From Macrocystis pyrifera (lineage: Eukaryota; Sar; Phaeophyceae; Laminariales; Laminariaceae): 64,000 bases of DNA. Shown one piece after another: positions 1 to 64,000 of the stretch (positions within the stretch are counted from its first letter, which is position 1; each line of letters opens with the position of its first letter). Below the pieces are notes generated by a model. That model worked only from the letters and a program-made list of their open reading frames with translations, was not told the DNA's origin and ran no database searches. The stretch is taken from contig JASSKH010000040.1 in NCBI GenBank assembly GCA_031763025.1, forward strand, positions 2,679,001-2,743,000, in the 5' to 3' direction. Made by a program: the position numbers and the translations under genes.

Positions 1-1214
1 CGTGTAGCGCAGCGAAGAACACGTTGTACAACAACGGTGATAGCGCGCGGCCTTGCCGCAGCCCCTGCGTGACATCAAACCATTCCAAGTGCTCGCCGTC
101 ATCCGTACGCACGCGAGCCCGCATGCCTTCGTGGAAATTACGGATAATTGTCAGCATTCTCTTGGTTGATATGCCATAGCGTGTGAGTACCTCCCATAGC
201 AGCTGCTCGGTCGACAGAGTCGTACGCTTTCTGCAGATCGATGAAGCACGCGTACAGGGATATTTTCCTCTGTCGTCCGAGCTCTTGCGACCGGCGCACG
301 ACGAACAACATATCAATCGTTGATCGTGCGGGGCGGAAGCCGCACTGTTCCTCAGGGAGTAATCCCTCGGTCTCGCAGTAGTTGATGAGGCGGGACGCGA
401 CGATTTTCAACCAAACTTTGCCTGCGTGGGCAACAAGCGAGATCCCTCTGTAGTTGTTGCAATCAGTCCGGCCCTTATTTTTGTGGAGGACCTTGATGAT
501 CGCACCTTTCCATTGCTGGGGGACTTCTCCTGTTGCCCAAACATTGACAAGGATGTTGTGAAAGCACTGGGCGAATGCGGGGTGGTCGATTTTTAGGAGT
601 ACGGCCGCGAGACCATCTGGCCGAACAGCTTTCCAATTTGACATGCCCTTAAGTGCTTCCGTCATCTCGTCCATGGATGGTTCATCTCCGAGCGACAATT
701 TAAGCGGTCGCGGTGGCAAGAGGTCGATGATCGTGGGATCGAGTTCAAGCGATTTCGTGTTCAAGAGTGTGTGGTAAAACCCCGACCATCGTTCAGGAAT
801 TCGAACCTTATCCCGCAACGGCGTGCCATCCTCGTCCCTAATGAACTCCTCGCTCCTCGCTTTATTCCCTTCCAATCCCGCCCTAGTCTTAAGGTGCTTG
901 TAGAATCCCCTCTGATCGTTATTCGCTAGGAGTCGCTCGGCTTCGGCGAGGTACTCTTCGAAGTACGCATGCAGTCCTGCGGCAATCACCTTCTGCAGGT
1001 TCGCACACGCAAATCTCAGTGTCTTCCACGCGGTTCTATCCCGGGGGTGGGCACGCAAGAATTGTCGTGCACCCTCCCTCGCTGTCCATGCCAATAAGGA
1101 TGCGGCCAAGGTTTCGACAGACTTACACCATCCATGTCTGCGGTGGCGACGTGGAGGGGGTGGTACCTCTTTTTCGACCGCATCAATAGTAGCCGTAGTG
1201 AAAAACTCAACCAT
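1..1214 (-). pseudogene. Reverse transcriptase domain of LINE, frameshifted
   Basis: The protein read from 1214 downwards contains an N-terminal linker and the RT core. RT blocks are visible as [20 protein letters not shown] (about 440-380), [17 protein letters not shown] (about 345-300) and [13 protein letters not shown] (about 250-215), the last carrying the first catalytic Asp. Just after DSVDR the frame changes by one base. The continuation in the other frame is [17 protein letters not shown] and then [16 protein letters not shown], matching the next RT motif. The second catalytic motif (YADD-type) would lie beyond the window edge. It would copy element RNA at the nick made by the endonuclease domain. 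Frameshifted and truncated, so non-functional as it stands. Confidence 0.88.
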
Positions 1215-1369
1215 GCCACACGACGGGACTGGATAAGCTGATTGTGAGTGGAAACGACCCTCGCGACTACTCGTTCACGACACTTTTCATCGGACGTAAA
1301 AAGCTGCCTGTCGAACTCACGGCGTTTTGTCAGTCTTCGTATTTGTCTGTTGGGCACAAAGTGACCACT

Positions 1370-1539
1370 GAGTCGGACTTCGATATACAAGATGTTGTGG
1401 TCTGAGTCAGCCTTAGCTGGGACAGAAGGCTGTGGGACGACTTTAACATCTTGTGAGTCGGACTTTGATATACAAGATGTTGTGATCTGAGTCAGCCTTA
1501 GCTGGGGCAGAAGGCTGTGGGACGACTTTAACATCTTGT
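1370..1539. repeat. 85-bp tandem duplication inside the LINE endonuclease
   Basis: Two copies, starting at 1370 and 1455, each beginning GAGTCGGACTT and ending ACTTTAACATCTTGT, differ at only a few positions. The duplicated segment encodes the KADSDHNILYI end of the endonuclease. Because 85 is not a multiple of three, the second copy shifts the frame. Confidence 0.9.
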
Positions 1540-2290
1540 ACTCTAGGTCGATGGGCCTGACGGGTTAGGATGTAGTCGATCCGCTTACGGTCATTCGGGC
1601 TGGTGCCGTTGTGTGTATGCGATATCCCACCCTTGCGCGTGTTGAAAAACGTGTTGGTGGGAGCTAACTTGCAATTGATGGCGAACGATAAGAGTCGTTT
1701 GCCATAATCGTTACGAACATCACGTCCATATTCTCCAAGCACTCTACTTTCATCATCACCGCACCCTTCCATCCTCTCTCCAGTTCGCGCGTTGGCATCC
1801 ATCAGTACAAACAGACACTCTATCGTCGACTTTTCCACCATGTCCTCCAGCTTCTGCCAGAAAATACGTTTCAGTTCGACGTCCTTGGTACAATCGGTTA
1901 GAGCATACGCAACGACGAAATTAACTGCCTCGCATTACTAACCAGCTAAAAGCGCATAGACATAAGCCGTTCGTCGATGAACTGGTGAGTGTACACAGAC
2001 TTACTGCACATCGATTCCTTGACAGCTAGACCTGTACTCCGTATAGCCCTTGCCTGACAGGTGTTTTTTCCTGACCTGAACAGAAAACGCGATACTCTGC
2101 CGCACGGAACGTCGCGCTGCCGGACCTCCGAGTTTCCTGCAGGCCAATGAAGTCACAGCCGAGTGGCCGTCCCTTCGCCAGTACACGCTCGTCATCTCCG
2201 TACCCGTCCTTCCCCTTTACAGCCAGGGTGCGCACATTGTAGGTCGCTACCGCCACAAGTGACTCCTTCTGCCTCTTACGAGCCTCGCGT
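1443..2290 (-). pseudogene. AP-endonuclease-like domain of LINE, fragmented
   Basis: The N-terminal block reads VAVATYNVRTL followed by FIGLQETRR (about 2266-2110), the usual start and catalytic Glu region of LINE endonucleases. A second block (about 1841-1443) contains LFVLMDANARTG, then YGKRLLSFA, NTFFNTRKGGISHTHN, RKRIDYIL and finally KADSDHNILYI, the typical D-N, IDYI and SDH signature of the exonuclease-endonuclease-phosphatase fold. Between the blocks the sequence continues in another frame (LAVKESMCSKSVYTHQF) with a stop, and then VVAYALTD. The residues for activity are present but scattered across frames. Confidence 0.85.
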
Positions 2291-3199
2291 GCTGCTTTCT
2301 TTGCCAGCCGACGTGAGGCTCGTCCCCGCCTCCTTTTTTGCTTCTTTTGTTGTTTCTTTTTCTTCTCTATGGCGAATGTGGCTCTCCGTTTCGTAGCCCG
2401 GTACGCGCCTTGGTTTCCGTTGGCTGGGTGCAGCCGTCCCAGCCAACGCCGACACTCCCATCCTTCCTGTCGTGCATGCATGCCCACGCTGTGGCCAGCC
2501 TCTCCACTCTCCCGGCTGCCCACGTAGCGCTCTCTGCTGTGGTGCTGTACCCGTCCCGCCTGAGGGATGAACTCCTTGGCGTCGAGGTCAAGAAGAAAAA
2601 ACATCACCACCCCACGCGGTCCATAGAGTGAACAGACCACCAGCCGGACCGCGCAAGGTTTCCCCTCTGTCGAGCCCAAGGCTCGATGCTCGTGTGACTG
2701 TCGCTAGACCGTTGCAGGTCGTGGCGGACTTCCTCGGCCCACCCCAAGGACGGGGCAGGCCGAAGCACCGTGGACACTCACCGCAGTTTGTCTGCCCCAC
2801 CCCGCGTTGAGGTGGTCTTAGGTTTGGCTCGGCAAGATGATTTCGTGCCGAGCAGGCTGTTTCGCGAGGATGGTCGAGAAGCTTCAAAGCTGGCGACGGG
2901 GGGAGGGGGGGCGCCAGAATAAATATTCTTGGCGCTCCCGTCGTGGTGAATTAACGATGCCTGATGACCCTCTGCAGGTCCAAGTGGAGCCCGTGGCACC
3001 TATACCCTACCTCCGTTCCCCTCGCTGCCTCGGCAAAGCATGCTGCAAGGCATGCCCGATCAGGCTTATAGCGAGTGAGGTAGGTCTTTCTGGCGGGTGT
3101 AAGGCCGGACTCACCCTCAAGGAGTGATACCTTCTTGCTGCTGCGTGTGGCCGCGAGACTCAGCCGGCAGTAGAGTTGGGTCGTACGTGGTGCGTCAGG

Positions 3200-4256
3200 C
3201 ACGGAGACCTACGATTCGCGCGTCTTTTTTTAGGCAGCAGCGGCAGAGCAGCAATGCTCAATCGGGATGTCCGTGCGCGGAGGCAGGCGCCACCACAGAC
3301 CAAATTACGGCACTGTTCTATTGCGCCGGTGGTAGGCTGGATTCGACGACGAGGGAGGAGGGAGACAGAGCGTCGACGAATGGGGAAGAGACGGATTGCA
3401 CTCACCCTGCGCGAGAATTTTTGGTTTTTCAGATCAGAACCGCAAGTGCGAGGAGCATTTTGTTTTTCGGGACGGGGGAGAAGGGGAACCGACTGGAAGG
3501 GAGTGGCAACGAGAGCACGTGCAAAGGAGCGGGCGGATTGGGCTAAGGCGATGAGGCGGTCATGAAGAACGGCAGCAGGACGGCATACAGAGACCCATGA
3601 CCGGCGCGCACGCCATCACGAGAGAAGCAGCCATCGTTTTTTTTTCTGGATTTGTTTTTCACGAGGCAGTAGCATGCACTTGTTATTAACGTCACTGGTC
3701 TTTGTAGTGTTGGCAAGTTGTATACCCTTCATGGGGAATGACCCCCGCAATGATCAGGGACGTGGTATCATAGCTGTGCTTGCACCTTTAGTGTCAAGAC
3801 AGCCCCGAGAAGAGACGACGATCGTTGATATTCATTGTGGTGGTTTTAGGTTCGATTGCTCCTTTTTCACTGCATGTCCACGAGTCGTCACTCTGACAGC
3901 AGCACCCCAGACAGCAGGCGTGCGATGTTCCTCTCTGTGTTCACGACTACTACCGTGCGTTTCGTACGGTGCAGGCAGCACTCCAGACAGCAGCCGCTGT
4001 AGTCAGCAGCCACGAGTTGGTCAGTGGTGGGAAAGGGGGGGGGGGGACTCTTATGTTGTAGTCGAGAGGATATACCCGCGGCCATGTTATCAATAGTTAG
4101 GTTCGCACATTGATTTCATCTTGTGTGCGCCTTCTTCGCCCCGCGTGCATTTTTTAGGCAGCCGAATTTCGATTTTTTTTTGATGGTTTTTCGGATCTTC
4201 ATAGGGGCTCCAGCACCTTTGGTCTTTGTGTGACCACGGACTCCTTCGTTTGAGGG
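3200..4256. other. Stretch without recognisable gene
   Basis: Only short overlapping ORFs without recognisable domains are present, plus a G-run at 4035-4046. No repeat shared with the rest of the window was noticed. Confidence 0.6.
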
Positions 4257-4357
4257 TTAACCCCTTCAGTACCGCAGTCAGTCCCGATTTGGGGACAAAC
4301 CAGTCTAATTCCAAGTGATTTGTCCCCAAAACGAGACTGCGGCACTAAAAGGGTTAT
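4257..4357. mobile_element. piggyBac-like miniature element, copy 1
   Basis: Begins TTAACCCCTTCAGTACCGCA and ends CACTAAAAGGGTTAT, with inner arms GGGGACAAAC and TTTGTCCCC that fold back on each other. A TTAA target with a CCC start is the hallmark of piggyBac-type transposons. There is no ORF. Confidence 0.7.
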
Positions 4358-4879
4358 TGTGAGAGAACAACAGCCCTAAAGAAAACAAAACGATTCAGAT
4401 TTTGGAGGCCATGTGACACGCTTAATGTTTAGGGGCTTTTTTTTTAATGGATTTTCATGGACGAAACACCGCTCGTGGCGCGCGTTGTTTACTTGGTTTT
4501 AGTATGCACCTGATTTTAACCCAAATAGATCAGGTATACCTGATTTTGGCCACAGCTTTTTGATACTTTATTTTATTCTAGATTGGGCCCAGTTCTTTTC
4601 TGGTCGGCCTGATCGCGGGGGTCTCCCCACCAGCCATCGTCCCAAACATCACCCGACGAGTCAGCCGTTTATTGGTCGGTCGCTGTGCGGCCCCCGCGAA
4701 GAGGAGGCGTCGTTTGCGGTATGCAGAATGCAGAATACAATTTGCATACATAAATAACCGGTCTGCCGATACTAGGGGCCGCCTGTTTACGAAACAAGAC
4801 GCAGGAGCAAGCGCACTACCGTCACTCCACCACTGCTGTCACACTCTTTATTCCACCACAGACATACCACAACTGGTCA

Positions 4880-5062
4880 ATGGTCAAAGCACGGAAGGCC
4901 GCCGTGGGCCTGTCGGAGGGATGTGTTGGCGGATATCGCCGGTCGATTGACATTGATGACGACGGAAGCCCCGGTCCGTGCGTCCTGATCGCAACGATCG
5001 GAGCGATATGCTTCACTGGAGTGGCCTGGGCTTTTACCTCCCTTGAGCTCGAGCCGTATATG
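4880..5062 (+). CDS. ALG10: ALG10 exon 1
   Basis: 61 codons starting MVKARKAAVGL, with a hydrophobic segment LIATIGAICFTGVAWAF followed by ELEPYM. Donor GTGAGT follows directly, phase 0. The first transmembrane helix and the EPYMDE motif split over an intron fit the ALG10 N-terminus. Confidence 0.88.
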
Positions 5063-8000
5063 GTGAGTTAGACGTGGACACATCATCTTGCGAGAGCAGA
5101 TGGGGGCGCTGATTTGACACGTGGTTTTTACATGCGTCCCCGAAGCGTCCGTGTCGTATGCTTTGCTCACGAAGGCTTCGACGTGTGCGGATGGTGGGTC
5201 GCCAGTCAACGCTCATGTCCTCGTTTTGGGAGAATGCTATGATACGAAAGCAGCGGTTACACGTCGGTATTAATGGTTGGTATCAGGTAGCTTGGTACCC
5301 AGCCGTTGACCCTGCAGGTACGCCGCTACTGCTCGGGGCTTGGAGTACTCGCGCACTCCTGTGCAATATCACACGCACCGGGTATACATGAACTTATTGT
5401 CTTTTTTTCTCCATCCCATTTGTTGTCCTTGCCCTACTCCCTCCCCCCCCCACTCCCAGCGGTAGCTCAGATTCGGGGCCGCATTCGCGTACTTGGCCAT
5501 CTTCCTCGCACCCCCACTGGGTTTATCTCTCCCCTGATTTGTTTCCCGGCCTACGTGAGGACTCCTTGTGCCATGTCTGTGACCACGGGCTAAATCCTGG
5601 TTAGCAAATGCGAGATCAACAATAAGCTGTCGTATTCGTACGTACCGCTCGCTGCCTGCAGTGTAGCATACGTTTACGTGTTATATATACGTAAACCAGG
5701 GCCCAGGTATCGGTACCTGGTGCTCGTACCGGTATATCGTACCTAGAGCGTTCCGCGCGAGTATCTGCAGTATAGTAGTGATCTAGGCACCTGGTACATA
5801 CGTGGTATAATATCGTACACACCTGGTATTCATGTATACGAGGCAAGAACAGGGCCGTACCTGGTACGTCTTTGTTGCTGTTATTTATAGGATAGAGATG
5901 TGAAGGCAACAGACATATGCAGTACAGCACAGGTATTAATAGCAGTTGATGGTTTTGTCCAAAGCATGAAAATATTGAGTCCATGATCTCACGACAGGCT
6001 CCAAAAACTGGAGCGAAAGAATACCTCTGGGGAAAAACTATACCTGGTGCCAGGTAATACCGGCGTCCCCGGTGGCTTGGTAGGTGGTCCGCGTGCCCGT
6101 CAAGATCAATTTCGTGGGTTCAAGTCTCACCGAGTGCATGCACATAGGGACTTTTTCTTGCATAAAAAAATGATAAGCGGAAAGCGCGCAAGCGTGAGTT
6201 GGCTACATTCGATAAAAATCGACGAGCAGTGGGAATGCTGAACCCTATGCGCAACAAAAAATAAAGGCACGTACCGGGGGGGAGAAGGGACGACACGTGT
6301 GACCATGGCTTGTCCAGAAGATCGTCGAGGGTAAAACCTCCTACGAGTGGGCTGGAAAGTAAAAGTGATGAAGAATTTTTTTTTTTTTAAAAGTACCTGG
6401 TACGTAGCCAAATCAAATAATACGGAACACAAGAAAACAGCGGTATTATTAATAGTATTAATAGTCAGATACAGATCGTGGCTGAAACACAAGAAAATAG
6501 TGAAATCCTTGCACGATTTTCAACCTACTCAGGGTTTGTCTTAACCCCCGCCAGAGAGCATTGGAACGAACCGGATGGAATATTATTTGCTGCATGAATT
6601 GATGCTGATTGGTTGTCGGAAACGAATAGATTCAGTGCAGCCCGAGAAAAACTGTATATCTAGGAAGAGGAAGAAGAAGTGTTGCACCCCTTTTTCTTGT
6701 TTGGGAGGACCGAACGGCCCGACCGAACGGGAACATGTAGGATCTTATTTGATGTAGATGGACACCACCGAGGATGGATGTGGACACCAATGTGCTCTGG
6801 CGTGTGCAAAAGATACCGTTCGTACTGATTCGGCTGGCGAGGCCCAGGATTCTGCATGGACCCAAACACGTTTTTTTACACAAGCACGGAACGAATGACC
6901 ACGAACAGCCTCGTTCCGTTCCGCTCGTTCCCATGCTCTCTAGGGCGGGTTAAGACACACCCTCAGTACTCCAAACCAAACAAGAATAACTTTCTGTTAG
7001 TCTTTTTTAGAACAGCACTACACATTGTCGGATGGCAAGCATCATAATAATAATAACAAAAAACAAACTGAAATGGAGTAAAGTGAAATGAAATGAAACG
7101 AAACGAAACACACCAAAATCAAAGCAAACGAGGTCAAATCAAGTCCCTCCCAACTAAACTCCCAAGGAGAAAAGAGCTACGCACGTGTACGAAATTGTGA
7201 CCACAGAGCTTGAAACTCCCTACTCGTAGGAGAATTGAAAAATCGGCACGGAGACTGGTTGTGCTGGATGTCGACTGGTAGAAATAACGGTTTATTGGAA
7301 AATATACATACCTGGTACAGCCAGCCTCCTCCGCCGGTTATATACTGTAGAGGTAGGTGCGTTTGGTATGATGCCTTATCGTATCTTGACTCGAACCGTA
7401 AAAACATAAAAATAAAGATATATGGCGCAGCCCCCCTCAGTCCCGCTCGCTGTGGGTGCGTACATGTTGTTTTTGTCGCATTTACTCTCAAAATGTCAAA
7501 TCAAGGAGTCCGTAGTCACACAACGGCGGTGCTGGAGCCCTAGGAAAAATTCGAAAAACGATAATATACACCTGGTTGTGGAAGCCAGGGTCGGAGATAT
7601 CGTAGATCTCGTGACACGCACGCGCGAAGGACACGTCACCGGTCAAGCAATATCAAATCTCGGGGTCACGGTACCTGGTTTATATATACCTGGTAGCTGG
7701 GAAGCACGACGATTTCCCATCTAAAAACACACGAGACGAAGAAGGCGCACACATGAAATGAAATCGATGTGCAAACTGAACTAAGATGGCCGCGGGTATC
7801 CTCTCAACTACAGCATAGAACTTCCCCCGTTCCCACACCTAACCAACTCGTGACCTCTGACTGCAGCAGTTGGTGTCTGGAGTGCTGCCTGCACCGTACG
7901 AACGTACGGTAGTCGTGAACACAGAGAGGAACACGCCTGCTGTCTAGGGTGCTGTCAGATTGACGCCCCGCGGATATGCGATGAAAAAAGAGCAATCGAA

Positions 8001-11000
8001 CCAAACCCACCGGTATTTTGACTGGACGGGAACGACGGTATATAGCGGCGGGACAGGACGGCAAAACCGTCGTCAAAATGGTCCCGTGGTTCCGTCCTGT
8101 CGACAAAATCGCTGACCGTCGTCACCTACCGTCCCGTCCCGCTGTCAAAGTCTGCCCGGTTGTATTTTACCGTCCCGTCCCGCCGATATGATCTCTCCCG
8201 TTGGAAATTACCGTCCCGTCCCGTCGCGACACCGTAAGTTGACCGTCCCGTCTCGTCATCCAAAACTGCACCGTTGCCACATACCGTGCCCTCCCGCCGA
8301 CACAACTTGCCTCTTCCCATCCAAGATGCGCTTGGTGCCCGTCGTCTATTCCCGTCCATTGTCCATTCCCGCAACCGAGAAATACGAAATTACGAAATTT
8401 CGAGTTTTATTACAAGCAAATATTGAATTGGATTTTTACCTTTCAAGTTTTTTGCAGAAGCTGTGCTGGTAGTGATGATGTGTTCATATATTGAACTGAA
8501 AGTGCAAACTGCGAATCACTATTTTTTAATTACTACCAGGTACGTACCTGGTACCAGGTACGTGTTGCCTCTTATTTTTACAATTTCATTTTTTTCATAA
8601 ATCTTCATATTTCCACGCGCAACACCTATTAATACCACCAGCCACCAGCTGGCAACACACGAACACAGACCACTCAGGCTTACTCTCATGGGACCCAAGA
8701 ACGGAAAACAAAATAGGGTTTGTAGAGAGATCCATGAAGCGTTTCAGCTGGCAACACACAAACACAGACCACTCAGGCTGACTCTCACGGGAGCCGAAAC
8801 CGGAAAACAAAACAGGGTTTGTAGAGAGATCCAGGAAGGATTTCGTGCCAGATCCGACTCATCGAATCTTATCGATGGCCAAAAAACAGAAATCTCTAAA
8901 ATATTTCCTGTATTTCGATCGGAAATGGCCTGGCCAGACGAAACCAGACACCAGTTCTGTACGGTCTCAGAGCTGGCCAAAACTGGTTTTGAACCCCACA
9001 CAGGAGGCATAACGTGGCGGGCCTAATACTATGTATATATCATCGCTACTACTGCTGTACAGGTACTCTCTCGGTATCTCTGACACGGTATCCCGGCATA
9101 TAGCGGCAGCTAGAGACTCCAAGCTCCGGTGATGGCGAGCAACCCACTACACCGCATGCTCTTGGCAGTTGTCGTTGCGTTCTTGAGGTTTCAGCAATGT
9201 CAACGCACCGCTCCTTGATGCTGCAGCAGACTGCCAAGCTTGGGGACCCTTCGTCGAAGGAAGCCAACCCAGTCCAGGACGCTCGAGTCTTCGAAAGCAA
9301 GCCCCGTGTTACCCGGCAGGTGCCAAACAGGATGCGTGGGTACCGTGTACTGCTGTGTGTCCGCAGAATTCAAATATTATTGCGGTAACTCCTCCCTCCA
9401 ACGTCCTCCCAACTCAAACGAAACCCCGGCATACTTACACAAAAAACACCATATTAAGATAGGAAAAGACGAAAACTCGATGTACGAATCTGGGCCACAC
9501 GAAAAACAGAAGTGCATGCCAGCTCTGTTTTCCGGTTTCGGCTCCCATAAGATTCAGCCTCAAGTCAAGGCCACCAGTACTGTTGTAGTCAACACGGACA
9601 CCATGGATTCCTACCGCAGCGGCGGTGTCGATCGACCAGCAGCGGCACCAGCATTACCGACGACATCACCTCCACCAACCACCACCTCTACCTCCACAAC
9701 CACCAGCTGCAACACAGCGCAAGCGCAACCACCAGAACAGCCACCAGCTGGCACCGCAACAGTGCCTGGGGCAGGGGTGGGGAGGAATCAGAAGAAGATG
9801 TCCCCCCTTTGGCAATAATTGTCGGAGTTTGAGCCGCCGGTCGGGAAGAAAAACGTCAAGTGCACCGTGGTCACAGAGTTACCTGCCACGGGACGGCTGG
9901 CTCCCTGCGCGCAACTAGCAGTGCGGGAAGCTCTTCACGTACGACCGCGCCGACTCGCAGCGGGAAAGAAAAACTCCGGGGCAAGCGGTCGGCTCCGCCA
10001 AGTGAAAGAGTACCACACCCCCGAGTAGAAGGCGGCGGTCGAGGCCAGCAGTCTATCGAAATCCACTAGGAAGAAGCGTGCCCTCCCGTCCCGTCGTCGA
10101 GTTTATCTTCTACCGTCCCGAGCCGTCGTGAAAAAAACTCCCAATGCGCTTTACCGCCCCGTCCCGTCACGAAAAACTGTACGTGCCGTCCCGTTCCGCC
10201 GTGAAAAAATAATCATGATACTTCACCGTCCCGTACCGCCGAGGAAATAATAGTTACCGTCCCGTCCCGTCGTAAAAAAAACAAATCCATTGCTTTTACC
10301 TTCCCGTCGCGAACAAACTACCCGCTGTACTGAGCCGTCTCGTCCCGTCGTGAAAATCCGCCCCTTTGAGTTTTTTTTACCGTCCCGTCCCGTTGAGAAG
10401 TTGCACACCCGCTGTTCCGTCCCGCCCCGCCAACTTTTTTCAGTCCTCATTTATACCGTCCCGTTTTCATTTTTTTTTTTTTTGGCCCGCCAAACAAGTG
10501 AAAACTGTCCCGTCCCGTCCCCGTCCCGTCACGATTCTCAGTCACTGTTTGTTGTGATAATCCTTGCAAATATCAACGATCGCCACGTCTTCCCGAACTG
10601 TGATGACAAGGTGCAGCACAGCTATCCGACCGCGTCCCTGAGAATTGCGGGGGGTCGTTCCCGATGAAGGGCATACAACCCTGCCAACGCTACAAAACTC
10701 AGCGACTTGTAAATAACAGGGTACTACTGCCTCATGAAAAATCCAGAGAAGAACGATGATTGCTGCTCTCGTGATGGTGTGCGCGCCAGTCGTGGGTCTG
10801 ATATGATATGCTGCTCGTGTGATACTGCTGTGATGTTTGTTGCTGCTGTTCGTACTTATAATACGAATATAGTGTCAATAGTGCTGTTATATAGTAGTAT
10901 TAATAGTTTGCGCGTTTGAGTATTTAGCTACTGCTGTGCATAGAGTACGTACGTACCAGGTATATATATGTGCAGATGGCGAATGTACAGCAGTAAGTAT

Positions 11001-14000
11001 ACAGCGTGGTGGTGCTTCTGTTTTCTGCCGTGTGTGTATGTGTCTATACCGACCGCTGTTGTTGCTGCTGTTGAGACTGCTGCTGCTTGCAGCTGCTGCT
11101 GTTAGGACGGCTGCTGCTTGCAGCTGCTGCTGTCCGTCATTGTGTACTTGCCGCCAGAGGTGTTTTTCATACAGCAGCAGCAGCAGCAGTACTTACCGTC
11201 ATTTTCTTTTCTTTTCGAACGAGTATGCTTTGCTGCTGTACACCCCTTTTGCTGTACGGTTGCTTTTGTGCGGCTTCGGTTCACCCAGTAGTATACCTCT
11301 TTTCGCCACTACCGGCATGCGCGAAGCCGCAGGGGGGCGTCAGTCCGCCGCGACGAAGCCCCACTTGTAAGTTCGTACGTATTTTTACATGTTGAATAAT
11401 GCTCCATATCTGGTCTTCAGCGCTGAAAAGTACCACCGGATTGTACAAGGGATGTGCAATACCGATCCCAGGTTCTCAGCGGTTCTCAAAATCACGTGCG
11501 GTGCGGTTCGTGCGGCTTGCATTTTTTTTTCGTGATTTTTTTATATTTTTATTCCTGCCTCTGGTGGAAAACGCCTCGATATATTGTCGTGGAAATCTTT
11601 ACCATCGTGAGCCGGGAGCCGAAACCGGAAATATTCTCACCATCGGGAAAAAATCCCCTTCGACAGCTTCGTGACGAAACTCTTCCCTTATCAAAACGGC
11701 ACAATTTTGTTCGGGCACTTCTCAAGAACTTTGCCAGACACGGCGGATTCACGGTGACTGCCCCCGCCCGTCCCCCCTTTGGTTGAATTACTTGAGTTGG
11801 CGGCACTCTTGACCCTTGACAGACAGGACGGCCGACAAGGAATTCACTACACTAAAACTAACATATTTATGTCAGTTGACGGCACTCTTGACCCTTGACG
11901 GACAGCGGACAAGGGACTCCCTACACTAAACATAGTATGTTGGGTGTTGGTTGACGGCACTCTTGACCCTTGACGGACAGCGGACTAGGGACTCCCTACA
12001 CTAAGTATGTTGGGTGTTGGTTGACGGCACTCTTGACTCTTGAAGGACAACCGTCAGGAAACTCCTCGGAGTAAAACTGCTGTAGTATATTAAGCCCCAA
12101 CTACTGCATGCAGTAAGTAGACTACTGCTGCAGTAAGCCGTCATCCGATGTTTGCTTTGGTTGTGCTGTGTTCTCGTTCCTCCTCCTGCTTCTCCTCCTC
12201 CTCCTCCTGTTCCCCGCCTCACCCTGTTCTCCGTCGTGATTTCCTCCTCCTTCTCCTTCTCCTCCTCCTCCTCCTCCTCCTCCTCCTCCTCCTCCTCCTC
12301 CTCCTTGCGGCTCTTGCGCGTGGTGTATTGTTGGTCAGGACGAGACGTTTCACGTGCCCCAGGCTAAGCTGTACTGCCAAGGGAAGTACGGTGGGTGCCG
12401 ACGTATGCTATACTGTACGATATGATGTGATACTCTGTACGATAGCACACGATATGGCATGGTATGATACGATGTGGTATGGATTTTGTGGTGTAATGAT
12501 ATAATGTGATGGGATACGATATTGATAGGATCGAGGGTATGATTGTTAATATTAATGGTACAGAGGTACAAGACCAAGATTGAGATTGTATGTATATGAT
12601 ACATGATCCGTTAGATGTGCATATCAGAGTGCTGAAGTTGCTTGTATTCCCGGTCAGAGTGGAATACCATATGATACATGATACATGATACGATACGATA
12701 TGCTACCATATGATATTATAGGATACGATATTTTACGATACGAAAATATACGATACCAGGTACGATATACCTGGTATAGGATATGATACGCGATTTTTTT
12801 GCCGTTTCTGATTTCTGCTTCGAACTTCATGCCGTGAATTGTGGATGAAGAAACCAAACGGCTATAGTATTAATATGTTCTGACGACTTACGATACCATC
12901 TGTTTCGCGCAAAGAAGGCAGCAATATTCCCCAAGAATCAACGAAAAAAAGAGAAATAATGAAAACAAAATTTCGAAAAAAATCGAAAAATGACCGGAAT
13001 ACATCAAAAGGCCAAGTGGTTGAAGTGTTCAAGTGGCTGGAGGGTGGGTTGGGTCTGGTGTTGAAAAAAGGGGAGTGACGCCGTTTTGGCTGGTGACATG
13101 ACCGCCAATGGACCATCACTTGACGTGACGGCAAGTGACGGCTAAATCCGGGGACACGATGTCCCCGGTTTTTTTTAAAAACTCATGAACAATTTACGTC
13201 AAACAACCGGTGACGTGATGGACGTGATGTGGTGAAGTGACGGACGGGGAGAAGTCTTTCCCCATCGTTGGTGTTAACGTGAAGGTGTCACAGATACCTG
13301 GCATATAATTCCACACCCTAGATAATTCCTATTAATAATTCGATAGTCTATTGCGTCTACAATTGATTGAGGAGGCTGTGTATTATTTGGATTTGTCTTG
13401 AATATTGGTTTGCCGACTTTCTACTAGTTGGAATTTTCCGTACAAATGATTTCGGCGATTGCACACTAATTGAAATTGGCCAGACAATTGATTTCGGCGA
13501 TTGTCTTATAAATTGGAATTGTACAGACAATTGACTTCGAAGACGATCTATTAATTGGAATTGTGTGAGCAGTAGGTTTCGGGTGTTGTCTATGAATTGG
13601 AATTGTGTAAACAACTGAATGCGGAGACTGCTAATTGGTTGGAATTATCCAGCGAATTGATTGTGCTGGTCCAATAATTGGAATTGTCCAGACAGTTGAT
13701 TTCGGGTGTTGTCCACTAATTGAAATTGTCCAGACAATTGATTCGACAGCTGTCTATTGGTTGGATTCATCTGAACAATTGATTTCGGCTGCTGCTTATT
13801 AAATGGAATTGTCCGAACAATTGATTTCGGGTGCTGTGAATTCTATGGAATTATCCAAACGGACTTCGGCGATAGGAATAGTAGTTGGAATTGTCCGAAT
13901 ATTTCATTTACGGTGGCGCCCAAGAAATCAATTGCTCGATAAATGTCATGGCCGTGTACCTATCTATTGTATCATGATAGGCACTCCCCATTGAATTGAT

Positions 14001-17000
14001 ACTACTCGTAATATGGCACAATGAAACACCAAATGATTGGGTATACAGGGAACTTCCCGATCCTGTTGTGGAGGCAATACAGTATGGTTGTGTATTGACC
14101 AAATCAACTGTAGTTCTACAAGTAGCTGCCAGCTTTCAAATAACGGAGCCCTCTTAAACTCGATAGTCATGACAATTCCAATTATTAATACTGTAGTAGA
14201 TCGCTTCGGAAACCAATTGTCCGGACAATTCCAATTAATGGACACGGTCTCCCAAAGCACTTGCCCCGACAAGTCCAATTCATGTGAATCACCCGAAATC
14301 AATTGTTCAAGAAATTCCTATTGTTGGACAGCCTGTGAAATCACTTGTCAGCACAATTTCGATCAAAGGCAGTCTCCGAGATAATTTGTCTGGACAAATC
14401 CAATTATTTAAAAGCACCAAACATCAATTGTTCAGACAAGTCCAATAGACAAGTCTCCGAAATCAATTGTCAGAGCTATTTCAATTGATAAAAGAGTCTC
14501 CAAAATTATTTGTCCGGACAATTCCAATTGTTAGACACTGCCAGATATCAATTGTTCAAAGCATTCCAATTACAGTAAGTCTCTCAAGTCAATTGCCCGA
14601 ACAAACCCAGCTAAATTTAATACAGTATCCAAGATCAATTGTCTAAACAATTTCTATTAATAGACAACTTCGTGATTCTGCTGTAGGGGCAATAGTCTAT
14701 TGATAGGTCTATTGTCCATGGCATAAGCAGAAAAGGACGGGACACCTCAACTTTAGGTTTGTATTATATGTCCGTACGTAAGTAGGACGTTTTGATACCG
14801 CCTATAATATAGCCCACATGTCGTATGTAAATCATTAAAAAAAACTTTTCACGAAACAAACTAATCCGTATGTACTGATATTTTGGAATGTACGGGCAAT
14901 TGATTTAGGAGACTGCCTACCAATGGCATTGTCTGAAGAAGTGATTCTGGAGATTTTGTAGTAGTTGAAATTGTCCGGACAATTGATTTTGTATACAGTC
15001 TATTATTTGGAATTGCCCAACATTTGATTTAGAAGGCGGTCTGCTAATTGAAATTGTCCGGACAATTGATTTTGGAGACTGTATAAATTAGAATTGTGGG
15101 GCCAATTGATCCGGGAGACCGTCTATTAATTGGAATTGTCGGGACAATTAATTTTGGCGGCTGTCTACCAATTGAAATTGTCCGGACAATTAATTCGGGG
15201 GGCCGTCTATGAATTGGAATTGTCGAGACAAGTGATGTAGGAGACGGTCTGTTAATTGGAATTGTCGGGACAATCGGTTAAGGGGACGGTGTATTAATTA
15301 AAATTGGTTGGACCATTTATCTAGGAGAAGATCCACTAATTGGAATTGTCTGGACCATTGATTACAAAGACTGCCTATAGTAAAAAATAAAATTATCTGG
15401 ACAATAGGACCAGGTAGGGGTCCTTTGATAGAATTGTCTGGATAATAGAGCTCGATGCGCTTGAATTGTTATTATTTGGAATTAGTGACCACAATAGACA
15501 GTCAATTGCAATAGGAGGCTATTAATAGACAATACTGGACTGTTGCCTGTTGTCCGGGGTATACACACGGTTGTGAAGATTACGGTCCGGGGTATACACA
15601 CGGTTGTGAAGATTACGGTCATCAGTGATGTTCCTATGGCGGTCATTACGGTATGTATTACGGTATACTTCGTATATACGTGGTACGCTCTTCGCACGAC
15701 ATGTCGTGAAGTTTCAAATACAGCAGTACAGCCAAGCAGTACGTACTTACACCACCCCACCTGAATTTATCGTTTTCAGTACTCATAATAATCTTGCTGC
15801 GCGTATTCGCACGGTACGCAAACCGCCGCGAAAACAACTTTAAAAGGCGACGTACGTACGCACCTGTTGCCCGGTATACAGCAGCAGTAGTAGTGGCGCC
15901 TATGTAAGGCTCTCAGCCGGGACAAGGCTGTCAATATCGGCTCGACGCGACAGAAAAGACGCGAACACAGCGGCTACCGCCCTATATAGCCCCGAACCCT
16001 GTACATAAGCCTGCCCGTTTTCATCTCCGCATCAACTTGTAGACCTCGTTCTGGTGCTGCTTTTGAGTGGGGTACGGATAGTACCACACCCCTCCTGCTG
16101 TTGCCGCTGCGAGAACATAAGAACCTCTATGATAGCGCGCAGAGGGAAAAAGAGGAGATACGCACTCGACGTCAACGAGGTAAATCGTTTGACTAAATCG
16201 GGGACAGCGATGACGATACGGCGGGGCGCGGGGGGCGGTGCACCTCCCGCCCTAAGTGGGACTTTCATGGCGGATCGTTTCGCTGGAGAGCGCGGCGGGG
16301 GCGTGCGGCAATGGCGATGCCTCCTTTTTTTCTGCAGAAGGCCAGGATGTCGTTCATCTAAGCGCGTGCCTCCAAGCCAGTGCAACAGGCAGACATTGGG
16401 CAATTTTGTGAACCTCAACAAGGGCAAGCGCGGGGGGGGTGTACTCGATAAGAGAGATGTACTCGATCTCATGCATGGCCGTAGTCGTATGACCATAGAC
16501 CCTCGCATCCCTACAATGCCGGAACGGAGCATGTCGGGTTTTCACCGACCAGGCAGGCATTGCTTGCACCAAGCGCGAAGCGCCGTGAGGTGTCCGGCGA
16601 GTCGCGGGGGGGGGGGGGGGGGCGGCACAGCGGAGGACTGCACGTGGTACGCTGCAGTAGTCAGGCAGTACAGCAGTAGTCCGGTACCGTAGTATATAAA
16701 TGGAGCCGTGCTCTCAGTGTGAAGCTGTGCGAAGAGTCGTCCCCTCCGTGCAACAGTCCGCCGGTGCATGTCTTCAGCGGGCTCTGTCGCCCGCAGCCCA
16801 ATTTTTGTTTTACTTCGTAGCATGCACCCGTCTGCTCTGCCGTGCTTATGTGTGTGTTTGACATCACGCATGTTCACTCGACTCAGCACTGGTACTTGCT
16901 GTTACCGCTGTAGCGCTGTACCTTCCTCCTCCGCGCACACGTCTCTCCCTCCGTGAGGCACTCTGGGTCATGGTTTGGGTCAGGAGCACTCTGGGCTGTA

Positions 17001-17687
17001 CCATAAAACGCTGTATGTACTCGATGAGGCGGTTACCCAAACGCCTGATTGGGATTACACAGAAACCCCAATATAATAGGGCGATCACGCCTTTTTGGGA
17101 TATCACCGAAACCCCGATATAATAGGGCGGTCAACCGCTCTAACGGCTGCGGGGCGAGGAGATAGGGCGGCCAAAGTTTCGGTGCACTACGAGTACGTAC
17201 GCATATGTACCGCCTTGTATAGGCCCCGCTCGTGCACTTGTGGGTAGGCTGCCTGTCATGTTTCAATCGCCTTCTTCAAGGAGGCAACGGCTTCGTGCGC
17301 CTGATGATTCTGTTATTATTTCATTAGTAAATTTAATAGCAATTAGGACCGAGTATGCTTGCAGCGGTAGTAAACATGGTACCTGGTAGAATATACTCAA
17401 TACAGGTTTTTGTCATATATATATGACGGGTAGTCATGTCCTGATCACTACTCTGCTGTGAATATGGGGACCCGGAATAATGGCATGACCGTGTTGGTAA
17501 AGTCGTTTTGTTGATCCTACGTACCGGGTGTATCGTCAGATTAAAATAATATCTACCAGGATGTATTATACCAGGGTATGTTGTGAAATTAATAGGCGAC
17601 AGCTGTGAGATCGAGGGTTTTGTCTCGAAAGTAATATTTGTTATTTATAGCTGCGTGGGATGCTTCGACCGCGAGAACTACGGGTTT

Positions 17688-17727
<40 letters not shown>

Positions 17728-20700
17728 GTGTACGTACAAGGTTCCCCGTCGGGGTTGAGGTTGACTTCAAATCCGCGCGGGTGTCGCAAGCTGACAAGGG
17801 AGAACGCAGCAGCGCGCGAGCGTTCGTTCCTCGTTCGCACCAGCTACTCGTACGTAGCCACGAGGCAAGGACGAAGAACGTGAAAAAAATGAAAAATAAA
17901 AACTAGAAAGCTAGAGAAGAAAGCAGTACGTGGCCACCGGGCGAGTACCCGAGCAAGTAAAACACCGACCAGATCGAACGAGCGTATAGTTTACTTGGAT
18001 ACATGCCACCGGCACACCAAGTACTTGGTAAACTGTATCCTTCATGAGGTAATATACGAGCCGGCGTCCCCGGTGGCTTGGTACGAGTAGGTGGTCCGCG
18101 TGCCCACTAAGATCAATTTCGTGGGTTCAAGTCTCACCGAGTGCGTACTCGTCCGGACTTTCTCCCTTGCATGAGAATTGAATAGCGGAAAGCTCGATGG
18201 GCGTGAGTTATTACTAGCAACATTCGGTGAAAATCGACGAGCAGTGGGAGTGCTGAACCCTATCTATCCGCGATAAAAAAATGAAGGCACGTGTATACCG
18301 GGGGGGAGAAGGGACGACACCTGTGAGCACGGCTTGTCCAGAAGATTGCTGATTGCTGAGGGTAAAACCTCCTACGAGTTAAGCTGGAAGGTAAAAGTGA
18401 TGATTTAAAATATGTGTGTGCAACCCGTTCGTGGTACGCGTAATGAGCGTATCACACGCAGCTTGTACGCACATAAAAAGGTGGGCTTCGACGAAGTTCT
18501 TGATCTTTTGTGTGTCGATATCAGAGGTCGATTGTCGCGCGACTGCGGGTGTGCGAGCCGTGTCTTGTGTTCCTTCTTGTGTGCGTTGTGATTTGTTTGG
18601 CGTCTCGCGTTAAAACAGTGATTTTGATTGGTAGATAGCTGGAGTGGCTCGCGTTATTACAGCGATTTTGATTGGTAGATGGCTGGCGTTGATCTGGCCC
18701 GTGAAGACACACCGCAGGCGAATAGGATCCCAAGACTTCCACACCCCCGTGTTCGCGGCTTGATAAAGAATCTTCCCCCAATCCCGTAAGTAGAACCGCC
18801 CCCTATACAGTGTCGAAAGCCCAATTTTATCATACACACGCACGGACACGGGCAAATGGGATCCCCAAGATGACCACATCGCCGTGTGTATGGGTGTGTG
18901 TTTTTTTTTCTACTCCCTTCTCTAAACCGCCGTTGTACACTGCTGAAACCCCAATCTTTTATTTACCGCACGAACGCCGCAGGCGAGTGGGACCCCAAGA
19001 TCACCACCCCGCCGGGTTTGTACATATTCGCGGTGGCGTATGCGCGGCTGGTGACGGCCGCGGAGGGGCTCGTGGGGTTGAGTCTCGGCCTGGAGCACTG
19101 TTCAGCTCAGGTGCTGCGGCAGGTTAACTGGTTATTTTCTCTCGGAACGCTAGCCGTCATGAGGTCCATCTTCTTGAGGCGTATGGTGAGAAAACGTGTC
19201 AGTTTGTTTTTTTTCGGGGGAGGGGGGGGCAGGGGCCTTTCCTCCTGGGGGGGGGAGGGAGGGGGGACGTTTTATGGCTTGTTAGGAAGTGACCGCTGTC
19301 TGTAATATATTTGGAGTAAGCAGGGTCCGAGCGGGGGGCGATTGGGGACGTGGTGAGCAAGCGGTTTGTGGGCGAGGCGGGGGCAAGGTGGAGGGAGTGC
19401 GGGGGGGCGTCTATAGCCAGTCGCTTGTCTCCTGGAATGCTGGCTGTGATGATACCTATATTCTTGAAGCGTGTGGTGAGGTGTTTTTTTTTCGGGGGGC
19501 GGCGAGGGGGGGGGGGGGGGGTAGTTTTTTCTTTTTGGGGGGGGGCGTTTTGTAGCCAGTCAAAATTGGCATGCAGGACCGCGAAAAAGGCTGACCTTAC
19601 CCCCTTCCCCTTCCCCGCCCCCCATTTCCTCGCCAATGCCGTGGAAATCCCTTCAGAATCCTGGTCAGGCGTTGTCCCATGCGGTGTTACTGTGGCTCTA
19701 CCCCGTGTCCTTCTACTTCTCGTTCCTGCTCTACACGGACGCCGGGAGTAACTTCTTTATCCTCCTCTGCTATAGCTTGGCCACCGGGGGCGGCCGAGGG
19801 GGGGCGGGTGGGGGAGGAGGTTTGGCAGCGCGTTGGTGAGATCTCGCCGAAATCTTCGGCCGGTCGTTTTGTCGCTTAGTGGTGGGATGGATTTCGTTTC
19901 AGGCGGGATGCCTACCCCTCCCCCTCCCCTATCTTCCATTCTCGTTCCTTTCTCTCCCCTCCCCCCTCCCCCCCCCCCCCCCCCCCCCGCCTCCCCCCGC
20001 CTTCTTCCTACTCACACACACCCCCCCCTGCCCCCGCGCACTGCCGACACTATCCTCACGCAGGTCGGTACCATCTCAATCCTCTTCCGTCAAACCAACG
20101 CTGTCTGGGTGGCCTTCACGCTAGCCGTGTGCCTGCTGGAAGACTTCACCCCTTCCCTCGCCCCCCAGCCCCACACCAACGGCACCACCATCAGCAACGG
20201 ACACCGGCTGCCGGCTCCGGGGTCTCGGGGACACGCATCCCCTGTCCCCCCCCCCTCCTCGTCCCCGTCTCCTCCTCCTTCTCCTGCGACTCCTGTTCCT
20301 GATGCTGCTCCAGCGGGTTCTAACGGTGTGGACGGCGGGTCTGGCAGGTTCGCGCTGCCAGGCTCGGATGGGATGCGGCGGAGAAGTAACGGAGGTGGCG
20401 TTTCCGGGTCGGGAAATGGAACCGGTTTGTCCCCGGGTGACCGCGGCCGCAGTGGTGGTAACGGAAATGGTGGGGTCCTGGAGCAACTAAACGGGTCATC
20501 ATCATCATCATCATCATCCGTGGGCATTGGGAATGGGAATGGGAATGCCGCCACAGACACTCACCACTACAAACCCGCAGAAAATAACGCCTCGGACAAA
20601 AACATTGTGGAAAATATGTCGACGTTTTCGGCGATCCCTAGCCTTGTGCTGGCGCTCGCCGGGGCGGCGTGGGGCGATGCCTGCCGCGGCGCACCTCTGC

Positions 20701-21576
20701 TGCGAGCCCGCCTACCCCTCGCCGTCCCCGTGGCCCTGTTTGCGGCGTTCGTTTGGGGTTTCAACGGAGGCGCCATTGTCATAGGGGACAAGGAGAACCA
20801 TCTCCCCGGGGGGCCCGCCGCATCTGGCCCAGCTGGCCTATATGGTGGCGGCGTCGGCGGCTCTGTGGGGTGTCTTCGGGAAGGAGGCGGCTGTAGGGGG
20901 GGACGCTAGGAGGGGGTTCATGCGGTGGGTTCAGAGGAGGACGGGGTTGGTCGGCTTCGCCACGATTGTCGGCGTCGTGGCGCTTGCTCTGTGGAGGTGA
21001 GTGAGGAGATGCGGGGTGCGATGGTGGTATGTGTACGTGCGGTGGCACGCCGTGTATGTCTTCTCTCTCTCTCAACGAAACGTCGTGTGAGACTCGGTCG
21101 ATCACCTAGTAGCGGCACCTGGGGACTTCAGTTTGATGTATTCAAGTCAACCCCACCCTGTACCTGCCTTCCTTCCACCCGCTATGCTGAGCCCCCCCCC
21201 CCAACCCCCCCCCCCCCCCCGGCCATGCCATGAAGGACGCTTCCAGTATCAGTATGTGTAACTCCCGCTCGCATGTTCACCCTTCCCCGCTCCCCCTGTC
21301 CCTGTCCCTGTCCCCCCCCCCATCCCCTGTCCTCCTTCCCAAGTCCCTTACCCTCCCCCTGAAGCTGCCATCCGTACGCAAGTCCGCCTTTAAAGCTGTT
21401 CCTATTAATAGTAGGATGCAGCTCACACTTCATGCGACTTGCTGAACACCTTGCGGCGCTTCGCGCTAGGTGCAAGCAAAGCCTGCCTGGTCGGTGAAAA
21501 CCCGACGTGCTCCGTCCCGGCATTGTAGGGATGCGAGGGTCTATGGTCATACGACTACGGCCATGCATGATAACGA

Positions 21577-21608
<32 letters not shown>

Positions 21609-23884
21609 GCCGCCGCCGCCCAACCCCTCCCGCTGCCTGACACTGAAGGTACACTTTGTCCCACCCTTTCATCTTCGCCGATAACCGTCACTACACCTTC
21701 TACATATGGAGGTACTTGTTGGGGCACAAGGTTTTGCGCTCGCTCCTGGCGCCCGTGTACGTGTTCTGCGGCTGGCTGGTGCTGTCCCGCCTCCTCGAGC
21801 GGAAACCCCCTCTGTGGGTGCTGACCTACGTGGTGGCCTCGGCGCTTGTGCTGGTGCCTTCTCCGCTGATAGAGCCGAGGTGCGATTTTTTTTTTTTTTC
21901 TTGCTTTCTTTCGCCTCCCCCGAGAAAAAGTAATTAGGCGTTTTCCTGTCGGCCTTGAAATACATGGTTGGTTTGTTGTGTTAACATGATATCAAAATGG
22001 TCCCTATTTTAACGAACACGGGAGTGCTTGTATTACGGGGGACCATAGTAAATAGGACCTACGGTATACTGTAAAACCTACATATTTAACTATTTTTAGT
22101 AGCAGTATTTGGTCCTGTTTACTATGGTCTCCCGTAATATATACCTGGTATATATATATATATATAGATTCGTAGACGTATACATTCGGCGGACAGATCG
22201 GGATGTACTGTAGATCATACAGTAGTTCCTAACCTGCCATGTGGTGAAAATACTGCGCAATGTGTGTATTATTAATAGTGCAGACCCAACCCAGGGAACT
22301 GTTGGCACCTCTGTCATGATGAGATGTTGGTGCCGTATCTATGTGCATGTGAATAGTGTAGATCCTACCCAGGAAGCAGGTCCTTCGTGCAAGTTGGTGC
22401 GACTCCCACCCGGCAACGTGATCTATAGATCATATTGCGGGGGACCATAGTAAATGGGACCAAATGTTGCTCGTAGAAATTGGTAAATATATAGGTTTTT
22501 GTGTGTACCGTAGGTCCTATTTACTATGGGCCCCCGTAATAGTATAGATCGTACAGATCATTGAGATCATTGAGATCATCTGCCCGGAAAGAGCTATTAA
22601 TAGATTATGAAGCGGTGGTACTCCCATGATCTGTGCGAGAGGTGTGGCACTGTTGCCGTCTGCCCCCGCGGTCGCTACCGTACCGCAACCACCACCGCCA
22701 ATACCGCTACCACCACCATGACTGCCACAACTCCACACATGTCATAGATCAGTTTATGACGGTATTAATAGTAGCTCTTTCGAGGAAGTTGTTCATTGGA
22801 TAAGAACACACCTCACAGATCAGATCATGGTGTAGCTCTTTCGGGAAAGTTATTCACGGATACACATCTTACAGAGCAGATCATGATGTAGTAGCTCTTT
22901 CGGGAAAGTTGTTCATGGGTACACATGTCACAGATCAGATCATGATGTAGCTCTTTCAGGAAAGTTATCCATGGAAACATATCTCACAGAGAAGATCATG
23001 ATGTCGTAGCTCTTTCGGGAAAGTTATCCATGGATACACGTCTCACAGATCAGACCATGATCTAGCTCTTTCGGGAAAGCTACTCATTGGATCCCTGATG
23101 TAAATGACCTGCGCCATGTAGACCATGTTTTCCGAGTGGGATCTGTGTGACACAGCTCTTTGCGCACGTGTTTTTCCGGGTGGGATCTGCACGTTACAGC
23201 TCTTGCACAATCTCATCACGGAAAATAGATATTTTGTATAGTTTGTACAGGATCTAGGTGATTGAGATAGTGATGATCTACTCGAGAATCTAGATGATTT
23301 TTCCGATGCTTGATACCTCCCCCCCCCCCCCCCTGTCCCTGTCTCGAAAGACATGCCCCCCCCCCTCTCTCTCTCTCCCCCCCCCCCCCCTCCTGTCTGG
23401 AAAAGGATGCCCTCTTCCCTTCCCCCCCCCCCCCTTGTCTCGAAAGGAATGCGCTGTCAATCACTAAGGCAAGCAACTAATGAGTACGCCCCCCCTCTCC
23501 GTTTCCCTGTCTCCGTCTCGAAAGGGATGCGCGGTCAATGGTCAAGTCAGCACCAAATGAGTACGCCCCCCCCCCCCCTATCTCGAAACGGATGCGCGGT
23601 CAATGTACAAATTACTAAGGCAGGCAACTAGATTGAGTACCCCCCCCCCCCCCCCCCCGCGCGATCTACACGCCCATCCGCTGCCTACACGCCTACACGC
23701 TCGGGTTGACAGGTACCTTACCATCCCAGTGCTCCTGGCCCACCTCGAGTCGAGGGGGAGGGGCAAGGTCTCGCTGTTGACCGGCGTCGTCTCCTGCGTC
23801 GCCTTCCTTGCGACCATAATTTTCGTGTTTATAACGCGGCCGTTCGTGTGGGTCGACGGCAGCACGGGCCGTTTCATGTGGTAA
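4880..23884 (+). CDS. ALG10: Alpha-1,2-glucosyltransferase ALG10/DIE2, seven exons
   Basis: ER membrane enzyme (family GT59) that adds the third, terminal alpha-1,2-linked glucose to the dolichol-linked N-glycan precursor. Exons: 4880-5062, 12339-12390, 18983-19185, 19657-19835, 20064-20996, 21649-21879, 23713-23884. All introns are GT-AG with matching phases. Family landmarks run in the right order: EPYM|DETFHVPQAKLYC, GEWDPKITTPPGLYI, FLLYTDAGS, LFRQTNAVWV, NGGAIVIGDKENH, HPFIFADNRHYTFYIW, EPRYL and the C-terminal RFMW followed by stop. The product is about 650 residues, longer than the usual 460-530, mainly because of a low-complexity loop in exon 5. Two single-base frame breaks (exon 4 G-tract, exon 5 C/G-tract) interrupt the frame. 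They may be sequencing errors or real. The first ATG at 4880 is the only one seen in frame upstream of the first membrane segment. Confidence 0.93.
6067..6372 (+). mobile_element. tRNA-derived SINE, copy 1
   Basis: The first about 75 nt resemble a tRNA: A-box-like GGTGGCTTGGTAGGTGG, and B-box GGGTTCAAGTCTCACC near 6116-6133 inside a foldable T-arm. A conserved 230-nt body follows, ending GTAAAAGTGATGA with an A/T-rich tail. The same unit occurs at 18068-18405 and 31353-31677 in the same orientation. Confidence 0.8.
7065..7120. repeat. Pentanucleotide AAATG/AAACG microsatellite
   Basis: Runs of GAAATGAAATGAAACGAAAC. It is simple sequence in intron 1 of ALG10. Confidence 0.7.
8033..8380. repeat. 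CCGTCCCGTCCCG minisatellite, array 1
   Basis: About ten degenerate units of ACCGTCCCGTCCCGYCG plus a variable 10-20 nt tail. The same unit forms a second array at 10078-10540. Confidence 0.85.
8647..8844. repeat. 99-bp tandem duplication
   Basis: Copies start at 8647 and 8746 with AGCTGGCAACACAC and share GGAAAACAAAA and GGGTTTGTAGAGAGATCCA. Fragments of the same family (CCGGTTTCGGCTCCC-like) also occur near 9530 and 11610. Confidence 0.85.
10078..10540. repeat. CCGTCCCGTCCCG minisatellite, array 2
   Basis: Units of CCGTCCCGTCCCGTCGTGAAAA separated by short A-rich tails, homologous to the array at 8033-8380. Several ORFs here (RRDGTxxY-type repeats) are by-products of the repeat. Confidence 0.85.
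11796..12050. repeat. 75-80 bp tandem repeat, about four units
   Basis: Units begin TTGRCGGCACTCTTGACCCT and end CCCTACACTAA. The repeat lies in ALG10 intron 1. Confidence 0.85.
12178..12304 (+). repeat. TCC/CTC trinucleotide tract next to ALG10 exon 2 acceptor
   Basis: About 125 nt of nearly uninterrupted pyrimidine ending 34 nt before the acceptor at 12338. It may serve as an oversized polypyrimidine tract for the 52-nt exon 2 (inference). Confidence 0.8.
12339..12390 (+). CDS. ALG10: ALG10 exon 2 (52 nt)
   Basis: Acceptor TTGGTCAG, then codons for DETFHVPQAKLYCQGKY and one extra base, then donor GTGGGT. The preceding exon ends EPYM, which gives the family motif EPYMDE.FH.PQA...YC. The split codon G|GC with exon 3 gives YGEWDPKITTPP, so the phases agree. 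A 52-nt exon lying between 7.3- and 6.6-kb introns is easily missed by gene predictors. Confidence 0.92.
12405..12790. repeat. Degenerate GATAC/GATAT/GATG low-complexity stretch
   Basis: Dozens of GATAC, GATAT and GATGTG words in loose tandem, with two TACCWGGTA words near 12758 and 12770. Confidence 0.75.
13345..15490. repeat. Inverted tandem array of about 45-bp AATTGTCCGGACAATT units
   Basis: Units carry GGAATTGTCC.GACAATTGAT plus TTCGGxxxCTGTCTA. They read in one direction at about 13345-13900, in the opposite direction at about 14100-14670, and in the first direction again at about 14880-15490. The unit core is itself palindromic. There are no unique spacers and no cas-like genes. Footprint words TATTAATA lie at 13330, 14183, 14655 and 15520. 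Confidence 0.85.
15500..16430. other. Intronic stretch without recognisable gene
   Basis: Contains a 38-nt tandem duplication (CGGGGTATACACACGGTTGT at about 15555 and 15590) and an ORF at 16054-16420 with no recognised domain. Confidence 0.55.
16432..16604 (-). mobile_element. Poly(C)-tailed repeat R1, minus copy
   Basis: Read on the minus strand it ends GGTCATACGACTACGGCCAT, GCATGAGATCGAGTACA and then poly(C), seen here as G-runs at 16432-16439. The other side is cut by a second G-run at 16604-16622. The family consensus is described under the 41690-42045 copy. Confidence 0.75.
17041..17140. repeat. About 58-bp tandem duplication
   Basis: Two copies of TTGGGATNNCACNGAAACCC followed by CGATATAATAGGGCG. 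Confidence 0.7.
17692..17727. repeat. AT microsatellite
   Basis: Uninterrupted ATATAT run. Confidence 0.9.
18068..18405 (+). mobile_element. tRNA-derived SINE, copy 2
   Basis: Same family as 6067-6372. Relative to copies 1 and 3 it carries short insertions exactly at TA dinucleotides: TA to TACGAGTA at 18082-18089 in the A-box region, and TA to TATTACTA at 18209-18216. The tail is ATTTAAAA. Confidence 0.8.
18700..19020 (+). repeat. Three degenerate tandem copies of the ALG10 exon 3 acceptor region
   Basis: CGCAGGCGAATAGGATCCCA (about 18713), GGGCAAATGGGATCCCCA (about 18851) and CGCAGGCGAGTGGGACCCCA (about 18980, the real exon) recur at about 135-bp spacing, each preceded by a related upstream stretch (CCCAATTTTATC / CCCAATCTTTTAT). 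Only the last copy keeps the frame and a good acceptor. Confidence 0.75.
18983..19185 (+). CDS. ALG10: ALG10 exon 3
   Basis: Acceptor GCCGCAG. The exon codes for GEWDPKITTPPGLYIFAVAY and a hydrophobic segment with CSAQVLRQVNWLFSLG, matching the WDP.ITT.PGLY and C....LR..N.LFS motifs of the family. Donor GTGAGA, phase 0. It forms the first luminal loop and second membrane helix. Confidence 0.93.
19186..19656 (+). other. ALG10 intron 3 with a duplicate of the exon 3 donor end
   Basis: At about 19420-19500 a degenerate copy of the exon 3 end (coding-like SPGMLAVMIPIFLKRVV against SLGTLAVMRSIFLRRMV) is followed by the same donor-like GTGAGG and a T-then-G run as after the real exon. Several G-runs (8-17 nt) are present. 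Confidence 0.75.
19657..19835 (+). CDS. ALG10: ALG10 exon 4, one-base frame break
   Basis: Starts after TTCAG (or 12 nt later after GGTCAG, same phase). The product contains ALSHAVLLWLYPVSFYFSF and LLYTDAGSNFFILLCYSLA, as in the family. The exon must end in phase 0 to join exon 5, giving SALVGTISILFRQTN, but as sequenced it ends in phase 2. One extra base in the G-rich tract 19787-19817 would fix it. Donor GTGAGA at 19836. Confidence 0.88.
19836..20063 (+). other. ALG10 intron 4 with C-rich tract
   Basis: 228 nt, strongly pyrimidine-rich with a run of about 17 C near 19971-19988, acceptor CACGCAG. It is open in one frame with exon 5 but is not part of the protein by family comparison. Confidence 0.8.
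20064..20996 (+). CDS. ALG10: ALG10 exon 5 with low-complexity insertion and a frame break
   Basis: Begins VGTISILFRQTNAVWVAF (family motif FRQTN.vWV). About 130 residues of Pro/Ser-rich then Gly/Ser/Asn-rich sequence (about 20155-20600, including a Ser run from a TCA repeat) have no counterpart in typical ALG10 and probably form a loop. Conserved sequence resumes at FSAIPSLVLAL and continues to WGFNGGAIVIGDKENH. Directly after, in the C4G6C3 tract near 20803-20815, one base too many moves the frame. The continuation in the other frame is PPHLAQLAYM..ASAALWG, which fits the family. Donor GTGAGT, phase 2. Confidence 0.88.
20997..21648 (+). other. ALG10 intron 5, carries a poly(C)-tailed element
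   Basis: The R1 element at 21366-21608 lies in sense orientation and its C-run ends about 40 nt before the exon 6 acceptor, where it may act as part of the pyrimidine tract (inference). Confidence 0.8.
21366..21608 (+). mobile_element. Poly(C)-tailed repeat R1, plus copy with TATTAATA scar
   Basis: From GCTGCCATCCGTACGCAAG to GCATGATAACGAGTG and about 28 C. At 21403-21410 it has TATTAATA where the other copies have TA (TTCTTAGTAGG against TTCCTATTAATAGTAGG). Confidence 0.85.
21649..21879 (+). CDS. ALG10: ALG10 exon 6
   Basis: Split codon AG|G, then YTLSHPFIFADNRHYTFYIW, the most conserved ALG10 block, then membrane segments and LIEP with split codon AG|G. Donor GTGCGA. Phase 2 on both sides. 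Confidence 0.95.
22033..22137. mobile_element. 105-bp TTACGGGGG palindromic MITE, copy a
   Basis: Ends TTACGGGGGACCATAGTA and TACTATGGTCTCCCGTAA, flanked by TA on both sides, with AAACCTA..ATTT in the centre. No ORF. Non-autonomous Tc1/mariner-like by its TA target. Confidence 0.9.
22435..22539. mobile_element. 105-bp MITE, copy b
   Basis: TTGCGGGGGACC ... GGGCCCCCGTAA with TA on both sides, in ALG10 intron 6, opposite internal orientation to copy a. Confidence 0.9.
22755..23215. repeat. About 60-bp tandem repeat TAGCTCTTTCGGGAAAGTT
   Basis: Six or more units of GTAGCTCTTTCGGGAAAGTT followed by ATGGATACACATCTCACAGA and TCAGATCATGAT. The TCTTTCGGGAAAG core is a short hairpin. Confidence 0.85.
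23320..23658 (+). repeat. Cluster of poly(C)-tailed R2 3' ends
   Basis: At least three successive pieces of TCTCGAAAGGGATGCGCGGT, GGCAAGCAACTAATGAGTAC and C-runs. They resemble repeated 3'-end insertions of the R2 tail described at 61680-61780. Confidence 0.75.
23713..23884 (+). CDS. ALG10: ALG10 exon 7 (last coding exon)
   Basis: Split codon gives EPRYLTIPVLLAHLE, a membrane helix LLTGVVSCVAFLATIIFVF, then RPFVWVDGSTGRFMW and TAA at 23882. A short C-terminus ending RFMW is typical of the family. Confidence 0.95.
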
Positions 23885-24297
23885 AGAAGAGAAGAAGCGA
23901 AGAAGCGCCCCCCGTTTTTCTTTCTTCTTTGTTCTTATTTCTTCTGCTTTTTCCCTCCCTCCCTCCTTTTTTTTTTTGAATTTTGTGTTTTGGGGTTAGA
24001 GTTGTCATTTTCGGGTTTTTTGGGATTTTTGGTTCTTGGTTTTTGGCGCCTGATGTGCCCGGTGGGATGGATGATAGCTGAATGGGCCGGTGGTACTTGG
24101 GAGCTTTTTCCGTCTTGTTGGTGGTGGCGGCCGCGACGTCAGCGGTGATGGAGTTTTTCCACTCCTCCCCCCCCTCCCCCCTCCCTCCCTTCCTTCCCCC
24201 CCACCCATCTCTCCCTCCCTTCTTTCCTCCTTGGAAGGCGAGATATGAGCTTAAGAGTTTCATGTGCTTCGTTTCCTTTATTTTATTTTGCTTGTTT

Positions 24298-24540
24298 TGC
24301 TTCGAACAGAGATGTTGGATGTGTGGTTCCATGCACTGGTTCTCGTCAGAATTGCGTTTTTGTGTTTTTTGCTGCGAACATGCATGTGGGGTTCCATGCA
24401 TTGGTTCTTGGCAGAACTGCGTTGCTTTTTGCTTCGAACAGGGATGTGTTGTTCCACGGGATGGTTATCGGCAGAACTGCGTTGCTTTTTTGCTTCGAAC
24501 AGGGATGTGTTGTTCCACGTGTTGGTTCTCGGCGTAGTTG
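24298..24540. repeat. About 62-bp tandem repeat just downstream of ALG10
   Basis: Four to five units of TTTTGCTTCGAACAGGGATG followed by TGTTCCACG and GGTTCTCGGCAGAACTGCG. ORFs of the type FCFEQGCVVP on this strand are repeat products. Confidence 0.85.
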
Positions 24541-24819
24541 TACGATATTTGTACGATATTTGCCCGTCGTTGTGGTTGTCGACACAAGTAAGTGATGTGT
24601 GTCCATTTTTTAGTTTTTTTTTGCGCAAGCGTCGATTTCGACGATGTGTTTCCGTGGGTTGGTTCTGTTATTAATAATTGGCAGAACTGTCGGGTGTTGT
24701 ACAATTCTTATCCTATGCATTGGATCTCGGCAGGAGAAGTGCCCGGCATTGTGCGACATGTGTCCATGCTCTCAAGGGTGCGTTCGGTAGCGTATGCTGG
24801 GTGTTCTGGGTATTCCGGG

Positions 24820-25220
24820 TATTTTTTGGTGGGCGTACCGAACTTACCGAAGTATCGAACAGGTGTGTTTGAGATCGTACCGAACTTACCGAAGTGTCGA
24901 GTACCTGTATCGAGTTCGTACCGAACCTTACCGGAGTGTTCGGTATAAGTTATTGCGGCCGTAATACCGAACACTATCGGTAAAGTTCGGTAGGGTATCG
25001 CGGCCGTACCGAACCATGTCGGTAGGGTAAATACCCCGATACTCGGCATATTACCCTTTTTACCGAAGTGTCGAGTGTCGGTATTTGAGTTCGTACCGGA
25101 GTTGCCGAAGTGTCGGGTTTCGAGTTCGTACCGAAGCTTACCGGGGTGCTTGGTAGGATATTTGCGGCCGTACCGAACACTCCTGCACGGCTCGGTAGAG
25201 TATTCACCCAGAAAGTGCCC
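24820..25220. repeat. ACCGAACTTACCGAAGTGTCG repeat region
   Basis: Repeated GTATCGAGTTCGTACCGAAC and TTACCGGAGTGTTCGGTA words in loose tandem. A homologous segment lies at 37470-37620. Confidence 0.75.
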
Positions 25221-25683
25221 CCCGGGTATACTTTAGTGCGTACCCCTTGCAGCATCGTTTTAAGTCCTGCAGTGTACGATAATTATCCCGTGCATTGGGT
25301 CTGGGCGGAAAATGTGTCCGGTATTGTGCGGTATGCGTGCCAATGTTTTTCGTCCAGTACTGCACACCCCGGATAGGTTATCTGTCCCCATAGTTCATGA
25401 TCTAGATCTTTCGAGGCAGATAGATCATCTGTTGCCGATCTCGTGTGATATCTGGCGCATGTTGCCGGGCTGAATCCGTACAATCTGCACGACCTAGCCG
25501 AGGGCGTCCGTAAGAAAGAGAAAGAAACGACACACCACACCCCCTGAGGTCGGATTGGAAAAAAAAAAAAAACGTTGCAACCGTTGTGATCACATGATGA
25601 AATACGAAGTATATAAAAAAAAGATTTCCATTTTCATTTTTTCATTCTTTCAATCGTTCGTTTTTTTCGCTTGGTTCTAGTAA

Positions 25684-25710
25684 CCCCCCCCCCCCCCCCC
25701 CCCCCCCCCC
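25684..25710. repeat. Poly(C) run, 27 nt
   Basis: Uninterrupted C. No attached R1/R2 body was noticed within 100 nt. Confidence 0.85.
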
Positions 25711-26291
25711 GTCTAATACTATTACAATAGCGAAAAAAAATACGTGGCGGTTCACAATTGTTTTTGTTCCGGGCTCCCCTGACCTATAGCTAGCACGTGT
25801 TTTTTTCTGGGTTGGATCTGTTGCTATTGGTATGCGGATCCTGCAACGCACAACCTGTCGCAACGGCAGGTGAGGAACCTTGGATGATCTGTCTGTGTAC
25901 AAGTAGGTAGACAGGTCATGATCTGCCGGCAGGTGTGCAGGTAGCTTGTATACGATATTTTGTCCCGCGTGCGTTTGGGCCTCGACATACGAGAAAGTCT
26001 CCGGTATTGTGTGCGATATGCGTCCCAATGTTTTTAGTTATATCGGCACATCAAGTGTCAAGGAGACGTGTGTCCAATGCTTTATTGTTCGGCACAACAA
26101 GGGCGTCTGCTATTGTTGGACGATAATTGACCCGTGCAACGGTAGGTCTCGGCGGGAGTATCCAGTACAGGTATCGTACGATGTTTGTCCCATGCCTCGG
26201 TTCTCGGGAGGATTTTTGCCCGGCATCGTACGATATGAATGCATGTGCCTATTTTTATGTAGCTCTCGGCAGTAGTGGCGGAGGCGGAGGG

Positions 26292-26513
26292 GGAGGGGGG
26301 GGGTGCACTCGATATCATGCATGGCCGTAGTCGGGGGGGTGTACTCATTTATCATGCGTGGCCGTAGTCGTATGACCATAGACCCTCGCATCCCTACAAT
26401 GCCGGGACGGAGCACGACGGGTTTTCACCGACCAGGCAGACATTGCTTGCCCCAAGCGCGAAGCGCCGTGATGCGTTAGGCGAGTCGCGTGAAGGGTGAG
26501 CTGCATCCTACTA
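26292..26513 (-). mobile_element. Poly(C)-tailed repeat R1, minus copy interrupted by a MITE
   Basis: Carries the R1 landmarks (GCATGGCCGTAGTCGTATGA, GGGACGGAGCACGACGGG, GAGTCGCGTGAAGGGTGAGC). It is broken exactly at the TA of CATCCTACTA by the element at 26514-26618. A further tail copy with a G-run lies at 26290-26345. Confidence 0.85.
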
Positions 26514-26618
26514 TTAAGGGGGGCCATAGTAAATAGGACCTACGGTACACACAAAAACCTCTATATTTACCTATATTTACTGACAATCGTTGGTCCTATT
26601 TACTACGGCCCCCCGTAA
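26514..26618. mobile_element. 105-bp MITE, copy c, inserted in R1
   Basis: Starts TTAAGGGGGGCC, ends GGCCCCCCGTAA, flanked by TA. The host R1 sequence is CATCCTAC on the left and a diverged AAGTACTGC on the right. Confidence 0.9.
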
Positions 26619-26769
26619 TAAGTACTGCCGTGGTCGGGGGGGGGGGATGCTCATGCCCTTGCAAGGCCGTAGTCTATTATGCTGAAGAGGGAAAACCGTA
26701 CGGCTACAAAAAATATCCGGGGATACATACGAGTAGTACCATTCTGTCTCCAAATATGAAGATTGTTTA

Positions 26770-26874
26770 TTGCGGGGGACCATAGTAAATAGGACCAAAT
26801 ATTGTTAGTAAAAATAGGTAAATATATAGGTTTTTATGTTTACCATAGGTCCTATTAACTATGGACCCCCGCAA
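26770..26874. mobile_element. 105-bp MITE, copy d
   Basis: TTGCGGGGGACC ... GGACCCCCGCAA with TA on both sides. Confidence 0.9.
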
Positions 26875-26951
26875 TAGATCAACTACATGGTAGTGGTCTG
26901 TCCCTCTAGTGCCGGGTGAGCAGTGCCGGCTGCCCGCTATAGTGCCTGTGA

Positions 26952-27057
26952 AATCGGACCATAGTAAATAGGACCAAGTATTGTTCTTAAAAAATAGGTA
27001 AATATATAGGTTTTTTATGTATACCATAGGTCCTATTAACTAGCGACCCCCGTATTA
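26952..27057. mobile_element. 105-bp MITE, copy e, left end damaged
   Basis: Starts at GGACCATAGTAAATAGGACC without the TTACGGGG end. The right end is GACCCCCGTATTA. Confidence 0.8.
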
Positions 27058-27149
27058 AATGGGCTTAACCAGTTAGTGTGCTATTAATAGTGCCGGTCGC
27101 CGCTATAGCTGCCGGTATGCGCCAGCCAGCGATACCGGCACTATATCTA

Positions 27150-27254
27150 TTACGGGGGTCTATAGTTCACAGGACCTATGGCATACATAAAAACCTATAT
27201 ATTTAGGTATTTTTACTAACAATATTTGGTCCTGTTTACTATGGTTCCCCGTAA
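27150..27254. mobile_element. 105-bp MITE, copy f
   Basis: TTACGGGGGTCTATAG ... ACTATGGTTCCCCGTAA. TA on the left, TG on the right. Confidence 0.9.
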
Positions 27255-27833
27255 TGGAAGGGACCATTACTGCATTTTGGGACAGCAGTGGCGTCAATAG
27301 TCAGTTTAGCCACCACCATGAGTCGATGTGGATTTTCTTTTTATGTGCGAGTTACCGCCGTGCGCTTGCGGTTCCCGCAGAACCCGTTGACACACAACGC
27401 ACACAACACACATACACACACACAAAAAAAAAAAACAGCAGGCGTTAGTTGTCCGGTCAGCGTGGGTTTTGGTCTGGCGCGCGAGGCCGGCCACCAGAAT
27501 CCGCACGAACAACAAGAACTGAACAGTCCCGCATGCTCGTCCAGTCATCATACACAGCGCGGCTTTCGGGAGAGTGTGAGCGAGAAGATCAGCGTCGTCT
27601 TTTTTTTTTCTTCTACTTCTTCTCGGCAGCGATGCCTGCAGTTTTTATCGCAGTGCCAACGCTGTAGTGGGTATACCAGTGTTTTCGGGTGGGGGAAAAA
27701 AAAAATGTTTGTAAGGCTTTCGCCGTGGTGGTTTGGAACGATTACCTCGGAGGAAGTGGTCACAACGCCCCCCCCCCCCCCCCCCCCCCCCCCCCAGGTG
27801 ACTTGAAATCTACGCTGACAGAGGAACGTATTA
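27255..27833. other. Intergenic stretch with poly(C), no recognised gene
   Basis: The ORF at 27288-27806 has no domain and is partly CA-repeat (about 27390-27430) and a 28-nt C-run (27768-27795). Confidence 0.55.
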
Positions 27834-27938
27834 TTACGGGGGTCCATAGTTAACAGGACCTATGGTGTACGTAAAAAACTATATATTTGCCTATTTTTAC
27901 TAACAAAATTTGGTCCCGTTAACTATGGACCCCCGTAA
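27834..27938. mobile_element. 105-bp MITE, copy g
   Basis: TTACGGGGGTCCATAGTTAA ... TTAACTATGGACCCCCGTAA, flanked by TA. One of the most symmetric copies. Confidence 0.92.
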
Positions 27939-28358
27939 TAGTAGCGGTCAGGACTAAACATGGTTCACAAATATGGGGGGATGTATGTGGTGTTTTGGGT
28001 CCATCGCGGACTCTGATTGTCCACCGTGACATTGTTTTTTGCCCTTACTTACTGCTGTGGTGTGTGAAGAGTATTGCCAGTGAGCTTCTTATGGAAGAAG
28101 CGTTGAATGTTGTGTTTTCAATGTTTTTCGTGATTTTTCCTTTCTTTTTTTTTTTTTTTTTTAAATGATTCTCCCGCTCTCTTTTCCCTCCCCCCGCCGG
28201 CCGAAGCGCCTCTTTCTCTGACGAGGCGGCAGTTACAAGAGGCGATGCGTGCTATTATTGCGGTATGGTATGGTACGAGGACTGTGTATGGTGGGGTGCT
28301 GTCCTGCAGAGGCCCGCGTCACCCCTTGAGTGGTCTGATGATGTTGACGTTGATGCTA

Positions 28359-28463
28359 TTACGGGAGACCATAGTAAATAGGACGTACGGTACACACAAA
28401 AACCTGTATATTTCCCTATTTTTACTGACAATATTTAGTCCTATTTACTATGGTTCCCCGTGA
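28359..28463. mobile_element. 105-bp MITE, copy h
   Basis: TTACGGGAGACCATAG ... CTATGGTTCCCCGTGA, flanked by TA. Confidence 0.9.
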
Positions 28464-28704
28464 TAGTGATGTTGCTGGTGTCGTTGGTGGGAATGATAAT
28501 GGTGGTGATGGTGATTTTATCATGCAATGAGAGTGAGTATGATGGTACGATGATGGTGATGATATTCTGTTTTCAGCCCTTTTTTTTTTGGTCGAATGAA
28601 GCTTCTTCATTTGCGCCGGCTTGTCGTATAAGTACGTACGTAAGTACGTACGTTGGCCAGGAACACGCTGAGATTTTTCCTTCGTTCTTGGTCGAGGGTT
28701 GACC

Positions 28705-29057
28705 TTAACCCCTTTCTGCCGTTTACAAGTGTGCACCTCCTATTATGGAATCAGAACTGCATGTATGTATGTTGACCGCATGTCATTAAATTAGAGTTGA
28801 CTTGTGCTGGGGACTTTTAGACGCATAAGATTGCCTGGAAAAGGTGTCGATTACAGCGACGGCCTGCCTCTGCGTGATTGGTGGATTAACCAGGTCGGTG
28901 TCCCGAGTTACAACAGTGCAAGGGGTCGTACCGCATGGGCGCAACGTAATCCTACCCGTACGTGCTGCTGGGCGCTGACGCTCATCGTAGATGGTTGACA
29001 ACACCAAAGTCATCAGCCATTGCTCTGGTCGCTCTCTTGGAGTCGCAAAGGGGTTAA
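28705..29057. mobile_element. 353-bp TTAA-flanked element, piggyBac-like
   Basis: Bounded by TTAACCCCTTTCTGCC and GTCGCAAAGGGGTTAA, so a TTAA target with CCCCTTT inverted ends. The inside has a 64-codon ORF (28804-28998) without recognised domain. Probably non-autonomous. Confidence 0.6.
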
Positions 29058-29109
29058 TGAGAAGTAGTAGAGGCAGCAGCAGTAGTATGGTAACAGTAGT
29101 GGTATACTA

Positions 29110-29214
29110 TTACGGGGGACCATAGTAAATAGGACCTACGGTACACACGAAAACCTATATATTTCCCTATATTTACTAACAATATTTAGTCCCATTTACT
29201 ATGTCCCCCCGTAA
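29110..29214. mobile_element. 105-bp MITE, copy i
   Basis: TTACGGGGGACCATAG ... CTATGTCCCCCCGTAA, flanked by TA. On the right it is followed by CTACAGCAGTA. Confidence 0.9.
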
Positions 29215-29629
29215 TACTACAGCAGTAGCCAAAGGGTGCACCTACCTCGATAAGCGTGGCACTTATACCTGTACTGTAATAAGGCTGTGAATCGACTGCG
29301 ACAACAAGTCGCCTGCTGCTTATTATTTAGTCACCTCGATTGTAACAGTTGCGTCGTACGCGCGCGGGTTGTTTTGGGGAGCTTTGTGTGCGTCTTTGCA
29401 TCTGACCGGCGCGTTCGTTTGTGGCTCGACTGTTGTTACTGTGTGTGTTTTTTTATTGACGCAATAATACTCAGCAAAGTCGGTTGTTATTGTTCGCTTA
29501 GTTCGGAACCCGAGTAGTAGCTACAGTAAGTAGCTGTCAACGTCAAAGCTAAGAAAAGTCGGTTAGTTGGCTTATTCCGGCACTAAACTAGTAACTAGCC
29601 GCCAAGACAACACTAAACAAAGTTGGTTA

Positions 29630-29734
29630 TTACGGGGGTCCATAGTTAACGGGACCAAATTTTGTTAGTAAAAATAGGCAAATATATAGGTTTTTATGTA
29701 CACCATAGGTCCTGTTAACTATGGACCCCCGTAA
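29630..29734. mobile_element. 105-bp MITE, copy j, inside the tandem array
   Basis: Perfectly TA-flanked; the host site is GTTGGTTA|TAGTAAC, equivalent to GTCGGTTAGTTGG of the array. Ends TTACGGGGGTCC and GGACCCCCGTAA. Confidence 0.93.
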
Positions 29735-30540
29735 TAGTAACTTTCCTCGCCACCCAACTAATAATAGCTAGCCGTCAAGCTAGTCGAGACCGAAAAAAGT
29801 CGGTTAGTTTGCTTGCTCGCCACCCAAGTGGTATCTAGCCGTCAAGCCAAGACAAATAAAAGGTCAATTAGTTGGCGTACTCTCGCCACCCAAGTAGTAT
29901 CTAGCCGTCAAGACAAGACTTAAAAAAAAGCGGTTAGTTTGCTTGCTTCGCCACCCAACGAAAGACTAGCCGTCAAGTCAGCCAAGACCAAAACAAAATC
30001 GGTTGATATAGTTGGCTTGCTCTCGCCACCCTACTATTAATAGTAACTAGCCGTCAGGTCAAGACTAAAAAAAGTCGGTTTTGTTGGCTTATTCGCCACC
30101 CAGGTAGTAATTAGCCGTCAACGGCAAGACTTAAAAAAAGCCGGCTAGTTTACCAATGAAGTAGGTCGGTTAGTTGGCTTGCTCTCGCCAACCAAGTAGT
30201 AACTAGCCGTCAAGACAAGACTGTTGAGAACGGCGCTCAGTTGGCTTGCTCCGCCACCCACTACAAACTAGCCGTCAAGTCAGTCAAGACCAAAAAAACG
30301 AAATCGCTTATTAATAGTATAGTTGGCTTACTTCGCCACCCAACTACAATAGTAACTAGCCGTCAAGTCGAGACTGAATAAAATCGGTTAGTTGGCTTAC
30401 TCTGGCCACCCAACTAATAACTATTAATAGACGTCAAGTCGGGTACTTGGCTCACATCGCCACCCAACTCGTAACTAGCCGTCAAGTCGAGACTGACTAA
30501 AGTCGGCTAGTTGGCTTAATCTCGCCACCCAACTAGTCAA

Positions 30541-30885
30541 TGTTAAGGTCTTAGTCCGTTGGGCTAAAGGTAAAAGGTTAACCAGTCGCCTACCCAATCT
30601 AAGCCTCATAACACTCTCCCCCCCCTGGAACGGACCGGGTATACGGGTCGACGCGTGACACCAACACGCGGTTCCAATTTCTGGGGATCCAGAAGTATTC
30701 TTTCAGATTCTTGACATCAGGAAATTCACTTTTCTCTAAAAAGCGATTTCATGCCGGACGTGAGATTCGAACTCACGACCAACGACCTTTGTGCTGCCGA
30801 TGACGCCATTTGTTAAGATCTTAGTCCGCGTTGGGCTAAAGGTAAAAGGTTAACCAGTCGCCTACCCAATCTAAGCCTCATAACA
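30541..30885 (-). mobile_element. TRIM: 345-bp terminal-repeat retrotransposon in miniature
   Basis: Direct terminal repeats at 30541-30613 and 30811-30885 (73 and 75 nt, starting TGTTAAG, ending CATAACA on the plus strand) are flanked by a 4-bp duplication TCAA. Read on the minus strand, a TGG-initial primer-binding-like TGGCGTCATCGGCAGC starts two nt after the first repeat, a tRNA-like T-arm GTGAGTTCGAATCTCAC and TCCGGCA follow, and a purine tract AGGGGGGGGAGAG abuts the second repeat. This is the layout of a non-coding LTR retroelement that needs proteins from elsewhere. Confidence 0.85.
30752..30808 (-). other. tRNA-like segment inside the TRIM
   Basis: On the minus strand GTGAGTTCGAATCTCAC forms a perfect T-arm next to TCCGGCA. 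Upstream, TGGCGTCATCGGCAGC resembles the A-box/D-arm of elongator tRNA-Met. At 57 nt it is too short for a complete tRNA, and no normal anticodon arm was found. Confidence 0.6.
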
Positions 30886-31352
30886 TCAAAAAGTCAGTCA
30901 GGACGGAAAAAAGTCGGTTGCAGTAGTTGGCTTACTTCGCCACCCAACTAGTATCTAGCCGTCAAGTCGAGACTGAAACGTCGCGGATATAGTTGGCTTA
31001 TGTCGCCACCCAAATAGCAATTAGCCGTCAACGTCACGAGACTAAATTCGGTTAGTTGGCTTATTTCGCCACCCAACTAGAAACTAGCAGTCAGGTCAAG
31101 ACTAAAAAAAGTCGGTTTAGTTGGCTTACTTCGCCACCCAACTAGTCTAGTAACTAGCCGTCAAGTCGAGACTGAAATTGATTATTAATAGTAGGCTTAT
31201 TTCGTCACCCAACAAATAACAAGCCGTTAACGTTAAGACTGCAAAAATAAATTGGAGGTCAGGTCGAGCCTGAGGAAAGTCGGTTAGTTGGCTTACTTCG
31301 CCACCCAAAACAATACTGGGTACCTGGTAGTAACTAGCCGTCTACATACGTG

Positions 31353-31677
31353 CCCGGTGGCTTGGTAGGTGGTCCGCGTGCCTATCAAGATCAATTTCGT
31401 GGGTTCAAATCTCACCGAGTGCATGCTCGCAGGGACTTTTTCTTACATAAAAAAATGAATAAGCGGAAAGCGCGAGAGCGTGAGTTAGCTACATTCGATG
31501 AAAATCGACGAGCAGTGGGAATGCTGAACTCTATGCGCGACAAAAAATAAAGGCACGTACCGGGGGGGAGGAGGGACGACACCTGTGACCACGGCTTGTC
31601 CAGAAGATCGTCGAGAGGGTAAAACCTCCTACGAGTTGGGCTGGAAAGTAAAAGTGATGATAAAAAAAAAAAAAAAA
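31353..31677 (+). mobile_element. tRNA-derived SINE, copy 3
   Basis: Starts CCCGGTGGCTTGGTAGGTGG, B-box GGGTTCAAATCTCACC, and ends GTGATGATAAA in a 16-nt A-run, the clearest poly(A) tail of the three copies. Inserted in the 65-bp tandem array after GCCGTC. Confidence 0.85.
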
Positions 31678-32139
31678 TGACACGAGTATGTATAAACTCG
31701 TATTTTATGACTGCTTTTGATGCTGTGCAGCCCTGAAAGGCAAGTCGAAAACAAGTCGAAAGTAGAGAAGTCGATACTACCAAAAAAAAAGGTTAGTTGG
31801 CTTACTTCGCCACCCAACTACTAAAAACTAGCCGTCAAGACATGACTAAAAAAAGTCGGTTAGTTGGCTTGCTTCGCCACCCAACTAGAAACTATATAGC
31901 CGATTCAAGACTAAAAAAGTCGGTTAGTTGGCTTGCTTCTCCACCCAACTAGAGAGTATATAGCCGTCAGGTGATTCAAAACTAAAAAAAAGTCGGTTAG
32001 TTGGCTTGCCTCGCCACCCAACCAGCAACTAGCCGTCAGTTCGAGACTAAAAAAAGTCGGATAGTTGGTCTGCTCTCGCCACTCAAGTAGTATCTACACG
32101 CCAGGTCAAGTTAAAAAAAAGTCGGTTAATTGCCACCCG

Positions 32140-33187
32140 ACCAGTAACTACTGCTGTAGTAATCAGAACCAAATATGGCTGACAAACGTAGGGGGAGCCG
32201 ACTGCGATTTTAGCTTTTAGGGTCCATTTTGGATTCTGATAACTAACTAGGCCCGCCGTAATCGTAGAACAAGCAAGCGTATGCCTGCTGCACGTGGATA
32301 TGATGTACAGATAGATACCTGGTACAAGACAAAACCGGTTGTCATCTAGCGTGGAAATCCCTTTGAATTCAACTACTAACTGTTGCCCGCGCGGTACGAC
32401 GTTGAGCGGGGAACCTCTTGTCGGAGAGGGAAGCGCCAAGTCCCGCGGCTCACGTACAGTAGTGCAGCATGTGAATATCGTTGACCGTCAGCGTTTCCGT
32501 CTTGTCTCCCACCCTTTTCTTTTGGTTCATCCCATTTTTTTAATCTCTTTGCCTTTCTTTTCCCTCTCTCTCCTACAGCAGCAGTAGTCGCACCTCAGAT
32601 CTGGGGTAACCTATGAATAGTAGGCTTTTTTTCCAACCTCCCCATTAAGGTACCGCGAGAAGTTCTCAGCACTATCTCCCCCTCGGCGACTCGCGTCGAG
32701 TTGTGCATGACCACTGCAGTACCAACCACTATTAATACCACGTACTATCCGTTACCAACACTATCAGTACTGCTGCATACGAAAAACAAAAAAAAAAGAG
32801 TGAAATAAACAAGAAAAAGTATACGCCTACATACCCCTGTAAAAAAAAAAGAAAAAGAAAAAAGGGATACGAATTACAGTTTCAAACAACGAACGGTCAA
32901 AAGCAGCTGTTACAACCAACGGTTATAAAACAACAGCTATTGATAGTTACGCACGCTGCGATGGGGGTGCACCCAATTTGCTCCTTCCTGACTTGAGGAT
33001 CTCCTACTCGTACTATTCTCTACCAAATCACCCAAAACTGACTTTCGAGAGAAAACGAAAGTGCAGCCCGATGGTCTCCACAGGTAAAAGTATACAACGA
33101 ATACCACGTAAAACACAATTTCCCCCAAGAAAAAAAAATGTGATGTTCCAACGATTTTGGCTGCTACCAATGTACATACTTCCTCGG
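32140..33187. other. Stretch without recognisable gene
   Basis: A-rich simple sequence and short ORFs only. TACTGCTGTA at 32149-32158 sits where the array has TA. Confidence 0.55.
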
Positions 33188-33337
33188 TTAACCTTTCAGG
33201 ACTGCAGTCCCGCTCTGGGGGACAAACCACTCAAACTCTCATGTGATTTTTCCCCCAAAATTATGTAATTTTTCGTACGAGTAGGCAGTTTCTCCCCGAA
33301 ACGGGACTGACTGCTTAGTCAGTCCTGAAAGGGTTAA
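33188..33337. mobile_element. piggyBac-like miniature element, copy 2
   Basis: TTAACCTTTCAGGACTGCAG ... AGTCCTGAAAGGGTTAA, 150 nt, with inner GGGGGACAAAC arms. TTAA is intact on both sides. Confidence 0.8.
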
Positions 33338-33639
33338 CAGGTTACAGATTATTTTCGTCAAAAAAAATATCACACTCGTACATGTTCCCCGCTGACGTGG
33401 CACGGGCGTCAGCGGTTCGGTTCAACGGTTACAAAGCGTACCGACGAACGGATAAATCCAAAGGAATCACGGTGGTTGCCAGAAACAAAAACGGCAATGT
33501 ACTCGTACCAGTACGCATACCACAGGGAACAAAAAGGTTGATCAAACGACTCCTGACGCCAACAACCAAACAGCAACACACCCTCCGGGGGAATAATAGC
33601 AGTAGTAAGAATAATACAGCACAGTAGCGACAACAAGAA

Positions 33640-34240
33640 AACACTCTTGGGTGCCCGCGTACCTACCCGGGTACGACCAAAACAATCGAGTTGGGTACCC
33701 GGATACCCTAGAGGATATACCTGGTATATGTTTAGTAGTGTATATACTCTGGAGGTACCCGGGTACCTACCCGAGTACGACCAAAATAACCAGGTTAGGC
33801 ACCCCAGAGAATATATATATATACTCTGGAGGTACCCGGGTGCCTACCCGAGTACGACCAAAACAACCGGGTAGGGTACCCGGGCATCCCAGAGTATAAG
33901 AGTATACCCGGATACCGTACGTACCCGAGCACGACCAAAACTATCAGGTTGGGTACATACCCGGGTACCTCAGAGTATAAATACGTGTAGCAGGGTAAAC
34001 TCTGGAGGTACCGGGTACCTACCCGATTACGATCAAAACAACCAGGTTGGGCATATACTCCGGGGTGCCTGGGCATACTCTGGAGGTACCCAGATTCCTA
34101 CCTGAGGAAAACAACCAAGTTGGGTACCCGGGTACCCCACATAGTGAAATATCTTTGGAGGTAACCGGGTATCTACCCGAGTACGACCGAAGCAACTAGG
34201 TTGGGTGTATACCCGGGTACCCCAGAGTATATATATACCC
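33640..34240. repeat. About 110-bp tandem repeat rich in TACCCGGGTA
   Basis: Five to six units combining CGGGTACCTACCCGAGTACG, ACCAAAACAACCAGGTTGGG and CCAGAGTATATATA. ORFs here are repeat-derived. Confidence 0.88.
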
Positions 34241-34309
34241 TCCCTAACACACCCTTCTTGACGTTGAATTCAAAACAAGCACTGCATATTGCCGGATGAC
34301 AAACGAAAT

Positions 34310-35400
34310 GCTGTACGTAACGTCAACGGTCACCACCACTACGTCAACGGCCATCATGGCACAATAGTAGCGCCTCCACTACACTATGCCAACGGCCATA
34401 ACACAATAGTAGCGCCTCTATTACACTATGCCAACGGCCATAACACAACAGTAACGCCTCTACCACACTATGTCAACGGTCATAACATAATGGCAGCCCC
34501 TCCACCACGCTATGCCAACGGTCATCATAGCACAATAGTAGCGCCTCTACCACACCATGCCAACGGTCATAACACAAGAGTAACGCCTCTACCACACGAT
34601 GCCAACCGCCATAACACAGTAGTAACGCCTCTACCACACCATGCCAACGGTCATCATACCACAATAGTGGCGCCTCTACCACACTATGCCAACGGCTATA
34701 ACATAATAGTAGCGCCTCTACCACACTATGCCAACGGTCATCATACCACAATAGTAGCGCCTCTACCACACTATGCCACAAGCCATGACATAATAGTAGC
34801 GCCTCTATCACACTATGCCAACGGTCACTATGCACAACAGTAACGCCTCTAGCACACTATACCGATGGGCACAACACAGTAGTAACGCCTCTACCACACC
34901 ATGCCAACGGTCATCATACCACAATAGTAGCGCCTCTACCACACTATGCCAACGGCCATAACATAATAGTAGCGCCTCTACCGCACTATGCCAACGGTCA
35001 TCATACCACAATAGTAGCGCCTCTACCACACTATGCCAACGGCCATAACACAATAGTAGCGCCTCTACCACACTATGCCAACGGCCATACCACAATAGTA
35101 GCGCCTCTATCACACCATGCCACAGTCATACCACAACAGTAACGCCTCTAGCACACTATACCGATGGGCACAACACAGCAAAAGCGCCTCTACCACACCA
35201 TGCCAACGGTCATCATGACACAATAGTAGCGCCTCTACTACACTATGCCAACGGTCATAACACGATAGAAGCGCCTCTACCGCACTATGCCAACGGTCGT
35301 CACACCACAACAGTAACGCCTCTACCACACTATGCCAACGGTCATACCACAACAGTAACGCCTCTGCCGGACTATGCCCACGGCCATCACACGATAGTCA
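34310..35400. repeat. Minisatellite of about 36-45 bp units, open on both strands
   Basis: About 26 units of CACTATGCCAACGGTCATAA, CACAATAGTAGCGCCTCTAC. Unit lengths vary in steps of three, so plus-strand ORF 34289-34843 (HYANGHNTxVxPLP repeats) and minus-strand ORFs (RWHSVVEALLLCYG repeats) both stay open. No flanking promoter, splice or domain evidence for a gene was found. Confidence 0.85.
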
Positions 35401-35699
35401 CGCCTCTGCCTCCCCCCGCGGTCGCTGCACCCACCCCCTTCCCCCCCTGAGCGCCATTGGCGCCTCCATTTGGATCACGCCTCCACCACCGGGAAACCCC
35501 TCCCGCCAGTGGCTTCGCTCCTTTTTCTCTCGAGCTGCCTTCTGCCAAGGGAGAAGTACTAGAGGAGCCCGTTCTCAGTTGCCTCAGCTCTAGCTGATGC
35601 TGGCGGACCTTTTAGGATGCACAATATATACCAGTCAGTATGTGGAGGGCGAGCAAGCGGGGGAGGCGTAGGGATTAGGGGGGGAGGGGGGGGGGGAGG

Positions 35700-35882
35700 G
35701 GGGGGGGGTGTACTCATTATCATGCTTGGTCGTAGTTCGTATTATCATGGACCCTCACACCCCTAAAATGCCGGGACGAAGCACGTCGGGTTTTCACCGA
35801 CCAGGTAGACATTGCTCGCACCAAGCGCGAATCGCCGTGAGGTGTTTAGGCGAGTCGCATGAAGGGTGAGCTGCATCCTACG
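35700..35882 (-). mobile_element. Poly(C)-tailed repeat R1, minus copy
   Basis: TGTACTCATTATCATGC, GGGACGAAGCACGTCGGG and GCATGAAGGGTGAGCTGCAT are recognisable; G-runs lie on both sides. Confidence 0.8.
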
Positions 35883-36173
35883 AGGGGGGAGGGGGGGGGG
35901 TGTGTGGGGGGTGGGAGACGTACTCATTTGCTGCGTGGGGGAGGCGGGAGGGGGGCGGGGGGATTAAGGAGAGGGGTCATCCGATATGAACAGGTGAAAC
36001 ATGCACTTGTGTGGGTAAACGCTAACCAATAGCCAAATTACTTTCCCACGGACGTTTTTTCGGGGATAAAACGCTTGGAATCAGAGTGGAAAGCCTTTTG
36101 CAGCATTGAGGAAAAAACGGGCCGACATGAGTAGTCAGCCACCTTAACCACCTTGCAACCGCATCCGCGTTTT

Positions 36174-36183
<10 letters not shown>

Positions 36184-36221
<38 letters not shown>
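36184..36221. repeat. Poly(G) run, 38 nt
   Basis: Uninterrupted G preceded by a 14-nt T-run. Confidence 0.85.
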
Positions 36222-36223
<2 letters not shown>

Positions 36224-36361
36224 ACACTACTTGGAAATAGAATTGAAGCATTTTTTGTAAAAAGGGTTACAAAACGTGTTTTTTTTTCCAACTTTTTTTG
36301 GAATAAAGTAAAACAGTTAGACTGTACCGTTTGGCATGTTTTTCAGTATCGCTCGCACGAC

Positions 36362-36459
36362 TTGACCCTTGAAGGGCTGCAGTCCCGCTCCGGGGACAAA
36401 CTACTCAATTTGTAAGTGAGTTTGTCCTCACGACGTGAATGCAGTCCTGAAAGGGTCAA
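36362..36459. mobile_element. piggyBac-like miniature element, copy 3
   Basis: TTGACCCTTGAAGGGCTGCA ... CAGTCCTGAAAGGGTCAA. The ends are TTGA/TCAA instead of TTAA; inner GGGGACAAAC arm. Confidence 0.7.
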
Positions 36460-36518
36460 GTCACCAGCTACATAAGTTTCTAATCCGACGAAAGGCGAGT
36501 CGTTTCACGGAGGTGTCG

Positions 36519-36716
36519 ACTGTCCGACTTACGGGGTTTCCATCCTTGTACATAGGAGGAAGGATGTCAAAACGCGGAATAAATTTCTTACTTTTCGGCC
36601 CGGGTCCCCTCGGCCGGGGAGCGCTGGTTGGGCTCGCCTCGCTCGCGCTGACTCAAGTCGGTAAGTCGCCTGGCCATCAGCTGGTTTCGCCAGCCGACTT
36701 ACCGACTAAAGGCAGT
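36519..36716. repeat. About 195-bp dispersed repeat B, copy 1
   Basis: Shares GGGTTTCCATCCTTGTA, a GGTCC(T/C)CTCGG block and AAGTCGGNAAGTCG.CTGG with 51886-52080. It ends in a hairpin CAGCTGG.TTCGCCAGC and contains short inverted CCGACTTA words, suggesting a mobile element. Confidence 0.7.
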
Positions 36717-36718
36717 TA

Positions 36719-36823
36719 TTACGGGGGACCATAGTAAATGGGACCAAATATTGTTGGTAAAAAAAGGGATCTATATAGGTTTTTGTGTGTACCGTAGGTC
36801 CTATTTACTATGGTCCCCCGTAA
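36719..36823. mobile_element. 105-bp MITE, copy k
   Basis: TTACGGGGGACCATAG ... CTATGGTCCCCCGTAA, flanked by TA. Confidence 0.92.
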
Positions 36824-36854
36824 TAGTTGGTTGGCTAACGGCACCCACGGACTA

Positions 36855-36963
36855 TTACGGGAGGGGACCGTATTAAATAGGACCTACGGTACACACAAAA
36901 GCCTATACATTTCGCTATTTTTACCAACAGTATTTAGTCCTGTTTACTATGAGCCCGCCGCAA
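36855..36963. mobile_element. 105-bp MITE family, copy l (109 nt)
   Basis: TTACGGGAGGGGACCG ... GAGCCCGCCGCAA, TA on both sides, lies 31 nt from copy k. Confidence 0.88.
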
Positions 36964-37121
36964 TAGTGAATACCCGTGAAGTCCTACCCTCTCACAGCTC
37001 TAGCATTCGGACTCTGATACCAATATGAAACGGTGCGTAAATTCCGCCCCGCCAGAGCGGTACCACGTACCAGGTACGCCCACGAGCCTTTGCTCATCGG
37101 GCTAAGCGAACATTTTTTTTT

Positions 37122-37225
37122 TTAAATCCTAAGCCTTTTAGTAGCGCTGTCCCGTTTTGGCGACAGACCAGTCTAATTCCAAGTACTTTGTCCCCAAAGC
37201 GGGACTGCAGTTTGCTCTAACAGAT
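37122..37225. mobile_element. piggyBac-like miniature element, copy 4, degraded
   Basis: Inner part CTGTCCCGTTTTGGCGACAG / TTTGTCCCCAAAGCGGGACT matches the family; the outer ends are diverged. Confidence 0.55.
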
Positions 37226-37316
37226 TCGAACTCGGCTTTTTTTTCTGTGAGAAGAGGCGTACTAGAAGCAGGAAAAAACTTCCTCACGCGGGGGGAACCA
37301 AAACAAAAATTATTAG

Positions 37317-37365
<49 letters not shown>

Positions 37366-37445
37366 AGTCATACGACTACGGCCATGCATGAGATCGAGTA
37401 CATCTCTCCTATCGAGTACACCTCCCCCCCCCCCCCCCCCCTCCC
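37317..37445 (+). repeat. 49-nt poly(C) plus R1 tail fragments
   Basis: 49 uninterrupted C (37317-37365), then AGTCATACGACTACGGCCAT, GCATGAGATCGAGTACAT and a second GAGTACACC with another C-run. Two R1 3' ends follow each other. Confidence 0.8.
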
Positions 37446-37854
37446 CCCGCCCCCTACCATGGACCGAACTTACCCAGGTATCCGGGTGGGATGTACCGGT
37501 ATCGAGTTCGTTCCGAACCTTACCGGAGTGTTCGGTAGGGTATTGTGGCCGAATCGAACCGTACCGAAGGCCGTCGGTAGGGTATTTACCGAGAAAATAC
37601 CCACCGATATACTTTGGTACGTATATCATGCACCCTTTTCAAAAATTCGTTAAAAGGTACCAGGTACCCTGGTGTACCAGTACGAGGCGATACCTACAGT
37701 CAGTAGTGGTCCCTCTGTATAGAGTGCCGGCATGCGCCAGTCAACCATTTCGGCACTATAGCGGCCACCGGCACTAACTACTCCCCACCCTCTACCATAC
37801 CACCACACTGGCGAATCCCATCTGTCTGGGCCAAGCGATTCCACAGGCACTATA

Positions 37855-38275
37855 GGGGGCAACCGGCACTACTCAACCGGCACTATAGAGGGCAACCGGC
37901 ACTACCCAACCGGCACTATAGAGGGCAACCCGCACTACCCAACTGGCACTATAGAGCGCAACCGGCACTACCCAACCGGCACTATAGAGGGCAACCGGCA
38001 CTACCCAACCGGTACTACAGAGGGCAACCGGCACTATAGAGGGCAACCGGCACTACACAACCGGCACTATAGAGGGCAACCCGCACTACCCAACCGGCAC
38101 TATAGCGGGCAACCGGCACTACCCAAACGGCACTATAGAGGGCAACCGGCACTACCCAACCGGCACTAATTACTCCGCACACTACCGCACTGGTTAATCC
38201 CATCTCATCTGTCTGGGCCAAGCGATTCCACCGGCACTATAGGGAGCAACCGGCACTACTCAACCGGCACTATAG
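37855..38275. repeat. About 38-bp tandem repeat of ACCGGCACTATAGAGGGCA
   Basis: About twelve units. Related words (GTGCCGG..CTATAGTGCC) occur at 26890-27130. Confidence 0.88.
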
Positions 38276-38746
38276 AGGGACCACTGCTACTGGATACCTA
38301 GCTAGCTATAGGGATTGTTCATCAGGGTTGGATTGCGCGTGCACTATTGTTTCTGAAACTCGAGTTTTTAGGTGCGAGGTAAAATGGAGGCCCTGAGAAA
38401 CATTAGCTAGCCCCTCCTACACAGAAACATTAGCTAGCCCCTCCTACGCTGTAGCATTGCTCGTTGATTCAACCACGCAAAAACAAACACCGCGGTACCT
38501 ACAGTAGTATATACGTCGGGCCGCAAACGCGCCGAGTCAGACACAAACGAACCTACGCAGAGCTCCCTCGGCAAATTCTGCTGTCATGCCCTACCCATAA
38601 AAAAACGCCTGCTACTTTTGTCCCGCAAAATACAACACGTTCGGATTCAATAGTAACATATACACGGTATGTTATATATACGGACAGTGGTGGTCGGCGA
38701 CTGAAAAGTCACCCAATCTCACAGCCCTACTCGCTTTTACCCTCAC

Positions 38747-38848
38747 CTGAAGCTCGAGCGCCGCGCGAGACGTCTCCGCTTCCTGCCTCAACGCAGCCAG
38801 CTCTAGCCGCAACCTCGCGCATTCCCTGTCGGCATCACGACCGAATGC
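38747..38848 (-). CDS. Candidate coiled-coil gene, exon E
   Basis: Minus-strand reading gives AFGRDADRECARLRLELA followed by ALRQEAETSRAALELQ, 34 codons, then donor GTGAGG. The heptad-like Leu/Ala spacing predicts a coiled coil. The acceptor (AACGAAG) is weak because it lacks a good pyrimidine tract, so the exon start is uncertain. It shares phase-0 boundaries and a coil end in LQ/SQ with exons A-C. Confidence 0.45.
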
Positions 38849-38874
38849 CTTCGTTCCCGGTACCGCGCCTGGCG

Positions 38875-39000
38875 GTGTATTATTCCCGATTTCCGAAGAA
38901 TTCCGATTTCCGATTTCCAATTCCCGATTTCCGATATAATCGATTCCAATACCCGATTTTCGGTTTCCGATATCCGATTTCGGGGTTTTCGATACCCGAT
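38875..39000. repeat. ATTCCCGATTTCCG repeat
   Basis: About ten degenerate copies of CGATTTCCGATTTC. Confidence 0.75.
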
Positions 39001-39104
39001 GCACGACGTCCGAAAGATGGCGGCAAGAGCAAGAGCAACACGGTTCAAACAGTACAGGAGGCAGTAAGTGTAGTGCGGGGTGTGGAAGGTAAGGGAATGG
39101 TGCG

Positions 39105-39155
39105 GAAGGGAAGGGAAGGGAAGGGAAGGGAAGGGAAGGGAAGGGAAGGGAAGGG
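39105..39155. repeat. GGGAA pentanucleotide microsatellite
   Basis: About ten perfect AAGGG units. Confidence 0.9.
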
Positions 39156-39304
39156 AAGAAGTCGGCAACAAGAGAGCAAGCAGATAGACGCCAAAATATG
39201 AAACGTTAACATTCACGCGAACTTAAAAACGCCCCCCGAGAGTATGGTGACCCGCAGACCGCAAACGGCAGGAGAAAGGGGCATCGAGATGGGAAAGGTG
39301 ATGC

Positions 39305-39345
<41 letters not shown>

Positions 39346-39659
39346 ATGCTCTCACATCGAGAGGGATCGATCGACCATTAATAATTCGCTAAACTACTTC
39401 TTCCACCCCTTGGATGTTTTTTTCCCTCGTTTTTCCGCAAACGTCTGGCGGCAGAATATTACTAAACAGCAAGGGAGCACAAAAAATCAAGTAAGTGACT
39501 TCGCCAAAGACAGCTCGCCAGGCCTACTGACCCACCAATCCATCCACATTTGACTACGCCCCACCCACCCAAGCCCCCCCTGGCCTGCCATCCATCCTAG
39601 CCCTCCGCGCGCCAGAGAATTCGACGCTGTCATCCATATGCGAGAAGGTACACACAAGG

Positions 39660-39870
39660 GGCCGAAACCCGTCTCGCAAGCGGCTCTTAGTAGGGTGCAG
39701 CTTCCCGTTCATACGACTCGCCGAACATCTCACGGGGCTTCGCGCTTGGTGCAAGCAACGCCTTCCTGGTCGGTGATAGTCCGATGTGAGCTCCGTTCCA
39801 GCATTGTAGGTATGCGAGGGTGTAAGGTCATACGACTGCGGTTATGCATTACCCCTCCCCCCCCCCCCCA
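39660..39870 (+). mobile_element. Poly(C)-tailed repeat R1, plus copy
   Basis: GCGGCTCTTAGTAGGGTGCA, CGCTTGGTGCAAGCAAC, AGGTATGCGAGGGT and TACGACTGCGGTTATGCATT, then C-runs. Its TTCTTAGTAGG-equivalent site is empty (TA). Confidence 0.82.
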
Positions 39871-39944
39871 GAGGAAACTCACATCTCGCCAAGAACCCCC
39901 ATGCTCGCACCGCACCAGCAACCCCTCCGTTCGAAACCAACAAC

Positions 39945-40040
39945 CCCCCCCCCCCCCCCCCCCCCCCACCCTCTCACGCGGTCTGTGACCATACAACTAT
40001 AGCCATGCATGACTGACATGAGTACACCCCCCCCCCTACC
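39945..40040 (+). repeat. Poly(C) run plus R1 tail fragment
   Basis: About 22 C (39946-39967), then GTGACCATACAACTATAGCC, ATGCATGACTGACATGAGTA, CACC and C-run. Confidence 0.75.
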
Positions 40041-40096
40041 GTCGCACGAGCGATCAACCCATCCATCCATCCATCTATCAATGTGCAAGCACGTAC

Positions 40097-40481
40097 CTCC
40101 AAGACCGCCAGTCCCAACATCATCTCCCCCCCTCCTCCTCCTCCTCTTCGTCCTCCTCCCTTCCTCCCTCCTCCCCAGTCTCCTCGCTGTCATCGACGCC
40201 TGCAGAAACGGCCACGACGTTGAACTCCTCTGCGAGAGAGCTTAACCAGTCCTGGTCTATCACCAACAAGCCGCCACCACCAACGAACCGCTTACCACTA
40301 CTACGTCTACCACCACTACTACTACAACTACCGCTACCGCCTCCGTCACTGCCGCCATTGCTGGTGTCCTCAGAGACGACGCCGGGAGTTAACTCCGGAG
40401 GGTGGCCATGGTCGTTGCCGGGGACGTTGGCCGGAGACCCCCGCTTTTCTCCTCCTATCCCCTTCTCCCCCCTCCCCGCGG
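40097..40481 (-). CDS. Candidate coiled-coil gene, exon D (frame uncertain)
   Basis: The minus strand is open for about 115 codons, starting KRGSPANVPGNDHGHPPE and containing LLVIDQDWLSSLAEEFNVVA, then an acidic tail SAGVDDSEETGEEGG followed by Glu/Gly repeats. A donor-like GTACGTGC lies at 40096, but the frame reaches it only if a 7-nt C-run at 40124-40130 changes length by one. The acceptor near 40482 would give a phase that does not match phase-0 neighbours. Low-complexity composition makes chance openness possible. Function unknown. Confidence 0.3.
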
Positions 40482-40554
40482 CTGGGGGGGAAAGGCGGGG
40501 GGAAGGCCGATAGCAGGGTGGCGATGCAGCGCGTCAGCTCCGCCTGTTTTTCAA

Positions 40555-41035
40555 CACAGAGTTGGTTCGGTTTGGTGTTGGGTTGATTCGGTTTCGTTTT
40601 CGGTTTTGTTCTCGGTTTCGGTATTAGTTTCGGTTTCAGTTTGGTTTCAGATTCGGTTTCGGTTCCAACTTCGGTCCGATTTTGGGTTCGGCTTTGGCCT
40701 CAGCCCAAGTTTGAGTTTGGGTTCGGTTTGGGTTTGCCCTCGGTTTCGGAATCGGTTTCGGTTAGGGTTGGGTTGTTGGGTTGGGTTCGGTTTGCGTCGT
40801 TTAGGTCAGTTCGGTTCGGTTCGGTTCGGTTCGGTTCGGTTCGGTTCGCTTTGTTTCCTTTCGTTCCGTTCCGTTTCGTTTCGTCCCGTTTCGGTTCGGT
40901 TTTGGTTTCGCCTTATTTTTGTACTTTGGTTTCGATTCGGTTTCAGTCCGCATTTGTTTTTGGGTCGTCTGTGGTTCAATTCCAGTTCGGTTCAACTACC
41001 GATTCACGTCGGTTTCGGTTTTCGGTTTCAGAGCG
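40555..41035. repeat. TTCGGTTTCGGT hexamer-type degenerate repeat
   Basis: Long stretch of TTCGGTTTCGG and TTCGGTTCGG words. Plus-strand ORFs (SVRFGSVRFGS) are repeat products. Confidence 0.85.
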
Positions 41036-41194
41036 GCTTCGGGGTTCGGAGAGTGACACAAAGACAACAAGACCACAACGAGAGAAATGGAGAATGAGAA
41101 AGAGACGAAAGGACTCTCCCGCCATTTTATTTTATTATATTTTTCCTCTTTTTTATTATCTTCGTCCTTCTTCCTCCTGCTCCCCATATACCTG

Positions 41195-41197
<3 letters not shown>

Positions 41198-41229
<32 letters not shown>
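41198..41229. repeat. AT microsatellite
   Basis: Uninterrupted ATATAT run. Confidence 0.9.
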
Positions 41230-41231
<2 letters not shown>

Positions 41232-41689
41232 AGAGGAAGGCAAGGGTTGCCCTGCTGTTCCCTAGGTGTTACCACTTAATACGAGGTTGGACGGGGGTAT
41301 GGAAATTCTCTCGCGACATAAATATTACATTAGCTAGGTAGAATTTTACTTGTTTCAAGGTGCTGCTGTTGGCCGCTATTTATTGTTCCTTGCGTGGGTT
41401 TTCAGCAGAAGTGATAGCAGCAGGAGATATCAGGCATGCTTGTACAGTAGACGCTGACCACCGGCGAGCCGAACCCTAACCCTAACCCGAGCGACTATAT
41501 ACCTGGTATATATATATAGGTTGGGTTGGCGTCGGTTGGCGACGACGCTATAAAACATGCCTCTCACTGCGTGAGCTAGACAGCCGGGGTACAGTTTTTT
41601 TTTTTGCTTTTTTTTTTTTTAGGCGGTTACCACGGCTGGCAGTCGAGTAAGATAATTTTTGTGCGGGGAGAACCTTTAATCCGCACAAG

Positions 41690-42045
41690 GGGGATGATCG
41701 TATCGCGTAGTGTGTATATGGTGAGGCACCCACATCGAGGCAGTTGCACAGTAACTGAACCCCTTGCTGTCCCTGGAAGTGGCCACACCAGAAATTAAAT
41801 CAACTCACTGATGCTATCATCCATACGCAAGAAAATCCGCCTCTAAAGCGGTTCTTAGTAGGATGCAGCTCACCCTTCATGCGACTCGCCCAGCACCTCA
41901 CGGCGCTTCGCGCTTGGTGCAAGCAATGTCTGCCTGGTCGGTGAAAACCCGACGTGCTCCGTCCCGGCATTGTAGGGATGCGAGGGTCTATGGTCATACA
42001 TACGACTACGGCCATCCATGATAATGAGTACACCCCCCCCCCCCC
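41690..42045 (+). mobile_element. Poly(C)-tailed repeat R1, longest plus copy
   Basis: Extends from GGGGGATGATCGTATCGCG through GGCAGTTGCACAGTAACTG, CCTGGAAGTGGCCACACC, GTTCTTAGTAGGATGCAGC, GCAAGCAATGTCTGCCTGG, ACGTGCTCCGTCCCGGC and CTACGGCCATCCATGATAAT to GAGTACACC and 15 C. No ORF with a domain. It could be a SINE or the 3' UTR of a LINE. TA to TACATA insertion at 41997-42002 compared with other copies. Confidence 0.82.
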
Positions 42046-42564
42046 CGTATGGTACGCGACTTGCACTTTTATCATGAGAAGGGTTCAGCGCTTTCTTCCC
42101 TCGTCGACTCGCGTCTCATCGTGCCACAGCATAGGCCTACGGAAAGAGGGAGGAAGAGAGAGAGACAAGGGAGCTCCCTCGCTATGCACCGCAGTAGTAC
42201 CTCGTCACTCATTTCGCACCACAGCAGGGAAAAAGGGGCGGGGGAGTGGGGTTCGGTACCGTGCCTTGAGACCCCCTGTATCTGAGGTGCGAGGCTTCGA
42301 CACAGCGAAAGGAGGAGGAGAAAACAATCAGATGAAATATGGCTACTCTATCCTGAAATGCCCGCCAACGTAAGAGGGCTGTTTCGAGCATATCATATGT
42401 ATGCCCAAACGCTCCTTCCATTTTAAGGTCAGAAGGGCGTATACATAAATCACGTATGGCAACACAAACATCACCAACTCGAGTAAAAAAACAGCGGTAA
42501 ACGCGCGCGTCCGCCTCGGCTATCTGATCTGGTCTGTCTTATCTGTAGTTTTGCCTGGCATTCA

Positions 42565-43195
42565 TTTCAGCCTGTTTGTGTGTCCTGTCTTCCTGTCTGT
42601 ATGTCTGTACCTTCCTTCTTTCTTCGCGGCTATCTGCCCGTCTACCAGTACCTACCTACCTGCCTGTATTTCTCCCTTCTCCCTCCCCCCCCCCTGCGTA
42701 TGTCTTCCTATCTATATGCCTGTCTCGGGGGGGGTAACGTCGAGGTTCCGCCGCACCCGGGGAGGATAAGGTCCCATCCCCGGGTTATATGTCTGTCTAC
42801 CCGCCCGCCTGGCCTGTGTGTATGTTTGCCTGCCTTGTCTGTCTGCCAGCGCAGTCTGTCTGCCTCGCTGTGTTTCAGCCTGTCTGTGCGTCTGCCTGCT
42901 TCTACTCGATTATCTGCCTGCATGCATGCCTCTCCGTCTGCCTGCCTGGGTGTCTATGTATATGTCTGTCTAGCTGTCTGTCCACCAGTCCGACTGGCCT
43001 GTCTGTCTGTCTGTCTGTCTGTCTGCCTGCCTGCTTTGTTTGCCAACCCAGTCTGCCTGTCTGTGCGTCCGTCTGCCTATTGTCTATCTGTCTTCCTGCA
43101 TGGCATGTATCTCTGTCTGTCTGCCTGCCTGCGTGTCCATATGTCTGTATGTTTGTCTGCCTGTCTACATCTATGTCTGTCTGCCCGGTCGTCCG
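42565..43195. repeat. CTGT/CTGC tetranucleotide-type array
   Basis: 630 nt of loosely repeated CTGTCTGCCTGC. All Cys/Leu/Ser/Val-rich ORFs here (SVCLPACLSVCL) are translations of the repeat. Confidence 0.9.
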
Positions 43196-43204
43196 TCATG
43201 TCAC

Positions 43205-43297
43205 CTCCAGCCTAGTGTTCTGGAGCTGCAAAGTCGTCCTGTCCTCCTGCGTGCTGTCCAACAAAGCCCTCCAGTCGTTGCGCTCCTCCTCTCGCCA
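43205..43297 (-). CDS. Candidate coiled-coil gene, exon C
   Basis: 31 codons on the minus strand: WREEERNDWRALLDS, then TQEDRTTLQLQNTRLE. Acceptor CGAGGCAG preceded by GTTTTCTTTGTC, donor GTGACA, phase 0 on both sides. Same length (93 nt) as exon A and the same charged, Leu-spaced character. No named family recognised. Confidence 0.5.
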
Positions 43298-43554
43298 CTG
43301 CCTCGCCCGTGACAAAGAAAACAGCGGGTACATGCAACCGCACCAAAATATGATTTTTTTTTTTATGATACTCTGTCATGCACTCGCATGATGCTTGAAA
43401 CTGCTGCGCTTTTTTGCTGTTACACTGCTGTACTCTACACCTGCTATACTTTATTGTACTTTACCTCACGACAGCAGTGTATACGATACCGCTACCGTGA
43501 TGTATTGCACTGCTGCATCATCGCGCTACTGCACGTTACTGCACCACGCTGTGG

Positions 43555-43745
43555 GATCACCCCTGTGATAAGATAGCACACCCGCTATCACACTGGGTGA
43601 TAATATAACACCCCTCCTATCACCCGTACGACAATATAACACCCCCCCTCTATCGCCCGTGTGATGAGACAGCACACCCCCTACCACACTGGGTGATGAG
43701 ATAACACCGCCCCCTATCACCCGTGTGATAAGATAGCACACACCC
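43555..43745. repeat. About 32-bp tandem repeat TATCACCCGTGTGATRAGA
   Basis: Six units of TATCACYCGTGTGATAAGAT, AGCACACCCC. Confidence 0.85.
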
Positions 43746-44392
43746 CTGAGATGAACTTCCGATTCGATTTCCTACAAAAAACACGGGTGGGGCACACACA
43801 CAAACAAAAACGGTGTCTTCGCAATGATCCCGTCGCGACATTTTTCCACAGACGAGCAAAGCCACCTTTGAGAGGGATGGCGCCTTATTTCCTGAGGTCC
43901 TCGTGCGAGGCGCTCAATGTCTTACATCGCTTCGAACCAGTGTGTTCGGGAACCCCGACCAACAAATTTATGCGGTACATAGTCCTGAAACAACCAGACC
44001 AACACGGGGGGAAAAAAGCGATCAATGGCAAATCAGGACAAAATGTGCTTTTGGTGAAAATACTGGAATACATTCGGTTTTTTTATTTTTCATGCGTATG
44101 ATGGGTCCTGGTCACTGTTAAACACCCCCCCCCCCCCCCCCCTCCGTCACATTAAAATAGTTGAACTGTCACACTAAAACCTGCTGACTGTACTTTCTCA
44201 CATGAGGAGCTCGAACGAACCAGAAAAAAATCGGCCCGAAAAACTGCCACCCCTGCCATGAGATGAGTCAGATGCCGACAAAACCAGCTCCGAAAAATAG
44301 TCCAAGAGGGTCTCATCCAACTCAATGACGCGTCTTATAGTGTTAATACGGTATACTGCCGCACGTGGCTGACTGCTGTGTAACTGATTTAC

Positions 44393-44509
44393 CTTGCGGC
44401 TATTTTCTAGCCTAAGCTGGTCGACGAGGCTGTTCGCATCCGCCAGCTCATCACGGCTAGAGTCTAGCGCAGCCTCGAGCGTGCTTCGCTCTACCCGCAG
44501 CGCTTGTAC
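44393..44509 (-). CDS. Candidate coiled-coil gene, exon B
   Basis: 39 codons on the minus strand: VQALRVERSTLEAALDSS, then RDELADANSLVDQLRLENSR and K. Acceptor CCCCCAG, donor GTAAAT, phase 0 on both sides. The Leu/Val heptad pattern with alternating charge is strongly coiled-coil. This is the clearest exon of the set. Function unknown. Confidence 0.55.
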
Positions 44510-44562
44510 CTGGGGGGCGGGGCAGGATGGGGTGGGGTAGGGTGGGGTGGGGTGGCGTCGGG

Positions 44563-44640
44563 GCGTACTAATTTGTTGCTTGCCTTAGTCATTTGACCAT
44601 TGACCACGCGTCCCTTTCAAGACGGGAGGGGGGTGTGTAC
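44563..44640 (-). mobile_element. Poly(C)-tailed R2 3' end, minus copy
   Basis: Minus strand reads TCTTGAAAGGGACGCGTGG, TCAATGGTCAAATGACTAAG, GCAAGCAACAAATTAGTACG and CCCC. It is the same tail as at 61700-61780, directly abutting R1 at 44626. Confidence 0.8.
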
Positions 44641-44995
44641 TCATCATCATGCATGGCCGTAGTCGTATGCCCATAGACCCTCGCATCCCTACAATGCCGG
44701 GACGGAGCACGTCGAGTTTTCATCGACCAGGGGCAGACATCGCAGGCACCAAGCGCGAAGCACCGTGAGGTATTCGGCGAGTCGCATGAAGGGTGAGCTG
44801 CATCCGACTAAGAACCACTTGTGAGGCGGACTTGCTTGCATATGGATGACAGCTTCGAATTCACTTCATTTGTTTTCCGGCGTGGCCAGTTCCAGAGACA
44901 GCAATGGGTTTACTACGTAACTGCCTCGTGGGCGCCTTTCTATAAAACACTACGTGATACGATCATCCTCCTTGTGCGCAGTAAAGGGTCTCCAC
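44626..44995 (-). mobile_element. Poly(C)-tailed repeat R1, minus copy
   Basis: Begins GTGTACTCATCATCATGCAT in plus orientation and runs through the body to GTTCCAGAGACAGCAATGGG and ACACTACGTGATACGATCAT, so the R1 unit is at least 370 nt. Confidence 0.82.
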
Positions 44996-45295
44996 CCCGC
45001 ACAAAATGATCAAAGTCGAACGCCAGGTGCGGCGAACGCCAAAACCCCTTCCCGGCATGTACCCTGGTTTGTCTAGCTCACACACTGAGCGGCATATTTT
45101 ACTGTGCCATTGCCAACCGACGCCGACCTGCGCTATACAAATATATATGCAATATTTCCCTTCGGAGTGGTACGCGACGATTACGTAGGCGAAATAAGAC
45201 AAATTTAGACAGGTGGCATCGGGTACTACTTCGAACTACAGCAGGCGGGCACGAAAACGTCCAAACCCCAGCTGCGCAAAAGAAAGGTACGGTTC

Positions 45296-45395
45296 TTAAC
45301 CCTTTCAGAACTGCAGTCCCGTTTTGGGGACAAACCGGTTAGATTTTTTTTTAGTGTTTTTTCCCGAAAACGGGACGTCAGGTTTTGCTGTGGTT
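45296..45395. mobile_element. piggyBac-like miniature element, copy 5
   Basis: TTAACCCTTTCAGAACTGCA with inner arms CCCGTTTTGGGGACAAAC and CCCGAAAACGGGAC; the right terminal TTAA is lost. Confidence 0.7.
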
Positions 45396-46050
45396 TACGT
45401 TCTCACATGGGACGGTAACCCAAAGAGACAGCCACCATTTAATTATCTTCGATGCTGCTACGAAGTCCCAGGTACGCATGTGCCAGGTATACTGTACGTA
45501 CAGCAACGAGGAGGAGTACCGTACTTGCGTCCCGAAGCTGTACGACAGGCATGATGCTCTTCATAGTGTGCGAAGCAGTCGCAGCAAGTCAATCATGAGT
45601 TCCGCAAGGGTACACAAAAACAACACAAAAAGACACACTCCCCCTGCTAGTTATTTTTTTAGTCCCACACAGGGAAGGGGGGATTATAAAGTCAAGTAAA
45701 ACAAAACTAAAACTGGGAAAAAAAAACGAGTTATGTCTGCAATTTTTACGGAAGATGGATAACTGTGTGATTTTTTTTACGAAAGAGTACCAGGTGTTCA
45801 TCGCACTGCTTGCTTGTTGATCCTTGTCGGTGTTTTGTTGTTGTTGTTGTTGTGCTGTGTTTGCTTGTTCTTGAAAGTCGCCAACATTGCTGCTGTTTTC
45901 GTATAGGGTATTTATGGCCATATACTCGTATCCATGCCACACAGAGCAGATTGCTGCCGTGGTTGGATTGGGCAACGGGGCGATGGCGAACTGTTCTGCT
46001 CTGTGCTGTGTGTGCTTTTAATGCGCAACAACTATTGCGGGAGTATGGTA

Positions 46051-46155
46051 ATACGGGGGACCATAGTTAATAGGACCTACGGTACACACAAACACCCATA
46101 TATTCACATATTTTTACTAACAATTTTTGGTCCTATTTACTACGGTCTCCCGTAA
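46051..46155. mobile_element. 105-bp MITE, copy m
   Basis: ATACGGGGGACCATAG ... ACTACGGTCTCCCGTAA, flanked by TA. Confidence 0.9.
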
Positions 46156-46907
46156 TAGTAGCATGGACCCTTTTGGGCCAGCATCGACCTTTTTTTTTCA
46201 GACTAAAAAAGCTTCCAGCAAACAATAATAACGCGATCGACGAGTTTTTGTATGAACCAAAGACAATATCAGTCTGACCGGACATACCAGTATAGTGTAA
46301 GATTACTTTGTACATATTTCGGCCATCGAAACGTACCTCACATTTTCTACTATTAATAGACTGAGAGGTCAGCCAAATCAATCCTACCGAAACGAAAAAT
46401 GCAACACAACTGAACATCGGTGGAGCGTCTATTAACAGCTGAAGTTGTCTACTTTGTTTTTCCCGAAAGCGAATGGCCACAGCCCTCCAGCGGCGGACAG
46501 ACAGACCCCGGCGACAGCAGGGTGGGCAGCTACTGTACGAGGGTAGAGGTGTACGCGATCGCCGCGGCTTTCCCGTGTGTGAAAAAAAAAACAAGCAAAG
46601 GCAAGAAAGACCACCTAAATAATCTTGGTGCACCTAAATAATCTTAGTGGGGCCAGCTGCCGGATTGCTCACACGTCCGTCGAGTGTGTTCGGCGTGCGG
46701 GTCAGCTTCTCGGGCTACAGTCGTCGTTGCGTACGTCGCCCGCTGCCGCCTGTCGCTAAAAGCTACCCAGCTCGGGCTAGTCTTTTTGCGTACTTCGCCT
46801 CCTGTCAGCTTCTGGCGCCAAAATTTATTCACAAACTAGTCGCACCTAAAAGCTTAGCCCAATCATACCGACCACCTGGTACAAGAACTTGCTTCTATCT
46901 ATAGATG

Positions 46908-47262
46908 GCGGGGGGGGGTGTACTCGATAGGAGAGATGTACTCGATCTCATGCATGGCCGTAGTCGTATGACCATAGACTCTTGCATCCCTACAATGCCG
47001 GGACGGAGCATGCCGGGTTTTCACCGACCAGGCAGACATTGCTTGCACCAAGCGCGAAGCGCCGTGAGGTGATGGGCGAGTGGCATGAAGGATGAGCTGC
47101 ATCCTACTAAGAACCGCTGTAGAGGCGGACTTGCTTACGGATGGCAGCTTCAATGAGTTGATTTAATTTCCGGTGTAGCCACTTCCAGAGACAGCAATGG
47201 GAGTACTATGCAACTGCCTCTTGGGGGTCTTACCAAAAACACTACGTGATACGATCGTTCTC
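46908..47262 (-). mobile_element. Poly(C)-tailed repeat R1, minus copy
   Basis: Full body plus the 5' extension GTAGCCACTTCCAGAGACAG and CACTACGTGATACGATCG. The TA site in CATCCTACTAAGAACC is empty. A G-run of about 30 nt follows at 47265-47294. Confidence 0.85.
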
Positions 47263-47610
47263 ACTTGTTGTGGGGGGGGGGGGGGGGGGGGGGGCTATTC
47301 ATAATGGCGGCTACGACAACGGAAGCTGGGGAGAAGGAGGAAGAGGAGAAGGCCCACGGCGAACTCCGCGAAAAAAACGTCAGACACAACGAAAAGCGGA
47401 TTTTCCTGTGCGCATTGATTAACGCACGACGAAGCAACACAGCAGAAAACAAGACAACCACGCTTTACATTACCTAGGTGGCGGCTGACGTTGTGCTTTT
47501 TTAATAAGCCAACACACTAAAAAAAAAAAAAACGACAAAACGACACAAAACGAGGACAGACACAGGTAACTGAAAAAAAAAGCGACAAAATGACAAGGAC
47601 ATGTGTATAC

Positions 47611-47703
47611 CTGAGAGTCGAGCTTAGAGATTTCCGCGTGGGAGTCTTCCCTTGTCGCGGCGAGGAGGCGAGCCAGTCGCTCCAGTCCTGTTGGCGATCG
47701 CAC
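47611..47703 (-). CDS. Candidate coiled-coil gene, exon A
   Basis: 31 codons on the minus strand: VRSPTGLERLARLLAA, then TREDSHAEISKLDSQ. Acceptor TTGTTCAG, donor GTATAC, phase 0 on both sides. Leu-spaced amphipathic helix. Together with B, C and E it suggests one gene running leftwards, with introns full of repeats. No start exon was found to the right. Confidence 0.5.
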
Positions 47704-47704
47704 C

Positions 47705-48190
47705 TGAACAACAATAGGGTGGGTAGGTAGGTGGGTTGGTGGATGAGAGGGTGGGTGGATGACGCGGTGAGTGGGTGGGTAGGTGGGTGGGTGGGTGGGT
47801 GGGTGGGTAGGTAGGTAGGTGGGTGGGTGCGTGGGTGGGTGCGTGGGTGGGTGGGTGGGTGGATGAATGGGTGGACGGATGAGTGGGTGGGTAACGCTGT
47901 GGGTGGGTAGGTGGGTGGGTGAGTAGGTGGGTGGGTGGGTGGGTAGCTAGGTGCGTGGGTGGGTGCGTGGCTGGGTGGAATAGTGGGTGGGCGGATGAGT
48001 GGGTGGGTGACGCGGTGGGTGGGTAGGTGGGTGGGTGAGTAGGTGAGTGGGTGGGTGGGTAGATAGGTAGGTGGGTGGGTGGATGGGTGGGTGAGGTGGG
48101 GTGGGTGGGTGGGTGACGCGGTGGGTGACACGGTGGGTGAGTGGATGGATAGTCGATAGGTACATAGATGGGGGGGGGTGAGTAGGTAGG
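47705..48190. repeat. GGGT/GGTA tetranucleotide-type array
   Basis: About 480 nt of GTGGGTGGGTAGGTGG. Minus-strand ORFs of THPPTHPPTHL type are translations of the repeat. Confidence 0.92.
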
Positions 48191-48523
48191 TGGGTAGAAA
48201 AAACGCACGCCCGCGCCAAGTGAGGGCAAAGGGAAACACATACACCGATATGCGTATTGTGCGGAATCGAGTGCGTGAGACGTCAGTGTGTGGCGTGTGT
48301 GTTGTGCGTTGTTGACCCTGGAGTATATATCCCGGAGGGTTGCTTGCGAAATTCCGTGCCCATCTGGAGGGTGTTTTTCTTCATGTCGATCGGCTGAAAA
48401 ATCTCCAAAGAGTAAATAGTAGGTAGAATCTAATGGTGCAGGTATGTTCCTCGACCTTTACCGACGGTTGACTTTATACGTAGACGGCAGATGTTCACGT
48501 TTCTCTTATTGGCAAAGAGGGGG

Positions 48524-48575
48524 GAGGGGTACTCACTATCACGCATGGCCGTAGTCGTATGACAAGGGGGGGGAG
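48524..48575 (-). repeat. R1 tail fragment
   Basis: GGGGTACTCACTATCACGCA, TGGCCGTAGTCGTATGAC between G-runs. Confidence 0.7.
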
Positions 48576-48654
48576 GGGGGGGCGTCTTGGTTGCTTGCGC
48601 TTGCTGTACCAGTGACAGCACGGCAGCAGAACACTCGGTGTGTACTCGTACATT

Positions 48655-48815
48655 CGATACCCGGCAGTAATATTTGACTACAGGACGGGTCCGCCAACAA
48701 GGCACACCTACTACTTGATTATAGTACGAGCAAACAGTGTGACACCTAGTTTACTCGATTACAGTATGGGCCCGCCAACAAGAAACAGCAATTACTTGAA
48801 TTATAGTACCAGCAA
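48655..48815. repeat. About 60-bp tandem repeat
   Basis: Three units of TTGAYTATAGTACGRGC and GCCAACAAG. Confidence 0.7.
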
Positions 48816-48859
48816 AACCTCATAACCTTATTGTGACCACACTATCCTTGAACAACCTT

Positions 48860-48978
48860 GAGCGTTACACGAAGTCCTACCACAGTGGCCATAAATATAA
48901 GTAACGTTTTTCCGTTGCTATTTTATGCAAAAATTCCTTATATTTACGGCCAGAGTGGTGGGACTTCGCGTAACGCTC
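48860..48978. mobile_element. 119-bp palindromic element, distinct family
   Basis: Left arm GAGCGTTACACGAAGTCC, TACCACAGTGGCCATAAATA. Right arm is its near-perfect inverse ending GGACTTCGCGTAACGCTC. Single copy in the window; target duplication unclear. Confidence 0.75.
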
Positions 48979-49495
48979 GCCTCTCAGCACACGATTTCTT
49001 AGTCCATTTTGTCTTTTAGCGTCCCCTAAAAAGTTTTGCCTCACGAGGGCAGCGGCTTAACTTTCGTATTCTCGTTAGGCTCTGTTTCGTGGGCCCATAG
49101 TTCAGTGCAGTGCGCGGGTGCAATGTACCAGTAGTATTTATCCTCGTAGTGTACCGAAGTGTTGTGTGTAAGGCGTACGTAATGTGGTGGTAATAGTGCA
49201 GGAATAGCGTAGCGAAGGGTAGTCTATACACACATGCACACCTCCGACAGACAGATCAGACAGATCATGATATATATCTATCTATAGTAGACCATCTAGT
49301 CCTCACCTACCTGCCGTTGTGAGAGATTGGGCAGGACCCGCATCTACAGCAGTAGTACAGATCCAACCCAGGAAACATGTCCCACATAGATCGTGCAGAG
49401 TGTACGACGTCTCGCACTCGGCGACAATGACGAGCTAGACCCTACAGATCAGGAATCTATCTATCTATCTATCTATCTGCCCTGAAAATATCTAT

Positions 49496-49612
49496 TACGG
49501 GGGGCCATATTAAATAGGACCTACCTGGTACGGTACACACCAAAACCTATATATTTCGCCATTTTTACTGACAATATTTGGTCCTACCGGTATTTACTAT
49601 GGTCCCCAGAAA
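49496..49612. mobile_element. 105-bp MITE family, copy n, with two TA scars inside
   Basis: Relative to other copies it has TA to TACCTGGTA (49522-49530) and TA to TACCGGTA (49585-49592), which explains its 117 nt. Ends TTACGGGGGGCC and a damaged CCCCAGAAA. Confidence 0.88.
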
Positions 49613-49854
49613 TACCGCTCTTGTCTCTAGACGTACGTACCGTTTTTTTTTCAATATTGAATGCAAAATGTGTTCATGTTTGGGGACAAGAGTAGTACAG
49701 TAGATCATTCAAACGGAAACCGATTGAAGCGTCCGAGCCGCGAACATAATGTCCGAGCGAAGCCGACTCTCTGATCTCGGACAGCGCCCCAAAAAAAAAT
49801 AGAGAACCCCTTCGGGTGGAGCCTGGAGCGTCCACCGTCACGGTCCTCCAACGC

Positions 49855-49970
49855 ACACATGAGACAGACAGATCACCTACAGATACATCATCTACAGATA
49901 GAACATCTATAGACAGATCACCTACAGATACATCATCTACAGATAGAACATCTACAGACAGAAGATCTAG
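49855..49970. repeat. ACATCATCTACAGATAGA tandem repeat
   Basis: Three units of CCTACAGATACATCATCTAC and AGATAGAACATCT. Confidence 0.8.
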
Positions 49971-50339
49971 ATCTTTAACTGAGGCGTGCCACGACGATAG
50001 GGGTACTGTACCTTAATTTGGCCAAAATATCTCACTGGGACTGACCGGAGTACCATTATTGAGGAGTGATGCAACGATTCAGCTCCACAGCTGTACAACA
50101 CACGTGGGCAAAGTTTCAGGATCTATCTCTGAAAAAAAAGGCGTGGACTCTTTGCATGTTTATGCTGAGGGAACAAGTGATACGCACGTCGTTGCCTTGT
50201 AGTCACCTACTATAAATAGTCTCAGCATAGGATCGACTTCGGGCAGCAAACATGACTTCATAATGGTACTACGCAGTCAATTCTTCGAACATGCCCTGGA
50301 GTATCAAGAACCGGCTCATTCAGAAAAAAAAAACGAAAA

Positions 50340-51240
50340 ATACACATATTATCTGCCTACGGAAGCGCTTGGTTATTGTTGACCTTCATGAAAGGTCCGT
50401 GGTTGGTGGAGACACCTTTTTACCACCTAGCGCCGGTCCTTAACTTCCTATCAAGAAAAAAAAAACTGGCGATGTTTAACTTCTTCCGCTGTTGGTCGGT
50501 AGGACACCAAATATGTGACAATCGAGTAGCGCTATTGCATGCGGCATTCGAGGCGGGCACAATTTGGGGCGTTTAGCTTGAGCCAGCCTGTACCCCGGCG
50601 GTGCCGCCTCGAAATAAAGTACGGCGGCCGCAAGGCCAGTTGCTCAACCACTTCGGTCGGCCAAACTGCACAAGAGCCGCGCGGTCGACACAAAACACGG
50701 CCGACACGCTCAAGACCTGTACAGCTGCATCGCCGCCGCTTTCTGCACGGCGCGGTTCAAGGCTCCTTCCGCCCACCCTAGACACCCTGAAGGTGAAAGA
50801 TTCCTAGCCTGCGCCGCCAAAAACAGAGGCTGGCGGCGGCGCGCACGGGACGATGCATGCCATTGCCCCCGTCTGCTCTCGTCGGTGTTCGTCAGCTGGG
50901 CGTTGTATGACGTGCTGCGTTATTTCCGATTTCACAAATACTCCAAGAACAATACGCCATATCCCGAATCGGAAAAAAAAAAAAAAAACGGTACGATACT
51001 TCGCGCACAGCGTGGGAACATACCGCGCATTTGCAGGACAGAGTTGACCGTTGCATTTTTTTGGAACGCTCCGGACAACGGACCTTCAAGCTCGACCAAG
51101 GACCGGGTCTTTCTAGCCCCCCGCACACCCAGCGTCATTCTCAAACGTGTCCATTAACATGCTGGAGCTGGATAAAATCGAAAAAAAACGACCCAGTCCT
51201 TTGGGAAGCCCGGTGACCTCAGCCGCCTAAAAAAAAGGCA
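50340..51240. other. Unidentified, possibly transposon-derived coding debris
   Basis: Plus-strand ORFs around 50376-50576, 50539-50781 and 50885-51157 (containing SWALYDVLRYFRFHKYSK) have non-repetitive composition but no recognised domain and no consistent joining. Confidence 0.3.
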
Positions 51241-51448
51241 CTCCCGGTTGACCTGTAAGTTTTCTACCGCGCGGCGTGAGTCGTCGAGTTGGGACTGTGC
51301 TGTGCATCGCGGCTGGCACGGCCAGAATGAGATCGACAGGTTTACGGGAGCCCGAGCAGCCGCATTTGGGGCGTTCGGCGCGCGTGCCGCCGCGAGACCT
51401 ACCGCCGGGGTTATTGCTCGGGGGCATCGATCCCTCCTCCGCCTCCTG

Positions 51449-51694
51449 GCATGGAGAACAGGGCGAGGCCCACGCGGGGTGTTGGCCGCTTTGCGGGCAA
51501 AGAGGCGTTTCATCAATATCTCCGTCCGCTTCGACAACTGCGGAATCTACCCGGTCATCGCCAGCTCGAGCTGTCGGTTTGAGCTGCTGATGACCCGGCA
51601 GATCCCGCAGCTGTCACAGCAGGCGGAATTACTGATGGAACGCCTGTTTAGCCACGACGCGGTCAACACCCCGCGTGGGCCTCGCCCGCCCTCC
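51449..51694. repeat. Imperfect inverted repeat with protein-like arms
   Basis: Right arm (about 51598-51694, +) reads QQAELLMERLFSHDAVNTPR and GPRP. Left arm (about 51549-51449, -) reads TEILMKRLFARKAANTPRGP. The arms are separated by about 50 nt and are about 75 percent alike by eye, including CAACACCCCGCGTGGGCCTC. The encoded family was not recognised. Confidence 0.75.
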
Positions 51695-51885
51695 ACGTCA
51701 GGCTGCCGGGGGTGGGGGAAAGAAGCCCTGGAGCCACAACTCCGGCGGTGGGTCTCGCGGCGCCACGGGCGGAACTCGTATTCTTCATGAAATAAAATCC
51801 GAATTGGTACGAGAGCTGCGAGTCGGCACGACTTACAGTAAGTCAGCAACTAGTGGTGGTTAGTCGGAGCGATAGTCGTTTCAGG

Positions 51886-52080
51886 AAGTACCGACTACCG
51901 GACTTATTGGGTTTCCATACTTGTAGGAAGGATTGTTGAATGCGGGATAGATAATTTTGTTTTGAGTGGGTCCTCTCGGTCGAGCAGGGATGTTTTGGTT
52001 CGCTACGCCCGCTTGAAGTAAGTCGGAAAGTCGGCTGGTCGTCAGCTGGCTTCGCCAGCCGACTTGCCGACTGAAGTCAG
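51886..52080. repeat. About 195-bp dispersed repeat B, copy 2
   Basis: Homologous to 36519-36716; ends CAGCTGGCTTCGCCAGCCGA, CTTGCCGACTGAAGTCAG. Confidence 0.7.
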
Positions 52081-52084
52081 ATAA

Positions 52085-53245
52085 TTGGATAACGGCACAT
52101 GCCCAGTCGTGAAATCCTGCTGACTCAATACAGCTCTACAAATTGGACTTCGATTTTCCGAACCGTTTTTTTCTTTAACCGTTATTGGCGGCCCTACTGC
52201 AGTACTGGCCATTCCTAACGAACGAAATAAATCACGATTCGTGAGGTTTTCGTCGCGAAATCGTGTTTTTTTTTTTCTGGTCATGATTCACGACAAAAAC
52301 CTCACCATTCATGACGCCAATTTTTAGCTGCTTTCCCCTAAAGAAAAAAACAAAAATCAAGCTCCGTGACTTTTTGTCGTTGCTCGAAGTACGCCCGATC
52401 CAACACAGTACGCAACCCACGCGCACCAACGGTTTCCGAAGAAAACTATACGGGCATGGCAGACTCTGCTTCATGCCCCGATTGCGGACAGCGGGCTGCT
52501 GCCCAAAGACACCGCTGGGTGCGAGCTATCGAGTACGTTGTGGCCTCTGAATCTCTAGGAGGAGGAGCCACAGCGCGAAGAAAAAGCGAAAATAATCTGA
52601 GAATCTCACAGGCCAGGCGGGCAGACGACCCGTGAGATCAGAATCTCGCGGGCTGGGTCAGGCTCCCGTCTCTGATTATAATATGCCACGGGCCGGGCCG
52701 GGCCGGGCGCAGTTGGCCCGGCCCGGTCTGGCCGTACTCCATCCGCGAGAGTTGGACCCACCCGAAAAAAAAAAAACCGTTGGATTTGAAATATCGGAAA
52801 AATTACAGTTCGAAAATATAACGAAACGTGACGTTTTTTCAGCTTTTATCGTTAGAATGGACATGTCGCGGATCGTGATATATATATATATTGGTTCTTT
52901 AGGAGCAGCCCTAAGTGCGTGCGCATGTATAATGATTCAAAATTTGTTTCGGCCACTGTCGTCTACGGCGCTCAACGCACACGGAACCAACGCCGCTCCC
53001 GACGGGTTTCGTGCACGCAACACATACCAACGAACCCTTCTCGTGCTGTTCCGATATAAGTCGTCGAGAGTTGATCGAGACAGGTGCGAGACCGCGTGCT
53101 TCCATAGGCATGGCTTGAGACAAGCTCCTAAAAACCTCTGGAACGCATAATATGTCCTAATGCATGAAAATTATATTACGTTCGTAACGAGTATACGTGT
53201 TCTGGGGAAAAAATCTCTGCCGAGCGAGGGCGATACGTAGCCTAA
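52085..53245. other. Stretch without recognisable gene
   Basis: The longest ORF is 52632-53150 (172 codons, +), with no recognised domain and partly GGGCCGGGCC low complexity. Confidence 0.5.
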
Positions 53246-53249
53246 TCTA

Positions 53250-53355
53250 TTACAGGGGACCAAAGCAAATAGGACCAAATATTGTTGGTAAAAATAGGTA
53301 AATAGATAGGTTTTGCGTTTTTACCGTAGGTCCTATTTTCTACCGTCTCCCGTAA
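53250..53355. mobile_element. 105-bp MITE, copy o
   Basis: TTACAGGGGACCAAAG ... CCGTCTCCCGTAA, flanked by TA. Confidence 0.88.
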
Positions 53356-54179
53356 TAGGTCAAGTGTGTACCATTTGGGCCACAAGTGATACTGCCAGGC
53401 CCATCCTACTGCTGGGGGAACGGAGAGGCTCTGTCTGCTGTACATCTCGTGGTCGTGGCACCTGGTACGATGCGAGTAGCTCTGCTGGGCGTGCGTTGGG
53501 TATTCGCGATGCAGAAGGTCGGAGATTAAGCAGTTTTAATCGTCGTCACTAAGTCAGGCCGAAAGCGGGGGGATTTCTACGTCGTGGTAGATGTTCGCTC
53601 GTGGGTTCAGCTTTGCATATATTCTGCTTGTGCTGCTGCTACTGCTGCTGTGGCGGTTGCTGCTGCTGTTTGCTTTTGCTCTCTGTTTCTGCTTCTGCTG
53701 CTGCTGCTACTATTGCTCGGGCGTTTTTTTTTCTTCTCCACGCTTAGTCGAACAATCACGGAGCATGTACAAAACGAGAATGCCGAGGGCATGCTGTTGT
53801 TATTCCTGCTGGCGCTGCGACGAAAGAAAACAAGAAAATGCGTGTACCATCGGTATTCGCGCAGCATCGCAGATTAGACTACGGCAGATTTTCGGGCCGC
53901 GCCTCATTACCACCAATTATTAGAACTATAAGGGCGGCTACGGCCTTGGGTTGGAGCGGGCAAGTTTTGTAGTCAAGAGGCGTGTTTCATGTTTCGGATT
54001 TTCATCCGATTTCAACGTTGACCTTTAAGCGAGTCACGGGTTTCCAATCGAATAGGCTTCGTTCGCAGTCTCCGGCACACCCTGCTCACAAGCACTTTCG
54101 CACGTAGATTTCACGCGATGTCAGGAGGGTTTCTCACGCGATGTCAGGAGGGATCTCACGCGGCGATCACGATAAACAC

Positions 54180-54660
54180 CACGCGCTCGATGTGTTGATC
54201 CAAACGTGTTGCATCGTGACACCAGCCGATCAATCTGCCCCTTAACGCATATGTCTCTCTCTCTCGCAGGACCTGCGGGTCTCTCGAAACATCGTCGCGT
54301 CACAGACAACGAGACAGCTGCTGTGAACGCTGCTGATTTTCCATGGCAACACAAAGCAAACACACAAAGAGCCACCAGCGATTCTACCATGCCTGCCCGT
54401 CGACGACGGACGTTTTGAGCGTACAGAAGTACCCTTCTCGCACGCTGAGAAGGAGTTACCTGCTGAGCTATACATAGAGGTAAAAAAATCGATCGATCAC
54501 CCAGCTCAAGGTAATCCTTGCAACACTCTCCCCCCCTCTGAACAGCGGGATCTTTGGGACGTAACGGTACCGTATACGGCCGTACGTGGACCCACCCGCT
54601 TCTTTTCAACACTTGGGGAACCAGGGAGACATGCTTCTCGGGTTATGTGCTGTTAGTTAA
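54180..54660 (-). mobile_element. Possible LTR-element remnant
   Basis: At 54519-54540 GCAACACTCTCCCCCCCTCT resembles the terminal-repeat end plus purine tract of the TRIM (ATAACACTCTCCCCCCCC). A TGTTG start and a second terminal repeat could not be fixed. Confidence 0.3.
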
Positions 54661-54881
54661 TTTTAATAGCGTTCCGCCATATATTCATTGTTGATAACGC
54701 GTTGACCTCGAGCCATACAGCTCCAGTTCACTATCGACAATAGCTGTCAGCGGGAAGCTCCCGCCGTACGTCGCATGGAGGACAATATTTCAATACGTCC
54801 CTTGCAGGCCGGTCGTTAGTGCCGGGAAACGAAAAAACCACTACTACTGCTGTTCAGCACGAACATGATACTCGTATAAAA

Positions 54882-54885
<4 letters not shown>

Positions 54886-54918
<33 letters not shown>
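54886..54918. repeat. AT microsatellite
   Basis: Uninterrupted ATATAT run. Confidence 0.9.
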
Positions 54919-54920
<2 letters not shown>

Positions 54921-55014
54921 AAGCCAAAGACAGTCAAGAATTTTCCACTCTTTACGTATGCCCCCGTTTGGCACATTCACAAAAGTCTACGATACAACGC
55001 CAAAAAACTAAATA

Positions 55015-55119
55015 TTACGGGGGATCATAGTAAATAGGACCAAATATTGTTAGTACAAATAGGTAAATATATAGGTTTTTGTCTGTACCATAGGTCCTAT
55101 TAACTATGGAGCCCCGTAA
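55015..55119. mobile_element. 105-bp MITE, copy p
   Basis: TTACGGGGGATCATAG ... CTATGGAGCCCCGTAA, flanked by TA. Confidence 0.92.
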
Positions 55120-55131
55120 TAGTTCACTTGA

Positions 55132-55236
55132 TCACGGGGGACCATAGTAAATAGGACCAAATATTATTAGTAAAAATAGGTAAATATATAGGTTTTTGTG
55201 CATACCGTAGGTCCTATTAACAATGGACCCCCGTAA
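55132..55236. mobile_element. 105-bp MITE, copy q
   Basis: TCACGGGGGACCATAG ... CAATGGACCCCCGTAA, 12 nt from copy p, same internal orientation. The left TA is mutated. Confidence 0.88.
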
Positions 55237-55553
55237 TATTACTATAAACAATTCAAGGCACTATTATAGTTAGTTTTCACCTACAGCGCGTACAAGACAC
55301 ACGATATCCAAGACAAAATAATCGCGGGGTTCGCGGCTCTTTTGGCCTACTACACTTATGTATGACGCGCTACACGTTGCAAAAAAATACGGGAGGGGGA
55401 AGAAAACGTCCGACCTGCCGTCTTAAGAACTCGAAAGGAACCCCGCCCAAACGTGGCACTGGCCGTCTTCGTGCTTTAGATGTCCGCGACTTGTACTGCT
55501 TGCTGTGCTTCCGTCTCTGTTATTTACCAGGTACCAGTATGCAGCAGCTACTA

Positions 55554-55658
55554 TTACGGTGGTCCATAGTTAATAGGACCTACGGTACACACAAAACCCA
55601 ATATATTTCCCTATTTTTACTCACAATATTTGGTCCTGTTAACCATGGTCTCCCGTAA
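55554..55658. mobile_element. 105-bp MITE, copy r
   Basis: TTACGGTGGTCCATAG ... CCATGGTCTCCCGTAA, flanked by TA. Confidence 0.9.
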
Positions 55659-56868
55659 TAATAGGCGGGTAAAGAAGTGAAGGAATCCGTCGAAACGCGG
55701 CACTGGCCGTCTTCCTGCGTAGTTGAGGTGTGCAGCGACTACAGCAGTGCTTCCTGTGCTCCGGCCCAGCCCAGTCCCTGTTCTTCGTTGTGTTGCCTTG
55801 TGGACGAATACCTATGTTACCGGTACAGGCAGGGCAACTGCTGCTTATTGCCTACAGTCCGCAGGCAGTAATTCCTGCCATCGTATGTATGACTTGTACG
55901 GATCATACCTGGTACAATATATCTCAATCGTGACAAGATACGTGCAGCCCTCCGGATATTTTTATTTTTACTACTGCTGTAGTATTTTATTTTCTCAAAA
56001 TATACACACCCACTCTTTGAATTCTGCAGCTTCAGATTTTGTCTTCCTGATACGAAGTGTACGAGCTTGTATACCCTGCACGAGGTCGTTTTAAAACCCG
56101 TACACGCGATCGAAGTATGACACACGGCTTGCAAATATGAGATTCGACGATACCCTCGATCTCACAGCTGTTGTTTTGATTTTATAAATATATCCACTGA
56201 TTTACGTAGACAGCCTGTACACATCGAATTGCGACACTTGGCCGGAGTTGAGTGTACCGAGATGCTGCCCGAGAGGCACAGCGCCTATGCCTGAGGCATT
56301 TTTTGGTTGGGACATATCTTGAAAATTCTGGAAATTTCTGCCAAGTAGCACCAAAATCACAGACGACTTTTGCAGGAATTTGAAAAGGACAAGCGTCGGT
56401 GATTGGCACCGCGATCGCGCCGCCTTTGTCAGACGAGACGAGAGGCGGCGCGCGCGAGGAAGAGAGAGAGACCTCTGTTGCTACTCGCAATCTCAGACAG
56501 TCGACGCGGCAGAGGGCGGCCCCAACACCATGCTCGTGTGGCGGTGTCTCCCCCCTATACGTAGTATGCGCCTTGTTTTATGTCTCGGAGTCTGTGGACG
56601 GGTAGAAAGTCGGGGCCAGCGCAGCCTGCGGTCCCTTTACGTACGTACCCTCATCCACCCAGAGGCCACAGGCGAAAGTTTTGAGTACGTGTGCGTAGCT
56701 AGACCACAGCAACACCTGCACCAGGCTACAACACCAGCAGCAGTAGCGTCGTCTCCGTCAATCCGAGCTCTGACCCTTTGCCTGCAGCAGCGGACAAACC
56801 CCGTGCTTGCAGTGGCTATACATAATAGGACGCGTTTCCCGTCAAGTTTCAAATACCTGGTATTAATA

Positions 56869-56982
56869 TTACGGGGGTCCATAGTTAATAGGACCTACGG
56901 TGGTATACATAAAAAACTACCAGGTATATGTTTACCTATTTTAATAACAATATTCGGTCCTATTTACTATGGTCCCTCGTAA
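56869..56982. mobile_element. 105-bp MITE family, copy s, at a nested scar site
   Basis: Left flank reads TACCTGGTATTAATA directly before TTACGGGGGTCC. Inside the element TA has become TACCAGGTA (56918-56926). 114 nt. Confidence 0.9.
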
Positions 56983-56999
56983 TAGGAGCAGTTCATCAG

Positions 57000-57190
57000 A
57001 AATATTACTACACTGTCCGGAAACGTAAGAGAGCTTTGATACTCGTATTAGTCCCCAAACAATCGTTATATTTCCGGACACAGCGGTAGTACCAGCACCC
57101 ACTCTGTCCGGAAATGTGAGAAATTGTCGGTCCTGATATTAACATTCAAAGAGTCCGTACATAATCGGATATAGTGGTATCGTTCACGCG
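57000..57190. repeat. TGTCCGGAAA inverted-repeat remnants
   Basis: ACTGTCCGGAAACGTAAGAG (57018) and TATATTTCCGGACACAGCG (57068) face each other, and a third TGTCCGGAAATGTGAG follows near 57107. Possible small palindromic element. Confidence 0.5.
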
Positions 57191-57414
57191 AAAAACTCAG
57201 AACCAATTCTAAAATCAAGTCGAACGAATTCTCACCGAGGAGGAAAACATTCCCAATAGTTTACTGCCTCGAAAAAAATGTTCCCAAGCAGGTACGAGTA
57301 TAGGATCGGAGCCGCCCGAGAGAGCAGACCGCCGCGATTGCATGTCTACTGCTGCTGATTTGCTTTGCGTTTCTCCTGCTGCGTTACTATGATATGATAA
57401 CGGGATGATACGAT

Positions 57415-57482
57415 ATTGCTGCTGCTGCTCTGCTGCTCTGCTGCTCTGCTGCTTGCTCTGCTGCTTGCTCTGCTGCTGCCTT
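57415..57482. repeat. CTG/CTCTG microsatellite
   Basis: GCTGCTCTGCTGCTCTGCTG-type repeat. Confidence 0.85.
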
Positions 57483-58124
57483 CATTCTGTTCTGTCGACC
57501 AGGTGGTGAGTGTCGGAGGGTGGACGACGCCAGGTGAAACAAGAGTCAGATTGTCAGTCTTGGTAGCTTCTGCACTAAAACCATAAAATCCAAGTACGAG
57601 CCGCAGCAGGGACGATCGTAACTGCACGTATCTACCGTTGCTCTAGGCATTGACAACAACAGTAGCATCGAGCCCACAGGAACCGACCTGTGAGCTGCTG
57701 GGGCTTGGCTTGCTGGTGCTTGCACGGAGCGAACGGCAAAATGCACTACGGTTAGCATACTAGATTCAACGTAGATGAAGATCGACCGGAAGTTTCGTTG
57801 TGCTCTATGCACACCAGACTGGCACGGCAGACACGTGAAAAATCTGGAACCAAATACTCTTTCTCACTTGCAAGCTAGCGATTCCTGAGGTATGTACGAG
57901 TGGCTCACCTCGTCGTCGTATTCCATCATCATAATGCTGTCCGTTGTGCGCCGACTGCCGACTGCGCGATTTGGGAGAAAACATGTTTATAGTCAAATTG
58001 GAGGCATGTTATAGGAGGGGTATTTAGCATAATATCCCCTGCTCGGATACCTTGCCTACGAGAACAGCAGTATCGATACGAGCGAAGCTTAACCCTTACT
58101 CCCACCCACCCTCCCGGAACTAAC

Positions 58125-58223
58125 ATGGCCCCTAAGTTCGACCTCGGTACACCCAAGGGCCTGGGTGGCTTCAACGGCTTCATCACGTCCAGGTCGTACG
58201 TGGAGGGCTATGCTTACTCCCAG
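58125..58223 (+). CDS. eEF1B exon 1
   Basis: 33 codons MAPKFDLGTPKGLGGFNGF, ITSRSYVEGYAYSQ. Donor GTAGGT, phase 0. A C-rich stretch (ACCCTTACTCCCACCCACCC) lies just upstream, as is common before translation-factor genes. Confidence 0.93.
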
Positions 58224-61200
58224 GTAGGTTTGCGTGGAACATCTGATTCCGACGCATTTTCTTATTTCAGAGCAGTATCTCACCACAGCAGACATGACCG
58301 CCGTACTGAGAGCGGACAATGTTTTGACTGGCCGACGTGAGCGACAAGCACGATGCAAAATAACGCCAAGAGGGTTGCCACGCGGTGCTTGATCTGCGTG
58401 CTTGATTTCTCTTTTGGGGCTGCATCGTTGTGAGATGTGGGAGCTTGGTTGAGCTCTTACAGCAATATGTCTATTTTGGTACCAGGTACCTGGTACGTAT
58501 TTCTGTATACATATTTGGGTGGCTATCGGACCTGTGGTGGAGGATTAGGCATGAGATACGAAGGGTCACAGGGTCACAGCAGGAGAAAAAAGGGAGAGAG
58601 GAATGGGTTTAGGGCTGGATACCTGCCCTGTGACCATTGCCGTTGTGGCCGTGTGTTCTGCTTTGCTGATCGTGATAACTGTCGAGCTGTAGTCAACGCT
58701 GTTACGCATTGCATTGCACAACAAGCGGCCGGCCCTATTATGGCGAAATGCGTTCTACGTACGTACACAAGTTGTGGGTGAGTTTCGACTTTACCTGCTG
58801 GTATCGGGTAACGATGCATGCCGCATGCCCTGCACGGCGGCTGCCTTCCAACTCTGCTGAGTATGCGAGGACACGATGCCCATCACTTGCGTGCTCCTAT
58901 ATCATTCATTGCTGCTGCATTGGACTACCGGTACATAGTAGCACATAGGCATGCCTGGGGTTATCTTACAAGGGACAAGCAGGATCCAGCACACAGCAGT
59001 TCGTGTTACCACCTGGTACGTACCAGGTACCTTGGTATGTGATGCCCATACAGCCCTCACCAGTATAATGACCAAGTATATATGTACGCTTTCTCTGCCA
59101 GATACACTGTTACAGCAGTACTGCACAGAGTATTAATATTTAGTATGTACGCTTTCTCTGCCAGATACACTATTATAGCAGTACTGCACAGAGTATAGAG
59201 TATTACAAATATTCAGTGCAAAGTAATATCTGGAATTCCAGCAGTATTCAAGATGTTTTTGAGTTCCTCGATACAATGTACACGTGTGCCTGTGTGCAAG
59301 TGACCCAACCGAGATTCGAACCCCGACGCGACCGCCGATAGGGCGACACCAGCAGTTTACCCGGTGTATAAACCAGGGATGCATATTGCGCGTTACATGT
59401 AACGCTCGCGTTCACCAATCGAAATCCACGAGCCGTTCGTTCGCTAAATTCTTGACGTTCGCGGAATTTAATACACTCGCCCTGGATGGGAAATGCCTCC
59501 CAATATACCGGAAACCCTTCTGTTTCCCTGCAAGGAGGTGGTAGTTTTCCATCCCCCGTATTAACGCCTTTCGAGATTGTCGTTGGCCATTCTAGGACGC
59601 CTTTCACACTTATTTTAGCCGCAACGTTCGCATCCCTGGTTACAATGGGTTGATTTCTGTGTTCCTGTTGTTTTTTTTCCGGGGCTGTTTGCGCGTGATG
59701 GACTATTAATAGCTAGTCATGACCCGACCCGGTCAGAAGATGTTCAAGATGTCACGGGTCGGGTCGGATGAAGTCAGGGAGTGCTAAAAATATGTCGGGT
59801 CCGGCCGGGTCAGTTCAAGCGGTTTTCAAATCTCGCCGATCGGGTCAGGTCGAGTCAAGAGTTTTTCGAATCTCACGGGTCGGGTCAGGTCGGGTCAAGA
59901 GTTTTTCAAACCTCCGGGGTCGGTTCTGGTCGGGTCGGATCAAGAAGATTTTGAAATCTCACGGGTCGAGTCAGGTCGGTCAGGAGGGGATAAAAACTAT
60001 TACGGGTCGGGTCAGGTCATGACCCGCGAGAAACGGGTGACCGGCGTGTCGGGCCAGCATGACCCGCGAGTTGTTTTTTGGTGACAAGCGGGTCGGACCC
60101 GCACGAGGATCAGGCCCGCGGATACGACGTTTCCAAAACTTGCTGCTTTCTTCCCGAAGGCTTCTCTGGTGCTACTAACACTCAAAGTATCCTTGGGTAT
60201 CGTGTTTAAATATTAAACCACCACCAAATCTATATACGCATGTCCGCATCCATCGATACTCACTACCAGGCCATGTATCACTGCGGGGCACAAAAATGAA
60301 GGTTAAATGGTTGTCGGAGTGTCGACCCACGGGGCGGATCTGTGGGTCGAATCCGCGGGCCGATAAAATTGGTCTCGCGGGTTGAGGTGACCCGGCCCGC
60401 GACACGACCCGTATCTCGCGGGTCGATCGGGATCTGGCGAGTCGGGTCGGGTCAGGAGGTGTTCAAAATCTCACGGGTCAGGTCGGGTCGGGTCAAGAGG
60501 TTTTCAAAACTCACGGGTCGGGCCGGGTCAGCTGACCCGGCCCGACCCGACCTGACCCGCAAAGTTTGACCTTACCCGCGCACAGTCCTGCTTTTTTTTC
60601 CCTGCCACCAACGCACGATAAGTTGGCAAAGATCCTTCTGCGCGAGTTCCCAGCGACAACTCTCTCAACTGTCGTGGATTTATGATTCCTTCAAATGTGA
60701 TTGCTGCTGTATGCCCGGTGTCGGTCAGGCGGATGCGGACGTATTCTCCTCATGCTCCGGCGCGCCGGACAAGGCCAAGGCTCCCCACGCCTACCGCTGG
60801 TTCATCCACATCGCCGCAATCAAGGGCGTGCGAAGGTACGGTGCGGTGCGATCGGTAGTCGGTCGGTCGGTCGGTCGGTCGATTCTGCCGCCGCTGCTCT
60901 TGCTGCTGCTTGTGTTGCTACTGTTTGTGGTGGTGTTGCTGCTGCTTGCGTTGCTGCTGCTGCTGCCTCTGCTGCTCCAGTACGAAATCGTTTCATGTTG
61001 CCGTAAAATACGACAAGGCAGCATGCGACGGCCCCGACTACTGTGCAGGTTGTGTCTGGTTGCTCTTTCATACTGCACAGGTGTGTTCATACTACGTTCG
61101 CTTGCTCTTGCTCCGCTCAGATGCTTCTGAGCGGCAGGTCAACTAAATCCCTTCATACAAGCAACAAGCAGTAACGCCTCCGCAGCAACAGAGGCGAAAC

Positions 61201-64000
61201 GGGGATATATATACCGTGACACTGGCTCTTGCTTTCCTTGTCTTTTGTCGCGCAATCGCTCTTGTCTATATGTTCACGAAGTACAACCATGCAAAAGTGA
61301 GGAATAATAAGCTGGTGGTGGTGGTGGTGGTGGTGGTGGGTCCTATCGCAACACCCCCCCCCCCCACCTCTCCCCCCTCCCGAGGCTTGCTTAGAACGCC
61401 CCCCCCCCCCGTGCCCGTGTGGCAAAGCAGTAGAGAGTAGAACTCACATAGTAGGAGAACGTGAAATATACAAGGAGGAACGGGATGTGTTAAAAGAGGA
61501 GATGAGGGAAGTAGACGAGTGTGACATGGAGGAGTTTGATACACTGAATAGCAGCGAGAAAACGATCGCTATCCTAGGAGATAGATGGTGGCCACAGGCG
61601 GCCAGACGGGAAGGGGATAGGATTATTAAAAGCAAAAGTTCCTATGTAATGTATGGAAACAACGTAATGAGCGCCTAATTGTTTGAACGGTGCTCCGTCT
61701 CGAAAGGGATGCATGGTCAATGGTCAAATGACTAAGGCAAGCAACAAATGAGTACGCCCCCCCCCCCCCCCCCCCCCCCCTCCCGAGGCTTGCTTAGAAC
61801 CCCCCCCCCCCCCCCCCCCCACTGTCTATGGTCATACAAACTACGGCATGCATTATAATGAGTACCCCCCCCCCCAACTATGGTTATACGACTACGGTAC
61901 ATGCGTGACATCGAGTACACCCCTCCCCCACGCCTTCGCCGCGCTCTGTTTCTTGGCCTTGCAGCCTGAAGTCGGCACCGGCTGCCCCTGCCCCTGCTGC
62001 CGCCGCCCCTGCGTCCACATCGAGGGTGAGAAGAATCGTATATCGTATTTAGATAGATGCGCCAAGCGTAAAATGCATACCTTGTACATGTATTACCAGT
62101 ATTTTTATAAAACTAAAAAACAACAGCTGTGAGGTCGAGGACTTGCTCGAAACTCATCTTTTCACGGCGTGTGTGATATTTTTACGGGGGTCCATACTTA
62201 ATAGGACCTATGGTATACATAAAAATCTATATATTTACCTATTTTTACTAACAATATTTGGTCCTATTTACTATGGTCCCCCCGTAATAGTGATACTTCC
62301 ACCGCGCGTACTACGGGTGTTACACGATCTCGTGCACGAAGTACATGTATGTCTCGGGGGTCAGGTCGGGTCAACGTGCCCAAACTCCAGGGGTAACAAC
62401 AGCCTGTTCTGATGTTACAACGAACGGGGGTTATGGGCTAAATAAATTGACACACGACACGAAATTGGAACGTGGAAGTGTGGTGAGCTTAAGCTTTATT
62501 TTCACCAATCCGCCGGAGGATTAACAAAAAAAAAAAAAAAAAAAAAAAAAAATGTATGATGAAAGTGCGTTCGCCTGGGTCGAAAGTCAAGAGCGGCGGC
62601 GGGGTGAGCGCTGCTATACACCTCGGCGCACCGTCGCCTTACTCTGGCACGATGTAAGAGCGTACAGGTTACGCTTTCGCCCCCTCCCCATGATTGCGCC
62701 GAGAGGCGCCCTGCATGCGTCGTTCCGTAGGGTTTTTATGCACATAGACAAAACTTAGGCACGGGGTGCGGGCGATGTCCAGGCAACACCCCCGTTTTCT
62801 CCACGAAAACTCCCGACATGTACGTACTATACTCCAATAGTATGATATCTTGTAAGTTTTGGTTTCGGAAGGTCGAGAGCACTTTTCGTGAAAATCTCGC
62901 GATCTATCCTGACATGCCTCACGACGTTGTTTCGTCTCGGCGCGTTTTGTTTTATTCATGTAACACTATAAAATAAATGATACATACCTGGTTGTATACA
63001 ATTTCTTTAGTTGCGAAAAGTTTTGCCTTCTTTCTCTACATGGTCCCGTCTCGGCGCGTTTTTTGTTCACTTCAATACTTTTCGCCTGGTACCTGCTGGT
63101 ACAGCAGCGGTACAGTTATACCTGTTCTACTACAGGAGGTACTTTTTTTTTGTTTCAACTATAATTAGTGCAATGTATTATTTTAGTTGCGAACTTGCTC
63201 TTTTTCTCCCCCACTTTTTTTTTTCCGTCTCGACCGACGCGTTTTTTTTTTTTGTTTTTGTTTTGTTTCAAAACCCTTTTCCTGCTACACCTGGTACGTG
63301 CATATCGTGTCTATCAGGGTATGTATAATACTTGATTATATATTTCTTTCTTCTTTTTTTGGTTCCTTTTCGGTGTGGTCGTTAAAGGCGGCACCAGCGG
63401 CCGCGGCGGCACCTGCGGCGGCGGCAGACGACGATGATGACGACGATGACCTGTTTGGTGATGACGACGAGGAGGAGGTGGCCAAGCCCGCCGAAAAGAC
63501 CCGCGCCGAGAAGATGGCGGAGGCCAAGTCGGCCAAGGACGCCAATAAGAAGGTCGACAGGTAAAAAGATAATAATCGATCGATGGGACCATCCGACGGA
63601 TCGACAGACCGACCGAATTTCCGACCAATCAACAGATTGACCGACTGATCGAGATACAGGGACCATTCGACCGATCCACAGACTGGTCATCCATGCGACC
63701 GATCAACAGACCGACCATCCGATCAACCGACGGACCGACCGGTCGATCGACTGACCTATTGATCGACCCACAGACCGACCGACCGACCATTAGGCTGTGA
63801 CGAGCTGACAGATTGAAAATGAAATTTACGAAGTATAAATGTGTTCAACTTTCCTGTATGCCGTGGCAGATAATCCTTCAAGGGGGACGAGTATTTCCGT
63901 TGGGGGGACCGGGGGTATTTTGACGTGGTTATGCCTCGGGTTCAATCATTTTTCGTGGTTTCTTCCAGTTAGTTTCGCATCGAGCCCCTTCCATGACGAC
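58125..64000 (+). CDS. eEF1B beta/delta-like guanine exchange factor, 5' part
   Basis: Translation elongation factor 1B subunit, which recharges eEF1A by exchanging GDP for GTP. Seen: N-terminal GST-C-like domain (exons 58125-58223 and 60729 to 60835 or 60845) with SYVEGYAYSQADADVF and KAPHAYRWFIHIA, then an Ala-rich linker, the acidic DDDDDDDDLFGDDDEEE motif and a Lys/Ala-rich EKTRAEKMAEAKSA helix (exon 63388-63560). The DDDLFG block is a family hallmark. The catalytic C-terminal domain (KPWD-type motif) is not in the window. Exon 1 starts at ATG 58125 with MAPKFDLGTPKGLGGFNGF. Introns are about 2.5 kb each and repeat-filled. Beta versus delta subunit was not decided. Confidence 0.9.
58224..60728 (+). 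other. eEF1B intron 1
   Basis: Contains TATTAATA words (59131, 59704), TACCWGGTA words near 58480 and 59015-59030, and a GGGTCGGGTCAGG array (59720-60575). No second gene recognised. Confidence 0.8.
59720..60575. repeat. GGGTCGGGTCAGG-type minisatellite
   Basis: Two blocks (59720-60070 and 60380-60575) of about 45-bp units CACGGGTCGGGTCAGGTCGG, GTCAAGAGTTTTTCAAA, separated by about 300 nt of unrelated sequence. Confidence 0.88.
60729..60845 (+). CDS. eEF1B exon 2
   Basis: After acceptor GTCGGTCAG: ADADVFSSCSGAPDKAKAPH, AYRWFIHIAAIKGVRR. Two donors are possible. GTACGG at 60836 is the better match but leaves phase 2. GTGCGA at 60846 gives phase 0 and joins exon 3 as RRYGA|AAPAAA. With the first, an unseen small exon is needed before 63388. 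Confidence 0.88.
61375..61412 (+). repeat. Third C-tailed motif CTCCCGAGGCTTGCTTAGAAC
   Basis: TCCCGAGGCTTGCTTAGAAC followed by a C-run occurs here and again at 61781-61820. It may be a third short 3' end that uses a C tail. Confidence 0.6.
61439..61780 (+). mobile_element. 5'-truncated LINE end: RT C-terminus, R2 3' UTR, poly(C)
   Basis: An open frame THIVGEREIYKEERDVLKEE ... DECDMEEFDTLNSSEKT, IAILGDRWWPQAARREGDRI ... VMSA and stop (61678) resembles the C-terminal tail of non-LTR retrotransposon ORF2 proteins. It is followed by TCTCGAAAGGGATGCATGGT, CAATGGTCAAATGACTAAGG, CAAGCAACAAATGAGTACGC and 24 C. Heavy 5' truncation is the normal outcome of target-primed reverse transcription. Identification of the frame rests on recall of similar tails, not on a database search. 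Confidence 0.65.
61821..61928 (+). repeat. Two successive R1 tails with poly(C)
   Basis: CTATGGTCATACAAACTACG, GCATGCATTATAATGAGTAC, C12; then CTATGGTTATACGACTACGG, TACATGCGTGACATCGAGTA and CACCCC. Confidence 0.75.
62182..62287. mobile_element. 105-bp MITE, copy t
   Basis: TTACGGGGGTCCATAC ... CTATGGTCCCCCCGTAA, right flank TA. Confidence 0.9.
63388..63560 (+). CDS. eEF1B exon 3 (acidic linker)
   Basis: After TTTTCGGTGTGGTCGTTAAAG: AAPAAAAAPAAAA, eight Asp, LFGDDDEEEVAKPAEKTRA, EKMAEAKSAKDANKKVD and split codon AG. Donor GTAAAA. The next exon would supply the catalytic domain. Confidence 0.92.
63561..64000 (+). other. eEF1B intron 3 (partial) with GACCGACC/GATCGATC simple repeat
   Basis: A degenerate GACCGACCGATC tetranucleotide array at 63580-63785. 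A possible acceptor CTTCCAG lies at 63968, but the exon after it does not match the family in the required phase, so no exon was called. Confidence 0.6.

Follow-up and report, generated by a model that had tools for sequence, protein, structure and literature searches.

The transposon Tc1 of C. elegans leaves the footprint TACATGTA upon excision, and the Stowaway MITEs of grasses have ends that read CTCCCTCC. In Tc1/mariner elements, excision generates 3' overhangs of 2 or 3 bp, and the footprint obtained after repair is this overhang enclosed between the copies of the duplication (PMC3878927). Sleeping Beauty, Frog Prince and Hsmar1 leave characteristic footprints, reading C(A/T)GTA or T(T/A)A (PMC3878927). 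Stowaway elements, which also belong to Tc1/mariner and duplicate TA, leave a few end bases and may insert at an old footprint (PMC1925063, PMC4561436). Five kinds of Stowaway footprints were inferred at a single Triticeae locus (PMC1925063), and out of 94 excisions in rice, 8 left precisely the two copies of the duplication, the others being accompanied by deletions, filler or both (PMC4423477). In the sections of these works cited here, footprint comparisons dealt with individual loci or with two species. Abundant non-autonomous Tc1-Mariner elements are described in the brown alga Ectocarpus, in a paper that terms brown-algal transposon biology underexplored and whose main text does not use the words MITE, excision or footprint (PMC12477816).

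We report here a non-coding 105-bp MITE resident in a 64-kb window (the whole stretch of DNA that was analysed), of which the word TATTAATA is very probably the canonical excision footprint, left through a Tc1/mariner-type mechanism. The element is like Tc1 in its TA target and in the two terminal bases of each end that stand between two TAs, but its ends are TT...AA, which gives TATTAATA, and it is a MITE without a transposase among the ORFs scanned (10/42). Excision of the kind that leaves overhangs of 2 or 3 bp, repaired into a characteristic footprint, would relate it to Sleeping Beauty, Frog Prince and Hsmar1, although the footprint has here four bases, TTAA, with no A/T alternative to be compared with theirs. 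Stowaway is alike in its TA duplication and short footprints; however, one exact form dominates here instead of five kinds, and the MITE ends read TTACGGGGG, which differs from the Stowaway end. The Ectocarpus elements are likened to it by description, the named example being 217 bp long (PMC12477816).

The 105-bp MITE

Paired matches to a 27-base end identified 20 copies of the MITE in the window, 14 of which are exactly 105 bp long and differ from each other by 14.7% on average in pairwise comparison. The TT...AA termini and TA flanks on which the original prediction was built were recovered, as most ends read 5'-TTACGGGGG...CCCCCGTAA-3' or are one or two bases off and TA is present at 16/18 left and 16/18 right flanks, a tally that excludes two copies with degenerate ends (26949-27055, - strand; 36856-36964, + strand). 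Copies of 105 bp are found at 22033-22137, 27834-27938, 28359-28463, 29110-29214, 46051-46155 and 55554-55658 on the + strand and at 22435-22539, 26770-26874 and 55015-55119 on the - strand, together with a 106-bp copy at 53250-53355 (- strand). Two further 105-bp copies have a modified flank, TG in place of the right TA at 27150-27254 (+ strand) and GA in place of the left TA at 55132-55236 (- strand); one right-side miss is the copy at 62182-62287 (+ strand), whose right end carries one extra C and was placed 2 bp short. Three 105-bp copies have empty-site relatives, namely 26514-26618 (+ strand), 29630-29734 (- strand), which lies in an array of 65-bp units, and 36719-36823 (- strand). Two longer copies hold TA-flanked insertions: 49495-49612 (118 bp, + strand), with TA-CCTGG-TA and TA-CCGG-TA, and 56869-56982 (114 bp, + strand), with TA-CCAGG-TA.

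The 27-bp ends occur as inverted pairs, and the copy at 29630 forms a long hairpin when folded (z = -10). No transposase was found among the 10 of 42 long ORFs of the window that were scanned, the sole match being a LINE reverse transcriptase; among the best 120 of its 1,065 matches, the only named relative was from Ectocarpus sp., with 55% identity across 62% of the query. The window has a eukaryotic make-up, and its host might conceivably be a brown alga or something close to one, in which case it would fall in the group whose transposons are termed underexplored (PMC12477816).

An overrepresented TA-flanked word

The window contains 25 exact copies of TATTAATA, each at the coordinate listed in the original prediction, and the figure of about one expected by chance agrees with dinucleotide shuffles (n = 100; mean 0.96, maximum 5) and with Markov models of orders 0, 1, 2 and 3 (0.92, 0.88, 0.53 and 1.84). 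Orders 4, 5 and 6 give 6.95, 15.4 and 23.2, because such models already hold most of the word. Two of the 16 possible TA-XY-yx-TA palindromes exceed five copies, TATATATA (59 copies) and TATTAATA (25), and the copies of TATATATA are located in microsatellites. Merging sites with similar flanks leaves 23 of the 25 distinct. TTAA is bordered by TA on both sides in 25 of 167 occurrences (15%) vs. 0.58% over all 4-mers, a proportion matched by TATA alone (59/369, 16%), which is again microsatellite sequence. One-mismatch neighbours of TATTAATA amount to 41 vs. 17 expected, which is compatible with decayed scars, though a share of them may be repeat-borne. Other footprint lengths (TATTTAATA, TATTACGTAATA, TATTATAATA and others of the same set) are present in 0-2 copies each; TATTATA and its complement were considered as footprints, but with 7 copies each vs. 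4.1 expected they were unconvincing.

Four of the 25 copies (13330-13337, 14183-14190, 14655-14662 and 15520-15527) lie in an AATT-rich array at 13.2-15.5 kb whose unit (in the case of 14655, cAATTAATAGAC) itself contains TATTAATT or AATTAATA; they are doubtful for this reason and may be point variants of that unit. The other 21 remain free of this doubt. Probable scars are the exact words at 8627-8634, 10898-10905, 12868-12875, 22270-22277, 22595-22602, 22763-22770, 24669-24676, 27082-27089, 32730-32737, 46351-46358 and 59704-59711, the word at 5934-5941, for which the window offers no paralogue to compare, and the pair at 6447-6454 and 6456-6463, separated by 1 bp. The scar at 56861-56868 adjoins the MITE at 56869.

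Three states at one position

It had been proposed that TATTAATA should alternate with TA and with TA-MITE-TA at the same position, and the repeat copies of the window do display these three states. At the scar 21403-21410, all four relatives that cover the site (near 41808, 44657, 46958 and 39688) show a plain TA, and in another relative, near 26362, the MITE 26514-26618 occupies the corresponding TA; alignments with two more relatives (16479 and 35731) fail to span the site and are uninformative. When the flanks of the MITE 26514 are joined, they match 41848-41955 and 47014-47120 over the junction, with a single TA. The empty site of the MITE 29630 is likewise a single TA in 17 overlapping array alignments, and that of the MITE 36719 a single TA in one relative (51991-52098), with a 4-bp gap beside it. 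These three cases were retained from seven MITEs, out of the 20 searched, that had a junction-spanning match. The four others were dropped: the matches of 55015 and 55132 correspond to a neighbouring MITE region, that of 62182 is weak (67%) and the junction alignment of 27150 is not clean.

The array of ~65-bp units at 29.5-32 kb provides three more scars whose sister units carry a plain TA. The scar 30035-30042 reads CCCTAC-TATTAATA-GTAACTAGCC against CCCAAC-TA-GTAACTAGCC, the scar 30422-30429 reads AAC-TATTAATA-GACGTC against AAC-TA-GCCGTC, and the scar 31183-31190 reads GAT-TATTAATA-GTAGGCTT against GGT-TA-GTTGGCTT, this last at the TA of the 65-bp unit that is equivalent to the one into which the MITE 29630 was inserted. 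Weaker cases are 30309-30316, in the same array, whose best relative has TG, and 59131-59138, at the junction of a tandem duplication, where the neighbouring copy has TA with a match of 22/30. The reading of all 25 sites as scars is strongly documented by paralogues for four of them (21403, 30035, 30422 and 31183) and more weakly for two, and about 21 sites, not the entire set, are clear of the doubt that attaches to the AATT-rich array.

When TATTAATA is collapsed to TA, 19 of the 25 sites have no match of at least 22/30, and 5/25 scars regain a match of 25/30 or better in another place, vs. 7/283 other TA-N4-TA sites (371 such sites altogether, TATATATA and (TA)n contexts having been removed from the controls beforehand). 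Three of the seven matching controls (21406, 30032 and 30038) correspond to scars taken in a shifted register, and four are other TA-flanked differences, at 49585 (TACCGGTA), 18082 (TACGAGTA), 24902 (TACCTGTA) and 4088 (TATCAATA); the last word is one base away from TATTAATA. Among the commonest insert lengths tallied, a length of 4 between like dinucleotides occurs in seven rows for TA, i.e. five loci after merging out-of-register readings, and in at most two for other dinucleotides. TA leads only at this length, since over all lengths from 2 to 12 the repeat-supported inserts number 57 for GT, 50 for GG and 37 for TG vs. 26 for TA. The GG and GT inserts have mostly lengths of 6 and 10.

Target preference and origin of the scars

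Scars and MITEs have a common target preference. In symmetrised profiles, the first three bases outside the TA are G, T and A with frequencies of 0.57, 0.60 and 0.50 for the scars (21 of 25, the four array sites being excluded) and 0.53, 0.50 and 0.53 for the MITEs, vs. 0.21, 0.29 and 0.28 for all TA. Scored on a MITE profile built from 32 flanks of 17 MITEs, with 3,748 TA sites as background, the 21 scars exceed the TA background with a site-level p = 3.1e-8, all 25 scars with p = 4.7e-9, and a reduced set of 14 MITEs and 14 scars, from which repeat-borne, MITE-abutting and paired sites were taken out on both sides, with p = 1.6e-5. This common preference ties TATTAATA to the family of the 105-bp MITE and not to TA elements generally. 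Together with the three states at one TA, it bears out the proposal that TA-TT-AA-TA is the footprint of this MITE.

A different TT...AA-ended TA element, such as an autonomous partner or another family, might also have produced the scars, given that a footprint preserves just two bases per end and that the ORFs scanned offer no source of transposase. Nevertheless, the scars show the target preference of the MITE, two scar positions are MITE positions in repeats, and a search for inverted pairs that are flanked by TA and terminate in TT...AA (13 or more matches over 16-nt ends, spacing up to 4 kb) returned 60 pairs, 59 inside MITE copies and one in the 13.2-15.6 kb array, so that no second dispersed family of this kind was detected in the window within these limits, which longer or more decayed elements would escape. 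We hold this origin to be improbable, and it is in part the same explanation, because an autonomous partner would share the ends of the MITE.

Still less credit can be given to the view that TATTAATA is a pre-existing target, the true element being CGGGGG...CCCCCG inserted at the central TA with duplication of TA, and the 25 words being unoccupied or precisely vacated targets. The letters TATTA-element-TAATA at intact-ended copies are compatible with such an arrangement, which likewise predicts similar flanks for scars and MITEs, but the empty sites of the MITEs 26514, 29630 and 36719 are TA without surrounding TTAA, the relatives of the scars 21403, 30035, 30422 and 31183 show TA and not TATTAATA, and the 25-fold excess of the word stays unexplained. 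It is just as hard to believe that TATTAATA serves as a motif in regulation or replication, or that it arises as a by-product of AT-rich satellites: four sites do lie within an array whose unit holds TATTAATT, yet most of the remaining ones stand in unrelated flanks, and the six additional bases are absent from the repeat relatives of the four strong sites. Insertion target, regulatory motif and satellite by-product were all rejected.

Class assignment and proposed mechanism

The MITE has these properties of Tc1/mariner: TA is duplicated on insertion, as seen from the flank tally and from empty sites with one TA, the ends are inverted repeats, and two terminal bases per end stand between two TAs in the scar (TA-TT-AA-TA) where the paralogue has TA. 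A piggyBac element, with TTAA duplication and seamless excision, was rejected, as the empty sites are TA without TTAA and the scar is six bases longer; so was PIF/Harbinger, with its 3-bp TNA duplication, as the site of 26514, compared in its occupied and empty forms, is consistent with a 2-bp TA. Judged by its sequence, the MITE behaves as a Tc1/mariner-type element that would be excised with 2-nt overhangs.

What is observed is the empty TA, the occupation of that TA by the MITE in one copy and by TATTAATA in another, and the preference common to MITEs and scars. To account for them, a Tc1/mariner-type transposase supplied from elsewhere would excise the MITE by a cut leaving two terminal bases on each flank as 3'-TT overhangs, which would then be filled in and joined, giving TA-TT-AA-TA in place of the TA of the empty site. 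The type of transposase, the 2-nt overhang and the fill-in repair are inferred, overhang length and repair route being read from the product. The mechanism is an ordinary one, since the MITE leaves as is known for Tc1/mariner transposons. The element is probably new and its mechanism is already known from textbooks; no description of the 105-bp MITE or of its TATTAATA footprint was found in the open-licence PMC literature searched, and a description in a repeat library only or an unpublished one is possible.

What is unusual is the occurrence of near-uniform footprints in a ratio of about 1:1 with resident copies, and of more than one decodable type of footprint per window. An excess of scars over resident copies, and hence heavy past excision, had been suggested earlier, but 21-25 scars vs. 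20 copies amount to no clear excess. In rice, the "perfect" excisions are not the same product because no end bases are kept (PMC4423477). Within this single 64-kb stretch, by contrast, the same exact form is met nearly as many times as the MITE. Should this extend to the genome as a whole, an assembly alone would suffice to measure excision counts, target preference and the fidelity of end joining.

A second scar-like word

TACC(A/T)GGTA is present in 26 copies vs. 0.69 expected in the window, 16 after merging similar flanks, and has the appearance of a scar left by another element. It has plain-TA relatives in three cases, within the MITE 49495, within the MITE 56869 and at 31321; in our reading of the array alignment, the copy at 31321 would sit at the unit TA equal to that of the scar 30035. 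The word is akin to the C(A/T)G footprint of Sleeping Beauty, but one base longer on each side (PMC3878927). No resident element with CC...GG ends was identified in the window. Scored against the profile of the MITE, the TACCWGGTA sites (n = 26) show no preference (p = 0.58, and 0.69 with flanks taken singly), and the CTCG sites (n = 14) score slightly (p = 0.04; 0.08 in the reduced test).

The chances are evenly balanced that several TA-target families (TTAA; CC(A/T)GG with CCGG; possibly CTCG) each left their own near-uniform footprint and form a decodable record of transposition, with a density of approximately one footprint per 2.5-3 kb for each of the first two. If so, excisions would be about as numerous as resident copies, and past activity would be readable from short words even where no resident copy is left. 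A near-uniform TTAA product would moreover mean that non-complementary 2-nt overhangs are joined with unusual fidelity in this lineage.

The same MITE on other contigs

The end of the MITE was found in no viral contig, nor was a repeat-head pattern, and a 36% GC contig with one MITE-end match (L001) was set aside, as it resembles the window in nothing else. The end is present in three contigs that are filed as bacterial MAGs. L002 harbors the MITE with a LINE 72-74% identical to that of the window and has no TATTAATA; L003 (66% GC) is similar to the window at the MITE only and has one TATTAATA (0.00 expected); L004 has several MITEs and three TATTAATA (0.03 expected; 8,000 of 12,215 bases covered). 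Based on the LINE match of L002 and the several MITEs of L004, these two contigs are most likely eukaryotic host DNA. One TATTAATA of L004 adjoins a MITE, as does 56861 in the window. L004 also contains three further TACC(A/T)GGTA, two of which, as we read them, appear to lie inside MITE copies.

A second candidate footprint

Besides the scar proposed for the 105-bp MITE family, the motif TACC(A/T)GGTA occurs 26 times in the window, against 0.69 expected, with motif matches for example at 5858, 6394, 31321, 49522 and 56918. Relatives carrying a plain TA, the empty state, are known for three of these sites, and the motif was probably left behind as a footprint when another TA element, one whose ends read CC...GG, excised.

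Other short inserts flanked by TA were also encountered in repeats. The MITE copy at 49495-49612 holds TA-CCGG-TA at 49585, a position that reads TA in other copies, and a repeat of tRNA-derived look harbors TA-CGAG-TA at 18082, where 6066 reads TA. Within the window, TACCGGTA is present five times and TACTCGTA/TACGAGTA 14 times (2.3 expected). In the array of ~65-bp units, two further units exhibit TA-CAA-TA (30344) and TA-GTC-TA (31142) at the very TA occupied by the MITE scar 30035; these several inserts may reflect either several elements hitting one TA or slippage.

Other repeats and mobile elements

At 3965-7898, two inverted arms, each roughly 100 bp long and flanked by TA, are separated by 3.9 kb and match in three pieces; they may bound a longer DNA transposon. 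Short TA-flanked inverted repeats other than the MITE lie at 4258-4356, resembling positions 2949-3044 of contig L004, and at 48866-48972. Both L004 and L002, contigs filed under bacterial MAG names, carry the MITE, and L002 also encloses a relative of the window's LINE, whose reverse transcriptase frame (PF00078; 138-2703, minus strand) is accompanied by further frames upstream. These contigs probably represent host contamination of the MAGs. Long and numerous poly-C runs mark the plus strand (e.g., 19946-21650 and 37317-37470).
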